DNA of 64,000 nt from Hygrocybe punicea (lineage: Eukaryota; Basidiomycota; Agaricomycetes; Agaricales; Hygrophoraceae): positions 6,386,001 to 6,450,000 of the forward strand of contig OY744465.1 in assembly GCA_963556145.1 (NCBI GenBank). The letters run 5' to 3'. The notes beneath the pieces are model-generated. The model did not search any database and was not told the DNA's origin. It saw only the letters and a list, made by a program, of their open reading frames with translations. Shown one piece after another: positions 1-64,000 of this stretch (position 1 is the first letter of the stretch; each line of letters opens with the position of its first letter). Position numbers and translations under genes: made by a program.

Positions 1-502
1 TAGTGATAGAAGCAAACACCTAGAACACATGTAAGAAAGTAGATGAATCATACGTTAGACACAACTCACAGACGGAATATGGCAATAATGCCTCGAGGCA
101 GTGACGGCAGTGAATGCCTAGAATACATGTGAGATGGCCGAGCAATTGTGAATAAGAGGCCACTCACCGACGAGATGTGGTCAACTTGCAATGAAGGTGA
201 ATTCATGCTGCATACAGATAAGAATCAAGACTTGACGAAGCCTCAAAAACGCACAATGTCGACATTCCGACACAACATGTAACTTTTCTGCTGTCTTGGG
301 GCCAAGTGGAAGGCACTTTGGCACTGTAGAACGACGACAATTATCATCGCGATTCAGGAACCAAGCGCAAATTCGTGACATGCACTGCCAAAGTTCCAAG
401 GAGAGGGAGCCATACACCAACTGGTACATCGGACAGGATTTGGGAGAAGAGGTGTACAGCTATCGAGAGTAGGAATATCAACAGATATTGGAAAGCTTGC
501 AT
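1..502 (-). CDS. Small signal-peptide or membrane gene of Helitron A (partial at window edge)
   Basis: Multi-exon gene on the minus strand starting at ATG 502. Exon 1 begins MQAFQYLLIFLLSIAVHLFS, a hydrophobic N-terminus typical of a signal peptide or membrane anchor, followed by DVPVGVWLPLLGT. The copy C gene (start 50475) begins MRAFQYLLIFLLSIVVHLLS and shares the downstream exon order, with short introns ending in TTCTAG. The gene lies downstream of gene 1 in all three Helitron copies. I recognise no domain, and later exons run off the left end. The function is unknown; exon boundaries are inferred by comparison with copy C. Confidence 0.5.
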
Positions 503-1210
503 TTTTTATCGGAAGAAATTGTATGTGCACGCAAAGTGTGTAAATAAAACTCCGCTCCGCTGCCAGTACGCTCATTATGCAACAGGCAAGCACTGGCAGT
601 GTCGTAAATCTGGGTGCAAACCCTGATGCTGGGATTGGACCACTTTGTTTTGTTCTTATAAACGAGGTAAATTTCGTTTCCATTGATTACCTACTGACTA
701 CAAGACCAGTCAACAGCGATGGCGAGCAGCAGAATGACCAAACTGCAAACCCAGAGGCCTGATGCTGTGGGATGCTTTGAAGATGTCGCTTATAAACGAG
801 CAGCAAAATGTCCAAGTCAACGCCGACCCGAATGCAAACACTGATGCTGAGATTGGGACCACACTTTGCTTCGTGTATTAATGAGGGAGTATGCTGCGTC
901 AATCAATATGCCATTGTTGTGGATGAGGTACGCAGCAACACTTCGTGAGATTGATGCGAGAAATATTCATCCAGAGGCAGGGGACAGTACGTCGTTCGCC
1001 AATACGAAAACGGTCAACCCTCCTACGTAGGGCCTTACCCTATGGGTTTTTCAATGATGAGCCATCCTGACGTTGAAATTTTCTATGGCCAAGGGGCGGG
1101 TGCACCCTCGTCATCACCATACGCCATACCACTAACTTATCAAGGACAATTCTGAAGCCCTCAGCCTGAGCAACCGCCACCTTCCGCCTCTTCCTCTCCC
1201 ACACCTCATT
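503..1210. other. Helitron A spacer between small gene and captured fragment
   Basis: No supported gene. Part of the stretch (around 670-730, minus strand) resembles the region upstream of the copy C small gene near 50085-50115 and 50300-50340, including a TTGTAGT core and a following TGGAAACGAAA. This marks it as element sequence rather than host DNA. Confidence 0.4.
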
Positions 1211-1690
1211 TTGGTTCCTCCTCACCGACAATTAATCCTGAACCCATCTGTTCATCGAACACCGGAAGCAAGCACGTCAGCGACAAGCCTGTTGTCCATC
1301 GTCATTATCATCCCAACCCCCCCTCACGGATCCGGGGTTGGCAATGTTCCATCCGATACTAGTCACGATGAACTATGGCAGTTTTTGATCAGCCATTGTC
1401 ACCATTCCCGAAATCACGAAGCCAGTCAGACGAATTCTTGTCCTGTGGAATGGTGTCTATCTTCCTCATGACATGCTCGAATTGTGCGTTTATTCATTTC
1501 GAGACCGAGGCATATCCGCAAGCTGCAATTTCCCGTTTTGATGGCCTGCCATTGCGTATCGGTGATCTGCATCGTCTGTGCATCGTATGTCGAGTTAGAA
1601 GAAAAGATGATGACCTGAAGGCTACGGTTGGTGCTCAACGGGGAGTGGGTATGCACAAACGGTGGATCAATAAGAACCTGCAATACTTCT
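1211..1690 (+). pseudogene. Captured fragment of an RRM/YTH-family-like RNA-binding protein
   Basis: Broken plus-strand coding remnant. It reads VGNVPSDTSHDELWQF around 1335-1385, then SNCAFIHFETEAYPQAAISR around 1473-1535, then CRVRRKDDDLKATVGAQRGV around 1588-1650. This succession (a GNVPSD opening, a CAF.HFE RNP1-like strand, a CRVRRK.DDL tail) is what I recall from the RRM region of fungal YTH-domain (YT521-B-like) proteins; the family name is from memory. Frame changes between the segments and the absence of start, stop and the YTH domain show a fragment. It lies inside Helitron A between gene 1 and the small gene, opposite in strand to both. A captured host exon set is the simplest reading. 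Copy C has a NACHT fragment at the same place. Confidence 0.5.
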
Positions 1691-1945
1691 GGTGTTTCAC
1701 CTTCTGGTGTGCCGAAGATTCTATCGAGCTCTCCCTGACGTCCGTATCGCTATCCAGCGTTGTTCCCCACTAGGAGGAGCCAGAGAGGAAGATAGGAACA
1801 AAGTTGTTGTGGGAGCAGTGGTTGTTATCGACCGACTCATGCACCATTCATGATGATAGAGACGGGGCCACAGGGCCAATGGTTTTCATAGCAAAGACAG
1901 GCGTACAGTTTAACAAAGACATAATCAAGGCCTACGAAGTTATTC
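1691..1945. other. Spacer downstream of gene 1 in Helitron A
   Basis: No gene recognised. This is the 3' flank of gene 1 (minus strand), shorter than 300 bases. Confidence 0.3.
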
Positions 1946-4569
1946 CTACACCCCAGGAGCAGTAGCAGCGACACCCAGTAAGATTACAAACTGGATATTG
2001 GAGGAAAGTATTGTCATCCCAGATCGCTCACCAAAATAAGTGCTGAGTGTATAACCGACGGCAACTACGGAATGGGCAGGAAGGTCCCGAACACCCTTTC
2101 TGTACAGGGGGAAACTCGACAGATTCTGGAAATCGTCACCCGTGAAACAAAAGGCACGACCCATCTTAGCACGGCCATCGTATATCGGGACTGCAAAAAA
2201 GTTCAGGTCAAGAATGATGTCAACAGGTAGATAAAAAAACGATGAGTACTTCTCTCTTCAAAACCGCGCGAAGCTGGATAGGCACCCCGCCCTCTTTCAC
2301 CATGAGTTCCTGACATGAAAGAGCTGGTGACTGTCATAAAAAGGCCACCCGATTTACTTGGAGATGCGGGAGCACTCGCAGCTGTAAAAGAAAACACAAA
2401 CAATAAATAAACAAGAAAAAGTAATGCAACCCATGCTTACGTTGCCTCCGCGTGAGGAAGGATATGCCGAAAGCAGATACCGTGCCAGATATCACCTCAA
2501 AGTTGAACAATTTACCCCATAGAGAGGTATCCCTATGCATTTCTTGCGCGAAGGGAGCAATAGTGATCTTGTGAACGGGATACGGCGCATTCGCAGAGCC
2601 TCCAGAACCCTCCTCTATAAGAAAACACTCGGTTATGATGCCCAACATAATCCCGACAGCATTACTCTTGGTATCGGCAATCTTCAAGCGACGCGATTCT
2701 ACAATTAGATAATCGGGATGGACTCTGCTGGTGTTGACGAAAGAACCAGACTTGACGAAAACGAGACCTTTCAAAAGAGAGCTAAAGCAGATGTCAAGAT
2801 AATTTAAAATGATTAAAATCAATGGCGTACTTGACGGAAGACTCAGAAAGAATCTTGACAAGATTTGAAAATGTGACACGAGGTGATCCAATGTCAGCAT
2901 TGACCGAGAAGGGCTGAACATCACAGAAACGGCTGTAAAAGGTCTATCGTATCAGACAGTATCACAACAACAGATAAACAGATACATACCTGAGAAATGG
3001 GAGGTTTTCGTATATCTTGTACAATGCCGGGTCCTGCACATCCCTGGACATCACTGCATGACTCGCGTCATCATCTTCGACACCACTGGCTGCATCACTG
3101 GCTGCATCTGCAGACGAAACAGAAGAATTGCCATCTCCGCCAAGGCTTATATGGCACTCATTAGTGGCAATGTTTTACATAACCAATGGACCTCACTGAC
3201 AGGCCGGTATTCGGTGCACTATTCTCGGGCACCACTTCTGAGGCAGACACAGTGTCCGATTCATTTCCATCAATATCTATGGCATTGGACCTACGCAAGC
3301 ACACATTACACGAATGGCAGCAGCATCAAAGTTGTGTCGATATACGTACAATGGTATATCTTCCTGTTTGACCTTTACGACATCACCAGATTGGGAGGCG
3401 GAAACCTTTTGGAAAGAGGGAGCAACGACTTCCTCAATGCTGCTAGAGACTGGTTACCGAAAGGACAGCAATATATGTAAAGACTTACAATATTTCCCCA
3501 GGCGAAGTTGACGGGGGAGCAACTTGGACCTCCATATCATCAACAGTTGTATCTGGGACCTGGGCCAACAGCTTGCTAGCTTGCGACGAAGTGACCGAGC
3601 GCCTTCAAAAATATCAGGACAAGAGCAGGGTGAGGAAATTATAAAACTCAAACGTACGGCTTTTCATTCATGTGAGCCTTCTCAGTCTTAACTTTTGTCC
3701 GGCTACAACACATGAAACCATAGAATAAATATGTCACAGGAAGAGATACTACCTAGAACGGGCTCTCGTAGGGGAAGGGGAGATTTCAGGGTGTTTATTT
3801 TCTGAGCTGAAAATGACACTCAGTAATTAGAAGTGGAGGCGAAAAGTGACGATAAATTTACATGAAGGGAAGTTCTTCGGCCTGGCCAGGTATATCCTTT
3901 GCAACCGAGCGCTTGCCCTTGGGCGTGGACTTTCCTTTGGTACTCACAGCCTTGCCCTTCATGAGAGGCGACCTGCACATAGTCAGTAAGAAGTAAGACA
4001 TGCGAAGTGGCCTTGAACCTTATTATCTCCTCTGTAGATAACTCCGACAACTCGGCATCGCTACCAAAGGAGACGGAAGAGCTTATGCCAAGGAGTGCAG
4101 CATCAACCTTTGCACTGAGTGGTGCAAATAAGTCAATATACAAATGTTAGATAAACAGAATACGAACGAGAGCGAAACGGCTGGGAGCTGAACATAATCT
4201 TCAGAGCCTGGGGCAGGGACAGGTCCCCTCTTTTTTTTCACGGGAATTTCTGACTTCTCCATAACCTAAATATGATATAGTAGTATGCTAACGGTAGACA
4301 TCAGATGAAGATACGAACGTTTCAGAATCGGAAGGAACGAAGATCGCTTGTGCCTTACGCTTAGTTTGGCTGGACCCGGTCAAGTCGAGAGCAAACATAC
4401 AGACAAGAGGAAGAACTTACCGAATCGAAGTTGGAGACTGAGGCGGAGCTACACCTTTTTTCATAGATTTGGCAGGAGAACTAGCAGCATAAACACTAGC
4501 CATTAGATATAGAGTCACTGCAGAAAATACCAATGCTAACCGTTTCGAGGTGGAAGTTCAGGTAGACAT
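1946..4569 (-). pseudogene. Helitron accessory gene 1, copy A (early stop at codon 4)
   Basis: Multi-exon minus-strand gene, homologous along its length to 46595-49015 (C) and 38125-40666 (B). The N-terminal part is Ser/Lys-rich and low in complexity; it includes SPAKSMKKGVAPPQSPT (around 4440-4490) and an acidic motif VDAALLGISSSVSFGSDAEL (around 4035-4110). The conserved C-terminal part holds GLVFVKSGSFVNTSRVHPDY and EMHRDTSLWGKLFNFEV, and ends VVAVGYTLSTYFGERSGMTI..IQFVILLG. The first exon reads ATG TCT ACC TGA, where copy C has MSART, so a CGA codon has become TGA at codon 4. A downstream start cannot be excluded. The family is unknown to me. Its divergent partner is gene 2 at 5559. Confidence 0.7.
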
Positions 4570-5558
4570 GGTAGGTTGCAAAGTTACGGTTGGGAGTTGA
4601 GGCACGCAAACTGCACAAAACGTTGGGAGACTTATAGTAGCAGCGTTAGCGCAGCCCGCCAAGAAGGATGACAACTGCACAACTGCATTGAGGCATGCCA
4701 TGAACACCGCTGGAAGTCACAATAACACCACAGTAGTATCGAGAGAAGCGCAATGGTCAACTTCAATGTCACCCAAACATGGCAAAAGCGGTGAATTTTA
4801 GGACTACTGGCTGGACATCATGATAATAACCTCTGAGACAATCCTCTCAATTCATGTGCTGTTCTATGCTCTGACATTATGGCATTTCCATAGGACCAAA
4901 ACTGTGATCAATGGCAACACCGTTCCATTCATTTACGACTGAAAATTGCAAGATCCCATATCAGCAACTGATCCGCAATTGTAGCCAACATGTGTGGACA
5001 GGTAATTAATACTATCGAAGAGCGGATATGTGAAACACGTACTAAATCAAGAACAATGGCTCCCAGCAAAGAGATGGCGATGGGTTTGTATCAAGCGAAG
5101 TAGAACTGGGACCCGAAACGCACACGGCAACGTCAAGAACTAGATCCAAAAAATAATAAGAATCTATGGTGGACAAGACAAACAACCTTGTGAGTGGCCT
5201 ACAGCAGAATATGCATGGACACATACTGAAACAACATAGAAGAGAAGCCATGGATTCAGCAACGATCTATCAAGTGGAGCTCGGACTCAGGCTGAAACCC
5301 GGTGCATGAAGCAAAAGCGGCAGGTACTGCGACACATGAAAGTAAATACTTATGGCAATTTAGACACATAAAGCAACACCAACCTCGTGTGCCATGAGAA
5401 AATTGCCATGGCACATAGCGGATGAGCCGGAGTCAAAATATGTCTTTGAAGTGGCAAATGCAAAGGAACCTGGTCCCGAAGAACCGAAGAAGGAATATAT
5501 CGGCTGCCTGTTGCATGATAAGATATGCACGCAAACTCCCCGAAAGTCAACCACTGCG
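4570..5558. promoter_or_regulatory. Divergent intergenic region between genes 1 and 2, copy A
   Basis: 989 bases separate the two start codons. The spacing is similar in B (865) and C (847), so both genes probably share a bidirectional promoter. A short block containing GGCATGCCATGAAC (around 4692) has a near match in copy B (ACATGCCATGAAC, around 40844), which may be a shared control element. No other gene is seen here. Confidence 0.45.
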
Positions 5559-6757
5559 ATGGACCAAATGTACGACCTGCAGGGTGCGAGTGAGTGCAAT
5601 ATGCAGGATACAAAACTATACGAATAATTGATCCTTACCTAGGCAACGCGTTGGAAAAACTTGCATCTGAGCAGCCGGATAACCGTCAGCTGGCCAAAGC
5701 AACAAAAGTGGGTAATGACCAAACAGCAACTGTGACGCAGAGTTGTGTGACTCACGCACCACACAGACAGCAGATTGGGCTCGTCGAATAAATATAATCA
5801 GCATGGACCGGCCACCAACCTGGCGACTCATTGACGTGTCAACTGGAGATGGTAACAAGGAAAATGGTGGGGCGATGGAGGAGAAAGTTTATACAGTCCA
5901 AGGCATTGTGTGTGGAATGGTGCTTCCGCCTCTATCGGAAAAGCCTTCGTGAGTAGATACTTATGGATATCCAAACTGAAATTGTACCTTCTGACCATTC
6001 CAATAGTGTAACACCAGCACACTAGAAGTTCATTCGGCAGAGTCTTTCGATCACTGGTGCTGGAACGCCAACCTTTGAGGAAGCCGTGAAGGCAGCGCAA
6101 GAAATTTATGTGCAATATCATCGGCAATTCCCTGACGGAAAGCTTGAGGTTTGGAGCGCTGCAACCTATGCAGGGCATCACGCCATCAATGTTTCAAACC
6201 GATATTTCACACCAAGGAGAGACGCACCAGAGGTGGAACATATACCATTTGGTGAAGCCGTTGATCCCCATGGTATTCTGGAGGATATGGCCAAGTCTGG
6301 CTATGTACATGGGGAGGAAAATCACGTCCAGTATTACATATTCCACGTCGATGAACAAGGGTCCAAGAGGTACTTGGTGCAACTTCAAGGAATCGCAGCC
6401 AACTGACAAATAAAATTACATAGCTACGAAAACACCAAACCGCAGACGTTTCGCATTGGGGATATTGTCGAAATCCAGCTGTCTTTCGTTTGTGTTCCAC
6501 TCAAAGGCCAAAATGTCAAGATGTTGACGGTTCTACATTCAATTGCATTGCTCGACAGTACATTTACTCAGGTACGAGACGAGTTATCCAAAAACATAAA
6601 TTACATGTTAAAACTAGAGGATCAGGATGCCCTGCGGAAACATATGATAAAGCCTACTATCCAGGCCAAGCTAACGCTCAAGCGGAAAGTAGGCTATGAG
6701 GACACTACCCAGGCTGCAAAGAGGCAAAACCTAGATATAATGGAAATCGGAGAGTAG
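5559..6757 (+). pseudogene. Helitron accessory gene 2, copy A (one in-frame stop)
   Basis: Multi-exon plus-strand gene starting MDQMYDLQGA, with introns of roughly 55-65 nt. It contains DWARRINIISMDRPPTWRLI, EEKVYTVQGIVCGMVLPPLS, SLSITGAGTPTFEEAVKAAQ, RDAPEVEHIPFGEAVDPHGI and GDIVEIQLSFVCVPLKGQNV. It ends in a basic tail (LKRKVGYEDTTQAAKRQN) before TAG at 6755-6757. At the start of the exon beginning about 6007, copy C reads VNPARYKF but copy A reads VTPAH-stop-KF (TAC to TAG), so this copy is probably dead. I recognise no known family; the GDIVEIQ.SFVCVPLK segment could be a beta-rich fold. It is head-to-head with gene 1. Confidence 0.7.
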
Positions 6758-6792
6758 GACTTAGTACGATGTAAAACGAATGAACACAAGAT

Positions 6793-7146
6793 TCATTGTA
6801 CCGTGATTGCGGGACGAAACGCCTCCAAATGCAATTCCGTTGTTAAAAAGTCGTGCAGCGAATTAAGCAACTGAACGGTTTGTCGACTCTGTCGCCGGTG
6901 ATTCGAGAATTCCGCGAATGTACTCGTACACAAGAACATAAACTTCAGAGACTGTCTGCAAATAGCGGACTTGCCCTGGCCAGGACCAGAAAGCCTGCAA
7001 ATGGGGTGACCACCACGATCATCTACCCATTCAACGGCCTGTGCAAAAACCTGCTCACGAGTGCCTTTCTTGTATCGGGAGACTGGTCCAGCACAATTGT
7101 AGCCGCCCTCAATGATAGGTAGGATCCAGCTGTTCCAGAATTGCAC
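6793..7146 (-). pseudogene. Captured NACHT/STAND NTPase fragment
   Basis: Minus-strand remnant with KGTREQVFAQAVEWVDDRGG followed by HPICRLSGPGQGKSAI and RRQSRQTVQLLNSLHDFLTT. The order (KGTRE..WV, then a P-loop GKS, then RR...TV) matches the N-terminal NACHT region of Agaricomycete STAND proteins. The P-loop is one residue short of the usual GPAGSGKS form and the fragment covers only about 100 residues. It lies in Helitron A between gene 2 and the 5' end. A captured host fragment is likely. Confidence 0.55.
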
Positions 7147-7354
7147 CAGTAAGCAGAACGTAAGTATGGAAAGCTTCGATGTTAACGTTGTATCGCACCA
7201 ATCTCAGGTTGGAAGTAATCGTGGATCTAGTCTCGAGCAACACAGGCCACCTGCAATGCAGTCGGGTCAGAACAATGATAGCGCCAACGACACTCGAAGA
7301 AAGAACTTGACATATAAAAACCGACAAGTGTGGCTGCAGCAAGTCTAAGACAAA
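7147..7354. other. Helitron A 5' interior next to Plavaka insertion
   Basis: No gene seen. This is the continuation of Helitron A on the far side of the Plavaka transposon; it joins to 13684 once the transposon is removed. Confidence 0.4.
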
Positions 7355-7394
7355 CATCAGCAAATCAGCATTTTGTCTGAGAACACTGAGAGAC

Positions 7395-7480
7395 CTGAAA
7401 TTCTCTGAACCATCTGAACCATTTCTGAACCATCTGAACCATCTCTGAACCATCCGAACTGTCTCTCTGAACTGTCTGAC
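7395..7480. repeat. Left subterminal repeats of the Plavaka element
   Basis: Six to seven short units of the TGAACCATC / TGAACTGTC type in direct order. They are probable transposase-binding sites near the terminal repeat, as is usual in CACTA-type elements. The right end has degenerate counterparts (GTCTGAACC, TCTGAACTGTCTG). Confidence 0.6.
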
Positions 7481-7529
7481 GTGCAAAATAAGATATATAA
7501 TATATAATATAATTAGATAGAAGTGGAAG

Positions 7530-10500
7530 TTAAAAGGCAATCTTGTTCGCATGATGATCAGCAAACTTGTTAACGTAGTATGATCGGAAGGCTCCCAGTG
7601 AATTTGAAAAGGTGATATGACGAGGAAGGAACTCCTCCCCAAACACCGGAACAAGCAGGGCTCCTCGCAGAATGCATTCAGTATGAATGACAGCTTGAAC
7701 TGGTGTCCCATTGTGATCCCGGTCCGGCTCAACAATCCACATCCCAGTATCTTCACAAGGGGCATCACCAATTGTAGAAAACCACTGCACTAATGCACAT
7801 GGGTATTGCTTCGCTTCGTGAGTGAACCTAAAGAAGAATCGGACACGGGCAACATGCAAGCTATGCATTCCTTCCAGGTCTGTGTCCTTTGTGACGAAAA
7901 TACAGTCATTCTGCGGCACGCCACCATACCAAGATGCCGTTGCCCGAATCCTCTCACAATACATGCCCCCAATCCCAGATGGGTCACTGGGCGCATAGAA
8001 CTTAGCAACTGCTGACGGGACAACATAAATGCGGCTTCGAATGAGGGGACATTGGTCAAGGTCCACTTCTGCTCCAGGTAAGATAGCATCCGGGTGCAGT
8101 TGATCATAAAGGAATCGGCGCATGAGCTCGGGGAGCCCTGGAAGGTCAAGTTGTTCTATGAGAGAATGCAGCTGACGAGGATACTGAGATTTGGGTGCTG
8201 CCAACGAAGTAATTAGTTACCGAAATTTGCCTTCAGCCAGGAGATTACACACCCGAACGAATTGGCAAAGTAACTTCTGCAGAAACATGGGGACCCAGAA
8301 CAGCACCCGCATCAGCACCATTTAGTTGAACGTCCAGCGGGACCGGTGTAACCTCAGTTGGATCTGGAGGACGACCACGAATGTCAATGCCAAGCATCCC
8401 TCGTTCCATAAAATCAACACGAGATGCGGCCAATTTATCAAGCCACTGATTGGTAAGGAGCATTTGCCCGAGTGCTTTGTGATGACTTGAACGGCGCCAA
8501 GGTTCCTTGACGGCTTTTATGTGTTTAGACTCTGTTATCGATGAGCAAAGTCCATTGAGTGAGCCGAACTGCTCAATAACCCATTGATAGTGGACCAAAG
8601 AATGCTGCCTCGGCAATGAAATGCCATCTGGGCAGACACCCTCAACCTCAAAGATCACTCGATCACGATGAAATCGGGCAAGGGCATCATCCACAGCTGC
8701 TAAGCTTGCTTCTGTATGGACAGAACGGCGAACGAGGTAGCAGAAATCTAGAAATGCCGCTATTGCCCGAACCATTTGGGCAGGTACATGGCTGGCAATT
8801 GCAGGGAGATATACCTGAAAAGGAATATTAGCATAAACCGCTCATTGTTAGACATTGTACAGATACCTTCATAAGGGCCTTGGAACCGTCTCCAGTCCAT
8901 TGTGCAAAGCCTCGGCCCTCTGGGAAACACCGTAAGCCAGGAAAAGGTGGCACAGCAGCAATCATGAGTCAATAATGGGACATTAGCGGCAAAAAAATAA
9001 AATAAATGGAAAATGTACCGGCGATCAATGTCAGCCAAGATTCTAGCCACGCCAGCTGCACCATGTTTGATTTCTAGATACTCATTGACCCAGGTGACCA
9101 AATGGTCCTTAAATGTGCCCTTAATGACCTGGTGGAGAAGATTGGATGTAATAAGTTCATGTATGTCGGCGCGAGGGAAGGATGCTGTGAAGGGCTGGCA
9201 ATAATTTTGAGTTAGCATGCCATGGAGGTCAAGATAAGAAGGTGAATGCATACCATAATGTCGCCAACTACACCAAAGTCCTTCCACAGCACTTTGAGAT
9301 CAAATTCCTCGATAAGCACAGCTGAGTAATCTTGGGTGCGATGGAGGCCTTCGCCGTCCAGATTCTCTGGTATAGCTGTGCATCTTGAGTTGATACAAGT
9401 CAGTATCCGACTGTGCAGAGGAAAATCACCAACTTAACATACCTTGGGCACCAACCCTGAACGACACATGAAAGAAGTACTTGCTCGGGATAATCCGCAA
9501 TATAAGGGCCAATCCCATATACTACTCGACGATAATGACCATCGGGACACAGCGTGATCTCTGGTGTAGTCATGCCTGAGCGGAGCGGTTCCAATATTGC
9601 GGCCAGAGATGAATGAAATAGTTGACGGCGAAATTTCCGAAATGTTGGGTCGGCCTCGTATTCCTTGTCCGCTATAGGCAGGTTCTGTCAATGATCAACA
9701 CATCTAGTTTGGATCACGTACTTTTGGGTATGGCAAGAAATCCTAAAATAGAAACTGCATTTCGGTGAGCGCGTCGGGTACTGCTGTGGACATTCCCCAA
9801 GGAAGCATACAGTGGGTAATATTGAATGTTCCCTGTACCAACCGATACCGTTGTCTTATCGCTGCCCAATATAATCGGAACAAACATCGCTCCATGGGCA
9901 TCATCAGATTCTGCAATAATATCCTGAAAATGGCATGTTAGCATGGAATTCAGCTGGGAAAAGAAACCACACACCGCCTGACGCCAAGCCCAATTACCAG
10001 ACATCAGGTTTGTCCACCTCTGCTTCCCATTCTCATCGAAATCTTGATATGGTGCATAATCGATTTCGTCTTTGAAATCTGGGTTGGCGAGTTGGTTCTG
10101 GATCACCAGACGTGGATTGCGGTGCCATACTTCATACTCCGTAGTCATCCATGGTGGGATATTATCGACAGGTTGTCTGCCAGCATATGAGACGGAAAAT
10201 GAGTCCCATGGCGCATTCCCGAGAGTGGTTGAGTCAATCAAGTCATAGAGATGCTTTTTGCAAGTAAAAGGTGGGGTACCACTGTGGTTGGCCCACATGT
10301 CCATGAGATCATTAATCTGTTCTCCTGGCATCTGGTTTCGACGGAAAAGAAAGTCTGCAATCTCAAATTCAGAGCGAGATGCGTAAGGTGAAAAGTCATT
10401 AGAAGATTTATTCTCCGGAGTTGGTGGCATAAGAGAATCAAGGTAATTTCCATTCCTTTCACAAGAGATTCCTGGATAATCTGTTAGGAAAATAAATGAC

Positions 10501-10778
10501 GGTGCTTAGAGGATGTACGTACCATCAAGAATTGGATGCCGCTTGTGGGAGCCTGAATTAGGAGTGAATGATTCCGAGTCTCCATCTCCGTGCCAGTTCT
10601 CATCCATAAACTCTCAGTTGGCATCAGTCTGAATGGGTGGAGATCGTCGAGGTTGTTGTAGTATTGGAGGATGAATGGAATTCTTATGTTGCGTGTAACC
10701 AGAGCGGTTTTTGAAACTCCTGTTCTTGCCTTTACACAACCCCAGGTTGCAAAAAAATGTGCGAGATTGAGCTGACAT
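7530..10778 (-). pseudogene. Plavaka transposase
   Basis: Multi-exon gene on the minus strand. Exon 1 starts MSAQSRTFF and includes a C2H2-type finger CNLGLCKGKNRSFKNRSGYT..H....H typical of Plavaka N-termini. It continues with FSPYASRSEFEIADF, a WANHSGTPPF region, NPDFKDEIDYAPYQDFDENG, and the core motif MFVPIILGSDKTTVSVGTGN (around 9830-9890). Next come the FTASFPRADIHELITSNLLH region and GLCSSITESKHIKAVKEPWR (around 8500-8560), then the C-terminal part ending at TAG 7530-7532. These motifs are diagnostic of Plavaka as I know the family. An in-frame TGA in exon 1 (after PPIQTDAN, near 10614) suggests the copy is inactive unless that stretch is spliced out. Confidence 0.8.
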
Positions 10779-10890
10779 GTTGATGGCAGTACAAGACGGA
10801 GTGGCAACTACAGTTGAAGGCGATGGCCCCAGGCCAGTTCAAAGTCCCTGGATATAGGACTTTAAAAACAAAAATAAAAAGTCGAACGAC
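10779..10890. promoter_or_regulatory. Divergent promoter of the Plavaka gene pair
   Basis: About 110 bases between the transposase start (10778) and the companion gene start (10891). It must hold both promoters. No clear TATA box seen. Confidence 0.35.
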
Positions 10891-13274
10891 ATGCATACGT
10901 CAGCGCAACAAACCACAACTCCGTCAACAATGCCTCCTCCACCCAAGATTCGTGGCCAGACTACTGCCACTAATAAGCAGGTCAAAAAACCTCGAGGACA
11001 AAAGCAGAATACTCACCTGGAGTCGGAATCTGTGGCTCCACCGCTTGAATCTCTTAAGCCGGCTAGCAAAGTCCAAGCTACTGACACGTCAGCAGCTGGA
11101 TCCCAAAACCAGCGTCCACGACGCGCCAATGCAAATCTTCACCCGGGGTTGCCTGATGTCAAGGTAACGAAGCCGCGAAGAACCTCTGCACAGGTCCTTG
11201 CCGACAAAATGGCAGCTCTCGCTAAAAAGAAAGAGAAGGAAGATGCTCTTGCTGCATCAAGGGAGGCAAGCATAAAAAGAGTAGCCGCAGTCGAAGATGG
11301 GATGGTTGTTGATGAAGAGAAAAGGACAGCTGAAGCAGCTCGGCCACCTGCAGGAAAGGTTACTAAAAATCTTGCTAAACATTTACCCCCAGTAGTTGAG
11401 AACAACAAAGTCACCATGGAAACTGTCGACATGGACTCACTTACTGAAGACTCGGATCGCAATGTGCCAGCCCTTGTGTTTCCGAGCAGGGTGCTTGACC
11501 CTGATGAGCAATCCCAGGCGCTGATTACCCCAGAGAGGCTCGCCCTCCGTGTCCGTTATGAGGAGGAGGAGGAGACTGACGCGGGTGCTGGTATGGGCCT
11601 TCAGGAGAATGGTACGTTATTACTCTGGACAGTGCAAACAAATACTGACGTGTACAGTACTCCTAGATCGGGACTCTGAAAGATTAGTCGATGTCGATTT
11701 TGAAATGGGTGAAGTGGCCAGCATGAAGAAAAAAGGCGTCAAGGCTGCGGCAGCCATTCCAATCGATAACGATGGACCAGCCAAGGTGAAGGAGAAGAAG
11801 GTTCATGTATCAAAGCAATCGCAAATCCAATCAGCACGATTAGTAAGGCCTCTCCTTAAAAGGAAACTTGAACATGAGGTCGACGAGCAAGTATCCTGAA
11901 TTGATTTACCTTGCGATTCCTGATGCATGCTTCAGTTCTGTGAAGAAAGTCAAACACACAAACCCGGCAGGACTCCTCCCAAAATTCAAAAATAGTGCCG
12001 CAAAGGCACCTAACTTATGGGCTAAAGCTGTCACTCCTAGCCACTTCGATTCTGACCCTCCTCGCCAAACTGGCTCATTTGGAGGGAATGCCGATGGTTA
12101 TGACAGTGCTACCGACATGTATGGTGGCCTTATGGATGAGGATGAGACTGCAGAGGGGGCGGCACAGCCGGTTGTCAAAATGCTAAAAGGCATTCCAGTA
12201 TGTATAACCATCTCCTGATTTCTGGTTGATGGGTTACTGAAACATATCATTCTTGTACTCGCAGTCCATTGCCAAAATCACAAGGGGTGCGCCTGCCATC
12301 AAAGTCGAGATGGAAGATGTCGCGCACTCCAGCAAGTCCAATACTCGGCTCTGTGCAAGCAACCTTCCGGTTGACATGAAGAACAATTGGGCCAACAAGT
12401 TCTGTCCACTCTGGCGCAACTTCCTCGGAACGCTCAATGACCCCTGGGATACCGACGACCCCACAATTAGAGCAGAAATGCAAATCTGCTTCGACTCAAT
12501 CTTCCCTAACAGTGAACAGGGTACAATTGAGCCGACTGATGTTTTCTTTTCAGTGGTTTGTCATTTGAGTCCTTGTATACTCTTACTAATCATGAATATA
12601 AAGGCTATGCAACGGTTTTATGACTGGAGGGCGAAATTTGTGAAGAAGGCTGTTAGCCTGCTTGCCGCCTTCTTTGAGGCTGAAGATGTTGCATCAAAAT
12701 CTTCCGAAGACAAAAAATGGCGTGCCGATTACGCCAAGTGGGCCCTTGGGCCTGGGCTTCCATTTTTATATGTCAACGGAGACCCCTCAGTATGTTTTTT
12801 CACAAATCATACCCATGCTGATCTTGTACCGTGAATTTTTAGATTAAGCAGGACACATTTAAATCAGAGTTTATCCTCAAGCTTTTAGCCGTGCATCTTG
12901 CTGATACTGCGAGTGCACCGGAAGAATTTTTGGTGAATGAACCCCCACATGCAGCACTGATATTATCACTCATGGCGGTGAGTATTTTTGACAGTAACTG
13001 ACCCATGAGCTGACCTCATACCCAGCTTGAACGTGCTCTGAAATACATGATATCTGGGACATCAACATTTGGTAATGACAAAGCGGCAGATAAATTCTCG
13101 GAAACAAACTGGTACCATTCAAGCAAGAAATACGCGGCCTACGTGGCAAAGATTGGCCCGAAAACATGGGCCCAGATAATGCAGGGTGCACATGGCACCA
13201 AGAATGCCAGGTCAACCAAGACAACAGCAATAGATGATGGCGACGAGTGTGCAGAAATATCAGAACTGGAGTGA
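10891..13274 (+). CDS. Companion protein of the Plavaka element
   Basis: Six-exon plus-strand gene with all introns of GT..AG form: about 11613-11657, 11878-11934, 12198-12262, 12556-12601, 12789-12841 and 12979-13024. The exons join in frame to a stop at 13272-13274. The N-terminal 300 residues are Lys/Ala/Pro-rich and probably disordered, with basic clusters (KKKEKE, KKKGVK, RKLEHE) that suggest nuclear entry. The C-terminal half is folded-looking: FCPLWRNFLGTLNDPWDTDD, FYDWRAKFVKKAVSLLAAFF and WALGPGLPFLYVNGDPS. I do not recognise a named domain. Its position inside the terminal repeats and head-to-head with the transposase indicates a transposon-encoded accessory protein. The alternative initiator is the ATG at 10930. 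Confidence 0.65.
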
Positions 13275-13683
13275 AGTACATGATTTATCTCGAAAGCAAA
13301 CTGCCACTCATATTTTTTGTAGAATTAGATTTCTTTTCAGCGAAGTCGGGGTGGCAGTGGCGAGTTTGCTTGCAAAATCGTGAGGGGCAGGAACCTGGTT
13401 AGACTAGTATAGCATGGACACAATCGTATTGTATGCGAGCCGTTTTTGAAAAATATGATTCTATTTTTGAATCTACTACAGTACTGAGCATCTACCGAAA
13501 TACTACTGGAATTGATCTGATGCCCCTCTGGTCCAGTTGAGGGTCATCTGATTGTAGTCTGATGTGTCTGGTCCAGTGGGGGATCTACTGACATACCTGG
13601 GTGTCTGAACCTATCTGAACTGTCTGCCACAGACACTACCAGACGTCACCAGATCCTTCAGTGGAATTGCTGATTTGCTGATG

Positions 13684-13791
13684 AAGGCGAACAAATAGCG
13701 GCATTTGCCGCAATAATAGATTGCTGGCTGAAAAAATCCTGGGGGCGCGGTCCTCATTAAGACCGAGCCTAAATAAATTTAGGACTCGGAA
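13684..13791 (-). repeat. 5' end of Helitron A
   Basis: Minus-strand reading from 13791: TTCCGAGTCC, then a hairpin whose arms are CCGAGTCCTAAAT and ATTTAGGCTCGG, then TGCGGCAAATGCCGC (about 13697-13711). The same landmarks at the same spacing occur at the 5' ends of B (43178) and C (16833 plus 43179). The flanking base before TT is G. Confidence 0.8.
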
Positions 13792-13976
13792 CATAGCGCG
13801 GTGGGTATTCGAAAGGCAGAGCTCGCGAAGATATTACAGTTGGCGCGGTCGTTTGAAAGGCAGAGCCAAACACAGGCAAACTCGGCATTTGCCGCAACGA
13901 TAGATTTTCGGACGAAAATTTGGCTAGGTGTGGTCCTCAAATAGACCGATCCTAAATATACATTTAGGACTCGGAA
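13792..13976 (-). mobile_element. 5' terminal fragment of another Helitron (D)
   Basis: A second minus-strand 5' end starts at 13976 with TTCCGAGTCCTAAATGTATA, followed by ATTTAGGATCGG and the GCGGCAAATGCCG motif at about 13882-13896. Helitron A is inserted 185 bases inside it, so the rest of D would lie beyond the 3' end of A, left of the window. Confidence 0.7.
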
Positions 13977-14470
13977 TGGCCAACTACAACGGTGTCCGCA
14001 AGTTCCAACACCTACAGCCACGCTCCACCACTCTCCAGCGCCTTCCGGCACCTACGGAACAACATGGGCAATACCGCTCACAGGTGGTATTTCTGTTCAG
14101 AACTTTGTTATTGACATGTCTTATTTTTATCACACAGATCATGTGTCATGTTAGCTTGACGCAACTTTTGCTTCAAACCCCGGCGCATGCAGCAACGGCA
14201 ACAGCAACAACGCATATGCGGCACCGGCGGATAGGATACAAAGAGAAATGCAGCGGGCAGTGGTGCATCCACCCCACTGCGCCAGGTAAGTCTTTTTTTA
14301 AAACTTGGATTTTTGTCTATGTCCTAACTACACAAACGACAAACCCAATCCGCCCAGCCCCGATGCCCTGCGATGACGATGACTACGATGGACCACAACG
14401 ATGGATGACGACGAAGGGTTGGGAAGGACGACAATGCGGCGGGTGATGGCGACATCGGAGGGACAACAAT

Positions 14471-14501
<31 letters not shown>

Positions 14502-16832
14502 GACCACGGCGACAACAACAATAACGGCATGAAAAATGCCGATGAAATAGATGAGGATGGACAACAACAACAACGGCCCACCTCCTCCCCCGTTTACCTC
14601 GTACTTGCACGATCACCCCAATTGAGGTGGGGTGTGCAATTGCGAGGATTGCAAGGCTAGGCGAGGACGCGGGTACGAGTTTGGCGGGCAGTGCCTGCTT
14701 CCACCCTCCAGAACGCTCACCCGCCCTCTCCCATCTCCTTGCACCCCCTTGCACCCATTTGGCACCTATCCCACCCTCCAGCAACCCTCTCACGCCTCTC
14801 CCATCCCCTCGTACCCATCCTGCATCCTCTCCACCCTCCAGTTCCAACTTCCACCCATTGTTATGTATTTACTGTGTCTCGTCTATGTAATTTTCTCAAT
14901 TCAAATTTAAACGATACAAAAAGAACTAGCCAATAAACCGGAGGGGTGGAGGAGAACTCGAGCACGTTGTTGACGACAACGAGCGCGGAACGCTGTTGTA
15001 TATGGGTGCCGATAACTCATTATTAAAAGATGGGCTCTTAAATTACTATGGTACATGGGGTCTTGGCTGTCGGCAACAGCAGTAGAGCCAAACAGAGACC
15101 AATTTGGGGCTGATCACTGTCGCTTTCCATACCATGAGCAACATGGAGGTCTTGTTCAATAACGACTCGGATTAGCCGGACGTGTAGGGAAGCTTTGGGC
15201 GCAACAGCCAAGACGAAGAATTGAGGCTTGAAAGGGCACACAACTCGCAATACTCGGACGATGTTGCTGGTTCAGACATTCTAGTGACATCCTAACATTC
15301 ATTAGCTACAACACAGCAACCTCGATATCATCATCGGGGATCCGTACGATGATAGGATCACCACGTTTTTCTCCTCTTTGGGGGCGTTGACTTTGATATA
15401 GCTTTGGCCACTTGAGCATCCGCGTGTCGCGCTTGCGATCGGTCAAAGAACCCGGAATTTGCTGCCGACTTTTTCGCCGCCTCTTTGATAAGTTGAGCCC
15501 CCATGTTATGGTGTGGGTCAGAGAGCTCGATCTCTTTCGCAACCGATATGCCATCTACGGACGTACCACATCAGTAGGCGACCAAGGCATTATATTGCGT
15601 TAATACACACCATTTGTTATGGTTGGAGATCCAAACTTCTTGTCAAGGACTACATTACGTCCTAAATAGCACAATCAACCACATACAATATCACAATAAG
15701 GGATTGATACACACCCTTAGGGCCCAGTGTAACCTTGACGGCGTCTGCCAAGGCTCTATGACCTGCCAGCAGCCGTTCCCCCTCCTTGGGTCCAAACTCA
15801 TGGGCTACATCCCATCATAAATAAGTTAACGAGCCGCATGCAATATCTGAATGGGGAGCCAATCCACACCTTTCGAACCTGTGGGCAGGACATGCACGGA
15901 AAGGACAGAGCAGAAGAGGAGGATGGAGAAGGAAATTCTGAACAACATCGCGGTCAATGAAGGATGATTTTTTTTTGGAGAACGGCACTGGGAACATGCC
16001 AGACTGATTAGCCCATAGAAATCATATCGCAAAAGAAGGTCACACGTACCTGCCGAGATTGTCAAGGTGAGCGGAAGACTACCAGCGTCTGCTGGAGTAC
16101 CCATGCAAGTTCGTTGGCTCTTAAGGTAGTGGAAGAGCGTATCTGTGCTGGTGTGGGGGGACAACGATCAGCAGGTAGAAACCCACCGCCTGCATGGCAG
16201 CGGCACCATTTAGCGTCATGGTTTCACCAACTCATAGAAATAAGTATTATTGGCCCAGAAAGCGAACAGTCTGGCGCTGATGGCTTGGTCCTGGGAACGA
16301 TTGGTTGGGGTGATTCAGAGAGTTGTGTCATCGATCTTTGCCTGCGTCAGAGTCGGAATTCCCACTGACAGACAGCGCCCGAATGTGGTTACCGCCAGTG
16401 GTCGCCAATTGGTGTGGCATCATAGGATGTACTAGTATCGAGACAATGAGGCTTGGGAAGGCGTCATATGCCTGGGAGAGACAAATGATGGGGGGGTTGA
16501 GGTCAGGGCATGGGAGGGGGCCTCATAGGACGGAGTGAACCATGGCATAGGAGATGCATATGGTGTATGCGAACCAAGAGAAAAACAATGCAGTGCTCAC
16601 CTGTTGCCACGCAGATCTAGCAGAATCTCCACTCCAGTCGTGACTGACTCGGAGGTCGTCATTAGTCATCCTCCGTATCAAGACAATACCCATCATCTCA
16701 CTGCTGCCTTAGACAGCGGATGGGTGATCTAGCAATTGGGTGCAAAACAACGTGATTGAGAGAGCTTTGGAGAGTCAAATCAGGATGTTGCAGGCAAATT
16801 GGAGGTGACTTCCACACCGACATTAGAGAGAG
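13977..16832 (-). other. Host DNA with decayed membrane-protein exons
   Basis: Flank between Helitron D and Helitron C. A (GAC)n-like microsatellite lies at 14470-14505, and a CT-rich low-complexity stretch (CCCATCCCCTCGTACCCAT type) at 14695-14835. Minus-strand reading frames look like fragments of integral-membrane proteins: MMGIVLIRRMTNDDLRVSHD (about 16610-16690) and LTISAGTCDLLLRYDFYGLI (about 15995-16065). SESLLNK with an adjacent stop is at about 15150-15172, and the last also occurs at 63845-63865. No complete gene can be assembled; multi-exon host genes or pseudogenes are possible. Confidence 0.35.
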
Positions 16833-16850
16833 TTCCGAGTCCTAAATGTA
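16833..16850 (+). mobile_element. First 18 bases of Helitron C (split by B)
   Basis: TTCCGAGTCCTAAATGTA is the 5' terminus and left hairpin arm of Helitron C, which resumes at 43179 with TATTTAGGACTCGG. Joined, the two pieces give a perfect 13-bp stem with a 4-base loop, and the join point lies in that loop. The base before it is G and the base after the distant 3' end (59259) is T. Confidence 0.8.
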
Positions 16851-16863
16851 CTTGTTCTAGAGG

Positions 16864-16881
16864 GCCGTTGCTTTGCACAGC
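16864..16881 (-). repeat. 3' terminal hairpin of Helitron B
   Basis: The minus strand reads GCTGTGCAAAGCAACGGC, a short stem with an 8-base loop, then 13 bases ending CAAG. Helitron C (59228-59245) and E (29150-29167) have the same hairpin with single-base changes. Confidence 0.8.
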
Positions 16882-16992
16882 ATATCCGAGTCCTTGTCCC
16901 TACAAATGTCATAGAATTATTAAATTACCACATAAAATTAGCTTTTTAATTCAAGTTATAAGACTATATTTAAGTTTACAATTGACATCACC

Positions 16993-19900
16993 CTACATAA
17001 GAACATATATTAAGACACATGGTTGTTTGAACTTGCAGACAGTTAGAACAACATCATCCAACATTCCTTCATATTCAGTAGATCTCCCTGTGACAATTCC
17101 ATCATGAAACCAAACATGACCTGCTGAACTGATGATACGAGAGGTGAAGTGGTCACTCCCATGATATATAACCCCTCTGAGACAATACCGACTTGGTTCC
17201 ACTTGTCCTTCAACTATTACTGACAAGTGATGATCCACAGTAGTGATTGTCATAGATACAGCAAAGGCAAGTAACTGAGAAGCACATACAAAATGGAATT
17301 TCCAGAGTAGGAAGTCATTGCAGACCGAACACTTTGAAGCAAGAGAAATTACAAAGAGATCAATTTCATCTTGAATTGATTCAAAGTCAATTCTTCCAAC
17401 ATCTATATGGCAGTTACATGATGCAGCTCGCTGTCTTGCAACAGGGTGACGTTGAGGGCAAAAAATACAAGAAGAAAGAATAGGAATCTCACTTTGCAGC
17501 AAAGTACAACATAATGTATCAATACTAATAAACATTCCCCAAGGGAATTTAGCAGGATCATATTGATGTAAACAGCGCCTTAAATTATCTCGTACATCTT
17601 CCAAAGAGGACTCACCAACAGTGTGCCTTGAAAACCCATCTGCCAAAACACCCAGAAACTGTGGATTTATGTTCTCAAAAAAAGTGGAGTATGTAGTTGT
17701 ATCATCCTGCCAGATAGCATAAAGTATGGACAAAACAGAATCATATGCACAACTGTTATTGCTCCAACAAGTACCCACTGGAATATCTATGGAAGTTGTT
17801 GAACCATCCACAAATGTACGACTTGTTTTTCGCCACTTTTTCTGTGGTGCAATACAAGAACCACTAATTTTTCTCTTGGAGGCAGAGGTTTTACCAAGAC
17901 ATGCAGAAGCAGTTCCCTGTGCAGGTATATATTGTGACTTGGGAGTAATATTCTTGGGAATTTTTGGTTTCTTTCCTAGAATTTGCCAGGGAATATCATT
18001 CTCATTTGAATTTACAGCAAACATGTCAGACTTGTTCCAACGAATGGCTTTGTGCACTTTTGCAGGAACATAAAGTTCACCTTTCCACTTTCTAAAGGTA
18101 TGAATTAGTGTATTCCTGCGATCATCAGTAACAGATTTTGGTAACTTGCCTTCATATCTCAAACGTACAATTTCATCCAGAAGTTCCAGCTCACGAAATT
18201 CCTGACGCAATGCTCCCGAAGCACCACCAGTTATCTTTCTTGCATCAAATCCCTGCAAAATTATAGTGCCAGATGCTGAAGCACTCTGTGACAAGGCAGT
18301 GTAATATGATTGATGACTCCGGCAATTGTTAAGGTCTACTGTATTATAAGGCCTTGTTTTGCCGTGAGAGGAATAATCTGTCATAGAAAAATTAGGCAGG
18401 ACCTCTACTTGACTGCAAGAGACAGTGATGGAAGTATCGTCAGGTAGAGTGCAATCTACAGTAACACTTGTTCTCACTATTGGAACCACATTCTCAGGGA
18501 GTCCATCAATCTGAACAACCTGTGGGGGATTAAGAAGCTTCACAAACAAGGTGTCTAGTACTCTCTGACCCAGCAAGCCTTTTGCTGACTGCCAGCAATG
18601 TACTGTGCCTTCTTGGCCACGGGTAATACACAGTTCTGTTGCACTATAATTGCGAATCATGATGGGCATTCCAACACACAAAGAAAGTTTGCCAGGAATA
18701 CATTTTGAGTTTGAACTAGGTGGTTGATTCCACAGAACATCTTGAACATTATCTGATATTGTAAAACCTTTGTGCAATTTTGATCGAGATGAATACTTAC
18801 CTTTTTTTCTCTCTTGCGAACTGCTGATGGAGTCATCAGAAAAAAAATCAACTAGTGGCTGGGAAGTTTCCTTTGAAAATCTCAATGACCCTAACTGATT
18901 AATCTCATCTTTATGAATATTAAAAGCAGTAATTATTGAGACTTGTCTGAACTCCTTGTCTCTGACTGATGAATGACCTGGTATGTTACTTGATATTCGT
19001 GATCGCAAAAATACAATATCTTCAGGAATGCAAGATTTATATCGCATATTAGTCAGAGCTTGTCTCAATTGAGCATCTTCCTTGGTTTGACATCTTTGTC
19101 TCATGTTTTCACGTAGTATTACAACAGTTGTAACCTGGTGCCACAGTGCCTTCCCAATGGCAGATTCTTGATCAAAGCGGCTTGTAGATATTGCTCCTAC
19201 TGTCCTGCTATAAAGAGAGGCATTTTCTTGCCCAAGTGCTGGGGGTAACTGAGCAAAATCTCCTGCAAAAATCATATTTAATCCACCCCAAGGTAATTCT
19301 GTTTCATTAAAAATTTTGGCCATTCTTACACTGATATGATACATATCTCGACAGGATAACATTGAGACTTCATCAAAGAAGATGTACTCGACACCTTGCA
19401 ATCGTGATCTCAATTGTGCAAGTTGGGTGTTTGAGATGTGCTCATCAGCTTTCTCATTTAATCCAAACATATAATGATAGGTGGATCCTGCCAGGAGTGC
19501 AGCAGCTGTTCCTGTTGGTGCAACAATAACAAAACGATGTGTTTTGTTTCTCTTCCTGAAAAATTGAACTAAAGCTTTCAAGACCTGTGTTTTGCCTATG
19601 CCACCCATACCTCCAATATACATTTTTAATTGCTCAGAATTTCCATTGTAGACATGGTTTGAAACAATGTGAAAAGATCTTTTTTGTTCTGGATTTAGCA
19701 GAAATTCTTCCACAACACTCTCCATTATCAACCTAGATTCACCAGAATGATTTTTATTTTCAAGATATGACTTATCAATAATTCTAACACTGTTCTGGCT
19801 TGAATAAATATGTATATTATTGCTATCATGACTTGGCAAGTTTTCTGCACGCTTTTCAAGCAATTGTTGCCTTTTCTTTTGTACAGTGGCTTTCCATTGA

Positions 19901-20004
19901 GTTCCAGCTTGAATGATTTCAGGAGGTGTAGGTTGTACACTTGGCTCTGTCAACACAACATCAGTCCAACCTGTTTGAGTAATTACTGCTTGCATAGTGG
20001 CCAT
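16993..20004 (-). CDS. Pif1 helicase - USP-like protease part of Helitron B Rep gene (open for 1003 codons)
   Basis: C-terminal part of the Rep-helicase polyprotein, open without a stop for 1003 codons although the upstream part is badly broken. A Pif1/RecD-like SF1 helicase occupies roughly residues 100-600. It shows Walker A GGMGGIGKTQ, Walker B EYIFFDEVSML, motif III FAGDFAQLPP, and the C-terminal motif YYTALSQSASASGTIIL. After a Lys-rich linker comes a cysteine-protease-like domain (about residues 750-1003) with Cys box WSNNSCAYDSVLSILYAIW, a Cys/His pair region (CPQRHPVA, CSVCND) and His box GVIYHGSDHFTSR..VWFHDG, resembling the USP (peptidase C19) plan. It is normally translated from a start more than 1600 codons upstream, so in this broken copy expression would need a new promoter. 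Confidence 0.85.
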   Translation of the reverse strand: MATMQAVITQTGWTDVVLTEPSVQPTPPEIIQAGTQWKATVQKKRQQLLEKRAENLPSHDSNNIHIYSSQNSVRIIDKSYLENKNHSGESRLIMESVVEEFLLNPEQKRSFHIVSNHVYNGNSEQLKMYIGGMGGIGKTQVLKALVQFFRKRNKTHRFVIVAPTGTAAALLAGSTYHYMFGLNEKADEHISNTQLAQLRSRLQGVEYIFFDEVSMLSCRDMYHISVRMAKIFNETELPWGGLNMIFAGDFAQLPPALGQENASLYSRTVGAISTSRFDQESAIGKALWHQVTTVVILRENMRQRCQTKEDAQLRQALTNMRYKSCIPEDIVFLRSRISSNIPGHSSVRDKEFRQVSIITAFNIHKDEINQLGSLRFSKETSQPLVDFFSDDSISSSQERKKGKYSSRSKLHKGFTISDNVQDVLWNQPPSSNSKCIPGKLSLCVGMPIMIRNYSATELCITRGQEGTVHCWQSAKGLLGQRVLDTLFVKLLNPPQVVQIDGLPENVVPIVRTSVTVDCTLPDDTSITVSCSQVEVLPNFSMTDYSSHGKTRPYNTVDLNNCRSHQSYYTALSQSASASGTIILQGFDARKITGGASGALRQEFRELELLDEIVRLRYEGKLPKSVTDDRRNTLIHTFRKWKGELYVPAKVHKAIRWNKSDMFAVNSNENDIPWQILGKKPKIPKNITPKSQYIPAQGTASACLGKTSASKRKISGSCIAPQKKWRKTSRTFVDGSTTSIDIPVGTCWSNNSCAYDSVLSILYAIWQDDTTTYSTFFENINPQFLGVLADGFSRHTVGESSLEDVRDNLRRCLHQYDPAKFPWGMFISIDTLCCTLLQSEIPILSSCIFCPQRHPVARQRAASCNCHIDVGRIDFESIQDEIDLFVISLASKCSVCNDFLLWKFHFVCASQLLAFAVSMTITTVDHHLSVIVEGQVEPSRYCLRGVIYHGSDHFTSRIISSAGHVWFHDGIVTGRSTEYEGMLDDVVLTVCKFKQPCVLIYVLM

Positions 20005-21357
20005 ATCAAGTTGACGTTTCTTTTCTCATTTACCCAGTTTATTTAAATCAGCATCAAACTCCTCATATATTATTCCAGATGCATCTTCATCTTGATGGTC
20101 ATTATTCTGATCTAAATCATCATGATTCAATGTAGGATAATAACCAGTATCCCAACTTGGCAGGATTACTGAACCCTTTCAGAGCTGAGCATGAAAATCA
20201 TCACGAGCATCAAGACATTCATATTTGATATTGAAATTTTCCATAAGTTCTTTTTGTCTAGGACTAAAGTTGTATGACAAGAAAGATTCATCCCGAGATT
20301 GATGTTCAGTTTTCAAATCAAGTCCAGAGTGCCAGGGTCTGAACAGTCCAAGCATAGTTAAGCAGTAATATTCATGATCACCTTGATCACAACGTGGTAA
20401 TGTGGCTCCTATAAAGGTAGGAACCTTAGCACTAGTCTCCTGTACACAACGTGTTCCATGTGACTTGTGAAGTGGATGAACATCAAGAAAGGCAAATAAG
20501 CCAGAAGGAATATTTTTACTTGTTTTTGGGTTTACCTTCTGATCTATTCTGCTTACCTCTTCAAATTTCAAATTATTCTCAAACAAAACATTGCCATCAG
20601 GTTGGCTATTAACACAGGATACTTCTTCTATGTCTTGAGAAACATGAGATGTATCATAAAGTATGCTTTCATCAACAGCACTGGCTGTTTCTTCAGTAGT
20701 ATTCTTTTCACTTGTTTTAGAAACATAAGATGTATCATAAGGTATGCTTTCATCAACAGCACTGGCTGTTTCTTCAGTAGTATCCTTTTTACTTGTTTTA
20801 GACTCAGAAAACTTTTCACGGACACAACACCGAACCCAGTCATATAAGCACATTTGTGCCAGTTCACAGGGTCGGTAGATATAATCATATACTGGTGATA
20901 GACCAATAATATGACCTCTGTGCTTGATTAGTGCTACCTTTTCAACATGCCCTCTGGTATTTTCTGGATCCCAGGCGAGTTGTGCCTCATTGACATAACT
21001 CTGCCAATAGAATGGGGCAAATTTATAATTTGTATAGAGGGTGGCGTAAAAGATACATGCAAGCCATTGGTGACCCAATTTCCATCTTTGCACTCAGATT
21101 ATTCACAATTTTTGTGATGAGCTTACGTGCTTTTTCCTTTTGAGTTTCACTGCCCCCAATCATCTCACTGTTCTTTTGAAACATTGATCGGATTGTATCA
21201 AAAATGACATGGGTTTTTAAGAGGGCTTTGGTAATATAGTCAGATACATAAAGAATCACCCCTTTGATTGCAGTTCCTGATTTTAGAGATGTTACATCTG
21301 TGTTGCACCGAATCAGATAGGTAAGCAGAGGCGTAACAGTATTTATCATTGGCTCTG
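20005..21357 (-). pseudogene. Helitron B Rep gene, Y2 and linker region (broken)
   Basis: Homologous to 54890-56155 of copy C. It includes MINTVTPLLTYLIRCNTDVT and the tyrosine pair ILYVSDYITK (about 21225-21260). These are the catalytic tyrosines of the Helitron Rep domain, spaced four residues apart. A frameshift lies near 21040-21090, at the switch between the reading frames ending LLRHPLYKL and continuing YKFAPFYWQSYVNEAQLAWD. In-frame stops follow DDFHAQL (20179-20181) and precede EKKRQLDMATM (about 20024-20026). A tandem duplication of roughly 78 bases repeats the EETASAVDESI segment near 20650-20790. Helitron E is inserted immediately upstream. Confidence 0.85.
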
Positions 21358-21856
21358 TTACGAGTCCCTATAAGGGAATCGTTCTATACGGTGGATTCTC
21401 AAACTCAGGGTCAGACTCTAATTTGCCAAGCCGTGGGAACAATTTTGTGAAACTGTGGGAACAATTTTGAAGCCCTGGGAATAATTATGAAACCGTGTGA
21501 CTGGGCGGAGTTGAGTGTGAGAATTTGTTGTCCCAATCAGCGAGAACAATAAGGCAGCCGGATCACAGCAGCCAATTTGGAAATGGGTAGTGTTATATCA
21601 TGTTGGTATTGCAATTGCAATTGGTTTCTGATAATGATCACATGCATTCATAATGCAATGTGCCGTGTATGAATGAACAATATGTCAGTGGTATCTGTCA
21701 TGTAGCCACATCTACTGTGTGTAATAGAATTGTTGATAATGAAATGAGGTCAAACAGTGTCCATTGTACACTTGTCACACAGGTCCAAATGTGTGCGGTG
21801 AGTGTTTGGTAGGTGTCCCAGCTTTAATCTGGCGCAGTTGTTTGCACAAACATCTG

Positions 21857-22950
21857 TATGGTGATTTGGTGGACATGTTCAGTGCATGTAAGTAAACCGG
21901 TGTGACCGGATATATGACACCGAACACATCGAACATGTTCAGTGTGTTCTGTGGACATGTTCGGTGCATGTCAGTAAACTAGTATGACCAGATATATGAC
22001 ACCGAACACATCGAACATGTTCAGTGTGTTCTGTGGACATGTTCAGTGCATGTCAGTAAACTAGTATGACCAGATATACGACACCGAACACATCGAACAT
22101 GTTCGGTGTGTTTGGTGGACATGTTCGGTGCATGTCAGTAAACTAGAATGACCAGATATACGACACCGAACACATCGAACATGTTCGGTGTGTTCGGTGA
22201 AGATGTTCGGTGCATGTCAGTAAACTGGTATGACCAGATATACTACACCGAACACATCGAACATGTTCGGTGTGTTTGGTGGACATGTTCGGTGCATGTC
22301 AGTAAACTAGAATGACCAGATATACGACACCGAACACATCGAACATGTTCGGTGTGTTCGGTGGACATGTTTGGTGCAGGTCAGTAAACTGATATACTAC
22401 ACCGAACACATCGAACATGTTTGGTGTGTTCGGTGAAGATGTTCGGTGTGTTTGGTGGACATGTTCAGTGCATGTCAGTAAACTAGTATGACAAGATATA
22501 TGGCACCAAACACATTGAACATGTTCGGTGTGTTTGGTGGACATGTTCGGTGTGTTTGGTGGACATGTTCGGTGCAGGTCAGTAAACTGGTATGACCAGA
22601 TATACTACACCGAACACATCGAACATGTTCGGTGTGTGCAGTGAAGATGTTCGGTGCATGTCAGTAAACTGGTATGACCAGATATACGACACCGAACACA
22701 TCGAACATGTTCGGTGGACATGTTCGGTGCATGTCAGTACACTGGTATAACCAGATATACCACACTGAACACATCGAACATATTGAACCAGTGTGTTCGG
22801 TTGACATGTTCAGTGGATGTTGGTAAGCCAATATGACTAGGTATACTGCACGAAACACATCCGGTGTGTTTGGTGTACATGTTTGGTGGATGTCCATCGA
22901 CCGGTATGACTAGGTATACTACACCGAACACATCCACCAAACACACCAAA
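21857..22950. repeat. 82-bp palindromic tandem array (array 1)
   Basis: About 12 units. The start of the CCGAACACATCGAAC motif recurs at 21919, 22001, 22083, 22165, 22247 and 22329, exactly 82 bases apart; later units are shortened or degenerate. Each unit contains the perfect palindrome CGAACATGTTCG inside a longer near-palindrome flanked by CCGAACAC and GTGTTCGG. Confidence 0.85.
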
Positions 22951-25900
22951 GATGCCGCAGCCTGCATGTGGGGCATTCCCCTTGCACAAATAGTCATATG
23001 AACAACGTATTCGATGTATCTGTTGTGTAGCTACATGTACAATGTGTACTAGAATTAATATTAATGCAAGCATTGACTACTTGTCGAACAGGTCCAAAGT
23101 GTTCGGTATGTTCGGTAAGGTGTTCGGTTGATGTCCCAGCCTTCATCTGTGGCATTTCCCTTGCACAAATAGTTGTATGAACAAAGTATTCGGTGTATCT
23201 GTAGTGTAGCTACCAGTACAATGTGTATTAGAATTAATATTAATGCAATCATTGACTACTTGCAAAGTGTTCGGTATGTTCGGTAAGGTGTTCGGTTCAT
23301 GTCCCAGCCTTCATCTGTGGCATTTCCCTTGCACAAATTGTTGTGCAAACAACGTATTCGGTGTATCTGTAGTGTAGCTACCAGTACAATGTGTATTAGA
23401 ATTAATATTAATGCAATCATTGACTACTTGCAAAGTGTTCGGTATGTTCGGTAAGGTGTTCGGTTCATGTCCCAGCCTTCATCTGTGGCATTTCCCTTGC
23501 ACAAATTGTTGTATGAACAATGTATTCGATGTATCTGTTGTGTAGCTACATGTACAATGTGTACTAGAATTAATATTAATGCAAGCATTGACTACTTGTC
23601 GAACAGGTCCAAAGTGTTCGGTATGTTCGGTAAGGTGTTCGGTTGATGTCCCAGCCTTCATCTGTGGCATTTCCCTTGCACAAATTGTTGTGCGAACAAC
23701 GTATTCGGTGTATCTGTAGTGTAGCTACCAGTACAATGTGTATTAGAATTAATATTAATGCAATCATTGACTACTTGCAAAGTGTTCGGTATGTTCGGTA
23801 AGGTGTTCGGTTGATGTCCCAGCCTTCATCTGTGGCATTTCCCTTGCACAAATAGTTGTGCGAACAAAGTATTAGGTGTATCTGTAGTGTAGCTACCAGT
23901 ACAATGTGTATTAGAATTAATATTAATGCAATCATTGACTACTTGCAAAGTGTTCGGTATGTTCGGTAAGGTGTTCGGTTCATGTCCCAGCCTTCATCTG
24001 TGGCATTTCCTTTGCACAAATTGTTGTATGAACAACGTATTCGATGTATCTGTTGTGTAGCTACATGTACAATGTGTACTAGAATTAATATTAATGCAAG
24101 CATTGACTACTTGTCGAACAGGTCCAAAGTGTTCGGTATGTTCGGTAAGGTGTTCGGTTCATGTCCCAGCCTTCATCTGTGGCATTTCCCTTGCACAAAT
24201 AGTTGTATGAACAAAGTATTCGGTGTATCTGTAGTGTAGCTACCAGTACAATGTGTATTAGAATTAATATTAATGCAATCATTGACTACTTGCAAAGTGT
24301 TCGGTATGTTCGGTAAGGTGTTCGGTTCATGTCCCAGCCTTCATCTGTGGCATTTCCCTTGCACAAATTGTTGTATGAACAATGTATTCGATGTATCTGT
24401 TGTGTAGCTACATGTACAATGTGTACTAGAATTAATATTAATGCAAGCATTGACTACTTGTCGAACAGGTCCAAAGTGTTCGGTATGTTCGGTAAGGTGT
24501 TCGGTTGATGTCCCAGCCTTCATCTGTGGCATTTCCCTTGCACAAATTGTTGTGCAAACAACGTATTCGGTGTATCTGTAGTGTAGCTACCAGTACAATG
24601 TGTATTAGAATTAATATTAATGCAATCATTGACTACTTGCAAAGTGTTCGGTATGTTCGGTAAGGTGTTCGGTTGATGTCCCAGCCTTCATCTGTGGCAT
24701 TTCCCTTGCACAAATAGTTGTATGAACAAAGTATTCGGTGTATCTGTAGTGTAGCTACCAGTACAATGTGTATTAGAATTAATATTAATGCAATCATTGA
24801 CTACTTGCAAAGTGTTCGGTATGTTCGGTAAGGTGTTCGGTTCATGTCCCAGCCTTCATCTGTGGCATTTCCCTTGCACAAATTGTTGTATGAACAATGT
24901 ATTCGATGTATCTGTTGTGTAGCTACATGTACAATGTGTACTAGAATTAATATTAATGCAAGCATTGACTACTTGTCGAACAGGTCCAAAGTGTTCGGTA
25001 TGTTCGGTAAGGTGTTCGGTTGATGTCCCAGCCTTCATCTGTGGCATTTCCCTTGCACAAATTGTTGTGCGAACAACGTATTCGGTGTATCTGTAGTGTA
25101 GCTACCAGTACAATGTGTATTAGAATTAATATTAATGCAATCATTGACTACTTGCAAAGTGTTCGGTATGTTCGGTAAGGTGTTCGGTTCATGTCCCAGC
25201 CTTCATCTGTGGCATTTCCCTTGCACAAATTGTTGTGCGAACAACGTATTCGGTGTATCTGTAGTGTAGCTACCAGTACAATGTGTATTAGAATTAATAT
25301 TAATGCAATCATTGACTACTTGCAAAGTGTTCGGTATGTTCGGTAAGGTGTTCGGTTGATGTCCCAGCCTTCATCTGTGGCATTTCCCTTGCACAAATAG
25401 TTGTGCGAACAAAGTATTAGGTGTATCTGTAGTGTAGCTACCAGTACAATGTGTATTAGAATTAATATTAATGCAATCATTGACTACTTGCAAAGTGTTC
25501 GGTATGTTCGGTAAGGTGTTCGGTTCATGTCCCAGCCTTCATCTGTGGCATTTCCTTTGCACAAATTGTTGTATGAACAACGTATTCGATGTATCTGTTG
25601 TGTAGCTACATGTACAATGTGTACTAGAATTAATATTAATGCAAGCATTGACTACTTGTCGAACAGGTCCAAAGTGTTCGGTATGTTCGGTAAGGTGTTC
25701 GGTTCATGTCCCAGCCTTCATCTGTGGCATTTCCCTTGCACAAATAGTTGTATGAACAAAGTATTCGGTGTATCTGTAGTGTAGCTACCAGTACAATGTG
25801 TATTAGAATTAATATTAATGCAATCATTGACTACTTGCAAAGTGTTCGGTATGTTCGGTAAGGTGTTCGGTTCATGTCCCAGCCTTCATCTGTGGCATTT

Positions 25901-27770
25901 CCCTTGCACAAATTGTTGTATGAACAATGTATTCGATGTATCTGTTGTGTAGCTACATGTACAATGTGTACTAGAATTAATATTAATGCAAGCATTGACT
26001 ACTTGTCGAACAGGTCCAAAGTGTTCGGTATGTTCGGTAAGGTGTTCGGTTGATGTCCCAGCCTTCATCTGTGGCATTTCCCTTGCACAAATTGTTGTGC
26101 AAACAACGTATTCGGTGTATCTGTAGTGTAGCTACCAGTACAATGTGTATTAGAATTAATATTAATGCAATCATTGACTACTTGCAAAGTGTTCGGTATG
26201 TTCGGTAAGGTGTTCGGTTGATGTCCCAGCCTTCATCTGTGGCATTTCCCTTGCACAAATAGTTGTATGAACAAAGTATTCGGTGTATCTGTAGTGTAGC
26301 TACCAGTACAATGTGTATTAGAATTAATATTAATGCAATCATTGACTACTTGCAAAGTGTTCGGTATGTTCGGTAAGGTGTTCGGTTCATGTCCCAGCCT
26401 TCATCTGTGGCATTTCCTTTGCACAAATTGTTGTATGAACAACGTATTCGATGTATCTGTTGTGTAGCTACATGTACAATGTGTACTAGAATTAATATTA
26501 ATGCAAGCATTGACTACTTGTCGAACAGGTCCAAAGTGTTCGGTATGTTCGGTAAGGTGTTCGGTTGATGTCCCAGCCTTCATCTGTGGCATTTCCCTTG
26601 CACAAATTGTTGTGCGAACAACGTATTCGGTGTATCTGTAGTGTAGCTACCAGTACAATGTGTATTAGAATTAATATTAATGCAATCATTGACTACTTGC
26701 AAAGTGTTCGGTATGTTCGGTAAGGTGTTCGGTTCATGTCCCAGCCTTCATCTGTGGCATTTCCCTTGCACAAATTGTTGTGCAAACAACGTATTCGGTG
26801 TATCTGTAGTGTAGCTACCAGTACAATGTGTATTAGAATTAATATTAATGCAATCATTGACTACTTGCAAAGTGTTCGGTATGTTCGGTAAGGTGTTCGG
26901 TTCATGTCCCAGCCTTCATCTGTGGCATTTCCCTTGCACAAATTGTTGTGCAAACAACGTATTCGGTGTATCTGTAGTGTAGCTACCAGTACAATGTGTA
27001 TTAGAATTAATATTAATGCAATCATTGACTACTTGCAAAGTGTTCGGTATGTTCGGTAAGGTGTTCGGTTCATGTCCCAGCCTTCATCTGTGGCATTTCC
27101 CTTGCACAAATAGTTGTATGAACAAAGTATTCGGTGTATCTGTAGTGTAGCTACCAGTACAATGTGTATTAGAATTAATATTAATGCAATCATTGACTAC
27201 TTGCAAAGTGTTCGGTATGTTCGGTAAGGTGTTCGGTTGATGTCCCAGCCTTCATCTGTGGCATTTCCCTTGCACAAATTGTTGTGCGAACAACGTATTC
27301 GGTGTATCTGTAGTGTAGCTACCAGTACAATGTGTATTAGAATTAATATTAATGCAATCATTGACTACTTGCAAAGTGTTCGGTATGTTCGGTAAGGTGT
27401 TCGGTTGATGTCCCAGCCTTCATCTGTGGCATTTCCCTTGCACAAATAGTTGTACGAACAAAGTATTCGGTGTATCTGTAGTGTAGCTACCAGTACAATG
27501 TGTATTAGAATTAATATTAATGCAATCATTGACTACTTGCAAAGTGTTCGGTATGTTCGGTAAGGTGTTCGGTTCATGTCCCAGCCTTCATCTGTGGCAT
27601 TTCCCTTGCACAAATAGTTGTACGAACAAAGTATTCGGTGTATCTGTTGTGTAGCTACATGTACAATGTGTATTAGAATTAATATTAATGCAATCATTGA
27701 CTACTCGTTGAAGAGGTCGAAAGTGTTCAGTCAGTGTTCAGTAGATGTCCCAGCCTTTTTCTGATGCATT
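22951..27770. repeat. 168/179-bp satellite with higher-order structure (array 2)
   Basis: About 28 monomers of two kinds, 168 bp and 179 bp; the longer kind has an extra 11 bases (TCGAACAGGTC type) after GACTACTTG. The anchor CCCAGCCTTCAT recurs at 23303, 23471, 23650 and 23818. A block of nine monomers (6 x 168 + 3 x 179 = 1545) is repeated: landmarks near 23982, 24091, 24341, 24438 and 24856 all recur exactly 1545 bases later. Each monomer carries the palindromes ATTAATATTAAT and TGTAGCTACA. Short open frames in it are repeat artefacts. Confidence 0.9.
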
Positions 27771-27824
27771 CCCCTTCCACCCACAATTGTACACACATTA
27801 TATCAGATGTGTCTGTGTTGCAGT

Positions 27825-28197
27825 CACTGGATGCAAGCCATAATATTTCTAATAAAAATATCTTGAAATTGCCTAAAAATTAATCCATATTATTTTAACA
27901 TGTCATTTGCAGAGAACATTTACATATTTAGTGCATATTTTTTGTACATTCCTGAGATAGGTATCATAAAGATATGATAAACATTACAAGAAAACCAAGA
28001 TGTTTAAAGACTATGAAATTGTATTTCTTTTAAGATAGCACTCAAGATACTTTTATGATCACTTCCTTCAAAACGAACTGACATTATTTAGAAGGTTTTT
28101 AAATCTTTTCTCAAAATGTTGTATTAAAGTAACATGGATTAATTTCCAGATAACTTCAAGATATTTTGAGTTGAAATACTATGGCTTGCATCCAGTG
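27825..28197. mobile_element. CACTA-like MITE
   Basis: A 373-bp non-coding AT-rich element with long imperfect inverted ends starting CACTGGATGCAAGCCATA (27825) and ending with the reverse complement TATGGCTTGCATCCAGTG (28197). It is flanked by AGT on both sides (27822-27824 and 28198-28200). A CACTG start plus a 3-bp target duplication fits the CACTA/EnSpm superfamily. Inner similarity extends the arms to about 70 bases with gaps. Confidence 0.75.
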
Positions 28198-28200
28198 AGT

Positions 28201-29149
28201 CATATATAATATGCACATTGAAATCGTTTCCAATGCAAGCAGTGATTTCTTGTCAAAGAGGTATAATACAATGTTCCACCTTCAACCCTCGGCAATCCCA
28301 TTGTAGACATAATAGTATGACCTGTATATTGGATGGGTCTGTACAAGTGCTACATATCCTTGCAATGCACCTCATACTTAATACATTATCAATACTGGTA
28401 AAACAGGCTGAATGGATTTCAGTAAATCATTGGGCCAGTGTCCCAGACACAGTATGCAGCATTGCAGTGCAACAGACACTGTCTGTTCCATAAATTCCAT
28501 TCATGCATATCACACCTATCTTCATCATGTGTGCTGGAATTGGTTCAGGTGTTCAACACTGATCAAACTGTTACACAAGAACATTGTGTCACCAACTTCA
28601 CAGCTTCATGAATCGGAAGCATTGCTAGTGCACAAGCTGAACCAGTCATCTTGTTGATTCTGGTATCATCAAACCCAGTGATCTTATCAAAGTGGTTCCA
28701 ATACAAGTGCAGTTGGTGTCATTGTACATGTGTTTATTTCTACCATACTCACAGGAGGTCATTCTTGACCCGACAAATAATTCAGATACTTAGAGTTTCT
28801 GGATATACTTACTATGTATTCTGTAAAACTTTCACAGAGTAACTATGACTACTGATAGAGTAGTAAATTAGTTGTATATATGCCAGCATGAACACTGCAA
28901 ACTTCATATGAAAGATGCCAATTTGGGATCTGATATTGCATTATGACAAATTGGAAGGAACAGGGTATAATCAATTATGAAAGCTATATCATTGTAGTAT
29001 GGTATCTGAATGGTATCTGAATGGCATCAGTATGTAATAATAAAGAAAATATTAATAACTTTGCAAATATTGATTATCATAGCAGCATCATAATACTGTA
29101 TGATTTGTATCCACTTATTCTCTCATTACTAAAAAGGGACGAGTAACCT
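28201..29149. other. Unique AT-rich interior of Helitron E
   Basis: No gene, repeat array or RNA gene recognised. Near the end (29135-29147) GGGACGAGTAACC mirrors the 5' terminus TTACGAGTCCC of E with a 2-base difference, a subterminal inverted repeat. Confidence 0.45.
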
Positions 29150-29167
29150 GCCATGCAAAGCAATGGC
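29150..29167 (+). repeat. 3' terminal hairpin of Helitron E
   Basis: GCCATGCAAAGCAATGGC forms a 5-bp stem with an 8-base loop, 14 bases before the CTAG terminus at 29178-29181. This is the classic Helitron 3' stop-signal arrangement. Confidence 0.8.
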
Positions 29168-29181
29168 CCACACCCCACTAG

Positions 29182-32100
29182 TCTTCTTCATATTAAGGGC
29201 TCCAGTTTCAGGGTCCACCTCAGTCTGACAGAATATAGAACGAGGAAATCGTGCTTTACAGTTCCCCCACTTATTATCCATGCATCCAACATATGGACGT
29301 GATTTATTCTGAGAACCATCTTTGTTTCTATTGGTAGAACAGTGGTGTATATTTGATTTGGCCAAAATGTCATCAAACACTGACTTAAACTTATCTTCCC
29401 ACAAGCTCAAAGCTATACACTTGTGACATTTGCCACACATTTTTGAGCAAGGGTTGGGTGGTGTTTCTGGCAAAGTTTGTGTTGGATCCAAATAATCTGG
29501 AGAATGAGAAGCTTTATCAATATTTTTCAACACTTCATCCTGTGTTCCAGTAAGAAATTCACCAACATGTGTGCTTTCCAGATATTCAACAATTTCTTTC
29601 TGGAATTTTGAAGAGGGGTCCAATATTCATTTTCTTATCTCTTGTGGTGTTAGACATCCACGAATCCAAATCAACATATGAAGATGCAATGTGAGGTGAC
29701 CTTGTTGTTCAACTGTACCATAATAAGCTGAGGTTTCACCATATATTCCAGGATGGTCTGTATCTACACCTAAAACATGCTTTATGAAAAGCTTAACCAT
29801 GAAATGAAAAAACCTTGCACCTGCAACTGGATTATTGGCAATGAGGCACATTCGCTCATCACTTGACCTAAGTTTTGGATCAAATCTCTCCTTTGTATCA
29901 GCAAAATACAAGCAAATTGGATGTTTAATATCAGCTGGAGATAAAGTGATATACCATAAGGGTGCACCAGAGTGTGCAATCAAAGACCAAATTTCATTCC
30001 TCATGAACTTCTTGCTTGTTATAGATCCACTCACCTTAGCTGCTACATGATCCAGGTCTCGGACAACCTGGTAACAATTCTTTTCCTCTTGGCTAACTGG
30101 TTTTACAATTTCTCCTTCTGACAACCGCTTTGCTAATGAAGACAGAACATTTTGATCAACTCTCAATAAACGGGTAGTTATTTCATTGAATTTTGACTTG
30201 TCTGCAAGTAAAAATCCACCTGTTGTGCCAGCCTTTACTTGAGCATGACTAAAGGCAACAAATGGAAAGTATATATCTGTCTGAAATCGTTTATTATGAT
30301 ACATCAGTAGATGTCACTTGTGCTCAGCATCAGACAATGATGTGGTGCCTATACCACCCATTCCATATGGAAATAACCAAGGGAACATCTGTGGATATAG
30401 ATCTGGGTTCTTGTAAATAGACTCACTTGTGGCAGAATGACCAATAGCCAACACTTTACCACCACTATTAAGGTGTCTGAGTGCAATCCCTTTGAGAGAA
30501 TTAATTGTGTTAGTGTCAAGATGTTCACCAGTCAGTCCATGAACAACAAAAGGACAGTCACCATGTTCAGTTCCATCTTCATGTTCATTATCAAATACAC
30601 TTGTTCCTTCTGACACTTTATTTGTCTCTCTATGACGATATTCAACTGAAACAGGTGGACTATTCTCAGGATATTTTGCAAGATTATTGTAAGATATATC
30701 CAAATCACTATAATCAGCATGATTGAGTTTCAGCCATTCAAGTGCTCTTGCAACATGATTCCTATGCACTAACAGAGGTGTTTGTTCAAAGTCCTTTTTA
30801 GTTGGCTTGCAAGTCCCAGTGAATAAAATGGCCAAGATTTCATCAAGTTCATCAACTGGGGGTGGTAGTATGTGGTATACTTTTGGTATTGGAGACTGAA
30901 ATGCAACAACATGTGATATCATCTTTCTCAAACCTGAAGCCACTCGCACAAAACAACAGTTGTGACGAATGTGAGCCACAAGTAGTTTTTCAACAAAGCG
31001 AAGTTCAGCAAGTTCTTTTGGGACACAGCCAAGCCAGAGTCCTCTTGCTAGAGCAAGTTGAGGAACCTTTCCTTTCCTGATGCAGCTTCGACACTTACCA
31101 CATATTTTGTCACATTGATAGTCCAGAACTGGACCTTTAAATTCTTTTATCTTTTCCACAGATTGCTTTCGTTCAACCCTTGTCACACCTGGAGCTTCCA
31201 GAATATTGAGCATGCCTTTTACACTTTTCAAGCGGCTTAAATTGTTCAAAGGCACTAACTCTCCACACACAGCACATCCTGATTCCTCAAAGGAGTTGGG
31301 CATAGAGTCAATGCAAAAATTCAACAACACTTTATGTGACAATTGTGAGGACAAAGGAGGTGGAGGAAATGGCCACTGGTCTGTATTAATATCTTGCTGA
31401 TCAGGTAACTTAACAGGCTTGAGCTTTCGCTTGTGGTCTTTCATTCTCTGACTTATGGCAACAGAGAATACACTGACAAATGAATTACAACTTACACAGT
31501 CATGGATTTCAAAATAAGAATTCAGATTTTTCTTGGACACATGTGAGCCAATAGAAATATTGTGAAGGTGGGCAATTTTGTGCACCATTCTAACAGGAAT
31601 GTGTGGAATAAGGTCACGTAATGGGATATTTGTATGTACAAAGTTTTGTTGAGTTGGGTAGGCCTCTAGACCCAAATCATCAACATGATCAACAAAAAGG
31701 AAAACAGAACCAGAATCATGAGCCTTGTCACTTTTTTTTAGAAAAGGCAATATTGCATCTGAGGGAAATAGATATGGTCTACCCCCTCCAACATGTCTTG
31801 TATCAGTAGATTTGTTGTTTGAATCAATGGGCAGTGAATTAATGGGATTATAATGTTGATAAACAGCTTGAGAGTGTCTGTGATTGACATGTGGCTGATA
31901 CAAATGAAAATGTTGTTGGATGCCTTCAGAAATTGACAGCCTCTGAGAGCAAGACAACAGATCACATACAAGAAATAACCAGCCTAGATTAAGGCCCACT
32001 GGAAGTTGATAGCCAACATTATGGAAACCTATTAATGCAGAGGGGTGAAGAACATGTCCATGCACATATTTACGCAGCACAGAGATTCTCAGTGGTAAAT

Positions 32101-32740
32101 GAGACTGTGCAAGCATTACACGAAAATTGTGGCGGAGCATTAGATTACACTGCATAATGAGGGATAGAGTGTGACATATAGCCACAATGTTCTCCTTAGG
32201 TATGGTATAAATCTGGATTGACCAATAGTATAGGTTCATATAGAAATAGTGCAACATAGAAACCCATGACATTTCAATAACAGGCAGGGCAGCAATGTCA
32301 CAACAAGCATCATCACTTGCTTTGTGAAACTCACATTTGTCCTGTGACTGGGGACATTGATTCTCATGGACAGCAATGGTGCAATGAACAGTCCACCTTG
32401 CTAAAGAGAACAAATATAAATTTGACAAGGTAAACTTGTGATTGACAGTAGACATGTAGATGACAGGTGACATGCAGGTGACAGTTGACATGTGGACGAC
32501 AGTGGACATGCAAAATGACAGACACCCACAAGGAGTAAACGACATGTGCACCAAGCACAGAAACATTGGGTAGGGAGAATTGGGGGACAAAGGAAGAATG
32601 TGTGAAGAGGTGGCAGCAGGAATGGGTGGAAGGGTAAAGAAAATGTGCATATGACATAAGAACACAGGACAAGAGAAGACCGACGTATGACATAGAGATT
32701 GGGAATATCGCATCGGAGAGGCTGTGACAGAAGCTGACAC
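29182..32740 (-). pseudogene. Helitron B Rep gene, N-terminal and HUH region (broken)
   Basis: Homologous to 51340-54890 of copy C. From the N-terminus: repeated MSTV units; a Cys-rich domain like DUF6570 (ESGCAVCGELVPLNNLSRLK, CDKICGKCRSCIRKG, around 31070-31300); the start of the Helitron-like Rep domain (FPWLFPYGMGG); and the HUH motif LTLHLHMLIW (about 29655-29690). In-frame stops interrupt it at 30314-30316 (after SDAEHK, where C has R) and 29627-29629 (after PQEIRK, where C has R). It then stops abruptly at the insertion of Helitron E. The transposase is therefore inactive in this copy. Confidence 0.9.
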
Positions 32741-32749
32741 CTAAAACAC

Positions 32750-33474
32750 CAATGAGAAAAAAATTAATAAGAGACGAGAGACCATGCTCACCTTTGGGAT
32801 GCGGTCTATTTGTAATGAAGACATATTTGCGCTGTAGACGATTAATAAAGTTGACAATATTCCGAAAGGAGATACCTACGCAGTCAAGGTTCCAAGGGGA
32901 CAAGAGATTTTTTTGCATATGCAGTGATACAGCCTCTGAGAGGAAGTGACAGATCTCACCATCTAGAATCCATGTAAGAAGTGAGGAATTCAAAAGACAA
33001 TCAGCGTGACCACACACCTTGGGATGATGCTTGACTCGCCGTGAATGAGTAATTACACTGTAGATTAATGGTAAACCCAACACAATGAACCCACAAAAGA
33101 AATTCACCTGTTGAGCCAGACAAGCTCTACGGCTTCCGGCATGTCAGCGGTGGTACCACTAGTAGGGTTGGGGAAGCATTCGGAAGGAATTGGTGGCAAG
33201 ATGCTTGCTACCAGTGGGCTATTTAAAGCAATACGTGATGGCACTTGCTCAGAATATGCAGTTGACAATCTGAAGATGCCAGGGAAAATCCTTCGAGGCC
33301 AACACGAAGAAGGTCAAGGCGATGAAAAAATAAAGTCGAAAAAAAGTGAACATACGTAGCAAAATATCCACAAGTGAGCCATGCCCCGACCAGCATAGAA
33401 GCCAATGTCATCTTTAACAAGGCGCAGAATAATATAGGGAGTAGAATCACCCAAAGGTAACGAAGTGTGCGCAT
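32750..33474 (-). CDS. Small hydrophobic-N-terminus gene of Helitron B (exon model tentative)
   Basis: A minus-strand exon starting at ATG 33474 encodes MRTLRYLWVILLPILFCALL, a hydrophobic N-terminus. It aligns with MRAFQYLLIFLLSIVVHLLS of copy C and MQAFQYLLIFLLSIAVHLFS of copy A, and is likewise followed by a GT intron after about 40 codons. Further exon-like pieces include SILPPIPSECFPNPTSGTTA (about 33130-33190) and an intron ending in TACATGGATTCTAG, similar to an intron end in copy C. It is strongly diverged from A and C apart from architecture. The function is unknown; the coding end is not resolved. Confidence 0.4.
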
Positions 33475-34307
33475 TTTCTTACGAGGTTTGAGAGTGTCGC
33501 AAAGTCCAGTTGTTTGTCCCACGGTATCCAAAATAATTTGATAACGTTAGAATCACCCACAATTACATGTTCGACAACCGTGACAGAGCTCAGAGATCTC
33601 CCTCAAGAGCCTTTTGCTTTGACAGGAAGGCAACGTATCTCAAGGTAAAGTCTTCTATACCTTTGCATTGCCCATTCAATCGGATTTCCAGAATTAGGCT
33701 CACAAAATACAATGCCGGAGGAATCATACATCATCAACCATACCCACACCAATGATTACAACAACGCCATCAACCCCCGATGACGAGGAGGATGTTAATG
33801 ATGAATACATACATGACACCAGCAATGCCAGCAAAGTGATACATCGACGGACAACCTCCCAGGGACGATGACAAGAACACGGAAACAGCACAGCAACGCA
33901 GACAGGGCTTCTTCCCCCGAGCCATACTCCCTCCTTGCCACATTGTGTCATTGCCTCAACATGTCCTTCATGCTCATGAGGGGAGACAGGTGGGTTCTGG
34001 GCCGCGATCGCTGCCGGATGCGCAGTTACCAAGAGCACCGGTGGTTACTGTGAAAAACTGTGACCCGGAACCCGTGAGTCAACGGGACGCACAGGTAGGT
34101 GCTGTTGGGTATTGGGCTCCAGTTTCTTTTTTGCATGTTTTTCTCTTTTTACTACCGGCAAAACTTAGCAATGACGAACTAGCAACAAACAACAATAGCA
34201 AGCTCCACGGCAACTTCTCAATAATGACAACGACGACAGCACAAACACTCGCACTCAAAATCAATGGGTGATGGATGAGGGTGTAGGTAAATGGAGGCAA
34301 GTTGGGC
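33475..34307. other. Helitron B interior without recognised gene
   Basis: No supported coding region. Open frames here are low in complexity (Ser/Val-rich antisense frames) and have no match in the equivalent position of copy A or C. Confidence 0.35.
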
Positions 34308-37205
34308 GCTGTCATGATCCAAAGTGGTTTTGGATCAAACATGGTATCAAGCTGACAGCAAGGACACCTGAGTTTATCAGCCTGAAGGAACAGTAGCCAA
34401 TAACAAGAATAAAGTTCAAGTTAAGCTACCTTACCTCCACTGATAAGAGAAGACAAGGACACTACCCCAGGACACTGTCCCAAGTTGAGAGACACTTATC
34501 AGTTAAAGGATCAGTTATTAGATGAATTATCCTTAACTTAACTGCTAAAGATAAGACATTAGCTAAAGGTAGGACTATATCAGGCATCAAGATCAAAAAG
34601 ATCAAAGAAGCTGCACAGCCACAATCTTATCTCAGTTGGACCAAAACAAGATAAGGAGCACCATCTTACATCATCCATCAAGATCTATTGATCAAAAGAA
34701 GCATTGTCTGAAGAATTGATCTATCAAGCACAATTTGAAATAGCATGACTCAGCCTTGATCCATGATTCCTGGAGAATCATAGAATACCCCCCAGATCAC
34801 AGATTAGATCAGCCCTTGACTCATCCCCTCTTGTGATGACTCAGTTGATCCACCCTCAACATCTTATGACTACTATGATCATATATGGACCACTATGACC
34901 ATCTATGGCTCATCATGACCAAATTATGACCTTTATGACCAATTATGCCAGCATTCCCATCACATCTACCCTAGGAATCTCAGTAATTGACTCCACATGA
35001 GTCACCAACCTGTGCACTATTTCCAATACCTGCACAACATTATGCCCCATTCTTCTATATGACTCACCAACCTGTGCACTATTTCCAATACCTGCACAGC
35101 ATTATGCCCCATTCTTCTATATGACTCACCAACCTGTGCACTATTTCCAATACTTGCACAGCATTATGCCCCATTCTTTTATATGACTCACCAACCTGTG
35201 CACTATTTCCAATACCTGCACAGCATTATGCCCCAATTCCTGTCTATGATTCATCACCTATGCCCCATTTTCCTTTTATGTTTACAGACCTATGCCTCTT
35301 TACTCATCACCCTACTTTTCATTTCATATTACTCTTTAATGACTCAGTAGTTAGCACTTTTATTTCATATTATGCTTACAAACCCCCTTCCCCATTTCAT
35401 AATTACTCCCTTATGATTCACACCCTACCCACTTATTTCAAATTCTTTCTATGACTCACAGTGACTCCTGCAGCAGCCAAAGGTATAAATAGGGCCCAGT
35501 TTCTGTAGGAGACAGTCAGTCATTCCTTTGATTTAACCCCCCTTCTTCTTTGTACATACCTACTTTTGGTAGTAGTCAGTACATCAATTCAGTCACAGTC
35601 ACAGTCACAGTCACAGTTCCATTCTCAGTCAGCTTATTAGTCTCAGACATTAAGTTTAATTGAGTTATCAATATCAGATATATATTGATAGTCTTTTATT
35701 ACTTGTTTGAGAATATTCTTGACATAGTACCGTTGTAGAGGGTCGACGTCCCTCTGAGTCCGTATCATCAATATATCACGAATCCGGACCAACCCGATGC
35801 CGCCATTCGACTTGCATTCGAACCCGACGTAACCCGACGCAACCCGACGTGACGTGACGTGACGTGACCCGACGTGACCGACATAACCCGACGTATGCCG
35901 CTTCGTCACAGCCGCTCTCAGACCAAATCCGGCAGCCTCAAACGCCTCGGAGTTCCAATTCCAGGAGATGGATCTCTTCGGACTCAATCCCCGACTTCGG
36001 ATTTACTTTATTTATGCATCCCATCGTCCTTTCGGAGATATGTAGGACTTTCTAGATCTTTTCCTTGCATATTCGTTTTCCCCTCCATTTCCTGTCTTCG
36101 TTGCTTTGCAACCCCCCTTTCCACATCCCCATTCCAACCTTTCTTTGTAGCTTACCATCGGCCGAAGTAGACACGTCCGAAAGTAGATTACTGTTTCCTG
36201 TACTATAAAAACGGTCCCCGACGACCGTACAAAATAACATACCCTTAGTCCCCGTTTCCCTCATAGTCAGAATCATTTAAATCCCTTCAAATGCTCGTCC
36301 ACGTAGTTCCTTAGCCTTTTTATAGTTTACTTCGTTGTCTTCCTCATTGTTCCCATATATTCATTCATCGTTTCCGACCTGACCCGACCCGACCCGTCGT
36401 ACCCGACATCGTCGGCATCGTCGGGTTCATTCGTTTTCAGTCCGTTCATCGCCGGCTTCGTCGTTATTAGTCCAGTTTTACGCGGCGGCTTTACTTTTAC
36501 TAACATTCCCTTCTTTTTACTTCTATTCCCGACACTGATTTATCCAGTCACTTCTACGCTGACACCCTCTGGTTAGGATCTTATTTCTTTATATAGTTCC
36601 GAAGCCACCAAGAACCCGCATCTACACCGTCACTATTGTCAACTTCTTCTGGCAAGAAACTATTGATCTTCATAAAGATATCCCAGTACTTTATTCTGCA
36701 CTAGTAGCCAATGTGTGTTTGAAGCTTCGGAATATTGTCCGATATCTTGAACATCAACTGCTCTTGTTACTTTTATTTTATCCACGTATCCATTATCATC
36801 GCATCCTTTGTTGATAGTCTATTGTCATATCCCTCATTGACTTTCACTATCCTCTTGCTCATTGTTCATCATTGCCACTTACACTCATCACCTACCCTTG
36901 CTTGAGTGTCTATCATCTCAAAGTCTTACCTTGATTGGAAGACCTCACTATACTTTCATCCTTCAAGTCATATACTCTGACTTACATCTATTATAAGGTA
37001 ACTGTTCATTGTTATCTAACATCAACTAATCTTTGACAGGTATTGTATATTGTTATCAAGAATCAACTACTCTTGATAGGTAATTGTATACTGCTATCTC
37101 ATATCCTTAACCACTACTATTAGATAACTGCCTTGTTATCTAATAACAACTGACATAAGATAACTGTATTGTTATCTCATATAACTATCATCACTAGGTT
37201 CAACC
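34308..37205. mobile_element. AT-rich LTR-like insertion in Helitron B (tentative)
   Basis: About 2.9 kb absent from the corresponding interval of A and C, where gene 1 and the small gene are about 1.4 kb apart against 4.6 kb here. It has a terminal-like inverted repeat TGATCCAAA..TTTGGATCA at 34315-34337, then a TGGTATCAAGC resembling a primer-binding site. A TATA-like GGTATAAATAGG lies at 35483 and a pyrimidine-rich stretch follows. No gag/pol frame exists. A solo LTR or a non-autonomous LTR element is possible; ends and target duplication were not proven. A GC-richer part (35735-36640) rich in CCCGA units may be a separate insertion. Confidence 0.35.
34998..35245. repeat. 62-bp tandem repeat, four copies
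   Basis: Four consecutive 62-base units starting TGACTCACCAACCTGTGCAC and containing TGCACAGCATTATGCCCC. They differ by only a few substitutions; the last unit decays at its end. Confidence 0.9.
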
Positions 37206-38124
37206 TATAACCCCACTAGCAAGTGAGTAAGTACATTGAGTTGAAACAAGGACAAATCCACCCTTGCTGAACAACAAGATAATTTCCTGATCAAAGTCGC
37301 ACTCCGGAAACCCTTGGTGAGGAACTGTTTTTCTAAGAAACACTCCCCACGAACAACAGCGCATGAAGACAAGACAAGACAGACCACTCCAATACAGCGC
37401 GGCGACAGCAACACAACAGCAATCGCGCAACCAGGGAGACCATGAAGACCAGGGAGACGATGACGACGAAGTTCAACATTCGAGCAGTGCCGAGCATGAT
37501 GGGGATAGTGCAGGCGAATCTGAGGAGGGCGAAGATAATGGTGAGGGTCTCAATGAAACCGACGGCGACAAGGGCAACAGGGAACAAGGACGGTAATCCC
37601 CCGATGGCGACGACGCAAACGCACCTCACGAACAAGTTCCGCCGTGGGGACGACTCGGAAACAAAGACTCACTTGGAAACAAAGAAGGCAAGGGTGAAAA
37701 TGGCCCAATAATGGCGAATGCAACAGAGATGAGGACGACGAGGACGCCAACTAGGGCGATGACGAGGACCGCTGCTGCGATGGAGCTATTGAATGTGTGC
37801 ACACGCCGCACGTCTCGTTTACACCTCACAAACACACAACGTCAAAACGGTGACCACATCGGTGGCCACAGCAAAGCACCAGCCCCCTTCTCTTTTACCT
37901 CGCGAATACTCGCCATCACGGACACCTGGTGTTCATGAGGGATGACGAGGAGGTGAGAGGAACCTGAAGGAATGCGTTATCATGAATGTAACCACCGAAA
38001 ACTGTAGGAACCATATAATTATATGTCAAATCCAGTTCAGCCCATAAGATAGAGAGCAGCAACATAAAATTTTATAGCAATGATCAGCACAATATAAAAC
38101 TACTCGAGGTTAACCAAGTCCTTC
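37206..38124. other. Helitron B spacer downstream of gene 1
   Basis: No supported gene. Both strands have frames rich in Gly/Asp/Arg or Val/Leu that arise from GAC/ACG-biased sequence. Confidence 0.35.
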
Positions 38125-40666
38125 CTACACATCTGCATCAAGAGGAGCATTAGCGAGACCCAGTAGGATGACAAACTGAATATTAGAGGAGAGTATTGTC
38201 ATCCCCGAACGATCGCCAAAATAGGTGCTGAGGGTGTAGCCAACAGTGACTACAGCATTGGGAGGAAGGTCCCAAGTACCCATTTTGTATAGGGGGAAGC
38301 CAGACAAGTTCCAGAAATCGTTATCCATGAAAGAAAAGCTGCGACCCAACTTAGCACGGCCATCATATATGGGGACTGTAAAACAATTCAGACATGCGGC
38401 AGTTGAAAGAGGGAACATAGGGAACAGGACCTTTCTCGTCAAATCCACGCGAAGACCTGTAGGCACCCCGCCTTCGATCCCCTTGAGAACCAGACACCAG
38501 AGGGCTTGCGACCGTCATAAAAATGCCACCAGCTTTGCTCGGCGACGCTGGAGTACTCACGGCTGAGACAAACGTCAGGCATTAAAGAATGAATGATAAT
38601 GAATGTATTACTTATGTTGCCTTCGAGTGAGGAAGGAAATACCGAGATTGGAAACTGTACCAGACACAACGCAGAAGTTGAACAACATACCCCATAAAGA
38701 TGTATCCCTTCGCATTTCTTGTGCAAAAGGCATGATGGTGACCTTATGGACAGGGTATGATGCATTAACAGAACCTCCAGTACCCTCCTCGACAAGGAAA
38801 CATTCAGTTACGACACCCAACATGATGCCGACTGCATTATTATTGGTGGCGGCTATTTTCAAACGACGGGATTTGACGTCAAGGTAATTGGGATGGACTC
38901 GGCTAGTATTCACAAACGACCCAGACTTGACGAAAACAAGACCCTGTAAAACAGAACTATGAAAAATGTAAGTGAAAATCAAATGAGAGGAAGGGGCGCA
39001 TACTCGACTGCGGACTTGGAAAGAACTTTGACAAGCGATGAAAATGAGACCCAAGGTGATCCGGTGTCTGCACTAGTCGAGAAGGGTTGAATATCACAAA
39101 ATTGGCTGCAAACAGTATGTTATTAAAGATCGGAGACAATGATAGAAACTCACCTTAGAACCGGGAGATTTTCATATATCCTATACAGCTTCGGGTCCTG
39201 AAAATCCCTAGATGTTACTGTCAGGCTCAGGTCCTCTCCATAAGCACCACTCTCCACAGATGCAGAGGAATCTGAGGCATTCCCGTCTCCAATGGGGCTG
39301 ACAGCACTGGTTGATTGTAAGCCAAAGCCGATCAAACTGATTATTGACACATACTGGCCAGAATTTTTTGCGTCTTCATGGACAGACATAGCATCCAAAC
39401 AATCTCCATTAGCATCTGTTGCAGCAGGTCTGTACCAAAAAACATTTAATTAAGGTGACAGCAAAGTTGAGACCACACATACGACAGAGGTTCTTCAACC
39501 TCTTCAACTTTGCCGGACTGAGAAACATCCCCAGATCTAACCGAGACCAATTAGTAATATGATAAGAAAGGATTTGCAGACTTCCTGTATTTTATCAGGT
39601 GAAGTCGAAAGTGAAGCCTGAGTGGTATCCTTATCACAGACGATGGTTTCTATGGAAGGGGGAGATGGTTTGCTGGCAGGAGATGAGGTAACTACATTGT
39701 CAGAATAAATGCGAATGGCAAAATAAAAAGTAAGCATATGTTTCCTCAGTCATGTGAGCCTTCTCGGTCTTAACCTTATTCCTACTGTAATTTATGAGAT
39801 AATAAAATATAGCGAATATAAGAGACATTACGTAGAGCGGGGCCTCATAGGGGAAGGGGTACTTTCATGATGCTCCGTTTTTAAGCTGACCGCAATAGTC
39901 AGGATTTAACGAAGAGAAAAGATGAAATATTACGCAGGGGAGAGTTCCTTAATCTGGCTAGCTGGCTTCGTAACCAAGTGCTTTCCCTTGCCAGATGCAG
40001 ACCTATTTTTTGTACTCGCACCCTTGCCTTTAATAACAGGAGACCTGCACGGCGCTGGTCAGAAATTTGCAGAACATTGTAAAATACCTCCAAACCTTGC
40101 AACTTCCTCATCAGTAGACAACTGGGACAAGTCGGCATCACTGCCAAACACGAGGGAAGACTTGATATCGATAAGTGCAGCGTCAACCTCCGCACTGCTG
40201 GGTAAAATACATCAAATAAGGACATACATATAAAAAGAATACATACGAGAACGACACAGCTGGCAACCTATCATAATCATCAGAATTGGGTGCTGGGACA
40301 CGTCCAGTCATCTTCTTTTTTTTAGCGGCAACTTTTGGAGACTCGATCAATTCACTAAGGTGTGAAAAACTTGCACGATTATTAATAACGCATTTCAAAG
40401 AAGTTATGGATACAAACACATCAGAATCGGTGAGAACAAGTGCTTCCGCCTTGCGCTTGGTAGGAACCTTCTGGCTGGACCTAAAAGACAATGAAGGCCA
40501 CAATCAGGAAAAGAGAAAAGGCTTACTGGGTAGAAACGGAAGGCGACTGAGGGGCAATGCCCTTTTTGGTGGATTTGACAGGAGAACTGCGGTGTAATTG
40601 CAACGTTGAGTTATAGAGATTGTCGATGAATGATGAAACTAATCACCGTTTAGAGGGGGAAGGCAT
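38125..40666 (-). CDS. Helitron accessory gene 1, copy B
   Basis: Multi-exon minus-strand gene starting MPSPSK at 40666 and ending LANAPLDADV at the stop 38125-38127. The N-terminal part has basic, probably nuclear-targeting runs (SPVKSTKKGIAPQSP, SSQKVPTKRKAEALVLTDSD, AAKKKKMTGRVPAP), then AEVDAALIDIKSSLVFGSDA. The conserved C-terminal region (38140-39200) contains FVKSGSFVNTSRVHPNYLDV, NNAVGIMLGVVTECFLVEEG, EMRRDTSLWGMLFNFCVVSG, ASPSKAGGIFMTV and VAVTVGYTLSTYF-like residues. No stop was found in the exons checked. It is head-to-head with gene 2. No known domain recognised. Confidence 0.65.
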
Positions 40667-41531
40667 GTGGAATGGCGGTTGATTGCAAAGTGGTAATATG
40701 GATGGGGGTTGAAGTAGCCTGAAAATGCCAAACACCAAAAAGTCGGCAGACTTATAGGTAAAACGATTCGAGTTAGTCCTCAAAGTCAAAGAAGGAACAC
40801 CCACTGCAAGAACACCGCAGCAACCCGTAAATGCATTGTCAAGACATGCCATGAACCCTGCAAGAAGTGATACACCAGACGGAGAGCTCGAGCAAAGTGG
40901 ACTAAAGGTACTCAATGGAGAAGCAAGTTTCATCGAAGGAAATTGGCTTCAAAGTACGTTGACCGTCACCTTGCCATGTGAAAGCGGTAGCTAAATGTTA
41001 TACATGAATCATGGCATATGTACAATATATTCTGATGTTGCTAGACATAAAATCACTTCTCCTGGTGCCGCTCCTGGGTCTAATATTGATAACCTTGCTG
41101 TCTCCATAATATGGTATGCAAAATGAACTTGGATTCGCCTGGAGGAGACTGGCAGCCAAGCCGCAATGACAAGAACCTGTACAGATTGTCAATGATCGAT
41201 CCGCAAAGTGGGCAAGGGTTTATAATGCACACGATGCAGAAGCGAAGTATCGGATACAGAAGCACACCACCAAGGCAGCAATTCAGGCCGAGTGGGCTCG
41301 GAGCTGATGCCCAACCTACTAAGTGAAAAGGTAATGCCAACATGAAACGAGGAATAATGACACCAATCTTACCAATGGGATAAAATCTAGCAGCTCGAAG
41401 TGCATGTATCAGAAATGGCAAATACAAATGATCCAAGGAAGGGCTAGTTATATATCTGCTTGTAGGATAAGACGTGTGGCAAAGAAAAATCCCCGCATAT
41501 AGTGCACGAACGCTGCAAACGAACACAACCA
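40667..41531. promoter_or_regulatory. Divergent intergenic region between genes 1 and 2, copy B
   Basis: 865 bases, probably a bidirectional promoter. It contains ACATGCCATGAAC near 40844, matching a block in copy A. No internal gene supported. Confidence 0.45.
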
Positions 41532-42740
41532 ATGGACCAAATGTACGACCTGCAGGGTGCAAGTGAGTCGGGTTTACTGAAATTACTATGATGTGATAAA
41601 AATGTTGTTCCTCACCCAGGTATTGCGCTGGAGAAACTTGCATCAGAACAGGAGGACACTGAGAAATGTCAGTTGGCAAACGTAACAAAAGTGAGCCATC
41701 ATGAGAATAGCTCAGAGAACGTTCCATGTATCTCATTGTTACGTTACAGGCAGCTGAGTGGGCTCGTCAAATAACCATAATCAACAGGGACAAACCACTG
41801 ATGTGGAGACTTATCGACGCATCAACTGGAAACGGTGATGGCAATACCGGCAAGGTGATGGAGGAGAAGGTGTACACCATCCAGGGCATCATGTGTGGAG
41901 TGGCCCTTCCACCTGTGTCGGAAAAACCTCCGTGAGCTGATAATATCATAAATTCCTAACTGAAACCATTGTGCCCACTCACTATATAAACAGTGTCGTG
42001 CCAGCCTGATACAGGTTCATCAGGCAAAGCATCTCTATTACCGGCGCAGGAACGGCAACTTTCAGTAAAGCCATCAAAATGGCACAAGAAATATACATGT
42101 TATATCACTGCCAGTTCCAGGATGGAAAACTTGAAATTTGGAGCACGACAAATCATGCAGGGTATCAAGCCATTGATGCTTCAAACCAATACTTTACACT
42201 GAAGAGAGACGCACCTGAGATGGAACACCTACCATTTGGCAGCGCTGTCAATCCTCATGGTATACTGGAAGACATGGCGAAGGCAGGCTATGTGCACGGC
42301 GAAGAAAACAAAGTTGGTTATTATGTCTGCCACGTCAACGACCAAGGCGATAGGAGGTAATGTGGATTGATCCATGCTGCGCACGACCATTGGTGGGCTG
42401 ACTATGTTAATGAAGCTATGAAGAGGCACAACCCCAGATATTTCGCGTTGGGGACATTGTGGAAATCAAAATATCTCTTGTTTGCGTTCCCCTCAAGGGC
42501 CAGAGTTTTAAGATGTTAACAGTTCTTCATTCGATCGCTCTACTAGACAGCTCATTCACACAGGTACAAACATGAATGGTTGTCGAAAGAAATTATTAAC
42601 ATTGGAAACAACAGGAAGCACTCAAGAAACGATTGACGCCACAGAATCATGTTAAACCGATACTCAAGAGGAAGGTTGGCTACATTGACACAACCCAAGC
42701 GAAGCGCCCCAATGTCGAACATAGTATGGACGTAGAGTGA
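41532..42740 (+). pseudogene. Helitron accessory gene 2, copy B (one in-frame stop)
   Basis: Exons approximately 41532-41562, 41620-41690, 41750-41931, 41994-42358, 42418-42562 and 42611-42740, joined in frame. The product reads MDQMYDLQGASIALEKLASE, then ARQITIINRDKPLMWRLIDA, EEKVYTIQGIMCGVALPPVS, SISITGAGTATFSKAIKMAQ, KRDAPEMEHLPFGSAVNPHG and RVGDIVEIKISLVCVPLKGQ, ending LKRKVGYIDTTQAKRPNVEH. In exon 4 the reading VVPA-stop-YRF replaces VNPARYKF of copy C (Arg codon to TGA at about 42011-42013). It is divergent from gene 1. The family is unknown. Confidence 0.75.
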
Positions 42741-42814
42741 CTATATCTTGTATTTGCCGGTACTAAGCAGTAGATGGCGACGAATATGTATATTTGGACT
42801 ATACAATGAGATGA

Positions 42815-43084
42815 TCAAATGCAACATATGGAAGGCAGATAAAATATACCAGAGGCATTCGCGTGAACAGTGATTGCACTGGCATTGACTTGAGCATCAC
42901 TTTTTTTGATGGTGTCGTGTTCCACCTTCAGGTCGCTATCTCTCCACATATCCAAGATGTAGGACTTCATCTGATTGATGAGCACGTCGCGGTCTTTCTG
43001 AGAGTCGGATTTGATTGCGTTGACTATAACAAGCGGAATTGGCAGAACTGTTGTGCTTGGTACGTGTTGTGTATACAAATACAA
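42815..43084 (-). pseudogene. Possible captured exon in Helitron B
   Basis: Open minus-strand stretch with IVNAIKSDSQKDRDVLINQM and DMWRDSDLKVEHDTIKKSDA, a plausible hydrophilic helical segment. It lies between gene 2 and the 5' end, where copy A holds a NACHT fragment. No family recognised; it could be a fortuitous frame. Confidence 0.25.
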
Positions 43085-43178
43085 ACAATCGGCGTTTGCC
43101 GCAACGATAGACTGGAGGATTTTTTGGCGTGCTAGGGTCTCATTAAAGACCGAGCCTAAATAAATTTAGGACTCGGAA
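43085..43178 (-). repeat. 5' end of Helitron B
   Basis: From 43178 on the minus strand: TTCCGAGTCCTAAATTTATT, a hairpin (CCGAGTCCTAAAT / ATTTAGGCTCGG), a GGTC..GACC inverted pair, and TTGCGGCAAACGCC at 43091-43104. It abuts head-to-head the equivalent region of Helitron C (43179-43268), so the two 5' ends look like one palindromic MITE of about 185 bp. Confidence 0.85.
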
Positions 43179-43344
43179 TATTTAGGACTCGGTCTTAATG
43201 TGGACCGAGCTCCCCAAGAATTTTAGCCAGCCATCTATTCTTGCGGCAAATGCCGCTATTTGTTTGGCTTTGTTCCGAGTCCCGAATGTCTCTAAGTTAT
43301 CTGTTTATGTCTCTAAGTTAACTGTTTACCCTTCGCCGCCGTCT

Positions 43345-44235
43345 GTCCTGGCCCTTTTTCGACCACACCCAGCGAATCTACACCCCCTGCACCTCGTTCA
43401 CGTTGAAAACAAGCGACCGGGGGACTCAAGACCGCGCGATCCGGCTGTCTGCCAACCAGCAACACCCCCGTTTTCATCCACCAGAACACCCCGTCCCAAC
43501 CTGTTTTCGACCACCCCCGGCCAGTCTACATCCCCCGCGCTCCGTTTCCATTGAAAACGAGTGACCGGGGGGTCTCAAGATCTCACGTTCCGGCTGTCTG
43601 CACATCCACCACCACCCCCCCTTTTTCAACACCCCCCTTTTGCAACCACCAGGACGCCCCTTCCCGCCCCGTTTTTGACCACCCCCAGCCAGTCTACACC
43701 CCCTGCACCTCGTTCGCGTCGAAAACGAGGGGCCGGGGGGTCTCAAGACCACGCGTTCCGGCTGTCTGCGCAGCTGCCCAACCAGCACCACTCCCCTCTT
43801 TTCATCCACCAGGTCACTCCGTCCTGGCCCGTTTTTGACCACCCCCAGCCAGTCTACACCCCCCGCGCTTCGTTTCCATTGAAAATGAGCGACTGGGGGG
43901 TCTCAGGCCCTCGCCTTCCGGCTGTCTGCGCAACCACCACCACCGCCCTTTTTCAACTACCACAATACCCCTTCCCGGCCCGTTTTCGACCACCCCCGGC
44001 CAGTCTATATCCCTGGGCCTCGTTTGGGTTGGAAACGATGGGTCGGGAGGTCTCAGGCCCTCGCGTTCCAGCTATCTGCACCCCCCCCTTTTCAACCACC
44101 ACAATCCCTTCCTGGGCTGTTTTTGACCACCCCCGGCCAGTCTATACCCCCCGGACGTCGTTCGTGTTGAAAACGAGCAACCGGGTGGTCTCAAGATTGT
44201 GCATTTCGGCTGTCTGCGCAACCACCTCACAGTCC
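43345..44235. repeat. GC-rich minisatellite in Helitron C
   Basis: About six degenerate units of 136-170 bp. The anchor CCAGTCTACACCCC (or variants) recurs near 43367, 43520, 43690, 43848, 44000 and 44136, followed by CGTT..GAAAACGAG and a CCGGCTGTCTGCG block. The long open frame through it is a composition effect. Confidence 0.75.
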
Positions 44236-44577
44236 ACATCCGCCTCTGCCATGTTACCAAGACTTGGACAATCGCGATCTCAGAGTTCCGAGCCCACCGT
44301 CTCCAATCCCGAGCATTGCTTTTTCATTGTCTTCTGTGCTACATATGTTGTTAATACGATAACGAGACCCCTCGCATGTTTGCAAGGGTCACCATCACCT
44401 GAATGAGTTCCGAAGAAACTTGTATTAACATTACCATCAGAAATACTGTGAATAATGGGGATATTGATATTATATTGCGTGTGTGTGATATGACATTCGA
44501 TTTGACAGATATTCATGACGTTTCAAGCCGGTCAAAAATTTTCCTGCCCCCGTCTATTTCAACAACCTTCGCGCATA
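44236..44577. other. Spacer between minisatellite and gene 2 of Helitron C
   Basis: No gene recognised. A TTCCGAGCCC near 44284 faintly resembles the Helitron 5' end, but no hairpin follows. Confidence 0.3.
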
Positions 44578-45747
44578 TCATTCTTCAGTGTCCATGTTTT
44601 CATGGTTGGGCCTTTTCGCCTCCCGGATTGTGTTACTGTAACCGACTTTTCGCTTCAGTATCAGCTTTCCTTGCTCATTCGGGATTGTCATTCGTTTCCT
44701 CAACGCGTCCTATTCCTGATTTTAATATATATTTTAACTATACATGGTTTCGTACCTGGGTAAATGTGCTGTCGATCAATGCGATCGAACGAAGGACTGT
44801 TAACAACTTGAAATTCTGTTCCTTGAGCGGCACGCAGACAAACGAGATCTGGACTTCGACGATATCGCCGATGTAAAAAATCTGAGGTTTGGCATCTTCG
44901 AAGCTGCTTGAGAAGATTGTCAGTCCGTGTTGCATTTGCTGTATGAAATTACCTTCTGTCCCCTTTTTCGTTGACATGGCATATGTAATAGAGGACTTTA
45001 TTTTCTTCGCTGTGCACATAACTGGACTTGGCCATATCTTCCAGAATGCCATGGGGATCAACCACCTCGCCGAATGGAATGTGTTCAATCCCTGGTGCAT
45101 CTCTTTTTGGTGTGAGATATCGGTTTGAAATATCGAGGGCCTGATGTCCTGCGTGGGTTGCCACAGTCCAACTGTTCAGCTTTCCGTCGGGAAACTGGCG
45201 GTGGAATAGGGCGTAAATTTCTTGTGCCGCCGTCACAGCTTCATTGAAGGTACTTGTCCCTGCACCTGTGATAGAAATGCCTTGCCTGACAAACTTGTAG
45301 CGAGCCGGATTTACACTTCCACAATGGTCAATATCATTGTTTCTGCTGGGGTAACCACTCACAGTGGCTTTTCCATTAAAGGCGGTAGAGCAATGCCACA
45401 AACAATTCCCTGTACGGTGTATATTTTCTCTTCCATTGATCTACCATTTTGTTCATGGCCTTCTCCGGTCGGCACATTGATCAGTCGCCAAGTGGGAGGC
45501 TGTGCCATACCGACAATATCTATTCCTCGTTGCCAGTCGGTCGGCTACTTGGTGCATGAGTCACTTGCCTGCTTTGCAGTTCGGTCGTGGACGCACCTTC
45601 GCTGCATTCGATAACTGACGGTTTTCTCCAGCGTTTTGCTCAGATGCAAATTTTTGAAGTGCGGTACCTGGGTGAGATTTGTCATGTGTTCAAGATGTAC
45701 GGCATCCTGTACTCACTTGCGCCTTGCAGCTCATACATTGAGTCCAT
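44578..45747 (-). CDS. Helitron accessory gene 2, copy C (intact)
   Basis: Minus-strand multi-exon gene from ATG 45747 to TGA 44578-44580. It reads MDSMYELQGAS, GTALQKFASEQNAGENRQLS, DWQRGIDIVGMAQPPTWRLI, SMEEKIYTVQGIVCGIALPP, VNPARYKFVRQGISITGAGT, FPDGKLNSWTVATHAGHQAL, RDAPGIEHIPFGEVVDPHGI, GDIVEVQISFVCVPLKEQNF and LRSIALIDSTFTQ, with a basic tail LILKRKVGYSNTIREAKRPN. This is the only one of the three copies without a stop at the exon 4 junction, so it defines the family. About 260 residues. No known domain assigned; a beta-rich or OB-like fold for the GDIVEVQ..SFVCVPL segment is a guess. It is divergently paired with gene 1, which implies co-expression. Confidence 0.75.
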
Positions 45748-46594
45748 CGCTTTCCAGGTGCCTTTTCCCCACACGTCCGTCTTATGAGTCCCATCATTCA
45801 TGGGTCATGGATCATGCCTACTTCCTTCTTTCGGACCTTAGGTTGTTGCCTTGTGCCATTCAGCTGTTAGTAATGCCGCCACAAATTTTACTTAACACTT
45901 CTTACCATCTTATTTTCATATAGGGTGCCAGTTCAGAGCTCTACTGTCAACCTGAAACACCGTCTTTGTTGCTGTTTCTGTGTATCCGCGCTTTCGTTTC
46001 TGTTGTTGGCCTGGCCCAAATTGCCTGATACATCCTTTCCATCCATTACCGCCTCTTTGTACTTGGGACTTTGCTTCTGAGTCCTGTGCTGTGAGTCTCG
46101 TGTGGTTTCCCTTAACCACGCACTAGCTCACTGACCGTCGTTTGCCATGTCGACTGCACTTCTTCTGCGGATCAGTTTTCCTACTGCTACTAGTACATGT
46201 CACAGTCCCTGCGAGTTACTATTCTCACTATGGATGCTGAGGGTATTGGGTAGGACAAGGTCATGGGATTGTGTAGTGTTGTGGTATTATATGTCGCCAT
46301 TGCATATCAAGAGCCTGAGGGGCAGATTTTTTTGTTTAATACCGCCGTAACCACGTGTTCTTCCGCGTTTATTTAAATTTCACGGTCGTTTCAGCTGGTC
46401 AGTGGCATTATTGCATCCAACGGCATTCATCGCACATCTCGGTGCATTCTTGAGATGTTTTGGCATTTCTCAAGTAAGTATTCATCATCATTTACTGCGG
46501 ACCGCACTGATTCAGCCTCATATAAGTCCACCAGCCCGCTTGGTATTCCCTAACACTCCTCAATCTCTCTACATCCCAAAATCTTTCGATCTAC
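45748..46594. promoter_or_regulatory. Divergent intergenic region between genes 1 and 2, copy C
   Basis: 847 bases between start codons, probably a shared bidirectional promoter. No conserved gene inside. Confidence 0.45.
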
Positions 46595-49015
46595 ATGTCT
46601 GCACGAACTCCTACTTCTAAACAGTGAGTATTTGTTTTATTCATCTGTGATGACATTGATGGCCTTGTCTTATGCCTCTAGGTCTCCTGCAAAATCAACA
46701 AAAAAAGCCGTTTCCCAACAGTCTCCCACTCCAGTTGCGAAACAGTATGTCTTTCTCTGTTTGTGATGGTGGCATTTTGACTTGTTTTTCTCATTTTTAT
46801 AGGCCGGGACAAAAGGCATCTGCAAAGCGTAAGGCAGGTGTTCTGTCCGACTCTGACATGTGCGTGGCATATATTTTATCTACGCTGTGTTTTCGTGTTG
46901 ATATATTTGTATTAGTGAGATTGTCGACACTTCGAACGTTTCCACCAAGAAGAAAAAAACCTCTGGACCCGCACCTGCTCCAGGCTCCCAAGAATACAGG
47001 GAGCTGCCAGCAGTATCCTTGTTGGGCCATTTTTTTTCCTGTTTTTGACACTTAACTTATTTTCTGACTAAGTGTTGATGCGGCGCTCCTTGAAATCGAG
47101 TCTTCCCTCGTCTTCGGCGGCGATGAGGACTTGACTGAATTGTCTACGGAAGAAGAGATAAAGAGGTATGACTTTCCCTGAAGTGTTTTGTTCCGGGTTG
47201 AACTATGTGCAGGTCCTCTGTTGTGAAAGGTAAAGCTGCAAGTATGAAAGGTGCACCTACTTCCGAGGGCAAGCGCACCATTACGAAGAAGTCTAGCCAG
47301 GCCAAAGAGTCTTCCCCTGTGTAATTCATGTCCGTTTTTCTTTGTGTCATATATTGACTTTCATTTTAAGCTCTGATACCGAGCCCCGGGAAGGTGCTTT
47401 GTTAGCTACAAGGGCACGTTCTAGGTAATATATTTGGTATTTCTTTGTTCTGTTGTCTAATGTATCATAGCAGGACAAAGGTCAAATCCGTGAAAGCTCG
47501 CATTATCGAGGAGCAGTATGGATCTCTTTTGTTATATCTCATTCTTATCATGACTTTTTCCCAGGGGCTTAGGCAAATCTCTGCCAACCATAAAGCCACC
47601 GGAACTTGCCACAAAGGAAACTATTGATGAAAAGAAAGCCGACAAAAAGGGAGCCGATGAAAAGGAAGTCTCTCCGTCGCTTTCACTACCGTGAGTATTT
47701 ACACTCCTTGCCGTCGTTCTGCTGATTGGGCTCTGGCAGCATTGAAGATGTGACCGCCGATGTTGACGTTGATTCGGATGCCAGTTCTAATGCTATTTGG
47801 TAAGTGTTGGCGCTGGCTTGATCTACTATGGCTCACCACAGACTTGCAGCCCAGTCAAAGATGAAGACATTTCGTCTGCAGCTTCAGCCAGCGATGCTGA
47901 TGAGGACCCCACTGGCAGCCTAGCAGTTATGTCCAAGGATGTGCAGGACCCAAAACTATACAATATCTACAATAACCTCCCTAAACTCATGTAAGTTTTT
48001 AATGTGTCCTGTCTATTCGAACCCATATATTGTGCCACAGCCGATTCTGTGATGTTCAACCTTTCTTGGCCAACGGTGATTTCATATCAAATCATGTGGC
48101 TTTCTCTCCTCTCGTCAAGGTTCTTGCCAAGCCTTCTATAAAGTAAGCATACTGTCTCATCACTCGTTTTTTATTATTTACTTGCGTGGTCTGTAGCTCT
48201 ATATTAAAGGGACTTGTTTTTGACAAGTCTGGCGTTTTTGTCAACACGAGTAGAGTCCATCCGAGTTACCTTGCTGTTGAGTCACGCTGCTTGAAGATCG
48301 CTGGCACAAACAATAATGCTGTTGGGATAATGTTGGGTGTCATAACTGAATGTTACCTCGTTGGGGAGACCACCAGTGGCTCATCAAGTGCACCATATCT
48401 GGTGCGCAAGGTAACCATTGTTCCCTTCGCACAAGAAATGCGGAGGGATACATCTTTATGGGGTCAGTTATTTGATTTTCGTGTGGTGGCTGGTACAGTT
48501 TCCAGTTTGGGCTTCTCCTTCCTTAGCCGCAAGCAAGGTACATCAAGTTTTTAAGATTACTTCGATCTGACTATATTTGTCACAGCTGCGAGTGCTCCTG
48601 CATCCCCAAGCAAACATGGTGGCCTATTTATGACTGTAGCGAGTCCTATGATGCCCGGATTGCACGGTGACCAGAGACGGGGTATATACCCAGCCTCGTG
48701 TGCATTCGAAGATAACAGTATGTGTTCCACTTTCTGACATCTGTTCCAACTTTAATTTCCTGTACAGTCCCGATTTACGATGGCCGTGCTAAAGCAGGCC
48801 GCCCATTTACATTCACGGACAAAGAATTTCAGGATCTATCGAGCTTTCCCTTGTACAAGAATGGTTCTTGCGACCTTCCTGTTGATTCTGTGGTTGCTGT
48901 TGGGTATACACTCAGCACTTATTTTGCAGAGCGTTCCAGCATGACAGTTCTTTCGTCCAACATACAGTTTGTTATACTTCTAGGTATCGCTGCTGCCCCT
49001 CTTGGGGCAGCTTAG
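46595..49015 (+). CDS. Helitron accessory gene 1, copy C (apparently intact)
   Basis: Plus-strand gene with about a dozen short introns, from MSARTPTSKQ (46595) to LLGIAAAPLGAA-stop (49013-49015). The N-terminal half is Ser/Lys/Thr-rich and probably disordered, with SPAKSTKKAVSQQSPTP, KASAKRKAGVLSDSD and STKKKKTSGPAPAPG, which look like nuclear-localisation signals. An acidic stretch VDAALLEIESSLVFGGDEDL follows. The conserved half holds DVQDPKLYNIYNNLPKL, GLVFDKSGVFVNTSRVHPSY, NNAVGIMLGVITECYLVGET, FAQEMRRDTSLWGQLFDFRV, PSKHGGLFMTVASP, VPIYDGRAKAGRPFTFTDKE and SVVAVGYTLSTYFAERSSMT. I know no named family. Presence in all three giant Helitrons suggests a role in the element's life cycle, by inference. 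Confidence 0.75.
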
Positions 49016-49389
49016 GTGGTGGACTGTTCTTGTAAATATGTTGTCTTGTTGTGTTTCAGTCTGCAATGCCATCCCGTCCATTGTGTATGATTTTACCTGA
49101 TCCACAGGTAAAGAACTGAAAGCATCATCTAGCCATTAATATTTAGCCAAAAACAAAACATGGTTGGCTTGCCTTCGCGTTGTCTTTAAAGACTTTGTAA
49201 GTGTCTGCCCGGTCGTGCCGAATTCAGCTGCGAAGCGGATAACGGATGGAGATTCAAGTAAGAACACATTAGGTTCAGTGAATAACTCACTCGTGGACGT
49301 ATTTACAGTTCTCAGAGTCCTGTGGAGTTCTCGAGAACGCAGGCCTCACATCAACTACACCCAATTTGGTCCATTCAGCGAGGTCGTTG

Positions 49390-49815
49390 TCAGAGTACAA
49401 ATAATCCGCATGAGGTGAGCTGAAAAGGATTCAGGATGAGCTCGTCAAATTGACGAGATTGCGGCACAGATGCAAGGCTACGATTGTTTTCGAGAATCGC
49501 ACTGATATGTTCTGCCAGATCCTTGCTAAAGTCCAGTGAGGTCACGTACGATGGTGCTGAAAAACTTCTGAGGCCAGTTTCTATCCGGGATGTCTCAGTC
49601 AAAGAAGACGAGGCAAAAATTCCGGCCTTGTGGCAGTCGTGAGTGACGGTGTGCGCAATCGTACTCTTTCCTGCGCCGGCCACATCAGACAAGAAAAATA
49701 TTTCTGCTGACTTGGTACCATCAGCTTCGTTGATCCCAGCCTGTTTGAGTTCAACATAGCCGCTGAGAAGCGACGAGAGGGTTATGGGTTTATGGAGGGG
49801 GAGAGTAGCGGCCAT
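49390..49815 (-). pseudogene. Captured NACHT NTPase fragment in Helitron C
   Basis: Minus-strand open stretch with EIFFLSDVAGAGKSTIAHTV (P-loop GAGKST intact), then CHKAGIFASSSL and LAEHISAILENNRSLASVPQ. These follow the order of a NACHT/STAND NTPase domain. Downstream NACHT motifs and any repeat domain are missing, so it is a fragment. It lies antisense between gene 1 and the small gene and is a different fragment from the one in copy A. Confidence 0.65.
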
Positions 49816-50474
49816 AGCAGACGATAAAGTGACCTAATTAACGGCCGATAACCTATCAGCCTGAGAGCTCAAATGTATCAGCCAAACATACCTGGTGTTC
49901 GTGAGATAAACTGAAGTGCGGGGGGCTCCGAGTCGGTGGACATCACGGGATTATAAGGCAAGCTATTGAGAAAATTTGATCAGTTTGATCGATTTCAGGA
50001 CAAATACCCACATCACCAGATAAGCACGCGCCATCGCCCCTTCTGGCAACTAAAATTCTGAAATGGCATTGATGCTGCTCGCTGTCGTTGTTGACCGGTT
50101 TTGTAGTCACAGGGACTGGTACTTACATTGATTGGGGCGGCGCGGATCTATCTTGTCGCCCACGTTATCATGGTTCACGGTTTGCCCGTCGTTATGGTGG
50201 ACCATTGGACCTTCCCCTTCACACTGGACGCCGTCGTCTTCGCTGGCCATTGTCGTTAGCTGTTCAGATTCCCCCTGCTGGGCGTTGCCGTCCGCTGTTG
50301 CCTAGTTTTGTAGTGAGTAAGTAATCATTGGAAACGAAAAGCTACGCCATTAATCCCGGGTAAGTAGAGGGCAACATAATTGGATAGAGGGTAATTGATA
50401 GAGGGTAATCAGAAACGATACTGGCTGCGGAGTTTGTTTAGACTTTCGCTCGCTCAATTCTCCTTGTTGCAAAA
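49816..50474. other. Helitron C spacer upstream of the small gene
   Basis: No convincing gene. The 50085-50345 part resembles copy A near 660-730 (minus strand), so it is ancestral element sequence. Confidence 0.35.
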
Positions 50475-51240
50475 ATGCGAGCATTCCAGTATCTATTGAT
50501 ATTCCTACTCTCGATAGTTGTACACCTCTTGTCGCAAATCCTGGCCTATGTGCCAGTTGGTGTACGGCTCCCTCTCCTTGGAACTCCAGCGGTGTAAGTC
50601 AATTTTTTGGACTTTATTCCTGCATCGCGATGATGTTTGTTCTACAGCGCCAAAGTGCCTTCGAGTTGGCCCCAAGGAATTCCACCCAAGTGTGTTTTTC
50701 CTTGATATTTGATACACGTCGTGTTTACTTATTGACAGCAGAAAAGTTACATCTTGGGTCGGAATGTCAACATTGTATGTTTTTGAAAATATTATTGCTT
50801 CGTCAAGGCTTGATTCTTATCTGTATGTAGTATAACTTCTCCTTCAGTGCAAGTGGACCACATCTCGTTGGTGAGTGGCCTCTTATTCACAGTTGCTTGG
50901 CCATCCCACATGTATTCTAGGCATTCACCGCTGTCACTGCCTCGAGGCATTATTGCCATATTCCGTCTGTGAGTGGTGTCTTACCTATGATTCATCTACT
51001 TTCTTACATGTGTTCTAGGTGTTTGCTTCTATCACTATTGCTTGCATTGATTATCTGACTGCGTATGTTACTCTCTTCAATTTTTTTTGGCTTCATTAAC
51101 CTGTGATTTCTATTTCATGCCAGTCATTTGCTGTGGGTTGACGGCAACCTGACTGTAAGTGGTCTCATATTCAACACATGCTTCAGCTTGCTCATATGTG
51201 TTCTAGACATCCACTTTTGTCACTAAATCGGGGGCGTGTT
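50475..51240 (+). CDS. Small signal-peptide or membrane gene of Helitron C
   Basis: Exon 1 from ATG 50475 encodes MRAFQYLLIFLLSIVVHLLS and continues ILAYVPVGVRLPLLGTPA, a signal peptide or anchor. At least five short GT..AG introns follow, most ending CATGTRTTCTAG or similar. Later exons read VFASITIACIDYLTAHLLWV then DGNLTTSTFVTKS. Copies A (start 502) and B (start 33474) have counterparts. The 3' limit is uncertain because the Rep gene begins at 51258. No domain recognised; secretion or membrane location is inferred only from the N-terminus. Confidence 0.5.
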
Positions 51241-51257
51241 CTCCCTGGAAATGTCAC

Positions 51258-54200
51258 ATGTCACATTTCTGTATAGTGCCTTCATGCATGATGCCCATGT
51301 CTTTTAACCCTTGTGGTTGTCTGTCTTCATGCAAACCAAGCATGTCTACTGTCATACATATGTCTACTGTCAAACACATGTCTACTGTCACACATATGTC
51401 TACTGTTCTACACATGTCTACTGTCATCCAAATGTCTAGTTTGAGCCCCACAGCTCTTACATTTCTTGTACCCTTCATGAGTCTTGCTCCTGTATCCCCT
51501 GATCCTTGTTTCAGTTTACCTACTTCTGCAGACAGGAGTGCCATATTTGGGATCCATAATTTTGTTCAACATGCTGAAGTAAAAAATGCATTTGTCACTC
51601 ATAGTGCATATAACAAAGGGTGCAATGATATTAATAGTGATTCAAGAGAGTCTGCTGGTATATTCATGGTAGACTCAGCGACACATCATGCTTTTCACAT
51701 GACTTCTTACAACATGCTCCATATTAATACCATACATAAGACGTCCAGGTCTTGGGTGGTGCAGTATATTTATGCAAGGTTATACTTCTGGGTAATTCAA
51801 CTTTATGCCCTACCCAAGCAGAATATTGCAGCTACATGTCACACTCTATCACTTATGATGCAACAAAATAAGATGTCACGTCATGACTTTCAAGCATTGC
51901 TTTTCCTTTCAAATTCACCCTCAAGGATTGCAATGCTGCGTAAGTATAGTCAGAAAGGTGTAATCTCTCCTTTGGCTTTGATACATTGTCATATCATTGG
52001 CCTTCAACTTCCTGCAAGTCTTAATCTACACTGGCTATTTATTGCACATGATATACTGTCTATGCTGAGATGTCTATCAATTCACAAGGCTTTGCATCTA
52101 TATTCATTTTCACTGAAGCCACCTTGTAACTTCTGCCAAGTTCAAAAACAAAACACCAATTCCTTGTCTATTGAGAGGATAAGATGTGGAATTAACACTG
52201 TGAATACAGCTCCTGTGGGTGGTGGCAGGTCTCATATATTTCCTGCCAATGCTATAGTTCCATATATAACAAAAGGTAGAGATCATGTTTATCCCAACTC
52301 AGTTTATTTGTTTGTCAACTACATTGATAACTCTGATCTGGTGTCTTTGCCAGTAGAGCAGAAGTTTATTCATGCCAATGTTCCATTGCTTGACATCATT
52401 CCGCACTTACCTGGTCACATGGTAATTAAGATTGCACAGATTCACAACATTACTATTGGTTCTCATGTGCCAAAAAAACATATGACTTCCTACTTTGAAA
52501 ATCACAGATGCATTAATTGTAATCTGTATGCTAGCATATTTTCTGTTATGTTGAGCCCAGCAAAGAAGAAACAGCAGCAAAACACAAAGCATGTAACTTT
52601 GTCTGAAAAACAAATTTTTGTTCAACGTCAAAGGAAGCACAAAAATTATGTTGCCAAAAAATCTCAGCAGTGCAGCCTCTCTCCTGCTGAGCAGCATGTT
52701 TTTCCACCTCCACCTTTATCTTCAGAGTTAGCTCATACTGTTGTGTTTGACTTTTGTTGTGAGTCAACTCCAAGCATATTTGAAGAGTCAGGATGTGCAG
52801 TGTGCGGTGAGCTAGTACCATTAAATAATTTAAGCCAATTGAAAAGTATAAAAGGCATGCTCAACATTCTTGAAGCTCCAGGGATGACAAGAATTGAACG
52901 GAAGAAATCAACAGACAAGATTTGTGAATACAAAGGGCCTGTTTTGGACTATAAATGCAACAAAATATGTGTTGAGTGTCGAAAATCTATTAGAAATGGA
53001 AATGTTCCTAAACTTGCTCTAGCTCAAGGACTTTGGTTAGGGAATGTTCCCAAGGAACTTGCTGAGCTTCGGTTTGTGGAAAAGCTACTTATAGCTCGCA
53101 TCCGTCACAACTGTTGTTTTGTACGAGTTGCTTCAGGAATGAGGAAGATGACATCACATGTTGTTGCATTTCAATCACCCATTCCAAAGATATACCAGGC
53201 ACTACCTCCACCTGTTGATGATCTCGATGATGTCTTAGCCATTTTATTCACTGGGCCTTGTAAGCCAACAGAAAAGGACTTTGAACGAACACCCTTGCTG
53301 GTACGAAGGAACCATGTTGCAAGGGCACTTGAATGGCTAAAGCTCAACCACATTGACTACCATGATTTGGATATATCTTATAAGAATCTTGCTGAATATC
53401 CTGAGGATGGCCCACCTGTCTCCGTTGAGTATCGCCATAGAGAGACAAATAAAGTACCAGAGGGTACAAGTGTATTTGACCATGAAGATGAACATGGTAC
53501 TGAGCATGGTGACTGTCCATTCATTGTTCATGGATTGGCTGGTGAGGATCTAGACACCAAGACAATTAACTCACTTAAAGGAATTGCACTCAGGCATCTG
53601 AATAATGGTGGTAAGATGTTGGCAATTGGTCATTCTTCTGAATATGTGTCTATTTACCACAATCCAGGAATTTATCCACAGATGTTTCCTTGGCTATTTC
53701 CATATGGATTGGGTGGCATAGGTTCTACTTCCTTGTCTGATGCAGAACACAAGCGACATCTTCTGATGTACCATGATAAACACTTTCAAACAGACATATA
53801 CTTTCCATTTGTTGCCTTTAGTCATGCTCAAGTAAAGGCCAGCTCAACTGGTGGTTTTTTGCTTGCAGACAAGACAAAATTTCATGAAATATCCAACCGT
53901 CTGTTGAATGTTGATCAAACTGTCTTGTCTTCTTTGGCTAAGAGATTGTCAGAGGGAGAAGTTGTGAAGCCAGTTAGTCAAGAAGAGAAAGATTGTTACC
54001 AAGTAGTCCGAGACTTGGATCATGTGGGAGCTAAAGTGAGTGGATCTACTACAAGCAAGAAGTATATGAGAAATGAAATTTGGTTCTTGATCTCTTACTG
54101 TGGTGCACCCTCATGGTACATTACTTTATCTCCAGCTGATGTCAAGCATCCAATTTGTTTATACTTTGCAGACACAGAAGAAAAATTCTATCCAAAAATT

Positions 54201-57200
54201 AGGTCAAGTGATGAGTGAATTTGTCTTATTGCAAAGAATCCAGTGGCTGGTGCACGTTTTTTCCACTTTATGGTCCAACTTTTTATCAAACATGTGTTGG
54301 GTGTGGATAATAATCATCCTGGCATATATGGTGATACTTCTGCTTATTATGGCACAGTTGAGCAACAAGGACGTCTCACATTACATCTTCATATCTTGAT
54401 TTGGATTCGTGGTTGCCTGACACCACAAGAGATCAGAAAGCGGATATTGGATCCAAGTTCAGATTTTCAGAAGAATATTGTTGAGTATCTAGAAAGTACA
54501 CATGTTGGTGAATTTCTTACTGGACCACAAGAAGAAGTGTTGAAAAATATCAATGATGCTTCATGTTCCACAGATTATTTGGATCCAACACAGACTTTAC
54601 CAGAACCACCCCCAAAGCAATGTTCTAAAAAGTGTGGCAAATGCAACCAATGTCAAGATTTGAAAACTTGGGAGGATAAGTTTAAATCTGTAGTTGATGA
54701 TATTTTGGCTAAATCAAACATACATCATTGTTCCACCAACAGAAATAAAGATGGTTCTCAGCATAAATCCCGGCAGTACGTTGGATGCATGGATAATAAG
54801 TGGGGAAAATGTAAAGCACGATTTCCTCGTCCTGTATTCAACCAGACTGAAGTGGATCCTACAACTGGAGCTCTTAATATGAAGAAAGCAGAGCCAATGA
54901 TAAACACATTTACCCCTCTGCTTACATATTTATTCCGGTCCAACACAGATGTAACAAGTCTGAAGTCTGGAACAGCAATTAAAGCTGTAATACTTTATGT
55001 ATCTGATTATATTACCAAAATTGCTTTGAAAACTCATGTTATATTTGATACAATTCGAGCAATGTTTCAGAAGAACAGTGAAATGATAGGTGGTCATGAA
55101 ACTCAAAAGGAAAAAGCACGTCGACTTATGACAAAAATTGTAAATAACCTGAGTGCAAAGATGGAAATTGGATCACCCATGGCTTGCATGTATCTTTTAC
55201 GCAACCCTGACCATTACACAAACTTTCACTTTGCTCCATTCTATTGGCAGAGTTATCTTCATGAGGCACGTGAGGCCTGGAATCCAGACGATACCAGAGA
55301 ACATGTTGGAAAGGTAGCTTTAATCAAACACAGAGGTCACATTGTTGGATTATCACCTGTTTTTGATTATATATATCGTTCCTCTGAACTGGCAGGTATG
55401 TGCTTGTATGATTGGATAAGCCATTGTAAACGTGAAAAGCTTCCAAAATCTAAGTTGATTACAAAAGAAAATGGGGGTAATGTTGCTGATGAAAGCATAA
55501 TTTCCGATACATCTCATGTATCTCAGTATGATAGAGATGGGTCTGATACTGAAGAACAACATCAGACTGGTTTGTCTTGCGATCATTTAAAATCTGATGA
55601 AATAAATGACTCTGTGCAGAAAGTGGATGAAAAGACAGAGACAACTTCTCCTGCTGGCCTTTTTGTCTTTCTTGACAATCATCCACTTCACAAGTCACAT
55701 GCAACTCGTTGTGTGCAGAAGGAGAGTGCACAAATTCCAACATTTGTGGGAGCTACATTACCACGATGTGACCAAGGTGATCATGAATATTACTGTTCAG
55801 CAATGCTTGCATTGTTTCGACCTTGGCGCTCTGGATATGACTTAAAAACCAAAGATCAATCTTGGGATGAGTCATTTTTAAAATTTGAGTTTAGTCAAAG
55901 ACAAAGGGAGCTGATGGACAATTTCAATATAAAATATGAGTGTCTTGATGCACGTGATGACTTCCATGCACAGCTTCAAAAGGGTTCAGTGGTATTACCA
56001 AGTTGGTCTGATGATTATGATCTGATATTAAACCACAAACATTCAGAACAAGTACTTGATGACTTTCAGAACAACAACGAACTGGCAGAGTTACATGAGG
56101 AGTTCAATGCTGACTTCAATGAAACTGGTAAGCATGAGAAGAAACGTCAAGTTGACATGGCAACTATGCGAGCAGTAATGACTCAAACAGGTTGGACAGA
56201 GGCTATCCTTCTGAAGTCATCAGATATTCAGCTACCAGTACCTGAAATAATACAAACAGGGAGTCAGTGGAAAGCTGATGTGCAGAAGAAAAGACAAGAC
56301 CTACTTGAAAACAGAGTTGAAAACTTGCCAAGTCATGCTAATGAATCTCTAACATGCAAACAAGGCAATCTTTCAAGATATAACAATGTAAAAATTGTTG
56401 ATAAGTCATATCTTGAGCAAGGCTATCACTCTGGTATCTCTAGATCAACAATGGACAACATTGTGAAAGACTTCCAACTGAATGTAGAACAGCAAAGAGC
56501 ATTTTACATTGTTGCAAATCATGCATCCAATAGAAAATTTGAGCAATTGAAAATGTATATTGGTGGTATGGGTGGCACAGGTAAAACCCAGGTTTTGAAG
56601 GCTTTGGTACAGCTTTTTAATGTGAATAATGAAAAACACCGTTTTGTGATAGTTGCCCCTACTGGAACAGCCGCGGCTCTGCTAGCAGGATCTACATATC
56701 ATTACATGTTTGGATTAAATGAGAATTCTAGTGACCATATATCAAACAATCAGATTGCACAGTTGAAGTCACGATTACAAGGTGTTGATTATATTTTTTT
56801 TGATGAGGTGTCAATGTTATCTTGTCGAGATATGTATCGTATCAGTGTAAGAATGGCCAAAATTTTCAATGAAACAGAAGTGCCTTTTGGTGGATTAAAC
56901 ATGATATTTGCTGGAGACTTTGCTCAACTACCCCCTGCACTAGGACATGAACATGCATCTCTCTATAGTAGAACAGTTGGTGGCAGATCTACTAGCCACA
57001 CAGATCAGGAAGCTGCCATTGGAAAAGCCTTGTGGCACCAAGTCACAACTGTTGTTATACTAAGAGAAAACATGAGACAAAGACAACAGACAAATGAAGA
57101 TGCTCAACTACGACAAGCCCTTACAAATATGCGATACAAAGCTTGTACTCTGGAAGATCTTGTCTTTTTGCGATCACATGTTTCTAGTAATTTACCTGGT

Positions 57201-59174
57201 CGTTTGTCAATCAATGATGAAGAATTCAGACAAGTCTCTATAATCACTGCTCTCAACATTCACAAAGATGAAATTAATCGTCTTGGGTCATTGAGATTTT
57301 CAAAGGAGATAGGTCAGCCATTGACTGACTTTTTTTCTGATGACTCAATTCGTTCACAGGAAAGGCAAAAAAAGAGGCATTCATCTTGCCTTGTTGTAAG
57401 TCACAACACTACCATATCAGATAATGTTCAAGAGATTCTGTGGAATCAACCACATAGTTCTAACTCCAAATGTATACCTGGCAAACTATCTTTGTGTGTT
57501 GGAATGCCAGTGATTATTCAAAATAATAGTGCAACTGAACTATGTATCACCAGAGGTCAAGAAGGCACTGTTTATTGCTGGCAGTCTGCAATAGGTTCCA
57601 GAGGTCAGAGAATTCTGGATACTTTGTTTATAAAACTGCACAATCCACCACAGAATGTTAAATTAAATGGATTACCTGAGAATGTTGTTCCATTAACAAG
57701 GACAAGTGTTACTATTGATTGTGCTTTACCTGATGATTCTTCTATTACTCTTTCCCGCAGTCAAGTGGAAGTACTTCCTAATTTCTCAATGACAGACTAT
57801 TCCTCACAAGGAAAAACTAGGCCTAATAATCCAGTGGACCTTAACAATAGTCGTTCTCATCAGTCTTATTACACTGCATTGTCACGAAGTGCATCAGCTG
57901 CTGGTACAGTTATTTTGCAGGGATTTGATGCAAAGAAGATAACAGGAGGTGCATCTGGTGCATTGCGTCAAGAATTCCGTGAACTGGAGCTTCTAGATGA
58001 GATAGTTCATTTGAGATATGAATGTAAGTTGGACAAGTCTGTTGTTGGTGATCGCAGGAATTCACTGATACATACTTTCAGAAAATGGAAAGGAGAATAT
58101 TATGTACCTGCCAATGTGCACAAAGCTATTCGTTGGAATAAGTCTGATGTTTTCAATGTAGATTCAATTGTTGATATCCCCTGGAAAATTCTGGGAAAAG
58201 CCCAGAAGGGCCAAGAAGTCAGGACTTTAAAGTCACGATTTGTGCCTGCAGCAGGGACTTCTCCTGCCAAATTTTGTCAGCCATCAGCTGTCAAGAGAAA
58301 GGTCAGTGGCTCTCGAGTGGCACCTCAAAAGAAAAAAGTGAAAACTAATCATGTTGTTGATAGTCTTCCAACAACCTCTATTAATGTTCCTCAGGGTACT
58401 CGTTGGCACAATAACAGTTGTGCATATGACTCAGTTGTATCCATATTGTATGGTATCTGGCAAGATGACAGAACTCTGTATTCAAATTCTTTTAGAAATT
58501 TAAATGGTGAGTTTCTAGGGCTTTTGGTAGATGGTTTTTCCAGATATTATAATGGTGAGTACTCATTGGAAGATGTTTGTGATCTTTTGAGGCGTCATTT
58601 ACATCAGCATGCACCACAGAGTTTTCCATGGGGAAGGGACACTAGTGTTGATGCTATCTTATATATGTTGTTAGCAACTAGAACCCCTGTTCTTTCTTCC
58701 AACCTTTCTTGTCCTCAACGTCATCCTGTTGCTAGAGATCAATTAGCATTACTGAGTAATTGCAATATAAATGTTGGAGGGATCACTTCTGGATCTATCC
58801 AGAGTGACATTGATTTGTTTGTGAATGTCACTGGTTCAAAGTGCACAACCTGTAATGACTCACTACTCAGGAAATTCAAGTTTGTGTGTTCTCCTCAGAT
58901 ATTAGCCTATCCTGTGTCTGGTGTTAATATGACTGTTAACCATACCTTGGCAGTACCAGTTGAAGGACAGTTACACCAGTATTGTCTCAGAGGTGTTATA
59001 TATCATGGTAGTAATCATTTTACCACTCGTTTTATTAGTTCAGCAGGTCTTGTTTGGTTTCATGATGGAATTGCCACTGGGAGATCTATGGAATATGAAG
59101 GAATGTTAGATGATGTTGTCCTGACTCAATGCAGGTCAAAACAAGCAAGTATGTCATTGTATGTTTTGGTGTAA
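51258..59174 (+). pseudogene. Helitron Rep/HUH - Pif1 helicase - USP-like protease (copy C, one nonsense codon)
   Basis: Single reading frame of 2638 codons broken only by TGA at 54216-54218, where copy B has an Arg codon. Domains, counting through the stop: Cys-rich DUF6570-like region (about 505-690, ESGCAVCGELVPLNNLSQLK); Rep region from about 830, with HUH motif HLH at residues 1043-1045 and catalytic tyrosines YVSDY at 1247 and 1251; Pif1-type helicase with Walker A GGMGGTGKTQ from 1769, Walker B FFDEV at 1847-1851, FAGDFAQLPP and YTALSRSASAAGTVIL; then a USP-like cysteine protease domain with NNSCAYDS (Cys 2388), His 2587 in YHGSNHFTTR and Asp 2603 in WFHDG. The product nicks, unwinds and transfers element DNA in rolling-circle transposition. 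One reversion or stop readthrough would restore it; as it stands two partial proteins of 986 and about 1650 residues could be made. The start codon is uncertain (several in-frame ATGs). Confidence 0.9.
51343..51433 (+). repeat. 18-bp tandem repeat in the Rep gene 5' region
   Basis: About five to six copies of ATGTCTACTGTCANACAC-like units encode repeated MSTV.H. Copy B has degenerate equivalents (32440-32510), so the repeat is ancestral and may belong to an untranslated or leader region. Confidence 0.7.
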
Positions 59175-59227
59175 GTTGTATATAATAATCTCATGTCATA
59201 CAAATTTTTTGAGTAGGACTCGGATAT

Positions 59228-59258
59228 GCCGTGCAAAGCAATGGCCCTCTAGCTCAAG
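59228..59258 (+). repeat. 3' terminal hairpin and end of Helitron C
   Basis: GCCGTGCAAAGCAATGGC (59228-59245) forms the hairpin; the 13 bases after it end CAAG at 59258, followed by target T. It matches Helitron B base for base except at a few positions. CTAG occurs six bases before the end. Confidence 0.8.
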
Positions 59259-59366
59259 TGGCACGATGACAAAATCATGATCAGAGGATAAACAGGATGA
59301 TCCTACGGACAGAGAAAACCAGGTGATGTGATTCTTCAGAGAGCTTGCAACTACATGATGGAACTA

Positions 59367-60724
59367 TTAGATGTGCGGTATGAAACGCGTCCAGTCTGCA
59401 GTGCGATAGGCACCAGGGGGGAGAGACCTCAGAGCCATAAAAGGGAGTACGAGCAATGTGAGGCGGGCAAAAACGTACAGAGCAATCACCGGGGTGAGAA
59501 TGACCACAATCACTGGGGTGAGAATGAGCTTGAGAAAGACATCGATGACGTTCGACTTGACAAAGATCATCAACAACGAGATAAAAACTGGTACAACTGT
59601 CACCGAAATAGCAGAGACTCGCCAAAGAAATTGTTCGGTGTGCGTTGGAAAGTAAAACGCCCAAGCAACACAGTGAATCCCACCAAAAACTATTCCAACA
59701 ACCGCAGCCATGAGCCTACTATCCCTGGAATCAGATTTCTGCTCTGGACCGAATGTTCCCACTCGTCTTTTGTTCGATTCGAAGCTTGTTCCATTGAGAC
59801 TTGGAACAAATACGAGGAATGGCAGGATAACGACAGTCCACGATACTCCATCTTCAACCACCATTTTTGCAATGGGTCGGTAAGCCTCTCTCAGGAAGTC
59901 GGCCAGTCCTCGCTTGACTGTATTCCACAGTGAAGTTGAACGTAAAACTCTCTCCGCTCTCGCATTGCTTGCCCCGCTGTCCTCTCTCTCGTTTTCCTTG
60001 TCCTTTCCCCCGTCCGCCCACACTCGTACAGGGCGACTCACATTCAGCGGCTTGTTCCACCAAAGAACGTACGTTGCAAGGTTAAGCACAGCGAATGCAC
60101 CTGTAGCAACCTCCAACTCTGTCACAGGAAGGCCTTCGACAGCCCGCGCGATACACTGGAGAATGAACCACCCCGTTTGCAGTAATGCAAAAGCTTTCGA
60201 TAGTACGTCCCCTTTACTCCTGTCCTGGATCTCCTCTTCCAATAGACTCGTTTTGTGCTTCTCAGGTAGATTGGGGACATCGTCGATCGTGATTGTGTGG
60301 ATCGGTATGCCATTTTCATCGCACTGCATGTAACCGCCCATCACAACAAAGAACCCGTGCGTCTTGGTCCATCCATACTCTGAAATGTATCACCATCAAT
60401 CTCGCAGAACATGTCAAGGCCCTCACTCTTGTTATCCTTGGCAATCTTGCAAGCTGCGAGCAATTGTCGCGTCGCCCATCCCACGATCAATTCAGGTGCC
60501 AGCAATGCCAGCAACATTATCCACAAACGACGTGCGGCTCTCCTGCCCCAACTATCTTCTGGCGCTGGGATATTCGGATGGATCGCGAGCCAGATACAGG
60601 CGAATAATGTCACAAGACAGCTCCAAATGATATTCCAGATCGTTCGGCATTTATCCAAGTTGCGGCAAGAGGATGGTGCGAGGTTTATGATCGAAGAAGT
60701 GTTGGCTAAGATGGGGATGATCAT
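59367..60724 (-). CDS. Multi-pass integral membrane protein (basidiomycete family)
   Basis: Two-exon minus-strand host gene. Exon 1 (60724 down to 60427) carries WNIIWSCLVTLFACIWLAIH and NIPAPEDSWGRRAARRLWIM. A 47-nt intron (60380-60426, GTGAGG..CAG) joins it in frame to KYGWTKTHGFFVVMGGYMQC. Exon 2 contains LLQTGWFILQCIARAVEGLP, EVATGAFAVLNLATYVLWWN and several hydrophobic segments (PFLVFVPSL, VVGIVFGGIHCVAWAF, VFISLLMIF, LILTPVIVVILTPVI). It ends RTADWTRFIPHI, as I remember for a large Agaricomycete family of uncharacterised membrane proteins. Function unknown. It lies 109 bases from the 3' end of Helitron C. Extra 5' exons upstream of 60724 are possible. Confidence 0.7.
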
Positions 60725-60788
60725 GGTGCACTGTCAAGCTCTCACTGCCCTGATCCTCGAGGCATCAACGCCACCATCTCAAAGTTGA

Positions 60789-63700
60789 CGCCGAAGAACC
60801 ATTTCAGGAGAGCGTAGAGTACAACCCATTGTTACGTATGGGTTGGACTAATAGAAAACAAATCTTGAGAAATGCGATGGTATGCACCCTTTCCGCTCAT
60901 CCTACCAAAGTATTTCTTCTTCTCTATCGTGTCGCCTTGCGGCCCTCATCTACCATGAAACAATGCCCACAGCATGTACTCCCTCCTAAACTCCTGCACG
61001 ACGGTGACGGGGTACAGGACAGAACGAATGCAAGGCCCAGTGATAAGGCCAAGAATGCCAATTCTCGCGCTCCAGGACGACGAATCCGTGAGTAGAGAAG
61101 ATTCGCTACGTAGTATACAGCATTTGAGTGAAGAAAAAAAAACTCACCCCGCGTTCGTGCAATCTTGAGGTCTGTCCCGAACCAAATGAGACTAAGATCA
61201 TTGACGGAATGTCCGGTTTCTAGCCGGGCGACCTGTTGCATTCGCATGAGATCGTTTATGAAACTCCACTGAAAATAGTAATATAGCGTCAAATTACCCG
61301 CCAATACTCCCCCTCGGTCCTTGGTCCTGGTGGAAATGCAAGGAAGTTAACATTTTGGAAACCAGCGAGAAGATTCGTCCTAATTTCGTAGTCATCTCAT
61401 CATGATGCACGTTTTTCATCAGAGTTGCATCGCAATACAGGACTCGCACAAGTCGCGTTGACCATCCTCTGGGACTGTCGGTGTCAATGTCAGGAAGGAT
61501 GCGGTGCTAGATTCAATTGCAATGCGGTTCCGGCACAAACACTGTCACGATCTACATCCTGGAAGCCATCGTCAGCACTGGCATGAGCCTGAGTGCGCCA
61601 CCAAATAACTCGGGACATACCTTCTGATATGGCATCTTTCCCAAATCCTGCCCGTTCATCTGCACCGGCACCCATTCCCTCAAACTGTATTCGCAAGTCA
61701 GCATAAATCCCACATAAGCTCAGCAACAAGAACAACTGGCAGTGGCGTCATCATCATCGTGATGTTCTTTTTCTCGTTCTCCGGCTGGCATCTCTCGTCG
61801 CTCGGTGCAATAAGTCTCAACAGGATCACTTTCAGCGCATTCCTCAAGTGGTACCACGGTGGGGCCGGATGTGGCTCCTTCAGTGTCCCCCCCCCCACAT
61901 CGTCTGCATCCACACGCAGGCACCTTCGCGTCAGACGCTCTTACCAATGCATCAACCTTTGCCTTCTACCGGTATAAGGCGAGTGAATAACTGTCAGTCG
62001 CATCTGGTTGGGTAGCTGGTGCAGAGGATAGAACGCACCCCAGCACAACCACCTCGGCCCATTTCTCCTTTGCCTTGATGAACCCATCTTTGGTGAGCAC
62101 GGCGAGCTCTTCGAGCAATATGTCCTTATGCCCAGTTAGGGACTGTGGGTTATAGTGAACTGGTTGTACCGGCACGAGGTTGGAAAAAAATTGCTCACCG
62201 TTTTCATCGATCGCCATCCAAGCTCTGTAGGTAGAGATTTGCGCCGCGACCTTGTTAAGTGACAACTAAGTACTACAGCCCATATAGCGATACCGGTAGA
62301 ACAGATTGCAGCCTTGAATTGACTTCCGTCTCGACACTTTAGGTCGCTAAGAGAAACAAAACGACTCCTGTCGAAGTAACAGAATCATTCCTAGACTTTG
62401 AGAACCATGGCCACAAAGGCCTGGGTTGACTCCTGCAGCTCTGTACCAACGTATTGCCCGATGTCGTCCACCTCTTTTGAATACTCTGCTCTCACCACCA
62501 GACAATGCCCACAGCAATGTACTCTGCGCTCATTATCTGCGACACGGCATACAGAATGGCCGATACCAAAGGTCGGAGGGCCCAAGTGAACAGGCTGGAT
62601 AATCCCGCCTGGGTGACCAAGATGTCTGGCAAATTCGTCGAGAGAGAGGGAAGATTGGTTACTACAGTATCTGACCGAAGAATGAAACTCACCTCCTTCG
62701 TGGAATGTTGGCGCAATCTTGGTACCTTTTCACGAAAGCCAAACTTCTTTTTGAGACATGTCCATTTTCTACCTATCCTTTACCTCCCCGACGGATCAGC
62801 GGCACAATTGGCGAGATGACGAGCTTGAGTATGTTGATGGCGGATTGGAGATAACATTTACGAAACTTCGTCAAGTGCTGGCTCGGAGCCTTCATGTACT
62901 ACGTTCCCGTTAAGTTACGTTCATCCTCGATCTTCCCGTCATTGGGGAAGACTACCGATGAGCTGACCCTCGAACGTGTCCTGATGCATGGCATACGTAT
63001 GTACTTGTGAGTCAGTACCGATTCATCATTTATAGAGCAAGTGCATACCAGCGTCATCAAGTCTTCTAAAAAAAACCTTGCTAAACCACTCCAGGTGGAT
63101 CTCCACGTGCCTCGCAGAGACTGAAACCAAAAGCCAGACAACTCCTATGATGTCAAACCGAGAACGGAGTGAAAGCAATTGTGGTGTGGCCATATAGAAC
63201 AGATTGTCACATGTTCCCTGTATAACAGCATTGCGAATAAAGCGCCTGCCTTAGACAGTTATAGCAGGGAAACATAGGCTTCAGTGATTGCGAGACGGGG
63301 TCCTTGACCTCACCTGACTCTGCGTGCCACATAAAGGATAATGTAGGTGTGATTGTCGGGGTGATAGCTAGGTATCGGCTATGGTAGTAGGAACGAGCTT
63401 GTAAGAAGGGCAATGATAGGTCTAACAAATGTTGAATAGGAGATAACCAAGAAGACTCACCATTGATAATCGGTCTAGAACGAGTCAACCCGGGCCACTG
63501 GCAGATGGAGAATGTTGGGTGTAAGCTATCCCAATCCAAGTAGCGAACGCCTTGAAGGAGAATAGACGGACGACAATCGTGTGATCCAATAGAATAATTG
63601 CTGTAGTAAACGCCGGCGAGAGCAGGTTCGCATTGACTCTGAGCACTGAGCGACTGACATCGGCCATGGAAGAGGGCCAGCGCTGAGTCAAAACAACATT

Positions 63701-64000
63701 GACTTGGATGGGCCACTTGGCTCAGGTGGATCGATCCAACCATTGGCATGCATTGCTCCTATACTTCCAGGCCAACGGTTCTCAGAAGGTATCGAGGCCG
63801 GGGATGAAATTATACCGCCTGTGTGAGCAGCGTGGGCCTTGTTCAATAACGACTCAGAGTAGCCGGAAGTGACTCGGATGCTGGATTCAATTGTTGTGCG
63901 GTTCCAGCACAAACGCGCTCACGATCTACATCCAGTCAATTGTCTGCGTCAGCCGGGGTACACCGCCAAATACACATCTCGGTACGTACCTTCTGATACA
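60789..64000 (-). other. Host region with decayed membrane-protein gene fragments
   Basis: Minus-strand pieces suggest several broken paralogues: MQQVARLETGHSVNDLSLIW (61180-61250), HYNPQSLTGHKDILLEELAV (62090-62150), KAKEKWAEVVVLGCVLSSAP (62020-62080) and VSAILYAVSQIMSAEYIAVG (62500-62560). Similar nucleotide blocks recur: the 61525-61630 segment (GCGGTTCCGGCACAAAC..GATCTACATCC..CATACCTTCTGATA) is repeated at 63898-64000, and ACAATGCCCACAGCA occurs at 60960 and 62502. No complete gene could be joined. They may be multi-exon genes of the same family as 59367-60724, or its pseudogenes. Confidence 0.35.

Follow-up and report, generated by a model that had tools for sequence, protein, structure and literature searches.

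Helitrons commonly capture genes, and rolling-circle transposition produces single-stranded DNA (ssDNA). When additional genes are found within a Helitron, are they passengers or components of its machinery? This question is raised by a stretch of 64,000 nt from the agaric Hygrocybe punicea (contig OY744465.1 of assembly GCA_963556145.1, positions 6,386,001-6,450,000, forward strand), here called the window, which contains three related Helitrons (copies A, B and C), each bounded by a TTCCGAGTCC hairpin on the 5′ side and by CAAG on the 3′ side. Relative to the element, gene 2 comes first in all three and is reversed, followed by gene 1 and Rep-helicase, both forward.

Where do these elements begin and end? 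Copy B is complete (16851..43178, minus strand, 26,328 bp), with both ends exact to one base, and is nested in the 5′ hairpin of copy C. The 5′ end of C is interrupted at 16850 and resumes at 43179 because B inserted there: the first 18 bases of C (16833..16850, plus strand) were severed from the remainder (43179..59258, plus strand), and the two parts together make 16,098 bp. Excising B restores the 5′ end of C with no target duplication, and the joined end (16833-16850 + 43179 onward) agrees with six other 5′ ends in 74-76 of its 77 bases. This empty site provides, in one resolved event, the insertion without target duplication by which Helitrons are recognized. The original prediction had C start at 43273, which is rejected, as that position is an internal second TTCCGAGTCC, a 10-mer occurring five times in the window versus a mean of 0.07 in shuffles. 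The gene order and orientation claimed for the three copies stood; the coordinates of C and the layout of the copies did not. Copy A lies in the window only in part (1..13791, minus strand; 23,748 bp in total). Its 5′ end was set by a copy on contig C33 with the same starting base and an unrelated flank (L020/L021); its 3′ end (C7:6376044) and its minus-strand Rep were located left of the window (L061), where the Rep gene had been expected. A size of about 16 kb, proposed for all three copies, applies only to C.

To which class of Helitrons do they belong? A Rep domain (Helitron_like_N, PF14214) and a PIF1-type helicase (PF05970) are encoded by copy C, and PF05970 also by copy B. The Rep-helicase gene of C (51207..59171, plus strand) comprises DUF6570, Helitron_like_N, PIF1 and a C-terminus without assignment, in two frames with one stop between them, and that of B (16996..32740, minus strand), with DUF6570 and PIF1, is split by a satellite-bearing insert at 21.4-29.1 kb and by stops. 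Rep is broken over several frames in all three copies; longer open Rep frames are present in other copies in the genome. The C-terminus of Rep includes a segment conserved across A, B and C (NNSCAYDS...GS(N/D)HFT), but its designation as a protease was not sustained, as neither Pfam nor the sequences of solved structures gave a match, and a cysteine-protease identity was dropped. No Pfam match to a Helentron endonuclease domain was obtained in the two Rep frames of C or the two frames of B scanned.

The termini bear two features of Helitron2. An asymmetric terminal inverted repeat is formed by TCCGAGTCC at the 5′ end and GGACTCGGA, which begins 43 bases before the 3′ end, and the opening 55 nt contain two hairpins (z -5.6, matched by 0 of 200 shuffles). 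The 3′ end of copy B (16851..16893, minus strand) consists of the GGACTCGG repeat, a hairpin and CTAGAACAAG, and that of copy C (59216..59258, plus strand) of the GGACTCGG repeat, a hairpin GCCGTGC..GCAAYGGC and CTAGCTCAAG, followed by T. The predicted CAAG end was confirmed, but the 3′ hairpin preceding it folds weakly: at -5.7 kcal/mol, z is -1.1 over 43 nt, where 28 of 200 shuffles do as well, and -2.4 over 34 nt, where 6 of 200 do. When right ends were scored genome-wide (best 40 of 101), the next base was T at all 31 right ends among the matches listed. Helitron1 termini (5′ TC, 3′ CTRR) are not found, since the 3′ end reads CTAGNNCAAG and CTAG lies 6 bases further in. As one base at the 5′ end is ambiguous in placement, TTCCGAG is readable there as TC if its first T belongs to the target.

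Which genes are constant? The original prediction held that a set of four is shared, including a small hydrophobic gene. Gene 2, gene 1 and Rep are indeed found in every copy, but the small gene is established only in A (first exons 1..502, minus strand, start MQAFQYLLIFLLSIAVHLFSQ.., continuing left of the window) and C (50475..51070, plus strand, start MRAFQYLLIFLLSIVVHLLSQ.., end approximate), which have 83-89% DNA identity over 50471-51037 of C; B offers only a weak candidate at 33226-33546. Gene 2, a predicted ssDNA-binding protein (SSB) gene, is found at 5559..6757 in A (plus strand; 312-aa model with one stop at the main exon edge), at 41532..42740 in B (plus strand; 299-aa model with one stop in the main exon match) and at 44578..45801 in C (minus strand; six-exon model, 326 aa, predicted to be of the T7/giant-virus type). 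Gene 1 is at 1946..4535 in A (minus strand; multi-exon, secure only in the C-terminal exons at 1952-3138), at 38125..40666 in B (minus strand) and at 46595..49015 in C (plus strand; multi-exon, start read by eye, with a disordered N-terminus and a C-terminal OB-like domain), and the frames of both genes are conserved in all three. These models are homology-guided and approximate, that of gene 1 in A containing implausible one-base exons. For A and B, the N-terminal half of gene 1 is modelled unreliably; the models were used in one search profile and in no count. For genes 1 and 2, a gene finder based on codon bias, with Rep as training set, was unsuccessful, and in the genome search 7 of 45 gene 1 exons had a stop. 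The pooled dN/dS among A, B and C is 0.11-0.15, and the pair is thus under purifying selection. Conserved frames, element ends and linkage agree in placing genes 1 and 2 within the elements in a fixed order, as had been proposed.

Does this arrangement extend beyond the window? Of the 45 gene 1 loci that were scored, no fewer than 37 have gene 2 upstream on the opposite strand (0 in the strand-flipped control) and no fewer than 33 have Rep downstream (1 in that control); in the random-placement control, the lengths taken for contigs C2 and C39 were guesses. Copies of these genes are therefore not mostly outside elements. For family-1 gene 2, defined as the top 51 matches in a genome search (best 150 of 353), gene 1 is beside at least 37 and Rep beside at least 34, so most of these copies are in elements. 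Family-1 Rep was taken as the top 68 of the best 150 of 731 Rep matches, the other 82 forming a group at 64-68%. When element ends were paired, as the original prediction had advised, gene 1, gene 2 and Rep were all inside 11 of 14 elements among the matches listed; gene 1 and/or gene 2 is missing from the other three, so the set is not constant genome-wide. Upstream of Rep-helicase, a typical complete element thus has genes 2 and 1 as a divergent pair, the former reversed and the latter forward.

Counting two further lineages in which it has the same order and orientation, at least three diverged lineages have kept the pair, and the Rep proteins are only about 43-53% identical across lineages. 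For family 2, gene 1 matches (n=56) were chosen by eye from identity and frame length; for the third lineage, the top 57 matches in one search and the top 55 in the other were counted (best 150 of 345 and best 150 of 281), and these counts are lower bounds. On each of 13 contigs, one diverged lineage is gathered in a single block, and these blocks are putatively centromeres. Linkage of Rep in this clustered lineage is seen only at a single locus (L065-L066); among the listed matches it amounts to at least 5 of 55 versus 4 of 55 with strands flipped and is unsupported. An extra group outside these counts, whose frames are about 211 aa and about 145 aa long, shows a divergent pair at C34:2202271/2205038 and C41:173864/176633, and a fourth lineage with such a pair may exist.

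Could the two genes nevertheless be captured host genes or fragments, carried as passive cargo? The readiness of Helitrons to capture genes would allow it, as would the existence of elements lacking the pair, and HELPO1 of Pleurotus carries cap genes of unknown function (PMC4289320). Against it stand an order and orientation that do not change across three diverged lineages, the low dN/dS, the location of family-1 gene 2 mostly in elements and a predicted gene 2 fold like that of viral SSBs, and we regard passive capture as very improbable. There is strong support for regarding genes 1 and 2 as part of the element rather than as neighbours by chance.

What, then, do they encode? A structure model of a gene 2 homologue (pLDDT 88) has T7 gp2.5, Enc34 SSB and ASFV CP312R as its best structural matches; ssDNA-binding proteins rank nearest, generic OB folds follow after a clear drop, and matches in a viral library are mostly giant-virus proteins. 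ASFV CP312R and many giant-virus proteins are presumably members of the gp2.5 group. The model shows structural features of a T7-type SSB, namely an OB fold, a long helix directly after strand 2 (strand E101-107, helix H112-129) and a gp2.5/DUF2815 match. Gene 2 is thus predicted to resemble ssDNA-binding proteins of giant viruses and phage T7. In sequence, the alignments (33 of 36 gene 2 homologues and all 13 of gene 1) gave no convincing family match for either gene: against PDB, gene 2 had nothing better than E 1.1, and no SSB family appeared in its Pfam or PHROG matches. When the 33 homologues of gene 2 and the 13 of gene 1 were compared with Pfam, no RPA family was among the matches at E<=1. 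One gene 2 member matches OB_MEIOB_N at E 0.14 only. Known T7-type SSBs share only about 15% identity and have the fold, with its long helix after a strand, predicted for gene 2 (PMC5686142), whereas gene 2 has no detectable sequence similarity to them, resides in a eukaryotic transposon and is one of a divergent pair. Of 21 gene 2 tails, 12 are more acidic than basic, which makes an acidic C-terminal tail an equivocal hallmark.

The model of a gene 1 homologue has a long disordered N-terminus and a C-terminal domain with pLDDT mostly 70-90, for which the top 11 VIA entries (five protein kinds) and the top seven Foldseek entries, all weak matches, are without exception ssDNA-binding proteins or DUF2815 relatives. 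This uniformity, together with the model quality of the domain, tells against gene 2 alone being an SSB and gene 1 an unrelated partner with a generic OB match, a reading that differs from ours for gene 1 only and that we consider less likely. Comparison of the two genes by hhalign found nothing to make them sequence paralogues, and 56 pattern matches to gene 1 in viral contigs yielded no confirmed relative. A common fold does not prove function, and the disordered N-terminus of gene 1, like the TET/JBP genes of fungal transposons, for which an anti-silencing role has been proposed (PMC12730594), leaves room for OB-fold proteins acting otherwise, in transcript binding, Rep regulation, anti-silencing or blocking of host defence. 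We think this unlikely, as the nearest folds are specifically ssDNA-binding, with the clear drop seen for gene 2, and ssDNA is generated by the transposition itself. From the models, we infer that both proteins may bind ssDNA; the elements of this agaric are probably rolling-circle transposons of the Helitron2 (non-canonical) type that carry virus-type ssDNA-binding proteins, a function read from predicted folds.

How would such proteins serve the element? Rep would nick its 5′ end during transposition, the helicase would peel away one strand, and the two SSB-like proteins would coat that strand, or a circular form, protecting it and assisting Rep and the helicase. They would then be an element-encoded counterpart, of viral type, of the RPA genes of plant Helitrons. 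The latter (PHRPA) likewise make an ssDNA-binding protein gene a long-term component, but are RPA homologues, whereas the fold matches here are gp2.5-like and giant-virus proteins with no RPA domain (PMC4683698).

Fungal Helitrons, according to the original prediction, are usually described with Rep-helicase alone; extra genes in them have precedents in the HELPO1 cap genes (PMC4289320), an ORF of FoHeli3 (PMC5148889) and TET/JBP (PMC12730594). FoHeli1-5, Helitron2/non-canonical Helitrons of Fusarium, are described as having a Rep-Hel protein, an asymmetric terminal inverted repeat and a 5′ hairpin, like the present elements, and FoHeli3 an extra, Helitron-only ORF without known domain that lies upstream of its transposase in the opposite orientation; no RPA-like gene was found in FoHelis (PMC5148889). 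The mushroom elements differ in having two conserved extra genes, a length of 16-26 kb in the window and termini TTCCGAGTCC..CTAGNNCAAG. Their right ends are followed by T (31 of 31 listed), whereas FoHeli1/2 insert between TNAT and T (PMC5148889). In another agaric, Pleurotus ostreatus, the Helitron HELPO1 also carries additional genes whose function is unknown, and capB adjoins RepHel in several basidiomycetes, but, as compared by description, the cap genes of HELPO1 are downstream of RepHel and vary by subfamily (PMC4289320).

As for origin, we hold it possible rather than probable that an ancestral agaric Helitron2 gained a giant-virus-type SSB gene (or that transfer was the reverse), which together with gene 1 became a core two-part SSB of the rolling-circle machinery and was kept across lineages, one of them specialized for putative centromeres. 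If true, a replication module would be common to large DNA viruses and a eukaryotic transposon. The finding is a hint that giant viruses and transposons have exchanged genes, and the clustered lineage raises the question of Helitrons in mushroom centromeres. Two mushroom families of "hypothetical proteins" receive a testable role, and non-canonical Helitrons a structural marker by which they may be recognized. It also suggests that Helitrons have acquired SSB-like helpers by a route separate from RPA; this would favour the view that rolling-circle transposition is limited at the step of protecting ssDNA.

Across the host genome (92.2 Mb in 42 contigs), gene 2 lies upstream on the opposite strand at 37 of the 45 loci carrying the gene 1 exon, the Rep-helicase gene (Rep) lies downstream on the same strand at 33, and both are in place at 30. 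With strands flipped, the corresponding counts fall to 0, 1 and 0, and random placement gives means of 0.22, 0.57 and 0.13. Element ends tell a similar story: from 22 left-end matches and the best 40 of 101 right-end candidates, with the two ends of copy B added, 14 of 23 left ends have, no more than 32 kb away, a like-oriented partner among the right ends listed. All three genes (gene 1, gene 2 and Rep) lie between the paired ends in 11 of these 14 elements; the three exceptions have a gene 1 remnant without gene 2 (C7:6461711), Rep alone (C6:7404055) and no gene 1 (C34:4554015). Among the 68 family-1 Rep matches listed, only about half have gene 1 (33) or gene 2 (34) upstream, and thus copies devoid of the pair are common. 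The gene pair is linked to the element and moves with it. Additional frames occur on the minus strand: in copy A a Plavaka transposase frame (window 9717-10505; PF18759, E 2.3e-57) between the 5′ end and gene 2, and in copy C a frame with a P-loop (SDVAGAGKSTIA; window 49393-49833), whose best matches, AAA_16 and NPHP3_N, are both under the cut-offs. Two similarly arranged regions, C35:1042050-1097010 and C35:1191476-1232723, each contain a right end, an element with its left end inverted relative to the genes it carries, and another right end; they look like a segmental duplication.

The 5′ end of the element, TTCCGAGTCCTAAATGTATATTTAGG, forms hairpins (z -5.6), and the 3′ end, GGACTCGGATATGCCGTGCAAAGCAAYGGCCCTCTAGNNCAAG, has a hairpin that folds weakly (z -1.1 to -2.4). 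The 3′ end includes GGACTCGG, the 5′ end inverted, so that the termini constitute an asymmetric terminal inverted repeat. T directly follows all 31 distinct right ends with the motif among those listed, and the base preceding the left ends (n = 20) is A in 9, G in 7 and T in 4. Copy B is inserted within the 5′ hairpin of copy C: joining window 16833-16850 to 43179 onward restores a 5′ end of copy C that agrees with each of six further 5′ ends in 74-76 of its 77 bases. There is no target duplication, and the cut separates A from T or is shifted onward by one base, the placement of one T being ambiguous. Therefore, copy B was inserted as a single unit with both of its ends. A second 5′-like end, TTCCGAGTCCTAAATGTATATTTAGGATCGG, at window 13967-13976, 185 bases outside copy A and also present in another stretch read (L006), is probably the end of another subfamily.

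Rep of copy A, expected to the left of the window on the minus strand, was found just there, with the 3′ end of the copy at C7:6376044; the window itself spans C7:6386001-6450000. DUF6570, Helitron_like_N and PIF1 were found in the Rep frames of copy C. Rep is broken across several frames in all three copies, and longer open frames exist in other copies. The Rep region of copy B contains tandem arrays of 168/179-bp and 82-bp units (window 22952-27875 and 21783-22939), and copy A has a different insert of 1.9 kb at nearly the same point. At the Rep C-terminus (window 58389-59171), a conserved Cys/His segment (NNSCAYDS ... YCLRGVIYHGS(N/D)HFT) resembles, by eye, a cysteine peptidase, a reading to which database searches gave no support.

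Genes 1 and 2 are under selection. No stop interrupts the gene 1 exon at 38 of 45 loci or the gene 2 exon at 43 of the 51 family-1 loci listed, the matches in copies A and B being among the eight with a stop. When copies A, B and C are compared, gene 1 has a pooled dN/dS of 0.11-0.15 over 194 codons and gene 2 one of 0.11-0.13 over 227 codons, dS being close to 1 or higher. Taken singly, exons give values between 0.07 and 0.31, two exon comparisons being saturated. In Rep, the second half shows a dN/dS of about 0.22-0.23, and dS there is 0.25 between A and C and 0.87-0.89 for A-B and B-C. Copies A and C are thus mosaic, having a recent Rep half in common, whereas the half with genes 1 and 2 (dS 1.2-1.4) has not been recently shared. 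These elements therefore seem to recombine as modules.

The pair is also carried by diverged Helitrons. Family 2 (stretches L062-L064, C1:1678000-1703000) starts with TTACGAGTCCCTATAAGGG. Its homologues of gene 2 and gene 1 keep the divergent order, and it has further frames and a Rep 43-48% identical to that of copy C. The 40 best of 1366 left-end candidates, query included, are all about 100% identical (rounded) from TTACGAGTCCCTATAAGGG onward over 2.2 kb, representing a very recent burst. One copy, with the 5′ end of another close behind it, contains a palindrome of some 710 bp. A third lineage (L065-L066, C6:2299000-2318800) has the same order and an open Rep frame of 1757 aa (47-53% identity). 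Among the matches listed, the divergent pair is linked at 49 of 56 family 2 loci, whose gene 1 matches were chosen by eye on identity and frame length, and at 44 of 55 in the third lineage (top 57 and top 55 matches), compared with 0 and 0 when flipped. The 112 third-lineage exon matches used are spread over 13 contigs, each with a single block no longer than 0.47 Mb (just two matches on C7), and we infer that these blocks are putative centromeres. Rep matches at 64-68% identity share these regions (78 of 82 listed within 0.7 Mb); pair-to-Rep linkage is 5 of 55 versus 4 of 55 flipped among the matches listed, so that it depends on the single locus L065-L066. Divergent pairs at C34:2202271-2205376 and C41:173864-176971, with frames of about 211 aa for gene 2 and about 145 aa for gene 1, are possibly a fourth lineage and lie outside the counts above.

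Homologues of gene 1 or gene 2 come from Infundibulicybe, Lyophyllum, Hypsizygus, Tricholoma, Phlegmacium and other mushrooms, which together with the Plavaka frame indicates an agaric host. For three pairs the gene 1 and gene 2 homologues lie on contigs of equal size, two from Infundibulicybe gibba (P0002/P0009, 246716; P0047/P0018, 74917) and one from Phlegmacium glaucopus (P0048/P0024, 279338), which suggests that they are linked in these species too.

What might the pair do? An SSB-like fold is predicted for gene 2 and, more weakly, for gene 1. The literature searched, which covered few subscription papers, yielded, among the papers listed, none joining gp2.5-type SSBs with Helitrons, and no paper on DUF6570 together with a Helitron. 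According to PMC4683698, plant Helitrons have RPA-like genes, and SSB gain is thought to have occurred at least three times; the Helitrons described here have a predicted viral-type protein instead. Rolling-circle transposition exposes ssDNA, and we infer that genes 1 and 2 bind it as partners. The simplest reading, by analogy, is that they may fill the SSB role of the plant RPA-like genes, supplying the ssDNA-binding function via a different, viral-type protein.
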